Shown here in pieces: positions 1 to 55,991 of a stretch of 55,991 bases of DNA. Made by a program: the position numbers and the translations under genes. The notes beneath the pieces are model-generated. The model made no database searches and was not told the origin of the DNA. It saw only the letters and a program-made list of their open reading frames with translations. Numbering within the stretch: position 1 is the first letter of the stretch; every line of letters starts with the position of its first letter. Origin of the DNA: Bacillota bacterium (GTDB lineage: Bacteria; Bacillota; Clostridia; Peptostreptococcales; Anaerovoracaceae); NCBI GenBank assembly GCA_017432345.1, contig JAFRJI010000032.1:1-55991 (forward strand), written 5' to 3'.

Positions 1-90
1 TGAAAACCGCCTTTCTTTCTGTTTCTATTTTACCATTTATTGGGTTTAAAGACTTCGTTTTCAATGATGTTTTAAATTTTGTGCAATAGA

Positions 91-125
91 AAAGGTCCGT
101 CATCTCATCGCTGAGTTCGGACCTT
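91..125 (-). terminator. Terminator downstream of tRNA-Arg
   Basis: An inverted repeat (AAGGTCCG paired with CGGACCTT) is followed on the minus strand by a TTTTC tract. It lies about 45 bases past the 3' end of the minus-strand tRNA, which suits a rho-independent terminator for that gene. Confidence 0.6.
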
Positions 126-138
126 TGTCTACAGTCTG

Positions 139-170
139 AAGGCTGAAACGATTATGTTTCAGCCTTTTTT
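139..170 (+). terminator. Hairpin with T-tract next to the tRNA
   Basis: An 11-bp perfect stem (AAGGCTGAAAC paired with GTTTCAGCCTT) is followed on the plus strand by a T run. It reads best as a plus-strand terminator for a gene left of the window, although no plus-strand gene is visible before it. It could also fold in the tRNA 3' trailer on the minus strand. Bases 1-90 hold nothing else I can identify. Confidence 0.5.
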
Positions 171-245
171 GGCGAGGCACCCGGGACTCGAACCCGGAAC
201 CAGCAGATTCGAAGTCTGATACTCTATCCGTTGAGCTAGTGCCCC
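170..245 (-). tRNA. tRNA-Arg (anticodon UCG)
   Basis: The reverse complement folds as a 76-nt tRNA. The seven-base acceptor stem is GGGGCAC paired with GTGCCTC (one G-U pair), the discriminator is G, and CCA is encoded. The T arm has GGTTCGAGTCC, and the anticodon loop CTTCGAA sits in a TCAGA/TCTG stem. The anticodon TCG reads the arginine codon CGA. Confidence 0.95.
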
Positions 246-257
246 GCGACAAGAGGT

Positions 258-286
258 ATTATAAATGATATGGGACTGGCTGGCAA
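258..286 (-). promoter_or_regulatory. Promoter of tRNA-Arg
   Basis: On the minus strand TTGCCA (281-286) and TATAAT (258-263) are separated by 17 bases. This is a near-consensus sigma-A promoter ending 12 bases before the tRNA 5' end. Confidence 0.7.
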
Positions 287-363
287 CCGGTTTCCATGAG
301 CTCCGGGGCGCGTTAACATAATGAAATTTAAGGGTTTCTGGGCCAATCGCCAGCCCAAATCCA

Positions 364-392
364 TAGACGTATATTGTCATATATTGTATAAT
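364..392 (+). promoter_or_regulatory. Candidate promoter of the LCP operon
   Basis: TATAAT at 387-392 lies 17 bases after TAGACG (4 of 6 matches to the -35 consensus) and about 30 bases before the first LCP gene. The -10 is perfect and the -35 weak. Bases 246-424 otherwise hold only the tRNA promoter on the other strand. Confidence 0.45.
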
Positions 393-424
393 AATTAGGG
401 TATTGCCAGAAGCAGGAGCTAGGT

Positions 425-1891
425 ATGGACATTAGCATCAAACAACTAATGCCGGTATCGATCCGGTACGCTATAGCAATCATCGTAACATTCCTATCTG
501 AAGCGGTGTTTATTTTCATGATGATGGTTCTGGACGTCATCCCGGCCAAGTACGTGATACTGATTCTTCTGGGCATGGCAGTCGTGGATTTTATCTTGCT
601 CTATTTGATGGGGCGGAACGGCAACAGGACCAGCCGGCTCGTCGCCATCGTCTTATCCGCGCTCATGCTCATCGTCATGTGCGTCGGTTCCTGGTACATG
701 TTCAGTACGTACAAAACTCTGGAGAAGATCGCGGAGTACAATTCCCATTTCGAGAATTACGATGTGCTGGCGCTCAAGGACGGCAGCTATCAGGACGAAG
801 CGAGCATCCAGGGGCAGAAAGTCTATGCGTTTGAGAACGACTCCAAGATGTACAAGGAGGCCAAGGAAAAGCTGATCACGAAGGCCAAGGTCGAGTACGA
901 GATGGTCGGCGACAGCAATGAAGCGATCAGCAAGCTGGTGGACGGAAACGGACTGACCAGCGACAATCTGGTCTACATCAGCGATACAAGCTACACCATG
1001 TTCTGCGAGGAGAATGAAGAATACAGCGATAAGATACAGGTCCTCGCGCAGATCAAAGTCTTCAAGAGAGATAAGGACAACGCGGCCAGAGTCGATGTAA
1101 CGCAGGATCCATATAACATCTGCATAACCGGCATCGATATGTGGGGCGAGATCGATCAGGTCTCCCGGAGCGATGTCAACATGATCGTCACCGTCAATCC
1201 GCAGAACCGGACCATTTTGCTCACATCTATGCCGCGGGATTCCTACGTGGTCCTGCATTCCTTCGGAGAATATGACAAACTGACCCATACGGGGGTATGG
1301 GGCGTCGATGAAACAATGACCACCATCGAAGACTGGCTCGAAACGGATCTGAATTATTACGTCCGGGTCGACTTCTCCATGCTGCGGGACATCGTCAATG
1401 CCATCGGCGGCATCGACGTCTATTCGGATTACGCATTCAAATCCGCCATTTCGGATTACAAATACAAAAAAGGCTGGAATCATCTGGACGGCAAGGCCGC
1501 CCTGTACTTTGCGCGGGAGAGAAAGGCCTTCGAGAATGAAGACCAGCAGCGGATCATCAATCAGCAGAAAGTCATGAAGGCCTGCATCAAGAAGGTGACC
1601 AGCAGCAAAGAACTCCTGACGCACTACACGAAACTGCTGAAGGCGGTCGATGACGAGATGGAAACGAACCTCAGCGAGAAGGAAATGGCCGCCATCGTCA
1701 AGATGCAGCTCAACGACATGAAGAAAAAATGGAAGATCACCACCCAGTCGGTTCAGGGCGACCTGACGATGAAGGGGACATATACCATGGGGATGGGCAG
1801 AGATTTGCTGGTATCGATTCCGCGGGAGAAATCGGTCGAGAAGGTAAAGGAGAATATCCACCGGGCTTTGTATCCGGAAGATATCGATTGA
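425..1891 (+). CDS. LytR-CpsA-Psr (LCP) family cell-wall polymer ligase
   Basis: LCP proteins move undecaprenyl-pyrophosphate-linked glycopolymers onto peptidoglycan at the outer face of the membrane. The protein has three predicted N-terminal membrane spans (about residues 12-34, 40-60 and 68-92), then an extracellular region. The LCP catalytic domain starts at about 235, with the MPRDSY motif at 269-274, a KLTHTG segment and the ARERK motif near 363-367, followed by the usual QR...NQQ segment. Start: ATG preceded by AGGAG. The second LCP gene follows after 13 bases and is a clear paralogue, so both are probably co-transcribed. Assignment to the family is firm; the particular polymer ligated is inferred from the surrounding genes. 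Confidence 0.92.
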   Translation: MDISIKQLMPVSIRYAIAIIVTFLSEAVFIFMMMVLDVIPAKYVILILLGMAVVDFILLYLMGRNGNRTSRLVAIVLSALMLIVMCVGSWYMFSTYKTLEKIAEYNSHFENYDVLALKDGSYQDEASIQGQKVYAFENDSKMYKEAKEKLITKAKVEYEMVGDSNEAISKLVDGNGLTSDNLVYISDTSYTMFCEENEEYSDKIQVLAQIKVFKRDKDNAARVDVTQDPYNICITGIDMWGEIDQVSRSDVNMIVTVNPQNRTILLTSMPRDSYVVLHSFGEYDKLTHTGVWGVDETMTTIEDWLETDLNYYVRVDFSMLRDIVNAIGGIDVYSDYAFKSAISDYKYKKGWNHLDGKAALYFARERKAFENEDQQRIINQQKVMKACIKKVTSSKELLTHYTKLLKAVDDEMETNLSEKEMAAIVKMQLNDMKKKWKITTQSVQGDLTMKGTYTMGMGRDLLVSIPREKSVEKVKENIHRALYPEDID

Positions 1892-1904
1892 TGCTGGAGG
1901 GAAG

Positions 1905-3518
1905 ATGGATATAAAAAGCAAAATCCAAAAAGCTGACATAACCCGAATAAAAGATATGCTTCAAAAGAGAAAGCTGAGGATCCTCCCGGAATCCATCGGA
2001 TTGAGCATTGCTCTGTTGGCGGGTTTCCTCGGGGAAGCGTTTTTCCTCATGCTGGTGCTGGCGCTGGACGTGCTGCCATTCAAGTATGTTCTGGCGATCA
2101 TCATTCTGCTGGTTCTGATCGACGTGGTTGTCATCGCGCTGTTCAACCAGAAGAAGATCGCTTCGGTGGAGCGCATCATCGGGCTCATCGTCATCGTCCT
2201 CGTGATGAACGTGCTGCTCATCGGTGATGTATATGTCTACAGCACCTACGACACGCTGCAGAAGATCAGCAAATACCGCGCGACATGGCAGATCTATGAT
2301 GTCGTGACGCTGAAGGACGGTGCTTACAGCACGATCGACGACATCAAAGGGCAGACCCTCAGCGTCGTGGACATGGATTCCAAACAGCTGCTGGAGGCAA
2401 AAGAGCGGCTCGTCACCGGCTACGACGTTACCTACGATGAAGAACCGACTATGGTCGATGTCGGCAGAAAGATCATCAGTGAAGACGGCACGAAGCACGA
2501 CAACATCCTGCTCGTCACGCGGGAAAACTACCGGCTGATCGGCCGTCAGATCGATGGCTTCAAACAGAACACCCAGGTCATCTACAAGATGAAAGTCAAG
2601 AAAAGGAAAGACGACGACACGAAGCGGATCGATGTGACCAACGACTCCTTCAATATCCTCATCTCCGGCAAGGACGTCTGGGGCAAGCTGAAAGAAAAAG
2701 ACGGACTGAGCGATGTCAACATGGTCATGACCATTAATCCGAAGACGAAGGAGATCCTGCTGACGTCCATTCCGAGAGACAGTTACATTCCGCTGCATAC
2801 GGCCGGCGCCAATGACAAGCTGACGCATACGGGCGTTTACGGGGAAGACGAAACGAAGAAGACCATCGAGGATTTCCTCGGTATCGATATCAATTACGGC
2901 ATCACGGTGAACTTCTCCATGCTGGTGGACATCATCGATGCCATCGATGGGATCGATGTCTATTCCAAGTACTCGTTCAAGTCGGCGATTTCCGACAATC
3001 ACTACAAGAAGGGCTGGAACCACCTGATGGGCAAGCCGGCGCTGTACTTCGCCAGAGAGCGTAAGGCCTTCCCGACCGGAGATATGCAGAGAAATAAGCA
3101 CCAGCAGAAGGTGCTCAAAGCGACCATCGAGAAAGTGACCAGCAGCAAGGTCATCCTGACTAGATACACAGGGATCCTGAAAGCTGTGGAAGATGAGATG
3201 TACACAGATCTCACCGATAAGGACCTGAAAGCGCTGGTCAAACTGACCTTGAAGAATATGAATAAGACGTGGACCGTCAAGACGGTCAATATTACAGGTT
3301 CCACAGGAATGGCGCCGTGCTACAGCATGGGCAATCAGGAACTGTCGTGCGTGTTCCCGTCACAGGAATCCGTCGACGAGGCAAAGGAAGCCATTCACGA
3401 TACGATGTTCCCGATGGACAACACCCTGAACAAGAACCACAAGAAAAAGGACGAAACAGGGCAGGAAGGCGAGCAACAGGGATCTGATACTGAAACACAG
3501 GAATCCGAAACGAACTGA
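1905..3518 (+). CDS. LytR-CpsA-Psr (LCP) family cell-wall polymer ligase, paralogue
   Basis: This is a second LCP ligase with the same layout as its neighbour: N-terminal membrane spans between about residues 30 and 115, an extracellular linker domain and an LCP domain. The latter carries IPRDSY at 289-294, KLTHTG and the arginine-rich ARERK segment. It differs by a hydrophilic C-terminal tail of about 30 residues, rich in Lys, Glu and Gln. Start ATG with GGAGGG just upstream. Tandem LCP genes are common where several wall polymers are attached. Whether the two differ in substrate cannot be read from the sequence. Confidence 0.92.
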   Translation: MDIKSKIQKADITRIKDMLQKRKLRILPESIGLSIALLAGFLGEAFFLMLVLALDVLPFKYVLAIIILLVLIDVVVIALFNQKKIASVERIIGLIVIVLVMNVLLIGDVYVYSTYDTLQKISKYRATWQIYDVVTLKDGAYSTIDDIKGQTLSVVDMDSKQLLEAKERLVTGYDVTYDEEPTMVDVGRKIISEDGTKHDNILLVTRENYRLIGRQIDGFKQNTQVIYKMKVKKRKDDDTKRIDVTNDSFNILISGKDVWGKLKEKDGLSDVNMVMTINPKTKEILLTSIPRDSYIPLHTAGANDKLTHTGVYGEDETKKTIEDFLGIDINYGITVNFSMLVDIIDAIDGIDVYSKYSFKSAISDNHYKKGWNHLMGKPALYFARERKAFPTGDMQRNKHQQKVLKATIEKVTSSKVILTRYTGILKAVEDEMYTDLTDKDLKALVKLTLKNMNKTWTVKTVNITGSTGMAPCYSMGNQELSCVFPSQESVDEAKEAIHDTMFPMDNTLNKNHKKKDETGQEGEQQGSDTETQESETN

Positions 3519-3538
3519 GACCGGGAGGAGGAAACCAA

Positions 3539-4507
3539 GTGGACAACAGACTATATGCAGCGATCGACAATCGTAAAGTGGCGATCATCGGTGCCGGATT
3601 CGTAGGAGCATCCATCGCATACGCGCTGACGATCCGTGACCTCGCCAGCGAGATCGTGCTCATCGATATCGAACAGGAAAAGGCCATGGGCGAAGCGCTC
3701 GATATCCAGCACGGCATCGCGTACATGGGAACCTCTTCGGTCCGTTCCGGGGACTATTCCGATTGCAAGAATTGCGACCTGATCATCATTACCGCCGGCA
3801 GAAACCGGAGGATCGGCGAAGACCGGCTGGATATGATCGCGGACAACATCGGTACGATGAGGAATGTCGTCGATGAGATCTCGAAGTATTATACACACAG
3901 CGCCATCATGGTGGTCTCCAATCCGGTGGACGTGCTGACCTACAAGTGCGCGGAGTGGATGGGACTGCCGAACGGCAAAGTCTTCGGTACCGGCTGTGTT
4001 CTGGACACGTCAAGACTGGTCCGGTCCATCGCCAACTATACCAATCTCAACACGGAAGTCATCAAGTGCAACATCGTAGGAGAGCACGGTACGACACAGT
4101 TCCCGGTATGGAGCCGGCTTTCCATCGCGGGTGTCCCGATGGATGAGTATTGTGAGAACGTCGGCCTTCCGTGGGGCGATGCACAGAAGGACGATCTGTA
4201 CAATCAGGTCCTCAACATGGGCGCGACCATCATCAAAGCGAAGGGGAAGACCCACTATGGGATCGCGACCTGCGTCTGCTCACTGGCCGACGCGGTCCTG
4301 AACCAGAGGCTGACCATCGCGCCGGTAACATCCACACTGCAAGGCGAATACGGCATCGAAGATGTCGCCCTGAGCCTGCCGTCCATCGTCGGCGTCAACG
4401 GTGTTGAGCACCGGCTCGAAGAACGCTGGACCGAAGAAGAACGCAGAAAGCTCGACGTCAGCGCGCAGCGTCTGATCCAAACGCTGAAGGGTCTGAAAAA
4501 TTATTGA
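3539..4507 (+). CDS. ldh: Lactate/malate dehydrogenase family protein (L-2-hydroxyacid dehydrogenase)
   Basis: This enzyme interconverts a 2-oxoacid and an L-2-hydroxyacid with NAD(H). The Rossmann motif GAGFVG is at 18-23, the proton-relay His is in GEHG, and FPVWS and HYGIA match LDH. In the mobile substrate loop (TAG-RNRRIGEDR, 85-96) the position that is Gln102 in lactate dehydrogenases appears to be Arg90. Arginine there is the malate-dehydrogenase choice, while the substrate-binding Arg109 equivalent is kept (Arg96). Start is GTG with a strong GGGAGGAGG 5-10 bases upstream. It sits between LCP ligases and a CapK-type adenylating enzyme, so a biosynthetic role in making a hydroxyacid for the polymer is possible. 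Fermentative LDH remains the simple alternative. Confidence 0.85.
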   Translation: MDNRLYAAIDNRKVAIIGAGFVGASIAYALTIRDLASEIVLIDIEQEKAMGEALDIQHGIAYMGTSSVRSGDYSDCKNCDLIIITAGRNRRIGEDRLDMIADNIGTMRNVVDEISKYYTHSAIMVVSNPVDVLTYKCAEWMGLPNGKVFGTGCVLDTSRLVRSIANYTNLNTEVIKCNIVGEHGTTQFPVWSRLSIAGVPMDEYCENVGLPWGDAQKDDLYNQVLNMGATIIKAKGKTHYGIATCVCSLADAVLNQRLTIAPVTSTLQGEYGIEDVALSLPSIVGVNGVEHRLEERWTEEERRKLDVSAQRLIQTLKGLKNY

Positions 4508-4526
4508 TTATCGAAAGAGGTCAACT

Positions 4527-5849
4527 ATGGGTTTTGTACAAAAAGAATTCAAGAACGTCATGACGCTTTACTATCTGGCGAAGCTGGATAAGAAAGTGCC
4601 GACGGACTACAAGAAAGCAAAGGCCAAGCAGAACAGAAGAGTGCACCGGGTCATGAAAACGGCCTACAAGATCCCGTTCTACCGGGAGCGGTTCGAGTCC
4701 AGAGGGCTGACGCCGGACGATTTTCATTCGGCGGAAGATCTTGCAAAATTCCCTGTCATGACGAGGAACGATATGCGCCTTTGGATGCAGAGCATCATCG
4801 AGAAGGATCCGGACATCGAGAACCGGACGGAAGTGTTCCGTACCAGCGGTTCCACTGGCATCCCGCTCAAGTTCATGATCTCGCACCGCGAAGCAGCCTG
4901 CGTCAACGCCAACTGGATCCGCGTCACGATGTTCGCCGGATACAAACCGTTCACGGGGAAGATGATGTCCTTTTTGACGACCCACTCGAAGGTGGATCCG
5001 AACAAGGGCGACTCCTGGATTCAGAAGCTGGGGCTTTTGCGCAGAAAGATCGTTCCGGAGCACCTGTACCAGGGCGAGAAGATGAAAGACCTGATCGAAC
5101 TGGTCAACGACTACAAGCCGGACATCCTCTGCTTCCGTAAGAACGTCCTCGTGCGTATGGCGGTTTACGCCAGGACCCACGGCATGGAAATCTATAAGCC
5201 GAAGATCTACACGCCGGTCAGCGAGATGGTGGACGAGATGACACGCAAGCTGTTCTTCGAGACCTACGGACCGGGCATGATGGATGCATACGGGACCAAT
5301 GAAACGGGAAGCTGCGCTGTGCGGCTTCCGGGAAAAGACAGTTTCTATGTTTACAGCGACACACACGTGCTGAACATCCACGATGAGAACGATCAGCTTG
5401 CCAATGAAGGCAGGATCATCGCCACGACCTTGTTCAAGCATGACTTCCCGGTCATCAATTATGAAGTGGGCGACATGGCTACATCCGAGATGCGGGACGG
5501 GCTGCGTTTCATCACGTCGATCAAGGGCCGGACCAACGATCTGGTCAAGCATGCGGACGGCAGCGAATCATCCGCCGCCGAGCTGTATAAGATCTTCCAC
5601 GGCAGCGAGGGCGTCGCGCAGTTCCGTTACGTGCAGGACGCCATCGACGAGATCAGCATCCTGCTGGTCAAAGATCCGGTCAATAAGAACGTTACAAAGG
5701 AAGACATCGAGAACTACGTTTCCGAGAAAATCGAAAAGCTTTACGGATATCCGGAATTCAAGCTGAACTTCAAGTGGATGGATATGATTCCACCTGACGC
5801 GAACGGCAAGATGCGGTGCTTCGTATGCAATGTAAAGGAAGGCGAATAA
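4527..5849 (+). CDS. CapK/phenylacetate-CoA ligase-like adenylating enzyme
   Basis: This belongs to the ANL adenylate-forming superfamily, which activates carboxylic acids with ATP. The phosphate-binding loop RTSGSTGIPLK (near residue 110) and the acyl-adenylate motif YGTNETG (near 253) are present. The length (440 aa) is usual for PaaK/CapK proteins, which often occur in capsule loci and are thought to activate acids for attachment to sugars. The stop overlaps the next start (TAATG), indicating coupling with wecE. A link to the dehydrogenase just upstream, as supplier of the acid, is inference; the true substrate is unknown. Confidence 0.85.
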   Translation: MGFVQKEFKNVMTLYYLAKLDKKVPTDYKKAKAKQNRRVHRVMKTAYKIPFYRERFESRGLTPDDFHSAEDLAKFPVMTRNDMRLWMQSIIEKDPDIENRTEVFRTSGSTGIPLKFMISHREAACVNANWIRVTMFAGYKPFTGKMMSFLTTHSKVDPNKGDSWIQKLGLLRRKIVPEHLYQGEKMKDLIELVNDYKPDILCFRKNVLVRMAVYARTHGMEIYKPKIYTPVSEMVDEMTRKLFFETYGPGMMDAYGTNETGSCAVRLPGKDSFYVYSDTHVLNIHDENDQLANEGRIIATTLFKHDFPVINYEVGDMATSEMRDGLRFITSIKGRTNDLVKHADGSESSAAELYKIFHGSEGVAQFRYVQDAIDEISILLVKDPVNKNVTKEDIENYVSEKIEKLYGYPEFKLNFKWMDMIPPDANGKMRCFVCNVKEGE

Positions 5850-6976
5850 TGATCCGATTCAATGTTGCACCCGTTATCGATCAGGGGATCGAATACATGG
5901 AAGCAGCCATCCGCGGTAGCAAGACCTGCGGCGATGGTCCATTCACCAAGAAATGCCAGGAATGGATCATCCAGAAGACCGCGGCGACCCAGGCGCTGCT
6001 GACGACCTCCGGCACACAGGCGTTGGAGATGGCGGCTATTTTAGCAGAGATCAAAGATGGTGATGAAGTCATTCTGCCATCTTTTACATTTTCATCGACC
6101 GCGAATGCCTTTGTGATGCGCGGCGCGAAGCTGGTATTCGTCGACATCCGGCCGGATACGAAGAACATCGATGAAACGCTGATCGAAGAAGCAATCACGG
6201 ACAAGACAAAAGTCATCGTCGCGGTGCATTACGCCGGCGTCGGTTGCGAGATGGATACGATCCTGGAAATCGCCTCCCGCCACGGCCTGATCGTTGTCGA
6301 AGACGCCGCGCAGGGCGTCATGTCGACGTACAAAGGCAAAGCCCTTGGAAGCATGGGGGATTTCGGATGCTTCAGCTTCCACGAGACGAAGAACTACAGC
6401 ATGGGTGAAGGCGGCGCGGTCCTGGTCAAGGATCCGGCAAAAGCCGAAGAGGCAGAGATCATCCGCGAGAAGGGGACAGACCGGAGCCGCTTCCTGCGCG
6501 GGCAGGTGGACAAGTATTCCTGGGTGACCATGGGATCCTCGTTCCTGCCGAGCGATGTGAACGCCGCTTATCTCTATGCGCAGCTGGAAATCGCCGATCA
6601 GATCAACGAGAACCGGCTTGCCAGCTGGAATGCATACTATGAGCAGCTGGCCGACCTGCAGCAGCGCGGGCTGATCCATCTTCCGGTGATCCCGCAGGAG
6701 TGCCGGCACAACGCGCACATGTTCTATGTTGTGACCGAAGGTCTGGAGCAGAGAACGGCGCTGATCCGGCACTTGAAAGAGAACGACATCCTAGCGGTGT
6801 TCCACTACGTGCCGCTGCATTCCGCACCGGCCGGCAGAAAGTACGGCCGCTTCCATGGCAAGGACCGGGTGACGACCAAAATCTCCGAATCGCTGGTCCG
6901 GCTGCCGATGTACTACGATCTCGAAGCGGATCAGATCCGTTATATCTGCGAAAAGATCCATGAATTCTATAAGTAA
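5849..6976 (+). CDS. wecE: dTDP-4-amino-4,6-dideoxygalactose transaminase
   Basis: This PLP-dependent DegT/DnrJ/EryC1 aminotransferase converts dTDP-4-keto-6-deoxyglucose to dTDP-4-amino-4,6-dideoxygalactose (dTDP-Fuc4N). The sequence is close to enterobacterial WecE along its full 375 residues, for example SFTFSSTANAF, REKGT and the FHETKNY motif with the PLP lysine at 181. I choose the ATG at 5849, overlapping the upstream stop as TAATG behind AAGGAAGG. An upstream in-frame start at 5816 would lie inside capK. The dTDP-sugar precursor can be made by RmlA and RmlB, encoded about 30-39 kb downstream. Confidence 0.93.
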   Translation: MIRFNVAPVIDQGIEYMEAAIRGSKTCGDGPFTKKCQEWIIQKTAATQALLTTSGTQALEMAAILAEIKDGDEVILPSFTFSSTANAFVMRGAKLVFVDIRPDTKNIDETLIEEAITDKTKVIVAVHYAGVGCEMDTILEIASRHGLIVVEDAAQGVMSTYKGKALGSMGDFGCFSFHETKNYSMGEGGAVLVKDPAKAEEAEIIREKGTDRSRFLRGQVDKYSWVTMGSSFLPSDVNAAYLYAQLEIADQINENRLASWNAYYEQLADLQQRGLIHLPVIPQECRHNAHMFYVVTEGLEQRTALIRHLKENDILAVFHYVPLHSAPAGRKYGRFHGKDRVTTKISESLVRLPMYYDLEADQIRYICEKIHEFYK

Positions 6977-6989
6977 TACAAAGTAAAAT

Positions 6990-8279
6990 ATGTTAGCAGC
7001 GATCCGGGGTATTCTGGAAAAAACGAACAACATTAATCGAAGTTCGTATATATGGAACGCGATCAATGCGATCTTGTCAGCGGCGCAATGTCCGGTGATC
7101 CTTCTCGTCATGACCAGAACGAATGGCGTCAGGGACGCCGGCGTCTTTTCGATTGCCTTCGCGGTAGCGACGCTGATGTTGTATCTGGGGCAGTACGGTC
7201 TGCGCCGGTTCCAGTCTTCGGACATCAACCAGAAATACTCCTTCGCGGAATACAACTGCATGCGCTACATCACGTGCGGGGCGATGATCCTGGCGAGTCT
7301 GGCGTATTGTATCTACGGCGTTTTCTTCAAGTCCTACGGGATGGAAAAGTTCGCCGTCGTTTTCCTGATTTGCATGCTCAAAGTGATCCAAGCCTACGCA
7401 GATGTGATCCACGGACACATGCAGCAGAGGGGCAGGCTGGATGTGGCGACCAAGGCGTCATCCACCCGCTATATTGCGGAGATGGTCTCTTACATCGTCA
7501 TGCTCATCATCACCAGAGACCTGATGGTCTCCACCTTTGTCTGCATCGGCGTTTCCACCATCGTCCTGATGCTGACGACCATCAACGCCGCGCACAATTA
7601 CTGCGACACGCTGAAACCTTCCATCACGGCCTACCGCTTCCGGCTGCTGGCCATCGAAGGGTTCCCGCTGTTCGCGAGCCTGTTCCTGAACATGTACATC
7701 ACCAACGCGCCGAAGTATGCCATCGACGCGTTTCTGACCGACGAGATACAGACGTATTACAACCTCATCTTCATGCCGGCGTTCGTGATCCAGCTGATCA
7801 CGCACTTCATCTTCAACCCGATCATCACGACCTATGCAAAACTCTGGCTGGATAAAGAGAAGGAGAGTATCCTCAAGCTCAGCAGCCTGATCCGCAAGCA
7901 GTGCGTGATCATCATCGGGCTGACAGCGCTGGCGCTGGCCGTCGCGCTGACCATCGGAATCCCTGTCCTGTCATTCATTTTCGGGGTCGATCTCAGCGAC
8001 TACAAAACAGAACTTTGCATCATCATGTTCGGCGGAGGGATGCTGGCGTACGCCACGTATTTCAGCACGGTGCTTACCGTCATCCGCATGCAGAATATCC
8101 TGGTCGTCTGCTACGGCGTCGTAGCCGCGACCGCAAAGATCTTTTCCGGCTACTTTGTTTCCCGCTACTACCTGATGGGCGCGGCGGAACTGTATGCCGG
8201 TCTCATGACGATCCTCGCGATCGCCCTGGCGGTCATCACCATCTACGGTGTCGGCAAAGAAAAAAGAGCTCTGCTTTGA
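6990..8279 (+). CDS. Polysaccharide flippase (MOP/Wzx-like)
   Basis: This is an integral membrane protein of 429 residues with about 12 hydrophobic segments across its whole length, typical of oligosaccharide-lipid flippases of the MOP superfamily. It ends the LCP-LDH-CapK-WecE operon 13 bases after wecE. The likely role is to move an undecaprenyl-linked sugar or repeat unit across the membrane. No residue-level motif fixes the substrate. The convergent terminator overlaps its last codons. Confidence 0.8.
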   Translation: MLAAIRGILEKTNNINRSSYIWNAINAILSAAQCPVILLVMTRTNGVRDAGVFSIAFAVATLMLYLGQYGLRRFQSSDINQKYSFAEYNCMRYITCGAMILASLAYCIYGVFFKSYGMEKFAVVFLICMLKVIQAYADVIHGHMQQRGRLDVATKASSTRYIAEMVSYIVMLIITRDLMVSTFVCIGVSTIVLMLTTINAAHNYCDTLKPSITAYRFRLLAIEGFPLFASLFLNMYITNAPKYAIDAFLTDEIQTYYNLIFMPAFVIQLITHFIFNPIITTYAKLWLDKEKESILKLSSLIRKQCVIIIGLTALALAVALTIGIPVLSFIFGVDLSDYKTELCIIMFGGGMLAYATYFSTVLTVIRMQNILVVCYGVVAATAKIFSGYFVSRYYLMGAAELYAGLMTILAIALAVITIYGVGKEKRALL

Positions 8280-8289
8280 GAGCTCTTTT
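8262..8289 (+). terminator. Terminator between convergent genes
   Basis: A perfect 10-bp stem (AAAAGAGCTC paired with GAGCTCTTTT) around an 8-base loop overlaps the flippase stop codon. It is A-rich on one side and T-rich on the other, so it can act in both directions between the flippase and the minus-strand wall-protein gene. Confidence 0.8.
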
Positions 8290-8309
8290 CGTAACGCTTT
8301 CCCAGCGTT

Positions 8310-9536
8310 TTATTTTCTGATCAGTTTCGCCCGTTTCAAGGAAGCCTTTCCGAAGATCCCGTCGACCTTGAGTTTCTCAGCGCTCTGAAATTTCTTAACA
8401 GCCTTTCTGGTCGCCTTGCCGAAGTCTCCGTCAACTTTCAGATTGTAATTTCCGTACCAGTTGAGGAACTTCTGCATCCGCTTGACCTGCTTATGTTTTT
8501 TGCTCTTGTACTTCAGGCCCTTTTTGCCGACCTTCGGGAATTTGCCCGGGTACTGGTGAAGCACCTGAGGGTTTGCAGGTATGTAGGTCTTTGCAACTTC
8601 CAGAGCCTGCTTGCCGAACTTGCCGTCCGCATAAAGGCCGACCGCTTTCTGGAAAGCCATGACGGCTGCTTCCGTCTGTTTATTGTAGACCCCGTCAGCA
8701 GCACCGCAGTCAAATCCGGCCCAGTTCAGGAAATTCTGCAGTTCTACGACACTGTTCCCTGCATAGCCGCGTTCCAGAGGTCCGCTGAACGGAGCACAAG
8801 CGCGGTAAATGTTGAACGACTTGTAATCGCTCTTTTTATAGTTGAAGGCCTTCTTATCGATGCATCCGAATTTTTTGGAGCAGTAGTGCGCTTCCGCCAG
8901 ATATCCTACACCGTTGATCTCAACGTAGATGCAGGTGTGCTTCGTACCGCTCTTCTTTGACCATACGATGACATCGCCCGGCTGCATGTCAGCCACCTTG
9001 CAGATGCCGGTCCGTTCCCACTTCTCCGGATAGTTCTTGTAATACTTCAGCGCCGGTGTAACGCCGCGCGGAGCGGAGGTGTCATATCCGGAATACCGGA
9101 TGACCGTTCCGACGAACACATCGCAGCTGGCGCCGGTCCTTGCCTGCTTGCCCCAGCCGGAGCGATCCGGATAGACCAGATCGAGTGCTTTCTGGAATTC
9201 AGGAGTCGGAGAACCGTTCGGATAAGAGTACTGGCTCTTTGGTGTCCCGTAAGGCCATGCCAGGTCGATGGCCTTCTTTGCGATGACATCAGCACCGCCC
9301 GGAAGAGCAGGCCACGGTCCCGGATACGGTTCCGTATTTACTTGTTCAGGTTCTTCTGCCGCCGTTTCCGTCGTTTCTTCTTCCATCGCGCCGATCTCAT
9401 TGTCCGAATTGGAGAGAACTCCAATGTTGGCGCCGCTGTCGGAAGGTTCCGCGCTGACCGCTACAGGTCCGCAGAACGAGTAGGAAGCGACCAGTACGAA
9501 TGCCAGAAGCAGAGTCAAAAATTTGTTTTTGAACAT
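8310..9536 (-). CDS. Secreted NlpC/P60-like wall protein with two peptidoglycan-binding domains
   Basis: The protein has a signal peptide (about residues 1-29, AVSA-E cleavage) and an acidic Thr/Glu-rich linker to about 75. An NlpC/P60-like papain-fold module follows, with probable catalytic Cys138 (in GASCDVF) and His200 (KHTCIYVE); His217 is a further candidate. Two PG_binding_1 repeats lie near 255-320 and 345-405 (VDGxFGKAT pattern). It probably cleaves or binds peptidoglycan peptides. It is last in a minus-strand operon with the ATP-grasp and GT2 genes, and its SD is AGGAAAGGAG. It is paralogous to the protein at 35700-37049. Exact hydrolase specificity is unknown. Confidence 0.82.
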   Translation of the reverse strand: MFKNKFLTLLLAFVLVASYSFCGPVAVSAEPSDSGANIGVLSNSDNEIGAMEEETTETAAEEPEQVNTEPYPGPWPALPGGADVIAKKAIDLAWPYGTPKSQYSYPNGSPTPEFQKALDLVYPDRSGWGKQARTGASCDVFVGTVIRYSGYDTSAPRGVTPALKYYKNYPEKWERTGICKVADMQPGDVIVWSKKSGTKHTCIYVEINGVGYLAEAHYCSKKFGCIDKKAFNYKKSDYKSFNIYRACAPFSGPLERGYAGNSVVELQNFLNWAGFDCGAADGVYNKQTEAAVMAFQKAVGLYADGKFGKQALEVAKTYIPANPQVLHQYPGKFPKVGKKGLKYKSKKHKQVKRMQKFLNWYGNYNLKVDGDFGKATRKAVKKFQSAEKLKVDGIFGKASLKRAKLIRK

Positions 9537-9555
9537 ACACAGGCTCCTTTCCTGT

Positions 9556-10734
9556 TTATTCTACTACAATTTCAATGTGATTCAAAGCCCTATCCAGAAG
9601 GGCATTCGCTTCTTCCAGCGTTTTGCCCTTTGTGATCACGTGACCGATCCGGTGAGGACCGATCCGGAACGCATGGACTTCATCGCCCGGCTGGTAGTCG
9701 AACTGGATATCGACGATGTCCGGGTCAGGTGCATTGCAGTCGGTTTGTGAAACGATGACGCCATCCCGGTCACTCATGAGGAGCTTGCTGACATTCGGAA
9801 CGGCCTTGTCCGATTCGAACGTCACATCCTCGCCCAGAGCGGTGCGGATGATCTTCTCGTAATAATCGTAGTCATAATAAATGGATACCAGTTCGGCGAG
9901 ACACGTCGCGCCGGACCGGCCGCCGATCTCCAGAACGTAGACTTCGTCATTGCTCAAAATGAAGTCGGCGTTGATCGCGCAGTTGTCCAGTCCCATCGCT
10001 TCGATGGCGCGGGTCAGCTGCAGGTCCGTATCATCCAGTACCTTCTGCGGGAGATCATACGGCGCAAAATGCCCGACCGGGACGCCGGTATCTCCCTTGA
10101 AGACGAAGTCCCCGTGCGGGAGGATGAACTGGATCTTGCCATCTTTTACAAAGGCCTGGGCGCCGAATTCCTCACCGTCGATGTATTCCTCCACGATGAA
10201 GTGATCGGCTCTCGTATTGTCCAGAACGTTGGCCCGTGCGGCCTCGAATTCATCCGGGCTGTTGACCTTGACGATCCCGCGGCTGCCGGAAGAATCGACG
10301 GACTTGAACATCAGGGGCAGCTGCAGGCCGGTCAATTTGCCGGCATAGTCAGCGTCCTCTGTGGCGATCTTTCTGTATTTGGCGGTGCGAACACCGAATT
10401 TCTCATATTGTTCCTTCATCCGGTACTTGTCCGTCGCGATCTGCGCCGCATCATAGCTCAGGCCGGTCAGGCCGAGCGTATCGCAGACGCGTCCGATCGT
10501 GATGACGGCGACGTCGGTACCAGCGGTAACGATCCCGTCGATGTTCTCGCTTTTCGCGATCTCCAGGATCTTCTCGAAATCCGTGGTATTTTCATAGTAC
10601 ACCTTGTCGGCGAGCGGGAATCCCGGATATTTGCCGGGTATGCTGGCGACGATGGTGTAGATGCCCATTTTTCGCGCGGTCACGATCAAAGGGACCTGAT
10701 AGATGCCGGCGCCGAGGATGAGTAGTTTTTTCAC
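9556..10734 (-). CDS. ATP-grasp carboxylate-amine ligase-like protein
   Basis: The protein has a Rossmann-like N-terminus (LILGAG at 4-9) followed by an ATP-grasp fold resembling the PurK/carbamoyl-phosphate synthetase group. Visible signs are MFKSVDSSGSRGI, which contains the ATP-binding lysine, an EEYIDGEEF segment and the metal-binding LEIGGRSG region. Such enzymes form an amide, peptide or thioester bond through an acyl-phosphate. It overlaps the upstream GT2 gene by 4 bases, so the two are translationally coupled and may act on the same sugar. Substrates cannot be read from the sequence. Confidence 0.78.
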   Translation of the reverse strand: MKKLLILGAGIYQVPLIVTARKMGIYTIVASIPGKYPGFPLADKVYYENTTDFEKILEIAKSENIDGIVTAGTDVAVITIGRVCDTLGLTGLSYDAAQIATDKYRMKEQYEKFGVRTAKYRKIATEDADYAGKLTGLQLPLMFKSVDSSGSRGIVKVNSPDEFEAARANVLDNTRADHFIVEEYIDGEEFGAQAFVKDGKIQFILPHGDFVFKGDTGVPVGHFAPYDLPQKVLDDTDLQLTRAIEAMGLDNCAINADFILSNDEVYVLEIGGRSGATCLAELVSIYYDYDYYEKIIRTALGEDVTFESDKAVPNVSKLLMSDRDGVIVSQTDCNAPDPDIVDIQFDYQPGDEVHAFRIGPHRIGHVITKGKTLEEANALLDRALNHIEIVVE

Positions 10735-11669
10735 AGTCTCTTGTCTCCTGTATAAATGCTGCGGATCACGTATTGCGGGTTATTGCTGAGTCCTAGGTAC
10801 ATGCGGCCCAGGTACTCACCGATCAAGCCAAGGAACAGCATGATCAGACCGGAGAAGAAGCAGATCGCGACCATCATCGAATACCAACCGACCGCGCTGG
10901 TCGGCGCGAGCAGTTTTTTCAGAACGACGGCGACTGCACCCAGAATGCTCAGGATGGACAGGAATACGCCGACGTTCCGTGCGATCCGCAATGGAACGAT
11001 GGAATAACCCATGATATTGGACCACAGGCTGACGAGCTTTTTGAACGTGTAGCCGGATGATCCGTAGGCCCTTTCGAAGTGTTCCACTTCCACGCTGACG
11101 ATGTCATTGGAAGTCCTCAGGAAAAGGCCCTGCAGGTGCGTGTAGGCACCTCTGTATTGAATGACGTAATCACGTACGAATTTTTTGATGATCCAGAAGC
11201 TGGAGGTCTTCATGTCCTTCGGCTTGCCGATCAGGATCCGAACCGAGGTGTGGTTGACCCAGCTGCCGAAATTGCGGAAACCGGTCTGCTTCTTATCGGC
11301 GTAATAGCCGTACACGATGTCGTGTCCCTGATCGAACGCCTCGAACAGTTTCGGAAGCTGCGACGGATGCGTCTGCATATCGTCGTCCATGGCGATGATC
11401 ACATCGCCGGAGCAGACGTTGAGTCCGGCCATGACCGCGTTGTGCTGGCCCGCGTTCTGCGCCAGCTCGACGACCTTGACATACGCGTATTCATCGGCCA
11501 GTTGGCGGAGCTTGCGAACGGTCGCTCCGTCGTCCGGAGAGAAGTCGTCCACCAGGACGAATTCAAACGGGATTTTATTCAGTTTGGTCAGTTCCGTGCT
11601 CGTCATCTCCACGACCTGACGGATCGTATGAGAAGACTGATAGCAAGGGATCACAACAGAATAAAGCAT
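10731..11669 (-). CDS. Membrane GT2 glycosyltransferase (CsbB/GtrB/ArnC-like)
   Basis: An N-terminal GT-A domain carries SVVIPCYQS, VDDFSPD and the MDDDMQTHP metal motif. Two C-terminal membrane spans lie around residues 232-255 and 265-290, the standard layout of polyprenyl-phosphate sugar transferases. These load a sugar onto undecaprenyl phosphate on the cytoplasmic side. In Bacillus, the CsbB enzyme works with YfhO, and a YfhO-family gene lies at 16493 here. It has its own promoter and is the first gene of the minus-strand operon. The sugar donor is unknown. Confidence 0.88.
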   Translation of the reverse strand: MLYSVVIPCYQSSHTIRQVVEMTSTELTKLNKIPFEFVLVDDFSPDDGATVRKLRQLADEYAYVKVVELAQNAGQHNAVMAGLNVCSGDVIIAMDDDMQTHPSQLPKLFEAFDQGHDIVYGYYADKKQTGFRNFGSWVNHTSVRILIGKPKDMKTSSFWIIKKFVRDYVIQYRGAYTHLQGLFLRTSNDIVSVEVEHFERAYGSSGYTFKKLVSLWSNIMGYSIVPLRIARNVGVFLSILSILGAVAVVLKKLLAPTSAVGWYSMMVAICFFSGLIMLFLGLIGEYLGRMYLGLSNNPQYVIRSIYTGDKRL

Positions 11670-11695
11670 TGTAAATACAGTCCTCCGTATCCTAC

Positions 11696-11724
11696 AGTAT
11701 ACTTCATAAAATCAAGAAAATCAA
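11696..11724 (-). promoter_or_regulatory. Promoter of the GT2 operon
   Basis: On the minus strand TTGATT (11719-11724) and TATACT (11696-11701) are spaced by 17 bases. GGAGGA follows, 11 bases before the GT2 start. Confidence 0.65.
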
Positions 11725-11759
11725 AGATGCTATACAATTATTAAGAAACCGTAAAAAGA

Positions 11760-11788
11760 TTGAAAGAATTAGGGAAATAAGGTATACT
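11760..11788 (+). promoter_or_regulatory. Promoter of the L,D-transpeptidase gene
   Basis: TTGAAA (11760-11765) and TATACT (11783-11788) are separated by 17 bases, a good sigma-A promoter. It is divergent from the GT2 promoter in the same 180-base intergenic region. Confidence 0.75.
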
Positions 11789-11812
11789 AACCCTATATAT
11801 TGAGAGGTTAGT
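11786..11812 (+). repeat. Inverted repeat overlapping the -10, operator candidate
   Basis: ACTAACC and GGTTAGT form a 7-bp inverted repeat with a 13-base spacer. The left arm overlaps the last three bases of the -10 and the right arm lies in the transcribed leader. It could be an operator or a leader hairpin; no cognate regulator can be named. Confidence 0.4.
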
Positions 11813-11852
11813 TTATAGTTAGGATCTTAGTGAGAATTAAGAGGATATGGAG

Positions 11853-13556
11853 ATGAAGAGAAAAATCAGTTTGAAACATTTAGTTAGTATCATGACGATT
11901 GCAGCCATGCTGTTTTCGACCATGGGCATCGGGGCTTTTGCAGAGACCACCGGTGTCGAAGGAGAACAGCCGGCGGACGGAGTCCAGGCCATGGAGCTTC
12001 CGGATGAGGACGCTTCATTAGAGGCTGACGAAGTGGAGACTCCAGACGTTGAGGCGGCAGAGGTAGAAGAAGGAACCGTAGAGGCAGCCGAAGATCCTTC
12101 CGACGACGTGACGTATTTTGTGGGAACCGTCGTTGAGGTAGGAACGGGTTATGTCATCGTGCAGGATGAAGGCGGCACGCAGGTAACCTTTTCCTTGGAC
12201 TCAGATGACATGATGGAATTTGATGGAATCGTTGCCGGGGATGTGGTTTGCATATTCTATCGCGGAACGCCGGGAGCTGAGGATTTTGAGTTCGAAGCGG
12301 TTTTGGAAAATCCGACACAGGATGAAATCGATGAAATGCTGGCCGAGCTCAATGATCCGGGCGAAGAAGAAGAAGAGGGAATGATCTATCTGGATAAGGG
12401 CGTAAAAGTCTTCCGGACCGTTTCCGGACACCAGCGGATCAGACTCGTCTTTACACCGATCGAACCTGCTGCATACACCTACAATAAGGGTGAAAAGCAG
12501 GTCACCGTTACGCACTATCAGATCAAGAGAAAGAAAAAGGGCGGTTCCTGGAAGAACTACGAACTGCTGACGGCTGTTATGCCGGATGAAAACGGCCAGA
12601 TCAACCAGAAGCCGCACGGGAAAAAGTATGGATTGAAATATCCGTACCAGGTCAAGAACGGAACCTATTACTATACGGACAGAGCAGTAGGGGATGGACT
12701 GGTCGACTCTAATAAGGGTTATGATGATATCTATTATTACAGAGTCATCCCGCAGGTCCGCGATCCTGAGACCAACAAGGTCACACATACCTTCAAGCCT
12801 GGCAAGGCGAAGACCTTGAAAGATTCCTGCGTACGGACGTCCTTTATTACGGTAACATTCAAGACTACGAAGAAGCTGACGAGCCATGATGGCGAAGCCG
12901 GCTCGAAGAAGTTCAAGAGAAAGTATAAGAACAAGAAAATCTCCCATACATTCAAGAAGGGGGACAAGGTCATCACATGTGGCTACGGCGTCGGACAATA
13001 CGTATTCATCTATAAGGGACATATGTTCTACCTGAATCGTATCAGCGCCAGCGCGAGCAACGATAAGGGACCAAAGCACCACGACTACATCAAGCAGGAG
13101 TACAGCAAGGAAGAAGCGGAACTGTTCATCAACATGAACCGCAACGGCTCCAGAACCAAGAGCCCGTCGAAGTATCTGCTCTGGGTCAACACCTACACGC
13201 AGCAGATCTACATCTTCAAAGGCAAAAAGGGAAAATGGAAACTCCAGAAGAGCTGGGATGTTAACACCGGATCGGCTTCTACTCCGACGATCCGTCACAT
13301 CGACCCGAAGGATCCACAGGTCCGGAGCGGACGAAAGATCGGTGAGTTCGCGCAGATCCAGAGAAAAGTCAGATGGCGCCATAATATCCCTTATTGGAAC
13401 TGTGTTTCGACCTGGAACGCGATCCACGGAAAGAGAGCTTCTATGAGCGCGATCAACGGACATCCATGCTCCGGCGGATGCGTCAGAAATACGAACGAAC
13501 ATGCCGGCTGGATCTACAAGAACTGCAATACGAAGTCGAGAGTCATCATATTCTAA
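11853..13556 (+). CDS. Secreted L,D-transpeptidase (YkuD domain)
   Basis: The protein has a signal peptide (about residues 1-31, ending in GAFA), a Glu/Asp/Val-rich acidic linker to about 85 and a small OB-like beta domain (about 90-155). A lysine-rich central region follows, then a C-terminal YkuD domain. The transpeptidase motif is clear, with AIHGK and then SGGCVR giving catalytic Cys543. Such enzymes form 3-3 crosslinks or attach proteins to peptidoglycan. I prefer the ATG at 11853 because AAGAGG lies 8 bases upstream of it but only 2 bases before the ATG at 11847. The gene has its own promoter; tagD follows after 32 bases. Confidence 0.88.
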   Translation: MKRKISLKHLVSIMTIAAMLFSTMGIGAFAETTGVEGEQPADGVQAMELPDEDASLEADEVETPDVEAAEVEEGTVEAAEDPSDDVTYFVGTVVEVGTGYVIVQDEGGTQVTFSLDSDDMMEFDGIVAGDVVCIFYRGTPGAEDFEFEAVLENPTQDEIDEMLAELNDPGEEEEEGMIYLDKGVKVFRTVSGHQRIRLVFTPIEPAAYTYNKGEKQVTVTHYQIKRKKKGGSWKNYELLTAVMPDENGQINQKPHGKKYGLKYPYQVKNGTYYYTDRAVGDGLVDSNKGYDDIYYYRVIPQVRDPETNKVTHTFKPGKAKTLKDSCVRTSFITVTFKTTKKLTSHDGEAGSKKFKRKYKNKKISHTFKKGDKVITCGYGVGQYVFIYKGHMFYLNRISASASNDKGPKHHDYIKQEYSKEEAELFINMNRNGSRTKSPSKYLLWVNTYTQQIYIFKGKKGKWKLQKSWDVNTGSASTPTIRHIDPKDPQVRSGRKIGEFAQIQRKVRWRHNIPYWNCVSTWNAIHGKRASMSAINGHPCSGGCVRNTNEHAGWIYKNCNTKSRVIIF

Positions 13557-13588
13557 AAGCTTCGGCTGTGAATTGAGGGTAAACGAAT

Positions 13589-13987
13589 ATGAAAAAGGTT
13601 ATCACATACGGCACATTTGACTTGCTGCATTACGGGCACGTCAATCTTCTCCAGAGAGCGAAGGCTCTCGGGGATTATCTGATCGTGGCGATCTCGACGG
13701 ATGAATTCAACTGGAACGAGAAGCAGAAGAAATGTTATTTCTCTTATGAAGAGAGAAAACGTCTGGTCGAAGCGATCCGTTACGTCGATCTGGTCATTCC
13801 GGAGGAGGCGTGGGATCAGAAGATCCAGGATGTCAAGGAATTCAAAGTGGACACCTTCGTGATCGGAGATGACTGGACCGGAAAGTTCGATTTCCTGAAG
13901 GATTATTGCGAAGTGGTCTATCTGCCGCGGACACCGGAGATCTCGACCACACAGATCAAAGCAGAGTTAGGTGGGAAAAATAAATAA
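13589..13987 (+). CDS. tagD: Glycerol-3-phosphate cytidylyltransferase
   Basis: TagD makes CDP-glycerol from CTP and glycerol-3-phosphate, the donor for poly(glycerol phosphate) polymers. The nucleotidyltransferase motif HYGH (residues 14-17), YGTFDLLH and the RTPEISTT motif near the C-terminus are intact, and 132 residues is the normal family length. SD GAGGG. It supplies the CDP-glycerol-type transferases encoded from 19 kb to 45 kb. A strong terminator follows it. Confidence 0.95.
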
Positions 13988-13994
13988 CTAAAAG

Positions 13995-14039
13995 AGCTGC
14001 TGCAATGAGGAATCCTCATGCAGCAGCTTTTCTTTTTTT
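13995..14039 (+). terminator. Strong terminator after tagD
   Basis: A long stem (AGCTGCTGCA and TGAGG paired with CCTCA and TGCAGCAGCT, one bulged A) with a short loop is followed by TTTTCTTTTTTT. It separates tagD from the convergent lipoprotein gene. Confidence 0.9.
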
Positions 14040-14045
14040 GCGGGC

Positions 14046-14519
14046 TTATTTTTCGTCTTCGTGTTTGGTCAGCACGACTTTTCCGAAATCCAGTTCATCC
14101 TCTTCCAGTACAAAATTCCCCTTTGCCGTATAGAAGAGGTCGCAGCCCCAATCGAGTTCTTCTTCGTAAAGATGAATTCCGAAATCCTCTTCCTCCCAGG
14201 TACCCTGAAGCTTTTCATCGTTGATGTCGCCGGTCCAGGTCCCGTCTTTCTTGATCACGATCTTGAACTTTCCGTACAGGTACTCCGCTTTGGCGGAATC
14301 CGCTGTCCATGTGCCGTAGAAGTTCTTCGTCGGCGTTTGGACTTTGATCACGCTGCCGTCCTTCTCGGAACTTGGCTGCTCCATTTCCTCGATATCCGCC
14401 GACGCTTCCGTGGCTGCATCATCACCGTCCGCGGAATCATTGTCTCCGCACGCGGCGAACAGGCACGTCATCGACAGCATCAGAAGAGCCGCCAGCAAAA
14501 TGCTTAGTTTTCGTTTCAT
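14046..14519 (-). CDS. Putative lipoprotein
   Basis: This is a 157-residue exported lipoprotein. A lysine/arginine N-terminus, a hydrophobic stretch and the lipobox LFAAC predict lipidation of the Cys. An Asp/Glu/Ala-rich linker follows, then a beta-rich C-terminal domain with GTWT and GTWEEED repeats resembling small lipocalin-like domains. I choose the ATG at 14519 because GGAGG lies 8 bases upstream; a nearer ATG and a TTG upstream would be badly spaced. Function unknown. Confidence 0.72.
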   Translation of the reverse strand: MKRKLSILLAALLMLSMTCLFAACGDNDSADGDDAATEASADIEEMEQPSSEKDGSVIKVQTPTKNFYGTWTADSAKAEYLYGKFKIVIKKDGTWTGDINDEKLQGTWEEEDFGIHLYEEELDWGCDLFYTAKGNFVLEEDELDFGKVVLTKHEDEK

Positions 14520-14602
14520 TTTCATAACCTCCAATCAAAAAATATAATACACGCTTATATTTCAAAACTCAAGGACAAACCGAACCATTTGTGGTAAAAT
14601 CA

Positions 14603-14633
14603 AGTCATAATTTATACTGCAATAATTATGACT
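14603..14633 (+). promoter_or_regulatory. Interrupted palindrome upstream of the ACP gene (LysR-type box candidate)
   Basis: A perfect 10-bp inverted repeat (AGTCATAATT, 14603-14612; AATTATGACT, 14624-14633) has an 11-base spacer. A candidate -10, TATACT (14613-14618), lies in the spacer, with TTGTGG 18 bases upstream of it. ATAATT-N11-AATTAT fits the T-N11-A pattern of LysR-type regulators. The site ends 19 bases before the ACP start. A leader hairpin is the alternative. Confidence 0.5.
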
Positions 14634-14652
14634 AGAAACAGGAGAAAGACAA

Positions 14653-14880
14653 ATGAGAGAAACAGTTCTTGAAATTCTGGAAGAGCTCAGAGAAGACGTT
14701 GATTTTGAAAACGAAACGAAACTGGCGGATGACCGTATCTTATCCTCCCTGGACATCGTTTCTATCGTTGGGAAATTCAACGATGAATTTGACATCGAGA
14801 TCTCCATCGAAGATCTGGAGCCGGAAAACTTTAATTCTGTCGACGCGATGGTCGAACTGATCACCAGAGTACAGGAATAA
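14653..14880 (+). CDS. Acyl carrier protein, DltC-like
   Basis: This 75-residue carrier protein is closely similar to the DltC-like ACP at 42273. The 4'-phosphopantetheine serine is most likely Ser32 in ILSSLDIV. The Asp that normally precedes it in the DSL motif is Ser31 here. It should carry an activated acyl or aminoacyl group to the MBOAT protein encoded 19 bases downstream. No DltA homologue is adjacent; the nearest AMP-ligase is the convergent gene at 22302-23774. SD AGGAGAAAG. Confidence 0.87.
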   Translation: MRETVLEILEELREDVDFENETKLADDRILSSLDIVSIVGKFNDEFDIEISIEDLEPENFNSVDAMVELITRVQE

Positions 14881-14899
14881 GGAGAGAGACCGTCTCAGT

Positions 14900-16492
14900 A
14901 TGGCTTTTACATCAATCAATTTTCTAATTTTTGCATTGGCCGCAATGATCTTGTATTATTGCGTGCCTTTGAATTGGAGATGGCTGGTTCTGCTTGTTGC
15001 CAGCTATGCTTTTTATTTGATTTCCAGCCCGAAAACGTTCGTGTTCATTCTAGCGACAACGATCGTGACTTTTTTTGGCGGGAAACAGATCGGCGCGTAC
15101 AACAGCACCTATAAAGCATACATGGATGAGCACAAGAAAGAACTGTCCAGTCAGGAGAGAAAGGCAGCAAAGGCAGCGAATCAGAAGAAAAAACGAAAGA
15201 TCGTTGCCATTGTCCTCATCATCGACTTCGGCATCTTGGCCGTGCTCAAGTACTTCCGGTACTATCTGCAGGCGATGGGACTGTTCGATACCGGAATGCT
15301 GCTGATTCCGCTGGGCATCTCTTTTTATACCTTCCAGTCGGCAGCCTACATCATCGACCTGTACCGGAGCAAGATGGACGCCGATACGAACATCGCGAAA
15401 TTCGCCCTGTTCACGTCCTTCTTCCCGCAGATCATCCAGGGACCGATCCCGCGGCACAACGAACTGGCCAAGCAGCTCTACGAAGGCCACCGGTTCGAGT
15501 TCAACAACCTGACCTCCGGGGCGCAGCTCTTCCTGTGGGGCTTCTTTAAGAAACTGATCATCGCGGACCGGATCGCCATCCCATGCGCGCAGATATTCGA
15601 TAACTACACGGATTATTCCGGCGGGATCGTTTTCGCCTCTTTCGTGTTCTACACGATCCAGATCTACGCGGACTTCAGCGGCGGCATCGACATCGCCCGC
15701 GGCGTTGCAAAGTGCTTAGGTATTAACATGCCTTTGAACTTCATGCGTCCGTATTTCGCCGAAAGCCTTTCGGAGTTTTGGCGCAGATGGCACATGTCAC
15801 TGAGTTTCTGGTGCAGAGACTATATCTTTTATCCGATCGCTATCTCAAAATTCTTCGGTCGGCTGGGCACGAGCCTGCGGAAGACTCTCGGCAATCATGT
15901 GGGGCAGCTGTTCCCGGTCATCGTAGCGCAGTTCGCCACCTTTATCACGATCGGCATCTGGCACGGTGCGGAATTCAAGTACGTAGCATATGGCCTGTAC
16001 AACGGCACCATCATCGTTCTGGGGCTTTTGCTGGAACCGCTCTTTGTCAAGTGGGCCGAAAAACTGCACATCAACCGCAGGAGCAACGGGTGGAAGTATT
16101 TCGGAATCGTCCGGACGTTCGTCATCGTTTCCTTCGGACGCGCCTTCCCGAAAGCGGCCTCGTTCTCCGTGGCGGTTTCCATGATCATTTCCGTATTCCG
16201 GCCTGGCCATGGACCATCGTTCGCAGATGCGATCATGGATATCGGCATGTCGGATATCGATTATATGATCCTGATCGGAGCCTGCATCGTCTGGTTCCTG
16301 ATCAGTTTATATGAAGAAAAATACTTTAAGAAAAATGGCGGGGACGGAACCGAATCGTTCCGGGAGATGCTGGGGAACAAACCGGCGACTCTCCGTTGGA
16401 CGATCCTTCTGCTCGGCTTTGCAGCAGTTCTGGCTCTGGGCGTTTACGGTCCTGGTTACGATGCCAGCGCATTTATTTACAGAGGATTCTAA
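14900..16492 (+). CDS. MBOAT family O-acyltransferase (DltB/AlgI-like)
   Basis: This is a polytopic membrane protein of 530 residues. The MBOAT signature RRWHMSLSFW carries His298, and GIWHGAE carries the catalytic His355. DltB-type proteins move an acyl or D-alanyl group from a carrier protein through the membrane to a surface polymer. The preceding ACP gene supports that role here. The YfhO gene starts at the very next base after its stop. It is paralogous to the MBOAT protein at 39079. The group transferred (D-Ala, acetyl or other acyl) is not determined. Confidence 0.9.
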   Translation: MAFTSINFLIFALAAMILYYCVPLNWRWLVLLVASYAFYLISSPKTFVFILATTIVTFFGGKQIGAYNSTYKAYMDEHKKELSSQERKAAKAANQKKKRKIVAIVLIIDFGILAVLKYFRYYLQAMGLFDTGMLLIPLGISFYTFQSAAYIIDLYRSKMDADTNIAKFALFTSFFPQIIQGPIPRHNELAKQLYEGHRFEFNNLTSGAQLFLWGFFKKLIIADRIAIPCAQIFDNYTDYSGGIVFASFVFYTIQIYADFSGGIDIARGVAKCLGINMPLNFMRPYFAESLSEFWRRWHMSLSFWCRDYIFYPIAISKFFGRLGTSLRKTLGNHVGQLFPVIVAQFATFITIGIWHGAEFKYVAYGLYNGTIIVLGLLLEPLFVKWAEKLHINRRSNGWKYFGIVRTFVIVSFGRAFPKAASFSVAVSMIISVFRPGHGPSFADAIMDIGMSDIDYMILIGACIVWFLISLYEEKYFKKNGGDGTESFREMLGNKPATLRWTILLLGFAAVLALGVYGPGYDASAFIYRGF

Positions 16493-19198
16493 ATGACAGG
16501 AAGACCATTGGAGAAGACAAGGAATCTTTGGATCACTTATACGATCATGTTCTGCCTTCTGATGATAGGTATTTTTCTGTTGTTCATTCTGCAGCATCGG
16601 ACGTTCGTCAATCTATCGGACGCCTATGATCAGGGCTATTTCTGGACGACCGAGATGAAACAGAATCTCCAGGCGCTCTTTGCCGGAGATGGTTATCCGA
16701 TGTGGTCATGGGCCAGAGGAACCGGGATGGACCTGAAACCGCCGATCGATCCGTTCCTCATGATCGCGGCATTGTTCCCGATCGGTTACATCGAACTGGG
16801 ATATACGGTCGCGATCGTTTTGCGTATGTACTGCGCTGGACTGGCCTTCCTGGCTTTTGGCGGGGAAGTCGGCATGGCGGGCTACAACCGCCTAATGGGC
16901 GCAATCTGTTACGTATTCGCCAGCTGGTCGATCAACGTGGCTCTGATACAGGGCCAGTTTATCGACATCCTGATCCTGTTCCCGCTGCTCGTCATGGGCG
17001 TGGATAAGATCTACAAAGGCAAAACGCCGGCGTTGTTCATCGCCGTTGTCGGTTTCAGCGTCGCGATCAACTACTACCTGGCGTTCATGTCAGCCATCGC
17101 CATCGTCATTTACATCCTTCTGAGATATTTCCACTACATGGATCGATTCAGCCTGCCGGAGTACCTTTCGTACATCATCCGGTTTGTTGTGTTTGGGCTG
17201 ATCGGCATCATGACTGCGGCGTTCTTTGTCCTGGTCACCATCAAGACCCTGATGGGAGCAACGACTGGAAGCGGTTCGGAAGCCGTGGCGTTCTTCTCCG
17301 ACATGGACGATCTGATGAAATACCCACTGAAACTGCTCTCCCAGGGATATAGTTTCACTTACGGATACATCGGACTGCCGATTCTGGCGCTGCTGATCCT
17401 GCCGATTGGACTGCGCAAGCTTTCGATCCGCAATACCTACGTCATCATGGCCATCATCCTGTTCGTGTTCTCACTGATGCCGGTCATGAGCTCGGTCATG
17501 AACGGATTCAGCTATGTGACCACCCGGTGGTACTTCACCTATATCTTCTTCCTCGTATGGACGTCAATGGAATGCCTCGACTTCGAACAGCTGAAGAAAT
17601 GGAGCAATCTGGCCATCATGGGCGCGTGGTGGGCCGTCCTTCTGATCTGCATTCCGGGCTTTGCCTATATGGATAAGATCGGTCATTTCGACGGACGGGG
17701 CGGAGCGCTGTTTGTCTGCGGGAACCTGGCAGCCGGGTTGGTGCTTTTGATCGTCTTCGCGCTGGGCAGGAGCCGGATCATGCCGGAGAGAGCCGGCAAG
17801 GTGGCGGTCGCGGTCATTTCGGTCGCGGTGCTGGTCGGCGGATGGAACTGCGCGATCCGCAGCGATACCGACAACTTCTGCAAGGTCGGCCAGATCAACA
17901 ATGAACTGGAAGCATCCACGCAGAGAGCCGGCGCGATGATCGAAGACGACGGGTTCTACCGCATCGATCAGGTCGACGGCATCAATATCCATCACAATGC
18001 CGGACAGCCGGCTAACGAGAACATCTGGTGGGGAACCAACACCCTGTATTCGTATGACTCCAAGACTCCGGCAAGTCTCTTGGAATTCAATAAGCTAGTC
18101 GGCAACAACTACGGCTATTCCAAGCGCGTCTACGTCCTGTCGAACGGAAACCGGATGGGACTGGACTACCTTTATGGCGTCAAGTATTTCCTGGGGGATG
18201 ACACCAAGAACGGAACCGAGGGATCGGACGGGTATGCCGGCTATGGCTTCTCCTACAAGGAGCAGCTGGACGGCGTCAATATTTTTGAAAACAAATACGA
18301 CCCAGAGCTGGGGTTCGTATATGATAAATTCATTTCCCGCAGCGAGTTCCTGAAGCTCAGCCGTCTGCAGCGGGAACAGTCTCTGTTGCAGGCCATCGTG
18401 CTGGAGGACGAGACCTGCGGAAATCGGACATACGGCCAGGAGGTGACGGCGGAGGACATCGAAACGGACATCAAGACGATTCCGTATGAGATCATCGAGA
18501 CCGACGGCGTTACATTTGACGGGAACAGCTTCTACGCCGAAAAGGAAGAAGCATCCTTCAAGCTCTTCGTGAGCGGCGTCGTGGACAGCCAGCTGATCGT
18601 GTCCTTTGACAACCTGCAGCGGCTGGATGAAGACGGCGACCCGAAGGGTAACTTCTACATCAGCTGCTCCAACGGAACGAAGTCCGCGGCGGCCAACAAT
18701 TATGAAAACAATCAGACCATCGAAGGGATCGTGGATTTCGACTTGAACATGGGAGCCTATGAATACTACAGCGGCGCGCTGAAGATCCACCTGCCGAAAT
18801 CCGGCCAGTACACGTTCGACCGAATGTACGTATCGGCCATGAGCACCGAAAACTACGACCACTACGCGGCGGAGCGGGAAAAGGGCCGCTATAAAGTCAG
18901 CAAGTACACTTCTGACACAGTCAAAGGGAAGGTGAACGCCGCCCGCGAAGGCTATCTGTTCATTTCCATGCCGAACCACTCCAACTGGGATGTGTACATC
19001 GACGGAAAGGAAGCGCAGAAGGTCGAGCCGGCCAACATCGCCTTTTTTGCCGTCCATATCGACAAGGGAAAGCATGAAGTCGTGCTGAAATACGATTATA
19101 CGGCGCGGTGGATCGGCCTGATCATTTCACTGGCGGGCATCGTGCTCGCGCTGGGCATTTGCCTTATCATGAGATGGAGAAGGAAACGTTCGAGATGA
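16493..19198 (+). CDS. YfhO family membrane protein (GT-C-like glycosyltransferase)
   Basis: This 901-residue protein has about 12 membrane spans in the first 450 residues, then a large extracytoplasmic domain and a last span near the C-terminus. This is the architecture of YfhO, which in Bacillus and Listeria transfers a sugar from undecaprenyl phosphate onto teichoic acid outside the cell. The early DAYDQ segment and the WSWARGTGMD region match the acidic first loop of these GT-C-like proteins. It overlaps the next gene by 4 bases (ATGA). The GT2 at 10731 is a plausible supplier of the lipid-linked sugar. Confidence 0.85.
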   Translation: MTGRPLEKTRNLWITYTIMFCLLMIGIFLLFILQHRTFVNLSDAYDQGYFWTTEMKQNLQALFAGDGYPMWSWARGTGMDLKPPIDPFLMIAALFPIGYIELGYTVAIVLRMYCAGLAFLAFGGEVGMAGYNRLMGAICYVFASWSINVALIQGQFIDILILFPLLVMGVDKIYKGKTPALFIAVVGFSVAINYYLAFMSAIAIVIYILLRYFHYMDRFSLPEYLSYIIRFVVFGLIGIMTAAFFVLVTIKTLMGATTGSGSEAVAFFSDMDDLMKYPLKLLSQGYSFTYGYIGLPILALLILPIGLRKLSIRNTYVIMAIILFVFSLMPVMSSVMNGFSYVTTRWYFTYIFFLVWTSMECLDFEQLKKWSNLAIMGAWWAVLLICIPGFAYMDKIGHFDGRGGALFVCGNLAAGLVLLIVFALGRSRIMPERAGKVAVAVISVAVLVGGWNCAIRSDTDNFCKVGQINNELEASTQRAGAMIEDDGFYRIDQVDGINIHHNAGQPANENIWWGTNTLYSYDSKTPASLLEFNKLVGNNYGYSKRVYVLSNGNRMGLDYLYGVKYFLGDDTKNGTEGSDGYAGYGFSYKEQLDGVNIFENKYDPELGFVYDKFISRSEFLKLSRLQREQSLLQAIVLEDETCGNRTYGQEVTAEDIETDIKTIPYEIIETDGVTFDGNSFYAEKEEASFKLFVSGVVDSQLIVSFDNLQRLDEDGDPKGNFYISCSNGTKSAAANNYENNQTIEGIVDFDLNMGAYEYYSGALKIHLPKSGQYTFDRMYVSAMSTENYDHYAAEREKGRYKVSKYTSDTVKGKVNAAREGYLFISMPNHSNWDVYIDGKEAQKVEPANIAFFAVHIDKGKHEVVLKYDYTARWIGLIISLAGIVLALGICLIMRWRRKRSR

Positions 19199-22100
19199 GT
19201 AAACTGGACATCGAAAACAGAATGAAGTACATCTACGGCGGCTTTATGAGAAAGCCGCTGGATCGTCACGCGGTCCTGTTCGAGTCCTTCCACGGCAAGG
19301 AGATCTCAGATTCCCCTCTGGCCATGGCGCGGGCCCTTCTGCAAAGCCCTCAGGCGCACGAATTCCGCGTCTATTATTCCACCGACGACGCCACGCGGGA
19401 TCAGAAGATCATCGACGCGATGGGTCTTAAGATGAAGCTGGTCGACATCCACAGCAAGGACTATGCAAAGGCTTTAGCGACCTGCGGCTTTTTGGTGAAC
19501 AACAGCTCCTTCCCATCGTATTTCATCCGCCGGGACGGACAGCGCTATCTGCAGACCTGGCACGGGACGCCCCTGAAGACGCTGGGCAAATTGATGCCGT
19601 ACGACATCGAGACTATGTATAACGTGCAGCACAATTTCATCCAGGCCGACCGGCTCCTGTTCCCGAATGAGTTTACGAAGACCGCGATCATGCGCGATTA
19701 CAATTTGGAAGATATCTACACCGGCAAGGTCGTGATGTGCGGTTATCCGCGCAACAGCATCTTCAAGGACGCGCGGGCGGGCAGAGAGCTCAAGGAGGAA
19801 CTCGGCGATGAAGCGTACACGACGTTTGCCTATATGCCGACATGGAGAGGACAGAGCAATCAGGACGTCGAAAAAGAAGAGTACAACGCGGAAGTCACCG
19901 GGATCCTGGAAGGGCTGGACGCGGTGCTGAGCGATCGGGAAAAACTGTACGTGAATTTCCATCCGATCGTTCAGAAGGACATGAAACTCGGGGACTACCG
20001 GCACATCGAACCGTTCCCGGAGGGGGTCGACAAATACGAGTTCCTGAACAGCGTCGATGTGCTGATCACGGATTATTCCAGTGTATTCTTCGATTATTCC
20101 ATCACAGGCAAACCGGTCCTTCTCTTTACGTACGACTATGACAAATACATGGCCGACCGGGGCATGTACATTGATATACGGCAGCTGCCGTTCCTGCAGA
20201 TCGACACGATCGAAGAGCTGCAGCGGTGCATCATAAACGGTGACTACCGGAAGCGCACGTACCAGGACAATCCGGATTATACGAACATGTTCCTGCGGTA
20301 TGATCGGATCGATGCGGCAAATAAAATGGTTCACTTCCTGCTGGACGGGGACGAAACAGATCTTACCGTGGAAGATTATTTCCGGAACCGGCAGAGGGAA
20401 TGGCGTATCGCGGAATATCCGGATCTGTTTGAAACGGAAGATCTCGATGAAATCGCCGGTAAGGTGGATCCGGAACGGGATATCGTCGTGTTCTTCAAAA
20501 ACCGTTTCAACGAGCAGCTCAGCGAGCACATGCTGAAGTATTACCGCAATGCGTTCCAATATATTTTCGTAACGAAGTCCACTCCAAAAACGTATTACGA
20601 GACACTGATCGACCGGAGAGGGGATGGCGACGCCGAGATCCTGGCCGCCCGGGACCGGAGGCGGTTCCTCGGGGATCTGAAGATCGAAGGCTATGCGGAA
20701 AGCACCATGAACGGCAAGATCCTGAAGCTGGAAACGAAGGGATCGGAAGTGCATGTCAAGGTGCGCTTCCCGAAGAGCGTGGGGGAAATCGAATCCGTAT
20801 CGCTGAGTTACCGGAGCAACATGGAGGAAGTCGTCTATCCGTTCGACTTTACGGTCGAGGAAAAGAACGGCAACTGGATCGTGGACGCCCGGCTGGATCT
20901 GGCGGGACGGAAACTGGACGGGACATTCTGGGACATCAACGTATTTGCCAGAAACGCATATGGTCTGAAGAATCTGTTCATCGGATTCACGGGTCTGCAG
21001 CGAAAGATGCTGTTCACGCGGAATATGCAGTGCGATCTGGGCGAATACATCCTGTTCCCGCACATCACTCTCAAGGGAAAACTGGCCTTCACCCATCGGG
21101 AAAAGACGCCGTATGATACAACGACGAACCGCATCAAAGAGATGATCGCGGTCCTCGTCTGCAAGCTGGGACGGCCGTACTGGAAGAAGAAAAAGATCTG
21201 GCTCGTCTTCGAGAAATTCTGCAGCATGGCCCAGGATAACGGGTACTATTTCTTCCGTTACTGCATGGAGCAGCTGCCGTCCTCGAAGAACCGCAACATC
21301 TATTACATCATGGATAAGAACGCGCCGGACTGGGATAAAGTGGCGGTCTACGGCAGGAACACCGTACCGTACATGAGCTTGCGGCACATAATCTACAACC
21401 TGGCGGCGGAGATCTACGTCGGCGCCGATTCCAAGCGCCATCTCTATACATGGAGACCGAAACCGAACCGCATTTCCTACGCCATGCGGAAGAAAAAGAT
21501 CTTCTTCCTGCAGCACGGCGTGACGGCCCTGAAGAAAGTGGATTCGATCTTCGGCGTGCACGGGTCCAGCCCGATGACCTACTTCACGACGACATCCAAA
21601 TACGAACAGGATATCGTCACGAAGAATTTTGGTTATCCGCCGGAACGGGCTCCGATCACCGGATTCACCCGATGGGATGTTCTGGAGGACAAGTCCAGTC
21701 CGGAAGAAAAGATCATTCTGCTCATGCCGACTTGGAGGGCGTGGCTGGAGGAAAAGACTAAAGAAGAATTCCGCTCCAGCGATTACTTCCGGCAGTACAG
21801 CGAGTTCCTGCAGAGCCGGGAACTGGCGGATTACATCACCGAGAAGAACGTCAAACTGATCTTCTACATCCACCCGAAATTCCGGGATTATCTGGGTGAG
21901 TTCAACATCAGCGGCGATATGATCGAAATGATCCCGTTCGGAAGTGTTCCGCTCAACGAGATCATGATGAAGTGTTCCATGCTGATCACGGACTATTCCA
22001 GCGTCTGCTGGGACGTCTATTATCAGGGCAAGCCGGTGTTGTTCTTCCAGTTCGACTACGATACGTACATGGAGAATCACGGCAGCTATATGGATATGGA

Positions 22101-22284
22101 ACACGAGCTGTTTGGTCCGCGGCTGACGACCCATGAAGAGCTGATAGAAGCGATCCGGGAGAAAGTCGAATCCGGGTTCGCAGAAGACGAAAACGCAAAA
22201 GAAAAGCGAAGTGAGTACTTCGCTTATATCGACGATCAGAACAGCAAACGAACCTATGAGTTCCTTAAAAAGGAAGGATATTAA
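19195..22284 (+). CDS. CDP-glycerol glycerophosphotransferase with two catalytic domains (TagF-like)
   Basis: This is a 1029-residue protein with two tandem TagF-type GT-B domains. Domain 1 (about 60-395) has TWHGTPLKTLGK, FHPIV and LITDYSSVFFDY. Domain 2 (about 660-1025) has LQHGVTALKK, YIHPKF and LITDYSSVCWDVYY. Between them lies a beta-rich spacer (about 500-630). Both keep the catalytic HG and DYSS motifs, so two polyol-phosphate transfers by one polypeptide are possible. I start at the ATG at 19195, overlapping the YfhO stop by 4 bases, not at an upstream in-frame start inside YfhO. The second half resembles the protein at 30271-31914. Confidence 0.9.
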   Translation: MSKLDIENRMKYIYGGFMRKPLDRHAVLFESFHGKEISDSPLAMARALLQSPQAHEFRVYYSTDDATRDQKIIDAMGLKMKLVDIHSKDYAKALATCGFLVNNSSFPSYFIRRDGQRYLQTWHGTPLKTLGKLMPYDIETMYNVQHNFIQADRLLFPNEFTKTAIMRDYNLEDIYTGKVVMCGYPRNSIFKDARAGRELKEELGDEAYTTFAYMPTWRGQSNQDVEKEEYNAEVTGILEGLDAVLSDREKLYVNFHPIVQKDMKLGDYRHIEPFPEGVDKYEFLNSVDVLITDYSSVFFDYSITGKPVLLFTYDYDKYMADRGMYIDIRQLPFLQIDTIEELQRCIINGDYRKRTYQDNPDYTNMFLRYDRIDAANKMVHFLLDGDETDLTVEDYFRNRQREWRIAEYPDLFETEDLDEIAGKVDPERDIVVFFKNRFNEQLSEHMLKYYRNAFQYIFVTKSTPKTYYETLIDRRGDGDAEILAARDRRRFLGDLKIEGYAESTMNGKILKLETKGSEVHVKVRFPKSVGEIESVSLSYRSNMEEVVYPFDFTVEEKNGNWIVDARLDLAGRKLDGTFWDINVFARNAYGLKNLFIGFTGLQRKMLFTRNMQCDLGEYILFPHITLKGKLAFTHREKTPYDTTTNRIKEMIAVLVCKLGRPYWKKKKIWLVFEKFCSMAQDNGYYFFRYCMEQLPSSKNRNIYYIMDKNAPDWDKVAVYGRNTVPYMSLRHIIYNLAAEIYVGADSKRHLYTWRPKPNRISYAMRKKKIFFLQHGVTALKKVDSIFGVHGSSPMTYFTTTSKYEQDIVTKNFGYPPERAPITGFTRWDVLEDKSSPEEKIILLMPTWRAWLEEKTKEEFRSSDYFRQYSEFLQSRELADYITEKNVKLIFYIHPKFRDYLGEFNISGDMIEMIPFGSVPLNEIMMKCSMLITDYSSVCWDVYYQGKPVLFFQFDYDTYMENHGSYMDMEHELFGPRLTTHEELIEAIREKVESGFAEDENAKEKRSEYFAYIDDQNSKRTYEFLKKEGY

Positions 22285-22306
22285 AAAGCTTAAGAAAAAG
22301 CTTAAG
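22283..22306. repeat. Perfect tandem 12-bp duplication at a convergent junction
   Basis: AAAAAGCTTAAG occurs twice in direct succession, spanning the stop codons of two convergent genes. On the minus strand each unit ends in a T5 run after a small CTTAAG hairpin, so it may serve as a weak terminator for the AMP-ligase gene. Confidence 0.6.
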
Positions 22307-23774
22307 AGCACTCTTTCAATTCGTGCCGTATAATTTTTCCATTGAACGTCCGTGGGATCTTGGCAATTGTCTCGATTCTCACGGGCTGTTTGTTTTGGTC
22401 AATGTTCTTTGCCAGCCAGGAACGGAATTCCTTCGGGTCGTATTCTTCCGTTTCGCTTAACTGAATGAAGAGTTTTGGAGCCTGCCCGGTGAGAGGATCT
22501 TCCATTGGGATCAGCGCGCAGTCCTCGATCGCCGGATGCTGGATGACGATGGCTTCGATTTCTTCCGGGCTGATCTTGATGCCGCCGTAGTTGATGACGT
22601 CATCCTTGCGGCCGAGCATGTAAACCAGACCTTCTTCATCGATGTAGCCCACGTCTTTGGTGTAGATGAAACCGTTCTGCATCGTTTCCGCCGTCAGCTT
22701 TGGCGCGTGGTAATATTCCCGCATGTTGATGGCGCCGGAACTGGCCAGAAAGCCGATCTTGTCCGGTGATGATTCGATTTCATTTTTATTCTCATCGACG
22801 ACGATAAAGTGTGAATTGACGGCAGGCCGCCCGATGCATCCCGGCTTGCCGGACATCTTATTGAAATCCAGCAGGCAGGAACAGCCGGCTTCGGTGCTGC
22901 CGTAGAAATTGTATAGTCTCGTTTTCGGCAAGATCTTCGACAGGTGCTGCTTGTCTTCTTCCGCCAATGGAGCGGACCCCAGCTGGATGTAGTCCAGCAC
23001 ATCCGCGTAGTCGCCCAGGCGGTCGCCGCTGAGCTTGAATATGATCGAAAGCATTGACGGAGACAGGTCCATGGCCGTGACATGGTACTGGTCCATCAGC
23101 TTGAACAGACGCTTCAGATACATGACGCCATCGATGAACACAACGCTGCTGCCGTTGCACAGATTGGCGTAGGTCCGGCGGAGGCCATGTGAGTGGCTGG
23201 TCGGCATCGGGATCATTTCTACGTTGTCCGGCTTTTGCTCGACGCCGAAGCAGACGTTCTCCGCGATGGCGATATCGTTGCTGTGGGTCAGGACGATGCC
23301 TTTGCTCTTGCCGGTGGTGCCGGTGGAGAAGAGCACTTCCGCGACGTCATCCGAAACAGGGAAAACGTTCACATCCGCCGCGCTGGCGTACGTGCAGGCC
23401 TCCTTGATATCAAGATACGGTATATGCTGCAGTTCGTCCGGATAACGGTAGCTTACGAACAGGACCGGATCAGTCTCGCCGGCCAGTTCCAGGATCCTGC
23501 TGACTGCAGCGTTCTGCTCGACCGGAACCGGGATCGCCCCGGCAAGCTGGACCGATAAGATGCTGACCAGGTAGTCAACGCTCTGGTTGCACTCGATGAT
23601 GACGTAAGATCCCTTGGTGACCCCGCGTGAAGAAAGCTCTATTGAAAGTCCCGCGCAGGCGTCCCGCATCTGGCCATAGTTCAGTGCTTGATTCAGATCT
23701 GCCAGGCACAGTTTGTCCGGATTTTCCGCTGCGTGGCGAAAGATATTTTCGATGACGGATGGTAAAAATTTCAT
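22302..23774 (-). CDS. AMP-dependent acyl/aminoacyl ligase
   Basis: This is an ANL-superfamily adenylating enzyme of 490 residues. The P-loop FSTGTTGKSKG, the FYGSTEAG motif, YTKDVGY, the hinge region LGRKDDVINYGG and the C-terminal catalytic lysine (FNGKI) are intact. These enzymes activate a carboxylate as acyl-AMP and pass it to CoA or a carrier-protein thiol. It may load the DltC-like ACP at 14653, which lacks an adjacent ligase. It has its own extended -10 promoter, so it is not part of the ACP-MBOAT operon. The substrate is unknown. Confidence 0.85.
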   Translation of the reverse strand: MKFLPSVIENIFRHAAENPDKLCLADLNQALNYGQMRDACAGLSIELSSRGVTKGSYVIIECNQSVDYLVSILSVQLAGAIPVPVEQNAAVSRILELAGETDPVLFVSYRYPDELQHIPYLDIKEACTYASAADVNVFPVSDDVAEVLFSTGTTGKSKGIVLTHSNDIAIAENVCFGVEQKPDNVEMIPMPTSHSHGLRRTYANLCNGSSVVFIDGVMYLKRLFKLMDQYHVTAMDLSPSMLSIIFKLSGDRLGDYADVLDYIQLGSAPLAEEDKQHLSKILPKTRLYNFYGSTEAGCSCLLDFNKMSGKPGCIGRPAVNSHFIVVDENKNEIESSPDKIGFLASSGAINMREYYHAPKLTAETMQNGFIYTKDVGYIDEEGLVYMLGRKDDVINYGGIKISPEEIEAIVIQHPAIEDCALIPMEDPLTGQAPKLFIQLSETEEYDPKEFRSWLAKNIDQNKQPVRIETIAKIPRTFNGKIIRHELKECS

Positions 23775-23805
23775 GGTTTTAGTCTCCCTTTATTGATACC
23801 CCAAC

Positions 23806-23840
23806 AGTGTACCACAAACGGACGAAATAGTAAATCACGG
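23806..23840 (-). promoter_or_regulatory. Extended -10 promoter of the AMP-ligase gene
   Basis: On the minus strand TGGTACACT is an extended -10 (hexamer 23806-23811), with TTTACT about 17 bases upstream as a weak -35. GGGAGAC then precedes the start codon. Confidence 0.5.
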
Positions 23841-23854
23841 TCAATGGAAATCTA

Positions 23855-23883
23855 TTCCATACTTCCGCCCCATGTATTATAAT
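23855..23883 (+). promoter_or_regulatory. Candidate promoter of the 23913 operon
   Basis: TATAAT (23878-23883) lies 17 bases after TTCCAT, which is a poor -35. It sits about 30 bases before a gene with good SD GGTGAGGG and has no upstream gene on its strand within 1.5 kb. Confidence 0.5.
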
Positions 23884-23912
23884 ATAAGGATAGAAAGGTG
23901 AGGGAAAAAGCC

Positions 23913-26465
23913 ATGAAAGATTCATATCTACTCAGTGTTTTTATAAAAGCAGATCCCGCCAAAAACTCGTTCCGGGGCGGACTGGAAACGACCGTCCGGA
24001 GCATCGCAGCGTGCGGTGCGGATCCGGCGGACATCCAGATCGTGATCGGTCTGCCGCAGCCGTCTTCTGACGCGGAAGAATTTTGCAAAATTCTTCTCGA
24101 AGAGGCCGGGACCGGCGGGAAAATCGCGTCCTGGACGGAGGCGGATCTGAAGGGACGTTTCCTGACGGTCATCGAACCCGGCGACACGTTCGCCGCGGGG
24201 AAGGGAGAACCGCTTTTCAAGTGGCTCACGGCGGACAAAGACGGGGTGTTCCTGCATCCAAAAGAAGATTTCGCTCCGGCGGCAGGAGATCCGGTCCGGA
24301 TCCCGGCCGATGAAGCGGGCGACGTAGAACTTTGCCCGCGGGGCGTGTTCCTGCCGGCGGAGGATGTGAGGGAAAGACTGGTGCAGTTGACCGCGCCCGA
24401 TCAGAACGCAGCCGGTGAAGTGCTGGCAGCGGTCCTGAAGAGGGGCGGCTGCTATCGGTTCTCCGATGAACCGCTGTCACTGATCCCGGAAATGACGCGG
24501 GATTACGATGACCGCATCCTTCCGGAGGTGTTTCGGAAGCTATCAGAGGATTCCATCGCACAGTCCGGCAAGGTCGCGCCGTTCCTGCAGAGCGTGATGG
24601 TCGCGGCCTTCCAGAAGTCCATCGAGGAGCACGGTGACAAGGACAGCGTGCAGCAGCTCGTTCCATATGTGGATGACAAGACGATCATCGAACAGAAGGA
24701 CCTGCCGTTCCACTACCGTCTCTATCTGCTGGAAATGAAGCACGGCGAGCCGGTGCTGTCATCCAGCGTCATATCCGAAGAAGAAGACATCTATTACCGG
24801 GATCAGTTCCTATGTACCTTGCAAAGCCGCTGGCTGAAGGTGGATATCATGGAGGTCGGCAAAGACAGCCTGACCTTTAGCGGGAAAACGGAGTTCCATC
24901 TGTTCGGGGAGCATTACGAGATGTGCGTCCGTTCCTCGAAGGGCGGGGAGTGGCCGCTGTCGATGACGCCGTTCAAGCCGTTATATAAGACCGGTCTGGA
25001 TGAAGAAGTGTTCTACCGCGGCCGGATGTTCGGCGCCACCGTTCCTTTGGAGGACGGCGTCTCGTACCGATTCTTTATGAAGCGGGACGACGGCCGGGAT
25101 TTCCAGATTACGCCGCGGTTCGGCAATTTCGCGGGGCTGGTCAATCTGGCGCCGTTCTCGTACTGTGTCCGGAACGGATGGATGGTCACCTACCGAAAAG
25201 GATCCTTTGCCATTCAGCGGGCTACGGCGGGCGGACACCTGAAGAACGAACTGGCCTATCTGAAATACCTCTGCAGACAGAAACGGTATTCCATCGCGGG
25301 ATACCGGCTGCTCTATCATCTAGACCGCATGTTCACGCGCAAGCCGATCTGGATCGTCGGCGACCGCCCGCACAAAGCGGGGGATAACGGGGAGCACATG
25401 TTCCGTTATCTGCAGGGAACCGAAACGGCAAAGACTCATACGATCTACTTTCTGCTCAAAAAGGACAGCGTGGATTACGAACGGATCCGCAAGATCGGGA
25501 AGGTGCTGGAATACGGCACCCTCAAACACAAACTCAAATTCCTGCAGGCGGAAACGATCCTCTGCGCCGCGGCCAACGATCTGGCTACCAACGCGTTCGG
25601 GAACACCGGAACATATTACCGGGATCTATACCAGTTCGATTTCGTCTATCTGCGGCACGGCGTTTCCCATAACGACCAGAGCTCGTGGCTCCACAAACTG
25701 AACAAGAATATCCGCGTGCTCGTCGCGACCTGCCGTCCGGAGTACGAAGGGATCCTGGAAGGGGACTACGGATATACGGAGCGGGAGTTCAAACTGACCG
25801 GCCTGCCACGGTTCGACAATCTCTACGATGAGCGGGAAAACAAGATCGCGATCCTGCCGACCTGGAGAAACAACATCGAAGGGGAGCACGAACACCAGTC
25901 GTCCCAGAGAAAATACGTCAAGAATTTCAAGGACACCGAATACTATCTGTTCTATGACCGGCTGATCCATCATGAGCGGCTTCTGGCAGCGATGGAACAG
26001 TACGGTTATACAGGGTGCTTCTATCTGCATCCTGCATTTGAAGCGCAGCTAAAAGACTTTACGTCCAGCAGCCGCATCGAAGTTGGCAGCGGCGTGGCCG
26101 ATTACCAGAAGATCTTCCGCGAAAGCGCGATCATGGTCACGGATTATTCCAGTGTCGCGTTCGATTTCGCGTACTTGAAGAAACCGGTGATCTACGCGCA
26201 GTTCGATGAAGAAACCTTCTTCCGCGATCACGCCTGGGGCAAAGGCTATTTCACCTACCGGGAAGACGGATTCGGGCCGATCACGACGACGCTGGAGGAG
26301 ACGGTGGACGAGCTCATCAAGTACATGGAAAACGGCGCCCGCATGAAGGAAGAATACGTGCAAAAAGTCGACCGGTTCTTCGCTTATACAGACCGGAACA
26401 ACTGCCAGCGTGTATATGAAGCTGTCTTGAATGAAACGGGCATTTATGATACTATTAATTGTTAG
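23913..26465 (+). CDS. CDP-glycerol-type transferase with degenerate N-terminal GT2-like domain
   Basis: The C-terminal half (about 480-850) is a TagF/TagB-type GT-B domain with RHGVSHND, ILPTWRN, YLHPAFE and MVTDYSSVAFDFAY. The N-terminal 200 residues start like a GT2 fold (SVFIKAD, then TTVRSIAAC) but show no convincing DxD motif. A beta-rich middle region follows. It is a full-length paralogue of the protein at 27698. I use the ATG at 23913, 9 bases after GGTGAGG, not the GTG at 23898. The stop is TAG, and Ugd follows after 39 bases. It probably transfers a polyol-phosphate; the GT2-like part may only bind acceptor. Confidence 0.84.
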   Translation: MKDSYLLSVFIKADPAKNSFRGGLETTVRSIAACGADPADIQIVIGLPQPSSDAEEFCKILLEEAGTGGKIASWTEADLKGRFLTVIEPGDTFAAGKGEPLFKWLTADKDGVFLHPKEDFAPAAGDPVRIPADEAGDVELCPRGVFLPAEDVRERLVQLTAPDQNAAGEVLAAVLKRGGCYRFSDEPLSLIPEMTRDYDDRILPEVFRKLSEDSIAQSGKVAPFLQSVMVAAFQKSIEEHGDKDSVQQLVPYVDDKTIIEQKDLPFHYRLYLLEMKHGEPVLSSSVISEEEDIYYRDQFLCTLQSRWLKVDIMEVGKDSLTFSGKTEFHLFGEHYEMCVRSSKGGEWPLSMTPFKPLYKTGLDEEVFYRGRMFGATVPLEDGVSYRFFMKRDDGRDFQITPRFGNFAGLVNLAPFSYCVRNGWMVTYRKGSFAIQRATAGGHLKNELAYLKYLCRQKRYSIAGYRLLYHLDRMFTRKPIWIVGDRPHKAGDNGEHMFRYLQGTETAKTHTIYFLLKKDSVDYERIRKIGKVLEYGTLKHKLKFLQAETILCAAANDLATNAFGNTGTYYRDLYQFDFVYLRHGVSHNDQSSWLHKLNKNIRVLVATCRPEYEGILEGDYGYTEREFKLTGLPRFDNLYDERENKIAILPTWRNNIEGEHEHQSSQRKYVKNFKDTEYYLFYDRLIHHERLLAAMEQYGYTGCFYLHPAFEAQLKDFTSSSRIEVGSGVADYQKIFRESAIMVTDYSSVAFDFAYLKKPVIYAQFDEETFFRDHAWGKGYFTYREDGFGPITTTLEETVDELIKYMENGARMKEEYVQKVDRFFAYTDRNNCQRVYEAVLNETGIYDTINC

Positions 26466-26504
26466 GTTAATTGCATTTTTAGAGGAAAACAGAGAGGTAA
26501 TTTT

Positions 26505-27671
26505 ATGAGGATCGTTGTTGCGGGAGCGGGCTATGTCGGACTGTCCAACGCCGTTCTGCTCGCGCAGAATAATAAGGTCACCATCGTCGAACTGGTGCCG
26601 GAAAAAGTCGATAAGATCAACCGCGGCGTTTCGCCGATCGTTGACGCGGAGATCCAGGAATACCTGCGGGAAAAACCGCTGGATCTGACCGCGGTCGGCT
26701 CCGGGAAAGAAGCCTATAAAGAAGCCGACTATATCATCATCGCGACGCCGACCAATTACGATCCGGACCTGAACTTTTTTGATACATCTTCCGTAGAATC
26801 CGTCATCGAGGAAGTCCTGGCGGCAGGCTCGGACGCGGTCATCGTGATCAAGTCGACGGTACCGGTCGGATATACGGAAAACATGAAGAAGAAATACGGG
26901 ACAGGGAATATTATTTTCTCGCCGGAATTCTTAAGAGAAGGCAAAGCGCTCTATGACTGCCTGTATCCGTCGAGGATCATCGTCGGCGAGAAGAGCGAAC
27001 GGGCCAGGGCCTTTGCGGAGCTTTTGCGTGCCAGCGCATTGAAAGAGGATATCCCGGTGCTGCTCACCGGATCCACGGAAGCGGAAGCCATCAAGCTGTT
27101 TGCCAATACGTTCCTGGCGATGCGCGTGTCGTTCTTCAATGAACTGGACACCTACGCGGAAGTCCGGGGATTGGATACGAAAGAGATCATCGGTGGGATC
27201 TGCATGGATCCCCGGATCGGTGATTACTATAACAACCCATCCTTCGGCTACGGCGGATACTGCCTGCCGAAGGATACGAAACAGCTGCTCGCCAACTATG
27301 CGGATGTGCCGCAGAATATGATGAGCGCTGTTGTCGACGCCAACCGGACCAGGAAGGATCACATCGCCAACATGATCATCCAGAAGGACCCGAAGGTAGT
27401 CGGCGTATACAAACTGACGATGAAAGCGAACTCGGATAATTTCCGGCAGTCCTCGATCCAGGGCGTCATGAAGCGGATCAAGGGCAAGGGCATCCCGGTG
27501 GTCGTTTATGAACCGACGCTGGACGCGGACGAATTCTTCCGCTCCAAAGTCATCAAGGACCTGGATCAGTTCAAGGAAATGTGCGACGTGATCATCGTGA
27601 ACCGGTTCGAAGACGAACTGGAAGATGTCAAAGATAAAGTTTACACACGGGATCTGTTCAGCAGAGATTAG
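26505..27671 (+). CDS. ugd: UDP-glucose 6-dehydrogenase
   Basis: This makes UDP-glucuronic acid from UDP-glucose with two NAD+. The NAD motif GAGYVGLS (7-14), TPTNYD, STVPVGY, the SPEFLREG segment and catalytic Cys253 in [10 protein letters not shown] are all present. At 388 residues it is the short form found in capsule loci. The SD GAGAGG precedes the ATG. It lies between two CDP-glycerol-type transferase genes, so glucuronate probably enters the same polymer. Confidence 0.94.
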
Positions 27672-27697
27672 CTACAGTAGGAGAATGGTGAACGGAA

Positions 27698-30247
27698 ATG
27701 AATCATAACGCAGACATTACGATCGTGATCAATGCGAAAGAGACTTCTGCCATCTTTGCGGATGCGCTGAGGAAATCGGTGAAAAGCATCGTTTCCCAGG
27801 AAACGTACGATCCGGAGCGTGTTGCAATGGTGGTGACAGCGGATACGGAAACGGAACGGCTGGAAGCTCTTTGCCTGGAGGCGCTGGAACCGAAGATCAG
27901 TCCGCAGAGTTACAGAGCGCTGGGACTCGATGATCTGGAGAAGGCCAAGGAGGGCAGCCGGTATCTGCTGTTCATGGAAAACGGGGACTTCTTCGAAGAG
28001 GGGGCACTCAAAGTATTGTTGAAACACGCCCGCAAAAACAAGTACACAGCTGTTTTTGTGACGCGCCGGCAGTGGATCAAGAAGAAAAAATCGGAATTTT
28101 GCAGCTGCACTCTGGTCGAATCGGAACCGCAGATGGCGGTGCGGAATGCTTTGATCCGTACGGAGGCGGTCACTGATATCCGCGCTCTGATGAGCCGCGA
28201 TGAAGACGCGGTCGTCGCCCTGAACAAGATCCTTCTTCTGGCGGGCGGATATTACATGGAATACGGTGCGATCCTGACGTATGGTCCGGAGGGAGAGCCG
28301 TTGTTCACACCGACTGCGGAAAAAATGAAGAGTCTGATGACCTTTGCCGAGGAAAACGACACCGGCGGATCGATCTATATCGAACGGTACATCCTGCAGC
28401 TTTTGTCCATCAACCTGGACCTGCGGCCGGAAATGGGGGATGTTTCCGGATCCCTGGCGCTGATCAAGGACGAAACGATTTTAACAACTACCGGATTCAA
28501 CGTCCATGAGAAACTGTACCTGCTCCGTCTGAAATACGGGAAGGACATACTGGAAGACGCCGAGGTCAGGGATGACGGGACCGTCTACTGGAAGAATGAG
28601 CGTTTGTTCGCTGCCACGGCCAAGAACCGTTTCAAATTGAACATCATCGACGTGCGGGACGACATGATCTACATGTCCGGCGTGACCGATCTGAACATGC
28701 TGGGCGACAAGTACCGGTATTTCCTCTATGAGGAAAACGGCAACAAGATCCCGTTGGAGCTGCTGCCGGACCCGGTGCGGGACATCACCTGGCCGAACGG
28801 GGAAATGATCCACCGTGGGAAACAGTTCCACGTATCGATTCCGCTGCGGATCGGCGGGAATTTTGAATTTATCATGGAAGACCCGGATGAGCGGCAGATC
28901 GCGCTGAACCCGAAAATGGAGCGCTTCTCCCATCTCGCCAGCTGGGAACAGGATGCGTATTACGCCAAGGGGAAGTACCTGATCCGCCTGTTCTTCGGAC
29001 GCTTTTATATTGAGAAATATACCAGATGGAAGCATCTGGTCGCGGAGATCAAGTTCGAACGGAGACTGTGGATCCTGGAAAAGCGCAAGGCGATCCTGTA
29101 CCGCCTGCTCCATTACGTGACGCATCCGTTCCAGAGAAAACCGGTCTGGATCGTGGCGGACCGTCCGCATGTCGCTAACGACAACGGCGAGCACATGTTC
29201 AAATACCTGATGAAGTCGGAGGCGGCGAAGAAGCACCAGATTCTGTTCCTGCTCCGGGAGGACAGCAAGGACTATCCGCGCCTGAAGGCTATCGGACCGG
29301 TGCTGAAATACGGTACGATCTGGCACCATCTGAAGTTCATGGAGACCAAGCGGGTCATCGCCGCGGCAGCCAACGACCTGGCCACGAGCCCGTTCGGCTT
29401 GTCGCAGCCGTTCTACCGCAATCTCTGCAATTACGAGTTCGTGTATCTGCGGCACGGCGTTGCCAAGGACGACCAGAGCCGGTTCCTGAACCGGCAGCGT
29501 AAGAATATCCGGCTGCTTGTTTCGACCAGCGCGCGGGAACACGACGCGATCATCGCCGGCAAGTATGGGTATACGGAACGGGAAGTCATCCTGACCGGGC
29601 TGCCTCGGTTCGACAATCTGTACGATGAGCGGAAAGGCAAGATCACGATCCTTCCGACCTGGCGGAAGAACCTGGAGGGAGGCAGGATCGGAGGATCCGC
29701 ACAGAGAGAATACATCTTTGATTTTAAGGATACCGACTACTTTAAGTTCTATAATTCGCTGATCAATGATCCGCGGCTTTTGGATGCGATGCGGAAGCAC
29801 GGTTTCACCGGGACATTCTATCTGCATCCGGTCTTCGAAGGACAGTTCAACGACTTCAAGAGCAATGAACTGATCGAAGTGGGGACGACCGTCGCGGATT
29901 ACCAGACCCTGTTCCGGGAAAGCGATATCATGGTCACCGACTTTTCCAGCGTGGCCTTTGACTTCGCGTACCTGAAGAAGCCTTTGATTTATTCACAGTT
30001 CGACGAGGCGACCTTCTACCGGGATCATTCCTGGGATAGAGGGTATTTCACGTATCGTGAGGACGGATTCGGGCCGATCACGAACACCGTTGATGAAACC
30101 GTCGACGCGCTGATCCACTACATCGAAACGGGATGTCAGATGGAAGATATTTATCTGAAGCGGGTCGAAGCTTTCTTCCCATACACCGATCGAAACAACT
30201 GTGAGCGCGTGTATAACGAGATCATGAAAATCGAAAACGAACAATAA
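27698..30247 (+). CDS. CDP-glycerol-type transferase fused to a GT2-like domain
   Basis: The N-terminal region (about 1-215) resembles a GT2 glycosyltransferase. It begins ITIVINAKET, and YLLFMENGDFFEEGAL stands where a normal GT2 has its DxD-containing segment, with Glu-Asn-Gly-Asp in place of a clean DxD. A beta-rich middle domain follows. The C-terminal GT-B domain (about 480-849) carries RHGVAKDDQ, ILPTWRK, YLHPVFE and MVTDFSSVAFDFAY. It is paralogous to the 23913 gene product over its whole length. The C-terminal activity is likely intact; that of the GT2 part is doubtful. Confidence 0.85.
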   Translation: MNHNADITIVINAKETSAIFADALRKSVKSIVSQETYDPERVAMVVTADTETERLEALCLEALEPKISPQSYRALGLDDLEKAKEGSRYLLFMENGDFFEEGALKVLLKHARKNKYTAVFVTRRQWIKKKKSEFCSCTLVESEPQMAVRNALIRTEAVTDIRALMSRDEDAVVALNKILLLAGGYYMEYGAILTYGPEGEPLFTPTAEKMKSLMTFAEENDTGGSIYIERYILQLLSINLDLRPEMGDVSGSLALIKDETILTTTGFNVHEKLYLLRLKYGKDILEDAEVRDDGTVYWKNERLFAATAKNRFKLNIIDVRDDMIYMSGVTDLNMLGDKYRYFLYEENGNKIPLELLPDPVRDITWPNGEMIHRGKQFHVSIPLRIGGNFEFIMEDPDERQIALNPKMERFSHLASWEQDAYYAKGKYLIRLFFGRFYIEKYTRWKHLVAEIKFERRLWILEKRKAILYRLLHYVTHPFQRKPVWIVADRPHVANDNGEHMFKYLMKSEAAKKHQILFLLREDSKDYPRLKAIGPVLKYGTIWHHLKFMETKRVIAAAANDLATSPFGLSQPFYRNLCNYEFVYLRHGVAKDDQSRFLNRQRKNIRLLVSTSAREHDAIIAGKYGYTEREVILTGLPRFDNLYDERKGKITILPTWRKNLEGGRIGGSAQREYIFDFKDTDYFKFYNSLINDPRLLDAMRKHGFTGTFYLHPVFEGQFNDFKSNELIEVGTTVADYQTLFRESDIMVTDFSSVAFDFAYLKKPLIYSQFDEATFYRDHSWDRGYFTYREDGFGPITNTVDETVDALIHYIETGCQMEDIYLKRVEAFFPYTDRNNCERVYNEIMKIENEQ

Positions 30248-30270
30248 AAACGCAAAATGGAGATCGCAGC

Positions 30271-31914
30271 ATGGAATACAAAATGGTAAATGACCAATAC
30301 AAAAAAGGCCCGATTTTCGGAACGCTGATCGAATCCGAAATCAAAGGGGACTTCCTGACGGCCCGCGTCGCCTGTCCGGTGACGAGCGCCGTATGGAAGG
30401 GTTTTTTGCTGACCTACAATTACCGGATCGAACACGAACGCGAAGAATACTACGTTGAGGCGGACAGCATCGTTCTCGCGGGCAGGAGCTACGAGATGAC
30501 GCTGAAGCTGGATCTTGCAAAATTCCCATTCAAGATGACGCACTGGGCAATCAATGTGGTCTACGAAAAGGACGGCGAATCCTATTACGCAGGGATCCAG
30601 AAACCGCGGTCCATGCAGCCGGTGTATCTGAAACATTTCCTATTCCATAAGAACTTCTGCCTTCTGGACAACAACATGATCGTGTTCCAATACCGTTCCA
30701 GAGGAGGATACTGGGGATTGCGGTACCGGATCCGGAACCCGTACGACGGCATGGGAACCCGCTGGAAGGAATGGATCGCCACGGTCGTCTTCCGACTCAA
30801 TGAGAAACGGTACGAGAAGAAACCGGGCGTGTACCTGATTTACGAAAAGCGCTGCGAAAAAGCGCAGGACAACGGGTATCACTTCTTCCGCTTCTGCATG
30901 GAAAACAACATGGAGAAGTACCTGAACCGGCAGATCTTTTACGTGATCTCCAAAAAATCCGTCGACTGGAAAAAGGTCTCCAAATACAAGGACCATGTGC
31001 TGGATTTCATGAGTTTGAAATACATGATTTACATGCTGCGCTGCCAGCTGCTGATCAGTTCCGACGCCCGGAACCACTCCTACATCTGGCAGAACCAGGA
31101 CAGCCTTCTGGTAGAGGACATCCGGCAGAAGCGGCACGTATTTTTGGGACACGGCGTGCTGGCTCTGAAGAAACTGAACGAGAACTTCACCGCCCGCAAC
31201 ATGCGCTCGGTCCTTTGCACCGTAACCTCGGAAGCGGAGGGACGGATCTTCAAGGAAGAACTGGGATTCGGACCGCATCAGGTGGCTGTCACAGGGTATC
31301 CGCGTTTCGACGCGCTGCAGGATATGTCGGACGGTTTCCGGGAGATCCTGGTCATGCCGACACACCGCCGGTGGGTCTTCGGCATCGAACGGGAGATCTT
31401 CGTGCAGAGCGAATACTACCGGCGCTATATGGAGCTGATCAACTCGCCGCATCTGATGGAACAGCTGGAGAAATACGACCTGACGCTGAACTTCTACCTC
31501 CATCCGTCCATCGGCGAGCACATCGACGCCTTCAGCGGCGGCAGCGACCGGGTCAAGATCATTCCATATGGGCAGTACGCGCTGGATGATCTGATGATGC
31601 GGTGCAAACTGCTCATTACGGACTATTCCAGCATTTCCTGGGATCTCTATTTCATGGGAAAACCGATCATTCTGTATCAATTCGATATGGAAGATTATCA
31701 GAATACATGGGGAAGCTACATCGATCTTAAGAAAGACAGCCCGGGCGAACGGGTCGAGGAGATCGATCAGCTTCTGCAGGCCATCGATGAATACATCGAG
31801 AACGGCTTCGCGATGAAAGAAGAAGTACTGGCGAAGCGGGAAGAACAGTTTGCCTTCTTAGATAGGAACAATTCCAAGAGGGTATGTGATGTTTTGAAGG
31901 AAAGGAATCTTTAA
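30271..31914 (+). CDS. CDP-glycerol glycerophosphotransferase-like protein (TagF/TagB family)
   Basis: An N-terminal beta-rich domain (about 1-165) is followed by a GT-B transferase domain with GHGVLALKK, MPTHRRW, YLHPSI and LITDYSSISWDLYF. It is most like the second half of the double-domain protein at 19195, sharing the AQDNGYxFFRxCME segment. It probably transfers glycerol-phosphate or another polyol-phosphate from a CDP donor at the inner membrane face. The stop overlaps the next start (TAATG), showing coupling to the UDP-sugar dehydrogenase gene. Confidence 0.88.
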   Translation: MEYKMVNDQYKKGPIFGTLIESEIKGDFLTARVACPVTSAVWKGFLLTYNYRIEHEREEYYVEADSIVLAGRSYEMTLKLDLAKFPFKMTHWAINVVYEKDGESYYAGIQKPRSMQPVYLKHFLFHKNFCLLDNNMIVFQYRSRGGYWGLRYRIRNPYDGMGTRWKEWIATVVFRLNEKRYEKKPGVYLIYEKRCEKAQDNGYHFFRFCMENNMEKYLNRQIFYVISKKSVDWKKVSKYKDHVLDFMSLKYMIYMLRCQLLISSDARNHSYIWQNQDSLLVEDIRQKRHVFLGHGVLALKKLNENFTARNMRSVLCTVTSEAEGRIFKEELGFGPHQVAVTGYPRFDALQDMSDGFREILVMPTHRRWVFGIEREIFVQSEYYRRYMELINSPHLMEQLEKYDLTLNFYLHPSIGEHIDAFSGGSDRVKIIPYGQYALDDLMMRCKLLITDYSSISWDLYFMGKPIILYQFDMEDYQNTWGSYIDLKKDSPGERVEEIDQLLQAIDEYIENGFAMKEEVLAKREEQFAFLDRNNSKRVCDVLKERNL

Positions 31915-33104
31915 TGGCATCGTTTGAAAAAATCAAGAACGGCGAAGAACGGTTATCCGTGGTCGGCCTGGGATATGTCGGCATGCCGATCGCTGTAGCC
32001 TTTGCAAAAAAAGGCGTCAACGTGATCGGGTTCGATCTGAATGAACAGAAGATCGACTTGTATAAGGCGGGGATCGACCCGACCAACGAAGTGGGAAACG
32101 CGGCGATCGCGGAAACGACCGTGGAATTCACCGCGGATGAGACAAAGCTGCGCGAGGCGAGCTTCCACATCGTTGCGGTGCCGACGCCGGTCAACACCGA
32201 CCACACGCCGGATCTGACGCCGGTCGTCGGTGCGTCGGAGATCGTCGGGCGCAATCTTGCAAAAGGCTCTGTGGTCGTGTACGAATCCACCGTATATCCG
32301 GGCTGCACGGAAGACGTCTGTATCCCGATCCTGGAGAAGGAATCCGGGCTGAAGTGCGGCGTGGATTTCAAGGTCGGATACAGCCCGGAGCGGATCAATC
32401 CGGGGGATCAGGTGCACCGCCTCGAGAACATCCACAAGATCGTTTCCGGCATCGACGAGGAGAGCTTGGAACTGATCGGGAACGTCTACGATCTCGTCGT
32501 CGAGGTCGGTACGTATCCCGTTTCCAATCTGCGGACAGCGGAAGCAGTCAAGGTCGTCGAGAACAGCCAGCGGGACGTGAACATCGCGTTCATGAACGAA
32601 CTGGCGATGGTCTTTGACCGGATGGATATCGACACGAATGAAGTCGTCGACGGCATGAATACCAAGTGGAACGCGCTGGGATTCCGCCCCGGCCTTGTGG
32701 GCGGACACTGCATCGGAGTGGACCCGTATTATTTTACCCATCAGGCGGAGAAACTCGGCTATCACAGCCAGATCATCCTGAACGGAAGGATCGTCAACGA
32801 TTCCATGGGCGACTATGTGGCGGACATGGCGATCAAAAAGATGATCGAAGCGGGACAGGCGCCGAAGAAGAGCAAAGTTGCTATTTTCGGACTGACCTTC
32901 AAGGAAGACTGTCCGGATACGCGCAACAGCAAGGTAGAAGACATCATCAAGCGTCTGGGTTCCTATGGCATCGATCCGATCATCGTGGATCCATGGGCGG
33001 ATGAAGCGGAAGCCAAGAAGGAATACGGCGTCACACTGACGAAGCAGGAAGAACTGCCTGCACTGGACTGCATCTTCGTTGCCGTAGCTCACAAACAGTT
33101 CTAG
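31914..33104 (+). CDS. UDP-N-acetylhexosamine 6-dehydrogenase (WbpO/TviB-like), cut short by an in-frame TAG
   Basis: This is a nucleotide-sugar dehydrogenase of the UDP-GalNAc/UDP-ManNAc group, making an N-acetylhexosaminuronic acid. GLGYVGMPIA (18-27), the VPTPV motif, ESTVYPG, the YSPERINPGD segment and Cys266 in GGHCIGVDPYY are intact. The frame ends at TAG (33102-33104) after AVAHKQF, where relatives continue for about 40-45 residues. The same frame goes on after the TAG with a plausible C-terminus, described separately. The truncated protein has the NAD domain and catalytic Cys but lacks the end of the UDP-binding domain. It could be a recent pseudogene, a read-through gene or a sequencing error. 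Confidence 0.85.
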   Translation: MASFEKIKNGEERLSVVGLGYVGMPIAVAFAKKGVNVIGFDLNEQKIDLYKAGIDPTNEVGNAAIAETTVEFTADETKLREASFHIVAVPTPVNTDHTPDLTPVVGASEIVGRNLAKGSVVVYESTVYPGCTEDVCIPILEKESGLKCGVDFKVGYSPERINPGDQVHRLENIHKIVSGIDEESLELIGNVYDLVVEVGTYPVSNLRTAEAVKVVENSQRDVNIAFMNELAMVFDRMDIDTNEVVDGMNTKWNALGFRPGLVGGHCIGVDPYYFTHQAEKLGYHSQIILNGRIVNDSMGDYVADMAIKKMIEAGQAPKKSKVAIFGLTFKEDCPDTRNSKVEDIIKRLGSYGIDPIIVDPWADEAEAKKEYGVTLTKQEELPALDCIFVAVAHKQF

Positions 33105-33236
33105 GAGATGGGGCTGGCACAAATCAAAGCGTGCTTCAGCGATATAGAGGATAAAGAAAAAGTCCTGATCGATGTCAAGGGTCTGTTCCCGGTGGAGGAA
33201 CTGGAACAGTCCGGCCTGACATGGTGGAGGTTATAA
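33102..33236 (+). pseudogene. C-terminal remainder of the WbpO-like dehydrogenase after an in-frame TAG
   Basis: Starting at the TAG, 44 further codons stay open in the same frame until TAA at 33234-33236. They encode a typical dehydrogenase tail, including EMGLAQIK, the conserved VLIDVKG and a final WWRL. The TAA overlaps the next ATG as TAATG, the same coupling used elsewhere in this operon. The original gene therefore probably ran from 31914 to 33236 (about 440 residues). One base change, for example from CAG, would explain the stop. Confidence 0.82.
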
Positions 33237-34429
33237 TGAGCAGCGTGATAAGGCAATGGGCCGGAGAAAAGAAGCGACGGTCACAAACGATAACAAAACT
33301 TGCGGAAAAAGCGGGGTGGAGCCGCCGGCAGGCCGCGCAGGAATTGAAATACGCGGAAGAGAACGGCATCCCGGTCAAGACCTATATGCAGCTTGGCTAC
33401 TGGAACATCCCGCACGATCAGCTTCTTGAAGCGCACACCAACGATGCGCACCGGAAGGATATCGCCCAGAAGCTCGTGGAGAGACGTTCGGGCAATAAAA
33501 CGGTCGAAGCCGTTGAACGGGATATGATCGAAGCCAAATACAAGTACGGGCTGCGTTACGGATACTTCAAGAACTACGGGTGGGACCGTCTGACGGACGA
33601 GCAGAAGGAACAGATGCTTCTGCGCCCGCATTCCGAACAGATGAGCATGAAGTACCGGCTTCCGGATGCGAATTCGGATTTTCTGGATGATAAGCAGCAG
33701 TTATATACCGCGTTCCCTGATCTGATCAAGCGGAAGTGGATGCATTACGAGCCATCGATGACCTTGGAGGAATTCCAGGAGAAGACCGCGTCGTTCACCT
33801 CGAAAGAGGTGATCTATAAACCGGACATCTCTAGCGGCGGACATGGAATCGAGAAGTTTTCACTGGAAGGCGGGACAGAAGCCCTGTATAAACAATTGCA
33901 GGAAGAAGTCAACGAACCGGCGCTGATCGAGGAATGCCTCCTCCAGCATCCGGAGATGGCGAGGCTTTGCAGCGATTCGATCAATACGGTGCGTGTTGTG
34001 GTCCTGTATTGGGAAGGAGAGTACCATCTGCTCTATACCGTATGCCGCATGGGCGCCGGAAACGGCAAGCCGGTGGATAACGTCAGCCGGGGCGGATGGG
34101 GCGTCGCAGTCGATCCGGAAACGGGACAGTTCAATACGGTCGCGGCCAACCACAGAGGACGGTCGATCCGGGAACATCCTGTCAGCGGTGTGGAGCTTAA
34201 GGGATTCCAGATCCCTTACTGGACGGAAGTGCTGGAACTGGTCAAAAAGGCGGCGATCCGCACCTACGAACTGGCCGGACTCGGTTATACCGGCTGGGAT
34301 ATAGCGATTACGCCGGATGGACCAGCCATTATCGAAGGCAACAACTGGCCTAGCCCTAGCCTGGTTCAGCTGGCTTATTGGAAAGAACAGAAAAAGGGCA
34401 TGAAGTATTTGTTTGAACCGTATCTGTAA
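33236..34429 (+). CDS. Sugar-transfer-associated ATP-grasp protein
   Basis: This 397-residue ATP-grasp protein resembles the family linked to polysaccharide loci (Pfam ATPgrasp_ST type). An N-terminal helical segment (1-120) is followed by an ATP-grasp core with VIYKPDISSGGHGI (ATP-binding lysine and glycine-rich loop), an IEECLLQHP segment and the metal-binding IIEGNNWPSPS. These proteins are thought to join an amino acid or acid to a sugar, but none of this type is well characterised to my knowledge. The start I choose (ATG 33236) follows GGAGG and overlaps the TAA of the upstream read-through frame. Confidence 0.83.
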   Translation: MSSVIRQWAGEKKRRSQTITKLAEKAGWSRRQAAQELKYAEENGIPVKTYMQLGYWNIPHDQLLEAHTNDAHRKDIAQKLVERRSGNKTVEAVERDMIEAKYKYGLRYGYFKNYGWDRLTDEQKEQMLLRPHSEQMSMKYRLPDANSDFLDDKQQLYTAFPDLIKRKWMHYEPSMTLEEFQEKTASFTSKEVIYKPDISSGGHGIEKFSLEGGTEALYKQLQEEVNEPALIEECLLQHPEMARLCSDSINTVRVVVLYWEGEYHLLYTVCRMGAGNGKPVDNVSRGGWGVAVDPETGQFNTVAANHRGRSIREHPVSGVELKGFQIPYWTEVLELVKKAAIRTYELAGLGYTGWDIAITPDGPAIIEGNNWPSPSLVQLAYWKEQKKGMKYLFEPYL

Positions 34430-34447
34430 GCGATAATTGATAACTTG

Positions 34448-35614
34448 ATGGAGAATAATTTGGACGATTCAAAATTTTTTACAGTTGAAAAAGTACCGCC
34501 GATGTTCGCAGGCGGCGGCAGAGACTGGTCCGTCGATTTGCTGCGGTGCGTATCCTGTTTCATGGTATGCGCTCTGCACTCGTCCTGGCAGACGATGCCG
34601 TATATGCGCGGCCTGGTGGAGCCTGGGACGATCGAATGGGTCAGCGGCGCGGCGTACCGGATCATGTTCGGTTCACCGACCGTTCTGTTCGTCATGGTCA
34701 GCGGCATCTTCTTTTTGTCGCCGGAACGACACGTCACGGCGAAAAAAATCTGGAAGAAGAACGTCTTAAAGATGACGTGCGCCTATATTTTTTGGTGCCT
34801 GGTCTACGCGATCTACCGGATCCACGTGATGGATCCGCAGCCGGAAATCACGGCGTCATTCTTTATCCGCGAATGGCTGCATCAGGAATACCATCTGTGG
34901 TACATCCCGATGATCGTCGGACTGTATATCCTCGTACCGATATTGCGGCCGATAACAGCATCCGGCGATACGAAGATATTCCGGTATCTGATAGGCATTT
35001 TCATAGGCGCGCTGATTCTGAACACGATCTATACGTGGCCGGAGTTCCCATATGGGGAATTCTATATCTTCCCGGCACTGGAAAAGACCCCGATGGATCT
35101 GATCTGCCAGTACACCTTCTGGATGCTGTTCGGATGGATCGCGTACACCTACCGGCCGGGCAAAAAGTTCCGATATTTTATCTATGCCGTGGGCATCGCC
35201 ATGGCGATCATCGGATTCATCATCAGCCTGTTCAATTTTTACTATGCAGGGGATACCGGGGCCACGGCGGTCACGCGGAAGTTCACCATCGTGACGTTCT
35301 GCAAGAACACCGCGATATTCTACTTCATCGTGACGCACTTCCGGGATCATGAATTCTCGGAACTGGGCAAAAAGATCCTGGGGAAACTGTCCAGCTGCAC
35401 GCTGATGATATATCTCATCCACTGGCTCTTCCTGGATCTGATGTTCGATCACGGATTTCTGTACGACAATGGCGTGTCGCCATGGATCGGCGTCTGGATC
35501 TATGCGATCATTGCCTACATTGCCGGAGGGATCTCCGGAGTCATCGTGCAGGCGGCCTGGAAATGGATCAAAAAAATATGGAAAACAAGCACCTCTCATA
35601 ACACCACATGTTGA
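34448..35614 (+). CDS. Membrane acyltransferase-3 family protein
   Basis: This is a polytopic membrane protein of about 388 residues with some ten spans. The acyltransferase-3 hallmarks are near the N-terminus: DLLRCVSCFMV followed by an Arg-poor HSSW segment (His of the conserved R...H pair). Such proteins O-acetylate or succinylate surface polysaccharides. I use the ATG at 34448; a TTG three bases earlier is also in frame. No strong SD is visible. It ends the operon that began at 23913, and a terminator follows. Confidence 0.8.
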   Translation: MENNLDDSKFFTVEKVPPMFAGGGRDWSVDLLRCVSCFMVCALHSSWQTMPYMRGLVEPGTIEWVSGAAYRIMFGSPTVLFVMVSGIFFLSPERHVTAKKIWKKNVLKMTCAYIFWCLVYAIYRIHVMDPQPEITASFFIREWLHQEYHLWYIPMIVGLYILVPILRPITASGDTKIFRYLIGIFIGALILNTIYTWPEFPYGEFYIFPALEKTPMDLICQYTFWMLFGWIAYTYRPGKKFRYFIYAVGIAMAIIGFIISLFNFYYAGDTGATAVTRKFTIVTFCKNTAIFYFIVTHFRDHEFSELGKKILGKLSSCTLMIYLIHWLFLDLMFDHGFLYDNGVSPWIGVWIYAIIAYIAGGISGVIVQAAWKWIKKIWKTSTSHNTTC

Positions 35615-35622
35615 GGTGTTTT
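35600..35622 (+). terminator. Terminator after the acyltransferase gene
   Basis: AACACC pairs with GGTGTT, with two further pairs beyond one A-A mismatch, and a short T tract follows. It overlaps the last codons of the acyltransferase. Confidence 0.6.
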
Positions 35623-35624
35623 AC

Positions 35625-35653
35625 TTGTTTAAGGGTGCAAAATGTACTATAAT
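35625..35653 (+). promoter_or_regulatory. Promoter of the 35700-53081 gene set
   Basis: TTGTTT (35625-35630) and TATAAT (35648-35653) are separated by exactly 17 bases, directly after the preceding terminator. No other convincing promoter is visible before the end of the plus-strand run at 53081. Confidence 0.7.
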
Positions 35654-35699
35654 ATAATAGATATAGTGTTTTTTGGGAAAGGAGTTTTTTCGGCGGCTA

Positions 35700-37049
35700 A
35701 TGACGTTAAAAAAAGCAGTCATTACAGCTATGATCGCATGTGTTGCAGCCATAGCGCTCTATTGCGTTTTTGAGGTCTCCGGACTGACATTCCGGGTCAC
35801 CGGATTGGAACTGACGCAGATGAATATGGATGTTACTGCCAAATGGGACGCGATGGATTCGGAAGGGTACGTGGTGTCGGTTTTTGATGGGGAAAAGGAA
35901 GTCGCCAGAAAGAAGGCCAAAAATGAGAAATGCACCATCCGGGACCTGGAACCGAAGAAGACCTACACCTTCGAAGTGTACGCCAAAGATGAAGACGGTG
36001 ATGAGTCCCTGAAAGATTCTCTTGAGTACAAGATGAAGGATATGCAGAACATCGATATCTCAAGCAGCGAAGACGCAACGTTCACCGCCAAGGAATTCAA
36101 TCTCAGCGCGCTGGCGAACGGAAAGGTGACCTTCCGCTCCCTGAATCCGGAGATCGCCACCGTCAGCAAGCACGGACATGTCGAGATCAAGAAAGCCGGA
36201 ACGGCGCGGATCACCGTTACGGCGACAGCGACAAAAAAAGAATGCAAAACACAGGCCGTCCTGACCATGACGACCGGTAATAAATATAAGGGGGACATGC
36301 CAGAACTGACCAACGCCATTGCCAACGAGGCGTGGAAGTGCGCATGGCCGTACGGCACGGCGAAATCCACATACCGCTATGGCGGCGGAGCGCCGAACAA
36401 TTATTTCAAGGAGACCATCGTGCGCGTCTATCCGGACCACAATCACTGGAAGATCAAGCAGACACGGTGGGGTGCCTCGTGCGACGTCTTCGTGGGAACC
36501 GTCGTGAGAGGCTCCGGCTATGACATGAACTTCCCGAAGGGATTGAACCAGGACTATTCGTACCTGCCGAAATCCAGCAAGTTCAAGAAAGTCAGCCTGT
36601 CGGAGATCCAGCCGGGAGACATCGTCATGTATTCCTTCAAGGGCGGCGGTGGCCACATCTGCGTCTACGTCGAGGATGAGAACGGCGTCGGCTACATCGC
36701 CAACGCGCACTACAAACTCAAGACATACGGGATCATCGAACGGAAACACGTGACGTTCAACCCGGGGAAATATAAGACCTTCGGCGTTTACCGGGCCACC
36801 GGCGACTGCACGACCGGCATTTCCGAAGGCGAAAAGGGCGAGTCCGCGGAAGCGGTCCAGAAGTTTCTGAAGTGGGCCGGCTTCTTCCAGGGCAAGGTCG
36901 ACGGGGAATTCGGTGAAAAGACCACAGAGGCGCTGCTCGCGTTCCAGAAGGCGACCGGCCTAGAAGAGAGCGGCGTATTCGACAAAGCGACGATAGAAAA
37001 GGCAAAAAAATATAAATACAACACCATCGCAATCGAAGGAGAAGAATGA
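35700..37049 (+). CDS. Membrane-anchored NlpC/P60-like protein with Fn3, Big2 and PG-binding domains
   Basis: An N-terminal membrane anchor (about 4-25) is followed by an Fn3-like domain (about 30-112) and a Big2-like domain (about 118-192). An NlpC/P60-like module carries Cys261 in GASCDVF and His319 in GGHICVYVE. One PG_binding_1 repeat lies near 385-440. The enzyme part is paralogous to the secreted protein at 8310, while the anchor plus Fn3/Big2 part matches the protein at 54359. It likely acts on peptidoglycan at the cell surface. Start is uncertain: ATG 35700 has AAAGGAG about 15 bases upstream, and TTG 35673 lacks an SD. Confidence 0.8.
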
Positions 37050-37050
37050 T

Positions 37051-37914
37051 ATGAAAGGTATCGTACTTGCAGGAGGCAAAGGCACCAGACTGTATCCGAT
37101 GACAAAAGCAATATCCAAACAGCTGCTGCCGATCTATGACAAACCGCTGGTCTACTATCCGATCTCGGTCCTGCTCCTGGCAGGCATCCGGGAGATCCTG
37201 ATCATTTCGACACCGGAGGACATCAACGATTACAAACTGCTGCTCGGGGATGGTCATAAGATGGGCGTTTCCTTCAGCTACAAGATCCAGGACAAGCCGC
37301 GGGGCCTGGCCGACGCTTTCATCCAGGGCGAGGAATTCATCGGTGACGACAGTGTCTGTCTGGTCCTGGGCGACAACGTGTTCTATGGACAGGACCTGAC
37401 CAAGATCCTCAACGAAGCGAAAAACCGCGAAAAAGGGGCGACCGTATTCGGCTATCCAGTCAAGGATGCCAGAGAATTCGGCGTCGTGGAATTCGATCAA
37501 GATAAAAACGTTATTTCCATCGAAGAGAAGCCGGAGCATCCGAAGTCGAACTTCGCGATCCCGGGACTGTACTTTTACGACAACGACGTGATCAGGATCG
37601 CCAAGACCATCAAGCCGTCGGCGAGAGGGGAACTGGAGATCACATCGGTCAACAACGCCTATCTGGAGAAGGGGCTTTTGAAAGTCACTCTGATGGGCCG
37701 TGGAATGGCATGGCTGGATACGGGAAATCCGGACGGCATGCTGAAGGCTGCGGAATTCGTCGAGACGGTTCAGTCCAGACAGGGCTTTTACATCGCCTGC
37801 CTGGAAGAGATCGCGTGGCGCAGGGGCTTCATCGATGACGCGCAACTGGTCGCATTGGGAGAAGAGTTGAAGATGACAGCGTACGGACAGTACTTGCTGT
37901 CGCTGGTAAAGTAG
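37051..37914 (+). CDS. rmlA: Glucose-1-phosphate thymidylyltransferase
   Basis: RmlA makes dTDP-glucose from dTTP and glucose-1-phosphate. The N-terminal nucleotide-binding [11 protein letters not shown] (9-19), LGDNVFYG, the VEFD and EEKPEHPKS segments and the 287-residue length are all typical. The start lies two bases after the previous stop, with AAGGAGAAG as SD. Together with RmlB (44860) and WecE (5849) it completes the route to dTDP-4-amino-4,6-dideoxygalactose. No RmlC or RmlD is in the window. Confidence 0.95.
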
Positions 37915-37924
37915 AGAACAGACA

Positions 37925-39064
37925 ATGACAGGGAAAAAGGTGAAAAAGGTAAAAAAGTTAATCACAGGTAACACGATCCGGCTGGTCATCTTCGTGCTGG
38001 TCATCGGCGTCGCCGTCGGAGTCTGCGCGAAGATGTTCACGTTCACGGATGCGGAGCATTCGAACAAAATCTTTGAGCAGTTCTACGCGCAGGATACGAA
38101 CACGGTCGACTGCGTCTATTTCGGATCCAGCGCGACCCAGAGAGGATGGGTCGTTCCGGTCGCATTCCACGACGAAGGAGTGGCGTCCTATTCGCTTTCC
38201 TGCGGAACGCAGCCGTTCGTATTGACACGGTATCTGATGGCAGAGGTCCAGAAGACGCAGGATCCGAGGCTGTTCATCGTGGAACTGAGGGGCGTCTGCA
38301 AAGGGCCGGATGATCTATGGGACGTGGCGGTCCGGCGGATGCTCGACAACATGAAGCCATCCAAGAACAAGTACGACGCGATCCAGGCGGTCCTCAATTA
38401 CGCATCCCAAGGCAAGAACGGGATCGACGAGAGCGGTTTGTCCTATTACTTCCCGCTGCTCAAATACCACAGTCTCTGGAATCCGAGCAAGAAACCGCAT
38501 TACGGCGGCGTGGATTATTACAAAGGCTATGCCCTTGAACCGAAAGCTGTTTTCCGCGTAACGGACATCCATCCGTTCAAATACAATGATGATACGATCC
38601 CGCTGGCGCCGGCGAGCGAGGCCGCGCTGAAGGATCTGCTGGACTACTGCGATTCGATCAAGGCGAAAGTCCTGTTCGTGATCTCGCCGTATGAAGCCAG
38701 CGAAGGCGGCATGGGGAAACTGAACACCGCGAAGAACATCGTCGAGGAACGCGGCTACGAATGCCTGAACTTCCTGCCGGCGAAAAAGCGGGAAGCGATC
38801 GGTTTATCGGACGACACCTGTTACTATAACCGGGAACATTTGAATATGTACGGTTCGATCAAATACACCGACTACCTGTCCAAGTACATCAAGAAGCACT
38901 ACAATATTCCGGACCGGCGCAACGACAGCCGGTACGACAGCTGGAACGAAGAATACGAACGGCTGACAGCGAACTTGGACGGAAAGTATGCCGACCTGAA
39001 CAAAGAAATGAAAGAAAAGATCAAGAAAATCAACAAGAAGAATAAGAAGAATAAGAAAAAATAA
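37925..39064 (+). CDS. Membrane-anchored SGNH/DltD-like protein
   Basis: A single N-terminal membrane span (about 17-36) is followed by an extracellular SGNH-like domain. VYFGSSATQ (Ser68/69) is the likely nucleophile block, and NREHLNMYG supplies a His near residue 300. It resembles DltD and AlgJ-type partners of MBOAT transferases, and the MBOAT gene follows after 14 bases, supporting a role in acyl or D-alanyl transfer to the polymer. The C-terminus is a striking Lys/Asn tail (about 18 residues) that would lie outside the cell. It is paralogous to the protein at 48371. Confidence 0.8.
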   Translation: MTGKKVKKVKKLITGNTIRLVIFVLVIGVAVGVCAKMFTFTDAEHSNKIFEQFYAQDTNTVDCVYFGSSATQRGWVVPVAFHDEGVASYSLSCGTQPFVLTRYLMAEVQKTQDPRLFIVELRGVCKGPDDLWDVAVRRMLDNMKPSKNKYDAIQAVLNYASQGKNGIDESGLSYYFPLLKYHSLWNPSKKPHYGGVDYYKGYALEPKAVFRVTDIHPFKYNDDTIPLAPASEAALKDLLDYCDSIKAKVLFVISPYEASEGGMGKLNTAKNIVEERGYECLNFLPAKKREAIGLSDDTCYYNREHLNMYGSIKYTDYLSKYIKKHYNIPDRRNDSRYDSWNEEYERLTANLDGKYADLNKEMKEKIKKINKKNKKNKKK

Positions 39065-39078
39065 TCCGGAGTTAAATA

Positions 39079-40734
39079 ATGTCATTCACATCCTTTGCAT
39101 TTTTAATATTTGTCGCGGCAGTCGTGATCGTGTACTACGTGGTGCCGAAGAATTACCGCTGGATCGTGCTTCTGGTAGCGAGTTACACCTACTATCTGGA
39201 AGCAAGCGCGAAATCCTTCGTGTTCATCCTGTTCACGACCATCGTCACGTACTACGGCGCGCGTTACATCGAAGACGCGGAGAACAAGCATAAGCAGTAT
39301 CTGGCGGACAACAAGGGCGAAATCACCAAGGAAGAAAAGAAGGCTTCCAAAGAAGCCGCTGCCAAGCGCAAAAAGCGCATGCTGACGCTGATCCTTATCC
39401 TGGACTTCGGCATCCTCGTATGTCTCAAGTACTTCCGTTACTACATCGACGCGCTGGGGATCGAAGCGTTCAGTGCCATCACCGGCACCGTCCTGATCCC
39501 GTTGGGGATCTCGTTCTACACGTTCCAGTCAGCAGGCTATCTGTTCGACGTGTACCGCGGCAAAGTGGGGGCTGACCGCAGCCTGCCGAAATTCGCATTG
39601 TTCACATCCTTCTTCCCGCAGATCGTACAGGGACCGATCCTGCGTTACGACCAGCTGGCAGGGCAGTTGTATGAAGGGCACGATTTCCGATACAAGAATC
39701 TGGCCCACGGCGCGCAGCTCATGCTGTGGGGCTTCTTTAAGAAACTCGTTATCGCGGACCGCATCGGCACGCTGGTCGGCGAGGTCTACATCAACTACGA
39801 CCAGTACTCCGGCTGGCCGGTGATTCTCGCGATGTTCGGCTACGCGATCCAACTGTATATGGACTTCAGCGGTGGCGTTGACATCGCCAGAGGCGTGGCC
39901 CGGTGTATGGGCATCGATATGGCCAGGAACTTCCGTCGGCCGTACTTCGCCATCGACCTGACCGATTTCTGGCGGCGGTGGCACATCTCGCTCAGTTTCT
40001 GGACGCGAGACTACATCTTCTTCGCGGTGGCCATGTCCAGACCGATCGGCCGCTTCGGCAAGAAGTGCCGCAAAGTTCTGGGTGACCGTGTCGGCAAGCT
40101 GATCCCGGTCTTCATCGGACAGATCCTGGTATTCCTGACCATCGGTATGTGGCACGGCGCGGAACTGAAATACATCGCGTACGGCCTCTACAACGCGGCG
40201 ATCATCATCACCGGAATGCTGCTGGAACCGTATTTCGTGAAGTGGCTGGAGAAACTGCACATCAACCGCGAAGGAAAGGGCTGGACGGTCTTCCGGATGG
40301 TGCGGACGTTCTGCATCGTATCGTTCGGCCGGATCTTCTCCAACGGACAGTCCTTCAAAGCGAGCATCCACATGATGCGATCGATCTTCCGTCCGTATCA
40401 GGGCAAGTTCATCACGGCGTTCACGGCCTTCGCGCTGACGAAATGGGATTACGTCGTACTGTTCTTCGCGATCCTGATCGTGTTCTTTGTGAGCGTGATC
40501 CAGGAACGGCGCTACAACTACAAGAAAGCGCACGAAGGCGGCGGCGCGCAGATCATCGCCATGGTCGGGCAGGGCGCCGGCAAGGAGACCGACGCAGAGA
40601 TGCGCGAATTCATCGACGAAAAGGCTACCATCATCCGGTGGATCTTATACATCGCTCTGTTCCTGATCGTCCTGCTGTTTGGCGTTTATGGACCGAGCTA
40701 CGACCCGACCGTATTCATTTACAGAGAGTTTTAG
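39079..40734 (+). CDS. dltB: MBOAT family O-acyltransferase (DltB-like)
   Basis: This 551-residue polytopic membrane protein has RRWHISLSFW (His302) and GMWHGAE (His359), the MBOAT catalytic signature. It is clearly paralogous to the MBOAT protein at 14900. It is flanked by a DltD-like gene and by dltA and dltC, so this is the best candidate for a true Dlt-type export acyltransferase in the window. SD CCGGAG. The stop TAG overlaps the SD of dltA. Confidence 0.9.
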   Translation: MSFTSFAFLIFVAAVVIVYYVVPKNYRWIVLLVASYTYYLEASAKSFVFILFTTIVTYYGARYIEDAENKHKQYLADNKGEITKEEKKASKEAAAKRKKRMLTLILILDFGILVCLKYFRYYIDALGIEAFSAITGTVLIPLGISFYTFQSAGYLFDVYRGKVGADRSLPKFALFTSFFPQIVQGPILRYDQLAGQLYEGHDFRYKNLAHGAQLMLWGFFKKLVIADRIGTLVGEVYINYDQYSGWPVILAMFGYAIQLYMDFSGGVDIARGVARCMGIDMARNFRRPYFAIDLTDFWRRWHISLSFWTRDYIFFAVAMSRPIGRFGKKCRKVLGDRVGKLIPVFIGQILVFLTIGMWHGAELKYIAYGLYNAAIIITGMLLEPYFVKWLEKLHINREGKGWTVFRMVRTFCIVSFGRIFSNGQSFKASIHMMRSIFRPYQGKFITAFTAFALTKWDYVVLFFAILIVFFVSVIQERRYNYKKAHEGGGAQIIAMVGQGAGKETDAEMREFIDEKATIIRWILYIALFLIVLLFGVYGPSYDPTVFIYREF

Positions 40735-40743
40735 GAGACGAAA

Positions 40744-42255
40744 ATGGTTAGAAATGTACTGCAGTATCTGGAAGCGAGTGCCGCCAGATTCCCTGAAAAG
40801 ACCGCACTCAAGGACGAACATGAACAGCTGACCTACAGCGAATATGTGACGCAGGCAAAAGCACTGGCCACGTTCCTCGCGGGGAGCGAGATCAAAGGGC
40901 AGCGCAACAAGCCGGTAGCGGTCATCATCGACCGGAACATCAAATCCATCGTGGCGTTCATCGGAATCGTCTACAGCGGCAACTTCTACGTACCGATCGA
41001 CAACACCATGCCGGCAGAGCGGGTGGAACTGATCTACGACACGCTGAAACCGATCGCGGTCATCGACGCCAGAACGAACCGTTCGAAACCGATCGAAGGC
41101 GCGTTCGTGCTGGACGAGATCGTGCAAAATACTGCGCCGGACGAAGCGCTGATCGAAGCGATCCGCAAGGACACGATCGACACGGATCCGTTGTACGGGA
41201 TCTTCACATCCGGATCCACCGGCGTTCCGAAGGGCGTCGTCGTCTGCCACCGTTCCGTCATCGATCTGGTGGAGGCCTTTGCGGATGCTTTCGGATTCGA
41301 CGAAACGATGATCCACGGCAACCAGGCGCCATTCGACTTCGACGTCTCCGTCAAGGACATCTACAACGCCATGCGCAACGGCGCGACCGTCGTGGTCGTT
41401 CCGAAGAAACTGTTCATGCTGCCGAAACTGCTGCTCGACTTCTTGAACGAGCATCAGATCAACACGATGATCTGGGCGGTATCCGCTCTCCGGATCGTTT
41501 CCGATTTCAAAGCGCTCGACGCCATCGAAACGAAACCGCAGATCAAGTACATCATGTTCTCCGGCGAAGTCATGCCGGTCAAGGCGCTGAACTACTGGAT
41601 CGAACACATTCCGGAACCTTTGTACGTCAACCTGTACGGGCCGACGGAGATCACCTGCAACTGCACGTATTTCGTCGTGGACGGCAAACAGGATGAGTGG
41701 AAGGCGTTGCCGATCGGCAAACCGTTCGCCAACACCCGGATCCTGCTGTTGGATGAAAAGCGGGAAAAGCTGGTGACGAAGCCTGGCGAAACGGGCGAAC
41801 TGTGCGTCGCCGGAACGAGCCTGGCGCTGGGATACTGGAACAACAAGGAGAAGACCGACGATGCCTTCTTCCAGGATCCGTCGATCACCGAGTACCAGAG
41901 CCTGATCTACGGGACAGGCGACATGGCTTACTACAATGAGAACGGCGATCTGGTCTTCGCCTCCAGAAGGGATTTCCAGATCAAGCATATGGGGCACCGG
42001 ATCGAACTGGGCGAGATCGAAGTCGCCCTGAACGCGATCCCGTTCATTGAAACGTCCTGCTGCCTCTACGATGAGGCCAGAGGAAAGATCGTCTGCTTCT
42101 ACCAGTCGCAGAGCGATGACACCAGAGCCATCGTCAAGCTGCTGGGAACGAAGCTTCCGAAATACATGTGGCCGAATATCTTCAAGAGATATGACAAGCT
42201 GCCAATGAATAAAAACAGCAAGATAGACAGAGTCAAACTTAAGGGAGAAATGTAA
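40744..42255 (+). CDS. dltA: D-alanine--carrier protein ligase-like enzyme
   Basis: This amino-acid-adenylating enzyme has the full set of core motifs: FTSGSTGVPKG, NLYGPTEIT, YGTGD, the ASRRDFQIK hinge and C-terminal NKNSKIDR with the catalytic lysine. In DltA it charges DltC with D-alanine. The order DltD-like/MBOAT/DltA/DltC supports this role. In the helix where Bacillus DltA has the Cys that shapes the D-Ala pocket, this protein reads AVSALRIVSD with no Cys, so another small amino acid is possible. Confidence 0.88.
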   Translation: MVRNVLQYLEASAARFPEKTALKDEHEQLTYSEYVTQAKALATFLAGSEIKGQRNKPVAVIIDRNIKSIVAFIGIVYSGNFYVPIDNTMPAERVELIYDTLKPIAVIDARTNRSKPIEGAFVLDEIVQNTAPDEALIEAIRKDTIDTDPLYGIFTSGSTGVPKGVVVCHRSVIDLVEAFADAFGFDETMIHGNQAPFDFDVSVKDIYNAMRNGATVVVVPKKLFMLPKLLLDFLNEHQINTMIWAVSALRIVSDFKALDAIETKPQIKYIMFSGEVMPVKALNYWIEHIPEPLYVNLYGPTEITCNCTYFVVDGKQDEWKALPIGKPFANTRILLLDEKREKLVTKPGETGELCVAGTSLALGYWNNKEKTDDAFFQDPSITEYQSLIYGTGDMAYYNENGDLVFASRRDFQIKHMGHRIELGEIEVALNAIPFIETSCCLYDEARGKIVCFYQSQSDDTRAIVKLLGTKLPKYMWPNIFKRYDKLPMNKNSKIDRVKLKGEM

Positions 42256-42272
42256 GCGAAAGGAGACCCAAA

Positions 42273-42500
42273 ATGGAAGAACTGCTTAGGATCATGAGTG
42301 AAGTAAGACCGGATATCGATTTCGAAAACGAAAAGCATCTGATCGATAATGAAATGCTCGACTCGCTGGATATCGTCGCCATCGTAACCGATGTCAACGA
42401 CGAATTCGACGTCGAGATCAACGTAAACGATCTGCTTCCTGAGAATTTCAACTCTGCAGAGGCTCTTTTTGAACTGATCACAAAACTTCAGTATGAATAA
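42273..42500 (+). CDS. dltC: D-alanyl carrier protein-like ACP
   Basis: This 75-residue carrier protein has a normal phosphopantetheine site, MLDSLDIV, with Ser31. It lies 17 bases after dltA and its end overlaps the next gene by 8 bases. It should accept the aminoacyl group from DltA and deliver it to the MBOAT protein at 39079. It is very similar to the ACP at 14653, so cross-talk between the two systems is possible. Confidence 0.92.
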   Translation: MEELLRIMSEVRPDIDFENEKHLIDNEMLDSLDIVAIVTDVNDEFDVEINVNDLLPENFNSAEALFELITKLQYE

Positions 42501-43584
42501 TCTGTTCCGAATCGCTGTGGGGATCATGCGGGGCGTGTACGCTCTGATCAAGTGTTTCCCGCAGAAAGATCGTGTCGCGATTCTGTCGAGGCAGAACCGG
42601 ACGCCGTCCATCGACATCCGCCGGCTGACCGAATGCATGCGGCAGCGGTATCCCCGGACCGAATGCGTCGTTCTCGTACGGATGATCGACAGCTGGACCT
42701 ATGTGTTCCATATGGTCCGGCAGATGTACTATATCGCTACATCCAGAGTCGTTGTGCTGGATGGGTTTTGCATTGCGGCGAGCGTCCTGAAACACAAGAA
42801 GGGAACGACCATCATCCAGATGTGGCATTCCTCCGCCGCGATCAAACAGTTCGGCTATCAGACCATCGGCAAGCCGGCCGGTCACAGCAAAGAGATGGCC
42901 GAGATCATGTCGATGCACCGGAACTACGACTACGTCCTGTGTCCGAGCTGGGCGACCGGCGAGCTGTTCTGCAAAGGCTTCGATATCTCGCCTGTCAAAC
43001 TGAAATACTATGGACTGCCGCGGCTAACAGAGATCCAGAAAGATGACACCGACTGGCAGCAGGAAGCGAGAAAGCGCATCATGGGCGACGACGGGAGAGA
43101 ACTCGTTCTGTACGCGCCGACCTTCCGCAAAGGCAAAGAAGTCGATGCCAAGGGACTGATCCAGGCTCTGGATCAGGAACGGTTCCGCCTGGTGATCAAG
43201 CCACATCCGCTGGACAAGCTGGACGCGGGCGAAGAATATGTTTGCCAGGAATACAGCTCCCAGCAGCTGCTGCGCGTCTGCGACCGTATCATTACGGATT
43301 ATTCGGCGCTGGGCGTGGAAGCATCCATCCTCGGCAAACCGATCTACTATTACGTCTATGACATCGACGAATACATCGAGGAGACCGGATTGAACGTCGA
43401 TCCTCTCAAGGAGATGCCGGGATGTTCGTCGAGAGACGGGGCGGAACTGGCCGATATGATGAAACAACCGTATGATTACGAACAGCTGCAGCGGTTCCGG
43501 GACAAGTACATCGAAGTCCCGACGGATCACTGCGCGGAACGCATCGCCGACTTTATCGAGGAGTGCCTGCATGGAAACGATTAA
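42493..43584 (+). CDS. CDP-glycerol-type glycerophosphotransferase (TagB-like)
   Basis: This is a single GT-B transferase domain of 363 residues. The motifs are MWHSSAAIKQFG (equivalent of the HG loop), YAPTFRK, KPHPLD and IITDYSALGVEAS. TagB-like enzymes add the first glycerol-phosphate to a lipid-linked primer. It overlaps dltC by 8 bases and the next gene by 14, so it is tightly coupled to both. Donor and acceptor cannot be fixed from sequence. Confidence 0.88.
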   Translation: MNNLFRIAVGIMRGVYALIKCFPQKDRVAILSRQNRTPSIDIRRLTECMRQRYPRTECVVLVRMIDSWTYVFHMVRQMYYIATSRVVVLDGFCIAASVLKHKKGTTIIQMWHSSAAIKQFGYQTIGKPAGHSKEMAEIMSMHRNYDYVLCPSWATGELFCKGFDISPVKLKYYGLPRLTEIQKDDTDWQQEARKRIMGDDGRELVLYAPTFRKGKEVDAKGLIQALDQERFRLVIKPHPLDKLDAGEEYVCQEYSSQQLLRVCDRIITDYSALGVEASILGKPIYYYVYDIDEYIEETGLNVDPLKEMPGCSSRDGAELADMMKQPYDYEQLQRFRDKYIEVPTDHCAERIADFIEECLHGND

Positions 43585-44863
43585 AAAGCATTTGCGAAAC
43601 TTCCTGAAAAAGCACGCCCACCTGCGGCTGTTCGTCCGCAAGGTCAAATGGCGTGTGGAGGAACAGGAATATAACAAGACGGCGAAGGGGACCGAGATCG
43701 ATGAGAAACTGGTCCTGTTCGAGACGTTCATGGGGCGGCAATACGGATGCAACCCGAAAGCCATCTATGAATACATGATCTCCGATCCGGCCTTTGACGA
43801 CTACCGGCTCGTCTGGTCGTTCTTCGATCCGCAAGCAAAGAAAGCGCAGTTCTCTGCGCTGCAGCGGGCGGAGGTCGTGGAGGTCAAGACCAGAGCATAC
43901 TACGAGATCTGCGCACGGGCCAAATACATCGTGACGAATTCCGCGCTGAACTACCGGATCCAGAAGCGGCCGGGACAGGTCTTTTTGCAGACATGGCACG
44001 GGACGCCGCTGAAGCGTCTGCGCTGCGACATCGAAGCGGAAAAGGGCAACGTCAACAACACCTTAAATGAAATAAAGATCAAAAATGACATGGACGTCGT
44101 GCGGTACGACCTGTTCTTATCGCCGTCGCCATTTGCTACGGATAAATTCATCAGCTCCTTCAACATGAAGGAGCTTGGGATCGAGAACATCGTCCGCGAA
44201 ACGGGATATCCGCGGAACGATCTGTTGTTCCATTTCACGGAGGAAGACGTGGAAGAGCAGAGACGCCAGCTGAACATCCCGGCGGGCAAGAAAGTGATCC
44301 TGTACGCGCCGACGTTCCGGGATAACGAACACGACGGCGCGGGCTACACCTACGATGTGCATTTGGATTTCGACCGGCTGCAAAGGGAACTGGGAGACGA
44401 ATATGTGATCCTGTTCCGGGCCCACTATTTCGTGGCCAACCGGTTCGACTTCGGGAAGTATCCGGGTTTCGTCATCGACGCGTCGAAACTGGACGACATC
44501 ACGCCGCTGTACATCATTTCGGATGTGCTGGTCACGGACTACTCCAGTGTATTCTTTGACTATGCCAACCTGAAGCGTCCGATGCTGTTCTACATGTACG
44601 ACCTCGACGATTACGCAGAAGGGATCCGGGGATTCTACTTCAGCATCGATGAAATACCGGGGCCGAAGATCCGAACCGAGGACGAATTGATCCGGTGGAT
44701 CAAAGACCTGGAAGGGGAGCCGTACGGAAAACAGTATTTTGACAAATACGGAGATACATTTGAGCGTTTTGCAGAGAAATTCGCACCGCTGGAAGACGGA
44801 CGGGCTTCCGAACGGGCGGCGAGCGAGCTCATACGAGCAGGACGGGAGGAAACACAGAAATGA
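43571..44863 (+). CDS. CDP-glycerol-type glycerophosphotransferase (TagB/TagF-like)
   Basis: This is a 430-residue GT-B transferase with TWHGTPLKRLRCD, YAPTFRDNE, an FRAHYF segment in place of the usual HP, and VTDYSSVFFDYANL. The start is taken at ATG 43571; an upstream in-frame start lies deep in the preceding gene. It overlaps rmlB by 4 bases. Together with the gene before it, it would supply two polyol-phosphate transfer steps next to the Dlt set. Confidence 0.88.
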   Translation: METIKKHLRNFLKKHAHLRLFVRKVKWRVEEQEYNKTAKGTEIDEKLVLFETFMGRQYGCNPKAIYEYMISDPAFDDYRLVWSFFDPQAKKAQFSALQRAEVVEVKTRAYYEICARAKYIVTNSALNYRIQKRPGQVFLQTWHGTPLKRLRCDIEAEKGNVNNTLNEIKIKNDMDVVRYDLFLSPSPFATDKFISSFNMKELGIENIVRETGYPRNDLLFHFTEEDVEEQRRQLNIPAGKKVILYAPTFRDNEHDGAGYTYDVHLDFDRLQRELGDEYVILFRAHYFVANRFDFGKYPGFVIDASKLDDITPLYIISDVLVTDYSSVFFDYANLKRPMLFYMYDLDDYAEGIRGFYFSIDEIPGPKIRTEDELIRWIKDLEGEPYGKQYFDKYGDTFERFAEKFAPLEDGRASERAASELIRAGREETQK

Positions 44864-45879
44864 AATATTTAGTGACAGGCGGAGCCGGGTTCATCGGCGC
44901 GAATTTCGTCTTTTACATGCTGCAGGAGCATCCGGATGATGAAATCGTATGCTACGACGCGCTGACTTACGCCGGCAATCTGGAAACACTGGAATCCGTC
45001 ATGGATCATCCGAAGTTCCGGTTCGTCAAGGGAGATGTGGCGGACCGCGAAGCGGTGTTCCGGCTTTTTGCAGAAGAAGGATTCGATGTGGTCGTCAACT
45101 TCGCGGCGGAGTCCCACGTGGACCGTTCCATTGAAGATCCGGGCGTTTTTCTGAAGACGAACATTCTGGGAACGCAGGTGCTCATGGACGCAAGCAGAGA
45201 GTACGGCGTTGCGCGGTTCCATCAGGTCGGGACCGATGAAGTCTACGGCGATCTGCCGCTGGACCGGCCGGATCTGTTCTTCACGGAGGATATGCCGGTC
45301 ACGGCGTCCAGCCCGTATTCCGCGTCCAAAGCATCGGCGGATCTGCTGGCAATGGCTTACCACAGGACCTACGGACTGCCGGTCACCATCAGCCGCTGCT
45401 CGAACAATTACGGACCGTACCAGTTCCCGGAAAAGCTGATTCCGCTGATGATCGCCAACGCGTTGGCGGACAAGGATCTTCCGGTGTACGGCACCGGCGA
45501 GAACGTGCGGGACTGGCTGTATGTGGAAGACCACTGCCGCGCCATTGACGGAATCCTGCAGAACGGCCGCGTCGGCGAGATCTACAACATCGGCGGACAC
45601 AATGAGAAATCGAATCTCGAAGTGGTCAAGATCATCCTGCAGCAGCTGGGCAAACCGGAGAGCCTGATCACCTTTGTGGGCGACCGCAAAGGTCACGATC
45701 TCCGCTACGCCATCGATCCCGCGAAGATTCACGGGGAGATCGGATGGCTGCCGGAGACCAAGTTTGAAAACGGCATCAAAGCGACGATCCAGTGGTATCT
45801 CGACCATGAAGATTGGTGGAAGAACATCATCAGCGGCGAGTACCAGCAGTATTACGAAAAAATGTACGGAAACAGATAA
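44860..45879 (+). CDS. rmlB: dTDP-glucose 4,6-dehydratase
   Basis: RmlB converts dTDP-glucose to dTDP-4-keto-6-deoxyglucose. The NAD motif GGAGFIGANF (6-15), GTDEVYGDLP and the active-site YSASK are present, and 339 residues is the usual length. Its product is the substrate of WecE. It overlaps the upstream transferase gene by 4 bases. The absence of rmlC and rmlD next to it argues against rhamnose as its end product here. Confidence 0.95.
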   Translation: MKYLVTGGAGFIGANFVFYMLQEHPDDEIVCYDALTYAGNLETLESVMDHPKFRFVKGDVADREAVFRLFAEEGFDVVVNFAAESHVDRSIEDPGVFLKTNILGTQVLMDASREYGVARFHQVGTDEVYGDLPLDRPDLFFTEDMPVTASSPYSASKASADLLAMAYHRTYGLPVTISRCSNNYGPYQFPEKLIPLMIANALADKDLPVYGTGENVRDWLYVEDHCRAIDGILQNGRVGEIYNIGGHNEKSNLEVVKIILQQLGKPESLITFVGDRKGHDLRYAIDPAKIHGEIGWLPETKFENGIKATIQWYLDHEDWWKNIISGEYQQYYEKMYGNR

Positions 45880-45881
45880 GC

Positions 45882-46691
45882 ATGAGAACACTGATCCAAC
45901 TCATAAAAGAGAATATCATCCACCGCGAACAGATGTGGAACTTGGCGAAAGCGTTCCAGAAAAAGAGGTACAAGGGATCCGATTTCGGAGCGATGTGGGC
46001 ATTCGTCAAGCCGACGATGTATATCGTCGTCTTTTACGTTGCCATTTCCATCGGGTTCAAGAGCTCCAAGAATATCCCGGGGCTGATCTGCCCGTATTTC
46101 GTCTGGCTGGCCATCGGGATGATTGCGTTCTTTTATATGCGTGACATGATCCTGAACGGGGCGTCCTGCTTCCGCCGGTATCCGGCTCTGGTCTCCAAGG
46201 CCAAGTACCCGGTCAGCACGCTGCCGACTACGGTCTGCACGTCCTACATGCTGGTGCATTTCGGCATGCTCGCCATCGGGTTCGCCGTCAGCATTATTTT
46301 CGGATGCTTCCCGAGCGTCTACTGGCTCCAGATTCCATTTTACATGCTGCTGATGTACATCATGTCATTCTTCTGGAGCATCTGCACGGGGTTGATCTCC
46401 GTCGTATTCCGGGATTTTTATAATTTCCTGCAGGTCGTGAACCAGGCCGTATTCTGGCTGTCCGGGATCCTGTTCGACATCAACCGGCTGGACCCGTCGA
46501 TGCAGAAGGTCTTTCTGTTCAATCCGATCTCCTATATCGTAGAGGGATACCGGAACGCGGTCTGCCGCCACATCTGGTTCTGGGAAGAACCGGAAAAGCT
46601 GGGATACTTCATGCTGGTGCTTTTGTTCATGGCGGTGCTGGCGCTGATAATGTATAAGAAACTGATGAAGAGAATTCCGGATGTGATTTAA
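45882..46691 (+). CDS. tagG: Teichoic-acid/polysaccharide ABC exporter permease
   Basis: This ABC-2 type permease of 269 residues has about six membrane spans. It is of the TagG/Wzm group that exports lipid-linked wall polymers. The N-terminal cytoplasmic helix and the KRYKGSDFGAMWAFVKP segment (conserved coupling region) are recognisable. The start is ATG 45882, two bases after rmlB; the upstream in-frame extension is inside rmlB. The partner ATPase follows with one base between, but its catalytic residues are lost. Confidence 0.9.
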   Translation: MRTLIQLIKENIIHREQMWNLAKAFQKKRYKGSDFGAMWAFVKPTMYIVVFYVAISIGFKSSKNIPGLICPYFVWLAIGMIAFFYMRDMILNGASCFRRYPALVSKAKYPVSTLPTTVCTSYMLVHFGMLAIGFAVSIIFGCFPSVYWLQIPFYMLLMYIMSFFWSICTGLISVVFRDFYNFLQVVNQAVFWLSGILFDINRLDPSMQKVFLFNPISYIVEGYRNAVCRHIWFWEEPEKLGYFMLVLLFMAVLALIMYKKLMKRIPDVI

Positions 46692-46692
46692 T

Positions 46693-47463
46693 ATGGGAAA
46701 TAAAGTTATCCAAGTAAATAACGTTACAAAAAAATTTAATCTGTATAAGAAAGACCTGCAAAAGATCTTCTGCGTGCTGTTCGGCAAAAAACCGCCGGAA
46801 GTCCTGGTCGCGCTGGAAGATGTGTCGTTCGAGATCGCGAAGGGCGAACGCGTCGCGCTGCTTGGCCTGATGGGATCCGGACGTTCGACGCTGATCAGCA
46901 TCTCGGCAGGGATCATGTATCCATCCAAGGGAACCGTCAAGGTCCACGGCAGGACCAACGCCATGATCAGCGTAAAGGCGGGGCTGGAGAAGGATTTTTC
47001 CTGTCGCGAGAACGTCTACCTCAAAGGAAATGTGGTGGGGCTTCCGAAGGAAGTGATCGATGAGCACATTGATGAGATCCTGGAGTTCGCGGAACTGGAA
47101 GACTATGCGGACCTGCCGCTGAAGCGGGCGCCGAAAAGCGCCTCGTCCATGATTTCCATTGCGGTCCACGTGCTGATGGATTGCGACCTTCTGATCATCG
47201 ACAATGCCATCAAGGGAGGCGGAAAGTATTCCAAGGAAAAGTGCGAGGAGAAGCTGAAGAAATACATCGAAGACCATCCGGACATGGCGGTGTTCGTTGT
47301 AGCGACACAAGGAAAATTCGTGCGGGAGATCTGTTCCAGGGGAATCGTTCTGGAACAGGGCAAGGTCACCTTTGACGGGCCTTTCACAGACGCCGTCAAA
47401 CTGCACAGAGAATTGTTGAATAAAATCGATAAGGGGCAAACCGAAACAGACAAGGAAGATTAA
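46693..47463 (+). CDS. tagH: TagH-like ABC ATPase with degenerate catalytic motifs
   Basis: This 256-residue protein has the fold signature of the Wzt/TagH exporter ATPases (for example RENVYLKG in the region after the Q-loop). However, the catalytic sites are changed. The Walker A Lys is Arg64 (GSGRST), and the signature SSGM segment reads APKSASSM. The Walker B glutamate is Asn171 (LLIIDNA), and the switch His appears to be Thr205 (VVATQ). The frame is open and has no stop codons, so it is an intact gene with a probably ATPase-dead product. It may be structural, or may pair with an active ATPase encoded elsewhere. Confidence 0.88.
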   Translation: MGNKVIQVNNVTKKFNLYKKDLQKIFCVLFGKKPPEVLVALEDVSFEIAKGERVALLGLMGSGRSTLISISAGIMYPSKGTVKVHGRTNAMISVKAGLEKDFSCRENVYLKGNVVGLPKEVIDEHIDEILEFAELEDYADLPLKRAPKSASSMISIAVHVLMDCDLLIIDNAIKGGGKYSKEKCEEKLKKYIEDHPDMAVFVVATQGKFVREICSRGIVLEQGKVTFDGPFTDAVKLHRELLNKIDKGQTETDKED

Positions 47464-47469
47464 AGGGTT

Positions 47470-48381
47470 ATGGATTATATCAAAGCGATTGCGGATGTCC
47501 ACAGCATTTCTGTGGCCGCGGAAAATTTAGGGATATCACAGCCCGCGCTCAGCGCCCACCTGAAGAAAAAGGAACAGGAGCTGAACGCGATGATTTTTGA
47601 CCGGAGCAAACAGCCTTTGCAGTTGACCGAGGCAGGGAAGGCCTATCTGGAATACATCGACCAGTCCGCCGCGTTGGAGAGAAAACTGCACCAGAGGCTG
47701 AATGACATAGAAGGGCTGAAGACCGGGAAGCTGACCGTTGGAGGAGCCAGTTTTATTAACGTATCCTATCTTCCAAAGGCGGTAAAGGTGTTCAGTGAAC
47801 ATTATCCGGACGTTGAGATCGAAGTCATGGACGGAAAGATTCCGGAGATTACGACCGCGGCATGGAATGGCCTGCTGGATGTGTTCATTACGCCAACCAA
47901 CGATGATCCGGAGCGGTTCCACTATGAGGAACTATTGGAAGAGACCATCTGCCTGGCGGTTCCTGCCGACTGGGAAATCAACCAGTCTCTGGGAGGCAGT
48001 CAGGAAGAAGCGAAGGTCCTGACAAAAGAGGACTTTCAGCGTCTCTGTGAGTATCCGTTCGTCGTGCTCAATAAAAACCAGGATATCGGGAGAAGGATGG
48101 AAGCGCTGTTCCAGCATTTCGGCTGCCGGCCGGAACGCGTGATCAAAGCGGAACAGACATTATCTACCATAGCGATGACCATTTCCGGTGCCGGGATCTC
48201 GTTGGTATCAAAAGACAGTCTTGAGCACCTGACGATGCCGGGGAAGCCGATTCTCTACATTGCAGAGGAGGATTTCTGCCGGCGGAAATTGTATGTCGCA
48301 TATCCGAAGAGCCAATACCTTTCCAATGCGGCCGCAGCGTTCATCGATGTTTTGAAGGGAGTCAATCAGCGTGAAGCATAA
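47470..48381 (+). CDS. LysR-family transcriptional regulator
   Basis: An N-terminal helix-turn-helix (ADVHSISVAAENLGISQPALS) is followed by the LysR substrate domain (about 88-295), 303 residues in all. The first few residues of a typical LysR N-terminus seem to be missing, so the start codon at 47470 gives a slightly short first helix. It lies six bases after tagH and overlaps the next gene by 11 bases, so it is part of the same operon. It may regulate this locus; a palindrome of LysR type lies before the ACP gene at 14653. Confidence 0.87.
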   Translation: MDYIKAIADVHSISVAAENLGISQPALSAHLKKKEQELNAMIFDRSKQPLQLTEAGKAYLEYIDQSAALERKLHQRLNDIEGLKTGKLTVGGASFINVSYLPKAVKVFSEHYPDVEIEVMDGKIPEITTAAWNGLLDVFITPTNDDPERFHYEELLEETICLAVPADWEINQSLGGSQEEAKVLTKEDFQRLCEYPFVVLNKNQDIGRRMEALFQHFGCRPERVIKAEQTLSTIAMTISGAGISLVSKDSLEHLTMPGKPILYIAEEDFCRRKLYVAYPKSQYLSNAAAAFIDVLKGVNQREA

Positions 48382-49492
48382 AGGCAGAAACATTATAATA
48401 GGATCCATCATCTTCCTGCTGCTTGCCTCGCTGATCGGCATTTACTTTAACAAGGTATTCAGCATGGGTGATAACAACGCGAACCGGCAGACCTTCAAGG
48501 CGTTCTATGCGGAGGATAAAGACACGATCGACATGGTCTATTTCGGGACCAGTGCGTCCAATCGTTACTTTATCAATCCGAAGGCGTTCCACGATCAGGG
48601 AATCAGTTCCTTTACCATGGCGACGATGGGAATGCCTCTGTTTTTCGTGCCGACATTGATGAAGGAAGTCGATAAGACGCAGGATCCATCCCTGTATGTG
48701 ATCGAGCTGCGCTGGACCCTCAAAGAACGCGAGCTGGTGACGGACGCGCACATCCGGCGTGTCACGGATAACATCCGCTCCTTTGGCGACAAAAACGCGG
48801 CCATCGACAGAGCCTTTGCGTTCATGGACGGAAGCACCGGGATGCTGGGCGATGTCACGGACAAAAAAATAGAATATCTGATCCCGCTGATCAAATATCA
48901 CGGGCGGCTGACACAGCACGAAATGACGCCGGGCGACTTCAAGCTGACCAGTTCCAAGAACAAGACGAAGGGGTACGTTCTGAGCAAGAGCACCACCAAA
49001 CAGGTGAACCAGTTCATGTCCCGGCTCACGGATGAAAGAGGGTCTCTTTCAGAAGAGGCGGAGCAGGTCCTGAACGAGCTGCTGGATTATTGCGATCAGC
49101 TCCCGGACAGCAAGCAGGTTCTGTTCGTTCTTTCCCCGTATTCCGTTAAGAAGAGCCAGATGCCGAAGTTCAACACGGCGCTGGATATGGTCACCGAGAG
49201 AGGCTATCCGGCGATCAACTTCAATACGCCGGAAATGTATGAGGAACTGGACATCGACTGGGATCATGATTTTTATAACAGCATGCATGTAAATTACATC
49301 GGCGCGGAGAAATACACGAATTACCTGGCCGATTACATTGCCGATCATTACGATCTGGCGGATCACCGGGGTGACCCGAAATACGCCAGCTGGGAAGACG
49401 CGTACAAGGTCTATCAGAATTTTGTAAAAGATGGGATCAAGACCATCGGGCACAAGGATAAACTCGGCGGGGAGGTGACATGGATCAAATGA
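48371..49492 (+). CDS. Membrane-anchored SGNH/DltD-like protein, second copy
   Basis: An N-terminal membrane span (about 8-27) is followed by an extracellular SGNH-like domain with VYFGTSASN (Ser61) and a C-terminal DFYNSMHVNYIG segment supplying Asp and His. It is a full-length paralogue of the DltD-like protein at 37925, without the lysine tail. Start GTG, overlapping the LysR gene. No MBOAT gene is adjacent, so it may partner with the MBOAT protein at 14900, which has no DltD of its own; this is inference. Confidence 0.8.
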   Translation: MKHKGRNIIIGSIIFLLLASLIGIYFNKVFSMGDNNANRQTFKAFYAEDKDTIDMVYFGTSASNRYFINPKAFHDQGISSFTMATMGMPLFFVPTLMKEVDKTQDPSLYVIELRWTLKERELVTDAHIRRVTDNIRSFGDKNAAIDRAFAFMDGSTGMLGDVTDKKIEYLIPLIKYHGRLTQHEMTPGDFKLTSSKNKTKGYVLSKSTTKQVNQFMSRLTDERGSLSEEAEQVLNELLDYCDQLPDSKQVLFVLSPYSVKKSQMPKFNTALDMVTERGYPAINFNTPEMYEELDIDWDHDFYNSMHVNYIGAEKYTNYLADYIADHYDLADHRGDPKYASWEDAYKVYQNFVKDGIKTIGHKDKLGGEVTWIK

Positions 49493-51012
49493 GAAAACCA
49501 CTACACCGAGTTTGTATCATCGTGATCGCCGTCATTATGATGGTGCCGATGGTCCCGACGGCTGTTTTTGCGGATGATGAGATCATCAGCCAGCAGATGA
49601 ATGTCTACGGCATTTATCTCAAGCGCAACAGCGGGTCCGCGAAGAGCAGCGACCGGTATGGGGACGCGGTCCTGATCGAATCGAATGGGGAATACCTGCT
49701 GATGGACACGGGGGCCAAATACCCGGTCAAGAACAGCGATAAGAAACACGCGTCCAATCTGGTGAAAACGCTGCGGGCGATCGGCGTGACCACGCTGAGC
49801 ATCTACATCAGCCACGTGCACGGCGACCACACCGGCGGCATGGAAGCCGTTCTCAAGAACTTTGATGTGGGAGTCGTCTATCTGCCGGATACCGCCATCG
49901 CAAGCAAGTACAAAACACCGAATACTAATAAACCGATCTCGAAGATCAATGAAGAGCTTGCGGCACTGGCCAATAAGTACGGTGCGTATGTCGTCTACCT
50001 TTCGCCATCTTTCCGGAAACACGAACAGGAAACCATCAGCGAATTCTATGTCGGTGCGGCCACGTGCAAGGTCATGGGACCGGTCGGTGATTATACGATC
50101 AAGCAGTTCAGACCGCAGGACGGGGAGTGCGGCACGAAGGAAGGGCATTATCTGAACAACTATTCCCTGACGACGATGATCACCTGCGGCGATTTCAAGT
50201 ATCTGACGGCGGGCGATGTCGAAGAGCAGGAAGAGGCCAATCTGGTCAAGAAGTACGGGTCCAAGCTGGACGCCGATCTGATGAAGACCTCACATCACGG
50301 ACTCAGAACTTCCTCTTCGGTCAAGATCCTCAAGAAAGTCAAGCCGCGCTGGTCCTTTGCGGAGGATCACGGGTTCACGCCGTGGACGGGCGTATCGTAT
50401 AGCCGCTACCAGAAGTATGGCTATCATTATTCCGTCTGCTCCAAGAAGGCGGGCTTTGTCGTTTCCGTGACGGACGGGGCGGTGAAACTGTACAAGGACC
50501 GGGGCAGCGACGGCATCAGCAACGACAATCCATATAAGGGTTGGGTAACCGTCAAAGGAAAGTACCAGTATTACGGGAAAAAGGGAAACGCGGCAACGGG
50601 ATGGACGAAGATCGGCGGCAAGATGTATTACTTCAGTCCGCAGAGCGGCTTCCGCTTTACCGGAACGCACACGATCAACGGGAAGAAATGTGTATTTAAC
50701 AGCAACGGTACATTGAAGAACCCGAAAAAACCAACGCGCGTGACCATCCAGAAAATCGCCGCTTACAAGGGTAGAGTAAAAATCACCTGGAAGAAAGCGG
50801 CCCGGACGAGCAGGTATCAAATCTACCGCTCCGAAACGCAGAAGGGCGGCTACGCCAAAGTGGGAACTGTGAAAAACACAAGACAGTTCTATAACGACAA
50901 AACGGCAGAGAAGGGAAAGACCTATTACTATAAAGTTAGAGCAGTCCGGTACTACGCGGGCGCGGCTCTGACCGGCAGATTCTCGAAGGTAAAGTCGATT
51001 AAGGCTAAGTAA
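49480..51012 (+). CDS. Secreted metallo-beta-lactamase-fold protein with wall-binding repeats and Fn3 domain
   Basis: A signal peptide (about 1-31, AVFA-D) is followed by an MBL domain (about 35-330) like the soluble domain of ComEC. It has the metal motif SHVHGDHTGG (111-120), an AGDVE segment and SHHG. Two choline-binding-like (CW_binding) repeats follow (GWVTVKGKYQYY and GWTKIGGKMYYF), and a C-terminal Fn3-like domain (about 410-510). It likely acts as a hydrolase at the cell surface, perhaps on a phosphodiester such as a teichoic-acid link or DNA. Start ATG with GGGGAGG. It overlaps the upstream gene by 13 bases. Confidence 0.83.
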   Translation: MDQMRKPLHRVCIIVIAVIMMVPMVPTAVFADDEIISQQMNVYGIYLKRNSGSAKSSDRYGDAVLIESNGEYLLMDTGAKYPVKNSDKKHASNLVKTLRAIGVTTLSIYISHVHGDHTGGMEAVLKNFDVGVVYLPDTAIASKYKTPNTNKPISKINEELAALANKYGAYVVYLSPSFRKHEQETISEFYVGAATCKVMGPVGDYTIKQFRPQDGECGTKEGHYLNNYSLTTMITCGDFKYLTAGDVEEQEEANLVKKYGSKLDADLMKTSHHGLRTSSSVKILKKVKPRWSFAEDHGFTPWTGVSYSRYQKYGYHYSVCSKKAGFVVSVTDGAVKLYKDRGSDGISNDNPYKGWVTVKGKYQYYGKKGNAATGWTKIGGKMYYFSPQSGFRFTGTHTINGKKCVFNSNGTLKNPKKPTRVTIQKIAAYKGRVKITWKKAARTSRYQIYRSETQKGGYAKVGTVKNTRQFYNDKTAEKGKTYYYKVRAVRYYAGAALTGRFSKVKSIKAK

Positions 51013-51026
51013 GGAGAAATGACACA

Positions 51027-51872
51027 ATGAACAATGACATGACGCTTTTTAAGGGAAGTGACAACTATGTAGTGACCGAGGAACTGATGAACGCGGTCAA
51101 CGTCAGCATCGCGCTGAAAAAGCCTTTGCTGATCAAAGGCGAGCCGGGAACCGGCAAGACGATGCTGGCAGAAGCCATTGCCGATTCACTCGGCATGAAT
51201 CTGATCATCTGGAGCATCAAGTCGACGACCAAGGCGCAGGACGGGCTCTACGTTTACGATACCGTGCAGAGACTGTACGATTCACAGTTCGGTGAAGGGG
51301 ATGTCGCCGACATCGGCCAGTACATCAAACTGGGCAAGCTGGGTGAAGCGTTCACCTCAGACAGTCAGGTCGTTCTGCTGATCGACGAGATCGACAAAGC
51401 AGACCTGGAATTCCCGAACGACCTTCTCTGGGAACTGGACAAGATGGAATTCTACATCAATGAAACGAAGGAGACCATCCGGACGAAGCACCGCCCGATC
51501 GTAATCATCACGTCTAACGCGGAGAAGGAGCTTCCGGACGCGTTCCTGCGGAGATGTATTTTCCATTACATCGAATTCCCGACGGCGGAGAAGATGGAAG
51601 AGATCATCCACGTGCATTACGGGGACATCGACAAAAAGCTAGTCACCAATGCTTTAGAGGCTTTCTATAAGATCCGTGACATGAAGGACTTGCAAAAGAA
51701 ACCGAGCACGTCCGAACTGCTCGACTGGATCCAGGCGCTGATGATCAGCGGCGTCAGCATCGAGGATCTGTACGAAGACCTGCCGTTCCTGGGTGTTTTG
51801 CTCAAGAAGAATCAGGATGTGGATGTCCTGAACGACATCAAGACGAAAGGCTATTCCCTGAGAAACTGGTAA
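51027..51872 (+). CDS. MoxR-type AAA+ ATPase
   Basis: This 281-residue AAA+ ATPase has Walker A GEPGTGKT (38-45), Walker B LLIDEID (117-123) and an arginine-finger region (FLRRC). MoxR proteins act as chaperones, often with a VWA partner encoded next to them, which is the case here (15 bases downstream). The substrate is not known. Its position after the wall-polymer genes may be operon-linked but proves no functional link. Confidence 0.9.
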   Translation: MNNDMTLFKGSDNYVVTEELMNAVNVSIALKKPLLIKGEPGTGKTMLAEAIADSLGMNLIIWSIKSTTKAQDGLYVYDTVQRLYDSQFGEGDVADIGQYIKLGKLGEAFTSDSQVVLLIDEIDKADLEFPNDLLWELDKMEFYINETKETIRTKHRPIVIITSNAEKELPDAFLRRCIFHYIEFPTAEKMEEIIHVHYGDIDKKLVTNALEAFYKIRDMKDLQKKPSTSELLDWIQALMISGVSIEDLYEDLPFLGVLLKKNQDVDVLNDIKTKGYSLRNW

Positions 51873-51887
51873 GCGGGAAGACGAGAT

Positions 51888-53081
51888 ATGTTTTTAGAGT
51901 TTTTCTATCTGCTTCGCGCCAGAGGACTGGAAATCTCCATCAATGAGTGGATGACGCTAGTCGAGGCCATGGACAAAGGCCTTGCCCGGTCATCGCTGAT
52001 GGGCTTTTACCAGCTGTGCCGGAGCATTTTGATTAAAACTGAATCCGATTACGATAAATTCGACCAGGTATTTGCCGAGTACTTCCAGGGCATCGAAACG
52101 CCGGAGGATCTTCCGGAAGAATTTTGGAAATGGCTGTCGGAAAGCGATATCGAGCGGGCGTTGGACGACCTAGGGGACAAGGAACTGTTCGCCAAAGAGT
52201 TGGATGAGCTTTTGCAGATGTTCGAGGAGAGGATCCGGGAGCAGAAGGAAAAGCACGACGGTGGCAACTACTGGATCGGAACGGGCGGAACATCGACGAT
52301 GGGCCGGGGCGGATATCATCCGAGCGGCATCCGGGTCGGCGGACGCAGCCGTCACCGTTCGGCGCTGCAGGTGGCAGGCGAGCGGAACTTCAAGGACTTC
52401 CGGGAAGACACGATCCTGGATATCCGGCAGTTTCAGATGGCCTTCCGGAAACTGCGGCAGTATTCGTCGCGGGTCGACGGGATCGAGAAAGAACTGGACA
52501 TCGACAAGACCATCGACGAGACTTGCGATAAGGGCGGGATTCTGACGCTGGCCTACGAAAAGCCGCGAAAGAACACCGTCAAGGTGCTTCTGCTCATCGA
52601 TTCCGAAGGATCGATGCTTCCGTACAGCCGGCTCTGCAACCGTCTGTTCCAGGCGGTCAGCCGGTCGAACCACTTCAAGGATCTGAAAATCTACTATTTC
52701 CACAATGCGATCTACGACAATCTGTACACGACGCCGCGCTGCAAGATCCGCGATTCCGTCGAGACAGAATGGGTCTTCAACCGGCTGGATCCGGAGTACA
52801 AAGTCATCTTCGTCGGAGACGCGGCGATGGCACCGAGCGAGCTTTACCGGCCGGGCGGCAATTCCATCATCGGCCTGTTCAATCGGGAAACGGGCATGGA
52901 ATGGTTCGAGAAATTCAAGAAACGATTCAAGAAGCAGATTTGGCTCAATCCAATCGAAAAGGACGCCTGGGACTACGTGTACGGTTCCAGAACGATCCAG
53001 GACATCAAGGAAGTGTTCCCGATGTTCGAGCTGACGCTAGACGGATTGGAAGCAGGCATCAAAAAACTGCTCGTAAAATAG
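51888..53081 (+). CDS. VWA domain protein (CoxE-like), partner of MoxR
   Basis: The protein has an N-terminal helical region (about 1-220) with a Gly/Arg-rich linker near 135-165, and a C-terminal von Willebrand A domain. The metal-site motif reads LLIDSEGSM (Asp238, Glu240, Ser242), so the usual first Ser of DxSxS is Glu. Metal binding may thus differ, as in some MoxR-linked VWA proteins. It ends with TAG 18 bases before a convergent gene; no terminator is obvious between them. Confidence 0.85.
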   Translation: MFLEFFYLLRARGLEISINEWMTLVEAMDKGLARSSLMGFYQLCRSILIKTESDYDKFDQVFAEYFQGIETPEDLPEEFWKWLSESDIERALDDLGDKELFAKELDELLQMFEERIREQKEKHDGGNYWIGTGGTSTMGRGGYHPSGIRVGGRSRHRSALQVAGERNFKDFREDTILDIRQFQMAFRKLRQYSSRVDGIEKELDIDKTIDETCDKGGILTLAYEKPRKNTVKVLLLIDSEGSMLPYSRLCNRLFQAVSRSNHFKDLKIYYFHNAIYDNLYTTPRCKIRDSVETEWVFNRLDPEYKVIFVGDAAMAPSELYRPGGNSIIGLFNRETGMEWFEKFKKRFKKQIWLNPIEKDAWDYVYGSRTIQDIKEVFPMFELTLDGLEAGIKKLLVK

Positions 53082-53099
53082 AGGTTAGAATAACGGGGC

Positions 53100-54344
53100 C
53101 TACAGGACCGGCAACGTCGATCCGCCGTATGGCATGACGATAACAGACGCATCGCTGCCGTGCTTCGCGAACGCATCGTCGACGGCTTTCTGAAGCTGGT
53201 CATACGGCTCCATGAAGATCGAGGAAACGGTATCCCGGTCCATATCAGACACGAGCTTGATGCCGGCGTTCTCCAGGACCATGGCGATCGCGGCGGCTTT
53301 ATGCCCGCCAAGCCGGAAGTCCTCGCGGACCCGCCGGATCAGATCGGACGGCGTTTCCGCACTGGTGATCCAGTCTTCAAATGTGGCGTTGCCAAAGCCC
53401 TCGCGGCAGGAACCGACGAGGATGATGGTGCCGCCTTTTTTAATGGCGTGCTTGGAATTGTCCAGAGCCTTTTGCGTCTGGTACAGATTCAGGTCCTTCG
53501 GTGCGCCGCCCTGGGAAACGATGACGATATCGCTCCGCTGCGGGATGGTAACTTTATAGAGACGGTCCAGGAACGCGCATCCCTGACGGTGCGCTTTTTG
53601 AATGTCCCCGGCGACGGAATAGATGATTTCTTTTTTCTCGTTGAGAACGACGTTGAGGATGAAGTCGACCGGACAGATCGCGGCCGCTTCTTCGAGTTCG
53701 TCGCGCAGCGGATTGTCCACGATGTTGCCGGCGCAGGCTTTTGCATCGGTCATCTGGGAGTGGTTCGCCTGGATCGCGGCAGGGGTCGAGCAGCCCGGGA
53801 AGATCGCCTTGATCCCTCCGGAATACCCGGCGAAATAGTGGTATTCAACGTTGCCGAGGCAGATGCGCCGGTCGGCTTCCGCTACAACGCGCGTGATATC
53901 GATCGGCGTGCCGCGGGACGTGTCGCCCATGTGGATGCAGTCCGCCGGATCGCTGTCGACACAGCGGATCGTTTCATATGCAAAATTCCCAGCCAGGTGC
54001 TGCTGCTCTTCGGCTGTATGAGAGCGGTGGCTTCCCAGCGCGAAGACGAGGGTGACGTCATCCGCCTTGATGCCGGCGTCGAACAGATAATCCAAAAGGA
54101 CCGGCAGGGCCGTATAGGTCGGCATCGGCCGCGTGATATCACTGGTGATGATCACGATTTTTTCGCCCGAATGGACGATCTCCTCGAGGCGTCCCGTTCC
54201 GACCGGATGTTCCAGAGCATAGCGCACGGAATCAGCACCGGTCCGCTCCGGCTGGAGCTGATTCGGCGTCAGGATTTTCAGGATATTCTTTTCAGGGACA
54301 TCGGCGGTTTGCACGCCGGTGCCGAAACCCACTTCGATCTTCAT
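53100..54344 (-). CDS. larA: LarA-family nickel-dependent 2-hydroxyacid racemase
   Basis: LarA-type enzymes racemise lactate or other 2-hydroxyacids with a nickel-pincer nucleotide. The key residues seem to be kept: Asp69/Arg72 in TSDITRP, His106 in ALGSH, His169 in EYHYF, Lys179 (cofactor thioamide) in SGGIKA, His195 in QANHS, and the Gln/Lys of QTQKAL. SD AAAGGAGG gives a secure start. It lies 14 bases downstream of the propeller-protein gene. Family members differ in substrate (lactate, malate and others), so lactate is not certain. No larB, larC or larE cofactor genes are in the window. Confidence 0.88.
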   Translation of the reverse strand: MKIEVGFGTGVQTADVPEKNILKILTPNQLQPERTGADSVRYALEHPVGTGRLEEIVHSGEKIVIITSDITRPMPTYTALPVLLDYLFDAGIKADDVTLVFALGSHRSHTAEEQQHLAGNFAYETIRCVDSDPADCIHMGDTSRGTPIDITRVVAEADRRICLGNVEYHYFAGYSGGIKAIFPGCSTPAAIQANHSQMTDAKACAGNIVDNPLRDELEEAAAICPVDFILNVVLNEKKEIIYSVAGDIQKAHRQGCAFLDRLYKVTIPQRSDIVIVSQGGAPKDLNLYQTQKALDNSKHAIKKGGTIILVGSCREGFGNATFEDWITSAETPSDLIRRVREDFRLGGHKAAAIAMVLENAGIKLVSDMDRDTVSSIFMEPYDQLQKAVDDAFAKHGSDASVIVMPYGGSTLPVL

Positions 54345-54358
54345 GGGAAGGGCCTCCT

Positions 54359-55984
54359 TTATGGAATAGAGATTCGTTCCTTTGTCTTGTAAATATAGTC
54401 TTTGCTCGTACCGACAATGTTCATGAGAATCACCAGATAGCCGTCATCGACGACGCAGCTTTCGACCTCTCCGATGGAAACATCATAGCTGCCCAGGTAC
54501 TTGCCGTCGGTAGCGCGGTAGATATCGATGTAACTGGTCCTTCCGCTGACCCAGGTACAGACAAGAATCGCGCCGTTGTAGGCACCGATGTCCTGTGCGT
54601 GGTTGTAACGGACGAACTTGTGGATGAACCGTTTGACGACGAATTTGTTGTTGCACACATACAACTCATTGCCTTTGGAAAGATAGTATTCGTTGTTGCT
54701 CTCGTCATAGGCGATGCCGGATGTGACCTTTGGCAGCTTAAAGGATCCAGTGGAATTTTTGGTAGTGCCGTCATAGGTACTGCAGGAATTCGTATGGTAG
54801 GACTTGTGCGTTTTGGCTACATAGAACTTGTTGGTGTTCGGATTGTAGGTCGTGCCGTTGGCATGTCCCATACCGTCGACCGGATCGACGGAAACGCATT
54901 CCCCGTCCGACTTCCGGTAGGAAATCAGTTTGCCTGCCGTGCCGGACATGTTGACGTAGGAAACGACATAACAGTCATCGGTCATGCTGAGAGACTGCGG
55001 GACGTTCGTGTTGCCGTCGCCGTGGATCTCGCGGAACACTTCCAGGTTGCTCTTGTTGAGTACACGGATGTTTTTCCCGGACGAATAAGATTTCGCCTTG
55101 CCGACGGTTCCCCGGATCTTGACCGATTCGGACCGCGGACTCTTGATCTTTCTGCCTTTGAGTTCGCAAAACGCCTTGATGGCGTACCGGCCGTTGTTTC
55201 GGGTCAGATCGACATACATGGAACCATCATTGATGTCCATAATCGGTTCATATTTCTTCGTGGCCGCGTTCTTTTTCAGGATCTTATACGAGGTGGCGAA
55301 ATCGACCGGTTCCCAGGAGATCCTGCATCTGGTTTTGGACGTATTCTTGGCGACCGGAATCACCGGCTGGTCGAGTGCAGCCGGGTAAACGTTGACAGCG
55401 ATGACGCGCATCGCAGCGCCGTACACGCCGTCGCCGGAAGCGTAGACATTGATGGTGGTACGTCCGCTCTCCCGCAGCGTTACGTGACCGAACTGGTTTA
55501 CTTTCGCGATCCGTTTGTCGTCGGACGAGTAGGTGATATCGCCCTTGCCGACGGCTTCGATCTGGAACTCATCCAGGCTGAAGCCATCGAACGTGTCGAG
55601 ATTGACTTCGATCGTCTGTTCCAGTTTCGTAGCCAGCAGCTCCGCGTGGGCATCCCGGGTGCTACGTCCCGATTCCAGCCTGGCACTGACGGTTACTTTA
55701 TAGAGTTTATCTGGTTCCACGTTGGAGATGGTATAGCTGGTCTCCTCCAGATTGAGGACGGTCAGTTTTCCCTCGCAGTTGATGGTCAGATCGTATCCTT
55801 CACACTCCATCTCATTCCAGGAAATGTTTATATCAAACCGATCCTGTTCCATCGTCAGTCCGGAGACCTGCTTCGTGATGATTTTCGGTCCTTCGACAAA
55901 TAGGAGGACCCCAAAGGCCGTCAGACAGGCAATGAACAGGATAATGATCGATTTATGTGTTTTCTTGCTTCTTGATTTCTTCAT
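54359..55984 (-). CDS. Membrane-anchored Fn3/Big2 protein with propeller-like C-terminus
   Basis: An N-terminal basic segment and membrane span (about 10-30) is followed by an Fn3-like domain (about 40-120), a Big2-like domain (about 125-205) and a second Fn3-like domain (about 210-295). A C-terminal beta-rich region (about 305-541) with repeated Tyr/Asp/Gly segments resembles a six-bladed propeller. The N-terminal part (VSGLT start, EGY and QFGHV segments) is paralogous to that of the NlpC/P60 protein at 35700. It probably sits on the cell surface; the binding partner is unknown. The gene ends 14 bases before larA, with which it probably forms an operon. It appears complete at the window edge. 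Confidence 0.8.
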   Translation of the reverse strand: MKKSRSKKTHKSIIILFIACLTAFGVLLFVEGPKIITKQVSGLTMEQDRFDINISWNEMECEGYDLTINCEGKLTVLNLEETSYTISNVEPDKLYKVTVSARLESGRSTRDAHAELLATKLEQTIEVNLDTFDGFSLDEFQIEAVGKGDITYSSDDKRIAKVNQFGHVTLRESGRTTINVYASGDGVYGAAMRVIAVNVYPAALDQPVIPVAKNTSKTRCRISWEPVDFATSYKILKKNAATKKYEPIMDINDGSMYVDLTRNNGRYAIKAFCELKGRKIKSPRSESVKIRGTVGKAKSYSSGKNIRVLNKSNLEVFREIHGDGNTNVPQSLSMTDDCYVVSYVNMSGTAGKLISYRKSDGECVSVDPVDGMGHANGTTYNPNTNKFYVAKTHKSYHTNSCSTYDGTTKNSTGSFKLPKVTSGIAYDESNNEYYLSKGNELYVCNNKFVVKRFIHKFVRYNHAQDIGAYNGAILVCTWVSGRTSYIDIYRATDGKYLGSYDVSIGEVESCVVDDGYLVILMNIVGTSKDYIYKTKERISIP

Positions 55985-55991
55985 ACTGCCA

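Follow-up and report, generated by a model that had tools for sequence, protein, structure and literature searches.

A teichoic-acid-type gene island from an Anaerovoracaceae bacterium that probably carries two complete sister modules for transmembrane acylation

The window analyzed here, a stretch of 55,991 nucleotides from an uncultured Anaerovoracaceae bacterium (contig JAFRJI010000032.1), raises the question of why one wall polymer locus holds two sets of Dlt-like genes, termed sets A and B, and whether both would transfer the same group. The genes named in an earlier note on this DNA are open reading frames where it had placed them, and the locus is probably a mosaic teichoic-acid-type island with two complete sister transmembrane acylation modules.

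The polymer genes found in the window are the following:

5816..6976, +, WecE-like dTDP-4-amino-4,6-dideoxy-sugar transaminase (NF008687, 611 bits, over the cut-off of 375)
13589..13987, +, TagD, glycerol-3-phosphate cytidylyltransferase (TIGR01518, 207 bits, over the cut-off of 165)
16493..19198, +, YfhO, GT-C glycosyltransferase (PF09586, 297 bits)
19195..22284, +, double Glyphos_transf (TagF-like) protein (two PF04464 stretches)
23898..26465, +, Glyphos_transf domain 3 (PF04464, 144 bits)
26505..27671, +, Ugd, UDP-glucose 6-dehydrogenase (NF011631, 607 bits, cut-off 757)
27698..30247, +, Glyphos_transf domain 4 (PF04464, 144 bits)
30271..31914, +, Glyphos_transf domain 5 (PF04464, 142 bits)
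31914..33104, +, NDP-aminosugar 6-dehydrogenase, TviB/WecC-like (TviB model, 446 bits, cut-off 592)
37051..37914, +, RmlA (TIGR01207, 462 bits, over cut-off)
42493..43584, +, Glyphos_transf domain 6 (PF04464, 159 bits)
43571..44863, +, Glyphos_transf domain 7 (PF04464, 352 bits; start set at an inner ATG by inspection)
44860..45879, +, RmlB, dTDP-glucose 4,6-dehydratase (TIGR01181, 491 bits, over cut-off)
45882..46691, +, ABC-2 permease in a TagG-like position (PF01061; no NCBIfam match at 1e-15)
46693..47463, +, TagH-like ABC ATPase (teichoic acid export models, 153 and 124 bits, under cut-offs)

TagD, TagF/B-type polymerases, a TagGH-like exporter and LCP ligases, all features of wall teichoic acid loci, are present. 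The seven CDP-glycerol-type transferase domains counted previously were recovered as 2+1+1+1+1+1 in the reading frames opening at 19108, 23898, 27698, 30271, 42493 and 43472; the first of these spans 19108-22284 and probably starts at ATG 19195. Uronate and aminosugar genes (Ugd, TviB/WecC-like, RmlA and RmlB) are mixed in, as had been noted, but the WecE-like gene at 5816 lies upstream of the interval described. Judged by its family, YfhO fits glycosylation rather than acyl transfer, and a GT2, for example the one at 10731, may be its partner, the YfhO family being described as pairing with GT2 enzymes in transmembrane glycosylation (PMC8035078). The polymer genes (TagD, TagF/B-like, TagGH-like, LCP, RmlAB, YfhO) make up a commonplace repertoire of the teichoic-acid type, so that of the undescribed locus type suggested in the earlier note only the acylation-module architecture stands out as unusual.

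Set B (37925-42500) is a collinear module in the order DltD-like, MBOAT, DltA-like and carrier, composed as had been claimed:

37925..39064, +, DltD-B, set B DltD-like SGNH-type protein (paralogue of DltD-A)
39079..40734, +, MBOAT-B, with a fused acyl-shuttle tail, FIYREF (PF03062)
40744..42255, +, DltA-B, set B DltA-like adenylation enzyme (PF00501, 216 bits; TIGR01733 over cut-off)
42273..42500, +, set B carrier protein (PF00550, 26 bits)

The carrier lies in the same gene run as MBOAT-B and is followed by two Glyphos_transf proteins. It scored 23.5 and 15.6 bits against DltC models, under their cut-offs, and DltA-B scored 296-301 bits against DltA models (cut-offs 476 and 560). Asp200 of DltA-B aligns with the amine-binding Asp of DltA, Ser273 replaces DltA's Cys, and the best match of the pocket region is DltA (3fcc/3dhv).

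Set A, in contrast to its earlier description as ACP, MBOAT and YfhO, retains only the first two of these; the minus-strand ligase gene LigA had been overlooked, and the DltD-like gene at 48371, described as lone, goes with set A; it co-occurs with LigA in 23 of the 26 LigA genomes. Set A is ACP-A, MBOAT-A, LigA and DltD-A, listed here with two neighboring features:

14653..14880, +, ACP-A, set A carrier protein (PF00550 PP-binding, 23 bits, cut-off 20.8)
14900..16492, +, MBOAT-A, with a fused acyl-shuttle tail, FIYRGF (PF03062, 55 bits)
22302..23774, -, LigA, set A AMP ligase of the CoA-ligase/aryl-acid-ligase type (PF00501+PF13193)
47470..48381, +, LysR-type regulator (PF00126/PF03466)
48371..49492, +, DltD-A, set A DltD-like SGNH-type protein (Ser61, His306; fold similarity to DltD)
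51027..53081, +, AAA-VWA pair, conserved site marker beside DltD-A (AAA matches in genus genomes)

ACP-A lies directly 5' of MBOAT-A, as it adjoins it in most genus loci displayed, and the PP-binding scores of both sets' carriers exceed the Pfam cut-off. When the PDB was searched with the MBOAT-A sequence, the sole matches were DltB structures (6bug and 8jem). Its WHG histidine is at position 355, and hydrophobic segments (448-466 and 497-515) precede the tail. On the two MBOATs the DltB model TIGR04091 reached 163 and 174 bits (cut-off 375), and both have an extra C-terminal part. DltD-A had no Pfam, NCBIfam or PDB sequence match, and neither DltD-like protein, which share 33% identity in alignment, matched the DltD family in Pfam or NCBIfam. 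The first six Foldseek matches of the DltD-A AlphaFold model (pLDDT 90) were nonetheless DltD chains of 6pfx, 7dxm and 3bma, at a weak similarity (TM about 0.4, E 1e-4). Ser and His were invariant in 28 of 28 sequences, while position 303, three residues before the His, is Asn in 25 of the 28; SGNH enzymes usually carry Asp there.

We then considered how acyl groups might cross the membrane. A C-terminal FXYXXF hexapeptide ends both MBOATs, and among window reading frames of at least 20 codons no further F.Y..F end and no separate DltX was found. In 80 fetched loci, most labelled Bacillota, 79 of 83 closed MBOAT reading frames had an F.Y..[FY] end, the exceptions being L038 and L051 (TIYAQF), L093 and L097. 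FIYRGF ended all 25 distinct A-type sequences, among them that of the window, and FIYREF both closed B-type relatives. A carrier lay within 3 kb of 44 of the 79 tailed MBOATs, 39 of which also had a ligase within 6 kb; the other 35 had no carrier within 3 kb, some of their loci being cut short. For PatA the acyl-Tyr shuttle is described as established; it is also reported for DltX, the separate protein bearing the hexapeptide in canonical Dlt systems (PMC12148441). The same 2025 source sorts MBOAT-SGNH systems into those using a carrier and DltX (Dlt) and those using acyl-CoA and a fused tail (Pat/Alg/Wss), and describes Dlt-like input and a PatA-like fused shuttle as not found together. As both MBOATs end in FXYXXF, each set joins a Dlt-like input (AMP ligase and carrier) to a PatA-like fused shuttle.

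The ligases distinguish the two sets. MBOAT-A and MBOAT-B form sister clades (SH-aLRT 100), and LigA-type and DltA-type ligases separate in their tree (100/100). Of 55 DltA-type ligases, 45 have Asp at the A4 position, as does the set B enzyme, against none of 23 LigA-type enzymes; in the alignment LigA has H194-S195 there. The Foldseek neighbors of LigA included the CoA ligases MenE and 4CL and the aryl-carrier ligases EntE and CahJ (E about 1e-43 to 1e-41, 20-24% identity). Judged by sequence, the set B ligase is an adenylation enzyme of the amino-acid type, near DltA, and LigA belongs to an unrelated CoA-ligase class, in agreement with the proposal of two systems of different chemistry, and the two sets probably transfer two different groups. 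The sets share their export parts, but their loading enzymes are unrelated, the one suited to an amino acid and the other to a different kind of acid, which probably gives the cell two chemically distinct ways of decorating its wall. In each set, the AMP ligase would activate an acid and load its own carrier; the MBOAT would take the acyl group from the carrier pantetheine onto the Tyr of its own FIYRxF tail; and the membrane-anchored DltD-like enzyme (Ser61 and His306 in DltD-A) would hand it to an extracellular polymer. The set B ligase would use D-Ala or another small amino acid, and LigA should load a carboxylic acid lacking an alpha-amino group.

We next compared 49 genus genomes, incomplete MAGs for which presence lists were compiled by hand. 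LigA was present in 26, and the set A genes co-occurred: LigA with MBOAT-A in 23 genomes (of 26 and 27; Fisher p 5e-7), LigA with DltD-A in 23 (of 26 and 27; p 5e-7) and MBOAT-A with DltD-A in 24 (of 27 and 27; p 9e-8), p values from genomes of one genus, which are not independent samples, with some MBOATs (e.g., G053) called A-type solely by 54-59% identity to MBOAT-B. LigA lay 1.6-5.4 kb from MBOAT-A on 8 of 11 shared contigs and 1.1-6.4 kb from DltD-A on 11 of 13; the 23 genomes with both include 12 in which LigA and MBOAT-A were on different contigs. The same four kinds of gene neighbor each other in four other records (L022, L060, with a weak DltD-like match of 30 bits, L171 and L170/L049). 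The LysR gene is a neighbor of LigA in many relatives, divergent in L132, L133, L154, L158, L175, L178, L179 and L180, where 114-255 bp lie between the match ends, more widely spaced in other loci and in same-strand tandem in L186 and L188; in the window, 23.7 kb separate the two.

Counted by DltA-B matches of at least 82% identity, set B was found in 4 of the 49 genomes, and together with LigA only in G000 and G017. Twenty-four genus genomes have LigA but lack set B, and three genomes have set B but lack LigA; in RUG14658, which carries set B, no LigA was found at E 1e-60. DltD-B accompanies set B in G001, G011 and RUG14658. AAA was matched in 43 of the 49 genomes at E 1e-60, in a few only via a 63-66% paralogue, and the AAA-VWA marker lies 1.0-2.9 kb from DltD-A in 20, the window's among them. 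In G011, set B is about 5.5 kb from this same marker; the sets are therefore modules of one polymer island, yet inherited independently. The earlier note had held that separate, independently conserved loci would speak against its proposal, and independent inheritance goes part of the way there. Set A is the widespread module in the genus, and set B would have arrived with a variable polymer block that split it.

That set A is a decaying, non-functional remnant broken up by insertion is most unlikely: its genes are scattered over about 35 kb, split by a 23.7-kb block with set B and polymer genes that parts LigA from its LysR, but all four reading frames are intact over their full length and retain the motif residues expected of them, and its parts are dispersed also in G004, G007, G015 and G050, which keep LigA, MBOAT-A and DltD-A. 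Set A might instead attach lactate or malate, a very unlikely reading to which the LDH (3539) and LarA racemase-family (53100) genes of the window lend themselves, as do G004, G015, G021 and G058, where no more than 7 kb separates LDH from DltD-A and no more than about 5 kb separates LarA from AAA. LDH and LarA track one another, with 16 genomes in common among 22 and 19 (p = 2e-5), but LigA associates with neither LDH (p = 0.78; absent from 15 of 26 LigA genomes) nor LarA (p = 0.38), leaving a lactyl or malyl group unsupported.

Since the fold neighbors of LigA include true CoA ligases (MenE and 4-coumarate:CoA ligase), LigA might make acyl-CoA for direct use by MBOAT-A, with an incidental carrier, as in Pat systems, and fused tails have so far been described in acyl-CoA-using systems (PMC12148441). 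We regard this as unlikely, given that most genus loci displayed have ACP-A next to MBOAT-A, that the LigA neighborhoods L022, L060, L171 and L170 contain a carrier, that set B also combines a carrier with a fused tail, and that the carrier-less tailed MBOATs beside set A parts in G050 (L182) and G048 (L168) look different. It is quite possible, if short of probable, that the sets serve two acceptors, one lipoteichoic and the other wall teichoic acid, and that no polymer is doubly decorated. PF00884 sulfatase-family proteins (LtaS family; about 660-690 aa) in 45 of the 49 genomes, the window's included, make an LTA-like polymer possible, and set A is widespread where set B travels with polymer cassettes; PF00884 membership is, however, no proof of an LTA synthase, and ACP-A and MBOAT-A lie beside TagGH/Tag cassette genes in G007, G015, G045, G050 and G058, which argues for the cassette polymer as set A's acceptor too. 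We tentatively propose that both machines may decorate one teichoic-type polymer in parallel, with aminoacyl (B) and non-amino, possibly aromatic or short aliphatic, acyl groups (A), each machine having its own carrier, tail (FIYRGF or FIYREF) and DltD to keep the two separate, and that they may represent a third, carrier-fed and tail-fused MBOAT-SGNH class common in Clostridia.

A carrier together with a fused tail departs from the two-class sorting in PMC12148441 and recurs in 44 of 79 tailed MBOATs, leading us to predict that an acyl carrier supplies the group that forms acyl-Tyr on the MBOAT tail. Wall decoration with acids besides D-alanine, as the swapped front end suggests, would matter for surface charge, peptide resistance and immune recognition. 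With Dlt (DltA, DltB, DltC, DltD and DltX), both sets have in common the AMP ligase, separate carrier, MBOAT and DltD-like SGNH-type protein. They differ in that the shuttle hexapeptide, on separate DltX in Dlt, is fused here to an MBOAT with extra C-terminal helices, and in that sequence comparison does not link the DltD-like proteins to DltD; the set B ligase retains DltA's Asp, whereas LigA is not DltA-like (Ser195, separate clade). LigA shares fold and class with EntE, CahJ, MenE and 4CL, but is tied to an MBOAT-DltD export module where those serve siderophore NRPS or CoA metabolism. The PatAB, AlgIJ and WssHI O-acetylation systems likewise pair an MBOAT bearing a fused C-terminal FXYXXF tail with a separate SGNH enzyme but are described as carrier-less and acyl-CoA-using (PMC12148441), whereas each set here comes with a carrier and an AMP ligase of its own.

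The window, which is the entire contig C17 (55,991 bases) of a 1.8-Mb source genome (G000; 51 contigs, 81.8% complete), harbors, within a single teichoic-type island, two real and complete acylation modules whose front ends differ. ORF and Pfam analysis recovered all genes named in the earlier note, including seven Glyphos_transf (TagF/TagB-like) domains in six proteins. Set A had been wrongly composed there: the AMP ligase LigA, which goes together with DltD in relatives, had been missed, and the DltD-like gene at 48371, taken to be a lone one, is grouped in relatives with the carrier, MBOAT-A, and LigA. The genes concerned are the following:

14653..14880, ACP-A, carrier of set A
14900..16492, MBOAT-A
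22302..23774, minus strand, LigA, CoA-ligase-type AMP ligase of set A
37925..39064, DltD-B
39079..40734, MBOAT-B
40744..42255, DltA-B, ligase of set B
42273..42500, carrier-B
47470..48381, LysR, neighbor of LigA in many relatives
48371..49492, DltD-A
51027..53081, AAA-VWA pair, site marker near DltD-A

The order carrier, MBOAT-A, LigA (opposite strand), divergent LysR, and DltD-A was found at loci L132 (genome G009), L154 (G041), L158 (G064), and L178 (G043), the AAA-VWA pair then following DltD-A in L132 and L178. Among 49 genomes of the genus, LigA was detected in 26 (E 1e-60) and MBOAT-A and DltD-A in 27 each; LigA occurred together with MBOAT-A in 23 genomes and with DltD-A in 23 (Fisher p 5e-7 for both), and MBOAT-A with DltD-A in 24 (p 9e-8), P values that serve only as a guide because the genomes of one genus are related. 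All 26 loci on which the DltD-A count is based (L104-L129) matched the window DltD-A at 46 to 74%, versus 31 to 39% for DltD-B, and in 20 genomes, that of the window among them, DltD-A lies 1.0 to 2.9 kb from the AAA gene. LigA and LysR are divergent with 114 to 255 bp between match ends in L132, L133, L154, L158, L175, L178, L179, and L180, are separated by 0.5 to 2.8 kb elsewhere (e.g., L149, L164, L176, and L183), and stand in tandem on the same strand in L186 and L188. The carrier motif SSL, in place of DSL, was considered as a signature of set A and discarded as inconsistent, since ESL, DSF, and DSM occur too.

In the window, LigA and LysR are 23.7 kb apart, and the block between them (23775-47469) contains set B together with five of the seven Glyphos_transf domains, sugar-nucleotide genes at 26505, 31914, 37051, and 44860, and an ABC exporter. 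The gene sets around set A differ among relatives, and the block looks like a variable polymer cassette that was inserted into set A. Insertion scars were sought at its ends and rejected: no direct repeat longer than 8 nt and no inverted repeat longer than 10 nt is common to the two ends (501 bases each), which is not beyond chance given that the longest common word of shuffled ends averages 8.6, and only AT-rich palindromes were seen within them, near 23.9 kb. A promoter and terminator scan of 13900-26600 gave counts close to the shuffled expectation.

The two front ends differ in their ligases. The pocket region of the set B ligase best matches DltA (3fcc, 3dhv) and keeps the Asp of the A4 motif, with Ser in place of the Cys in F-C-G-E-V of DltA, a Cys that helps to select D-Ala; the protein scores over a generic amino-acid adenylation model and under both DltA model cut-offs. 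Its likely substrate is a small D- or L-amino acid, with D-Ala as the default guess. D-Ser is reported to be the second-best substrate of Staphylococcus aureus DltA (PMC12071552). In LigA, F-D is replaced by H-S, which the alignment places opposite the FH motif in 4-coumarate:CoA ligase, and its predicted structure (pLDDT 86) lies nearest to MenE, EntE, 4CL, and CahJ. These are ligases of carboxylic or aryl acids, and two of them, EntE and CahJ, load carrier domains. Asp at the A4 position is found in 0 of 23 LigA-type sequences (20 Ser, 3 Ala) versus 45 of 55 DltA-type sequences, and in a midpoint-rooted tree of 80 rows, in which types were assigned by HMM score, the two types form two clean groups (100/100). 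Ser, Val, or Ile takes the place of the amine-binding Asp in 10 of the 55 DltA-type ligases (nine of them at L155, L157, L159, L038, L051, L074, L029, L090, and L161), hinting at further groups that may be non-amino acyl. Whereas the ligases fall into two groups, MBOAT-A and MBOAT-B belong to sister clades (26 and 3 rows) that together, as 29 rows of a 114-row tree, receive an SH-aLRT of 100 by a quick method, which suggests a duplication or divergence of the export part; the front end differs between the sets.

The four kinds of set A gene also lie side by side, in different orders, in further records. Carrier, MBOAT, LigA, and DltD lie on a single strand in L022 (labeled Eggerthellales); L060 (labeled Lachnospiraceae) holds MBOAT, DltD (a weak match of 30 bits), carrier, and LigA (35%); L171 (G354, of a different family) has the order MBOAT, DltD, LigA, carrier; and L170 (G065, another genus of the same family, on a contig shared with L049) has carrier, a Tag gene, LigA (opposite strand), MBOAT, and DltD. 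In the 114-row tree, the MBOAT of L022 groups with the A clade and those of L049, L171, and L060 stand at three separate other places. LigA is thus paired with at least four MBOAT lineages, making a chance neighborhood unlikely. Across the class LigA is rare (4 of 390 other genomes at E 1e-85), and the available stretches of two of these four (L172 and L173) show no MBOAT, so not every LigA relative serves such modules. Nearby named records carry the labels Clostridiales, Bacillota, or similar. One Lachnospiraceae MAG (L068:3247-11581) has a DltA-type and a LigA-type ligase, both upstream of one carrier-MBOAT pair.

Set B is sparser, with DltA-B at 82% identity or more in 4 of the 49 genus genomes. 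DltD-B, MBOAT-B, DltA-B, and carrier-B are collinear in G001 and, across two contigs, in G011; one short contig of G017 carries the end of MBOAT-B, DltA-B, the carrier, and the Glyphos_transf genes that come after it, of which the second is truncated where the contig stops. RUG14658 (L021) holds a collinear set B at 57 to 91% identity followed by RmlB, DegT, YfhO, and a double TagF, with no LigA at E 1e-60. The earlier note had joined the two sets in one locus and proposed a check of their co-occurrence. They coexist in G000 and G017, the only 2 of the 49 genomes with both; in G001 (79% complete) and G011 (71% complete), set B is present and neither LigA nor an A-type MBOAT was found. Being found both apart and together, the sets are therefore independent modules that at times coexist. 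In G017, ACP-A, MBOAT-A, NlpC, and RmlA run up to a contig edge (L134), and in the window NlpC-RmlA runs into set B; adjoining sets in G017 are possible but unproven. In a Lachnospiraceae MAG (L064:8645-13376), a WecC-like dehydrogenase (63%) directly precedes an MBOAT, a DltA-type ligase, and a carrier, the ligase (58%) and carrier (73%) being much nearer to set B than the MBOAT (38%).

An LDH-family dehydrogenase (3539-4507) and a LarA-family racemase gene (53100-54344) at opposite window ends suggested a lactyl or malyl group. At the pyruvate/oxaloacetate position the LDH has Arg, as does its closest solved relative, 1y6j; LDH and LarA co-occur (p 2e-5, 16 shared genomes in the genus), and several genus genomes have them close to the polymer island. 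LigA showed no association with LDH (p 0.78) or LarA (p 0.38) in the genus profile, and the lactyl or malyl reading was therefore dropped.

As for the acceptor, TagD, RmlA, RmlB, and a WecE-type 4-aminosugar transaminase (5816) score over curated NCBIfam cut-offs, while the UDP-glucose dehydrogenase and the TviB/WecC-like one fall short of theirs; these families make it plausible that the polymer is built from glycerol-P, a dTDP-4-amino-4,6-dideoxy sugar, and uronic acids of one or two kinds. Because 45 of the 49 genus genomes encode PF00884 proteins about as long as LtaS, there may be two acceptors. In G007, G015, G045, G050, and G058, the TagGH and Tag genes that adjoin MBOAT-A and ACP-A belong to the local cassette, which favors the cassette polymer as the acceptor of set A; a single polymer decorated by both sets is possible but unproven. 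YfhO, with a GT2 such as 10731, fits the transmembrane glycosylation systems reviewed in PMC8035078 and falls outside the acylation modules. The island also encodes repeat proteins of PG-binding, Ig-like/fn3, or choline-binding type (8310-9536, 35673-37049, 49480-51012, and 54359-55984), with counterparts at 37 to 62% identity in relatives' stretches.

The DltD-like proteins had no match in Pfam, NCBIfam, or PDB sequences, nor did a profile of the family against PDB sequences at E 10. An AlphaFold model of DltD-A (pLDDT 90) retrieved DltD structures first (E 1e-4, TM about 0.4). All 28 sequences compared share Gly59, Ser61, His306, Asn308, and Gly311, and in 25 of them the residue three before His is Asn, not Asp. 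Context and predicted fold suggest that these proteins act like DltD. A third one in G000 (368 amino acids; contig C13, L167:10948-12054) is encoded by an orphan gene adjoining dnaG, rpoD, trmK, NIF3, and mnmA; both MBOATs found in that genome sit in the window.

According to PMC12148441, DltB passes D-Ala from the carrier to a Tyr of the hexapeptide FXYXXF with which the microprotein DltX ends; PatA has this hexapeptide as part of the MBOAT chain itself, where it is acylated. The window MBOATs end in FIYRGF (A) and FIYREF (B), with hydrophobic segments between the WHG His and the tail (448-466 and 497-515 in A; 456-474 and 518-536 in B), and an F.Y..F-type end is confined to these two among the window's ORFs (minimum length 20 codons). 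In 80 loci, the best 80 of 571 confirmed matches to search patterns without the tail, 79 of the 83 MBOAT ORFs that are closed end in F.Y..[FY]. A carrier lies within 3 kb of 44 of these 79; a ligase is also present at 6 kb or less in 39 of the 44, and a DltD-like gene as well in 29 of the 39, whereas 35 showed no carrier within 3 kb. Given contig ends, the counts are lower bounds, and they were obtained with HMMs built from the same family. FIYRGF occurs in 25 of 25 distinct A-type sequences (the window's included) and FIYREF in both closed B-type relatives, and the difference is possibly a cognate mark. Because an MBOAT of another lineage without a carrier also ends in FIYRGF (L182:11544-13115 in G050; L168:5572-7119 in G048), the tail alone is not enough to define a set. 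In G050 and G048 it is a second MBOAT, near set A parts and with a DltD-like neighbor; no carrier or ligase was found nearby. The stacking of decoration modules within one island is thus a recurrent pattern.

Among the literature matches listed, from a search outside which most subscription journals lay, no title or opening of an abstract described a carrier-fed fused-tail MBOAT or a two-dlt-system locus, and neither architecture appears in the covered parts of PMC12148441 (including its Discussion), PMC11035591, PMC5541007, PMC8035078, and PMC12071552. Both MBOATs resemble PatA in their fused tail, but here each set also has a carrier gene. What is new is the combination of features that the literature, as far as it was covered, describes apart; MBOAT-SGNH acylation gains a variant by it, not a further category.
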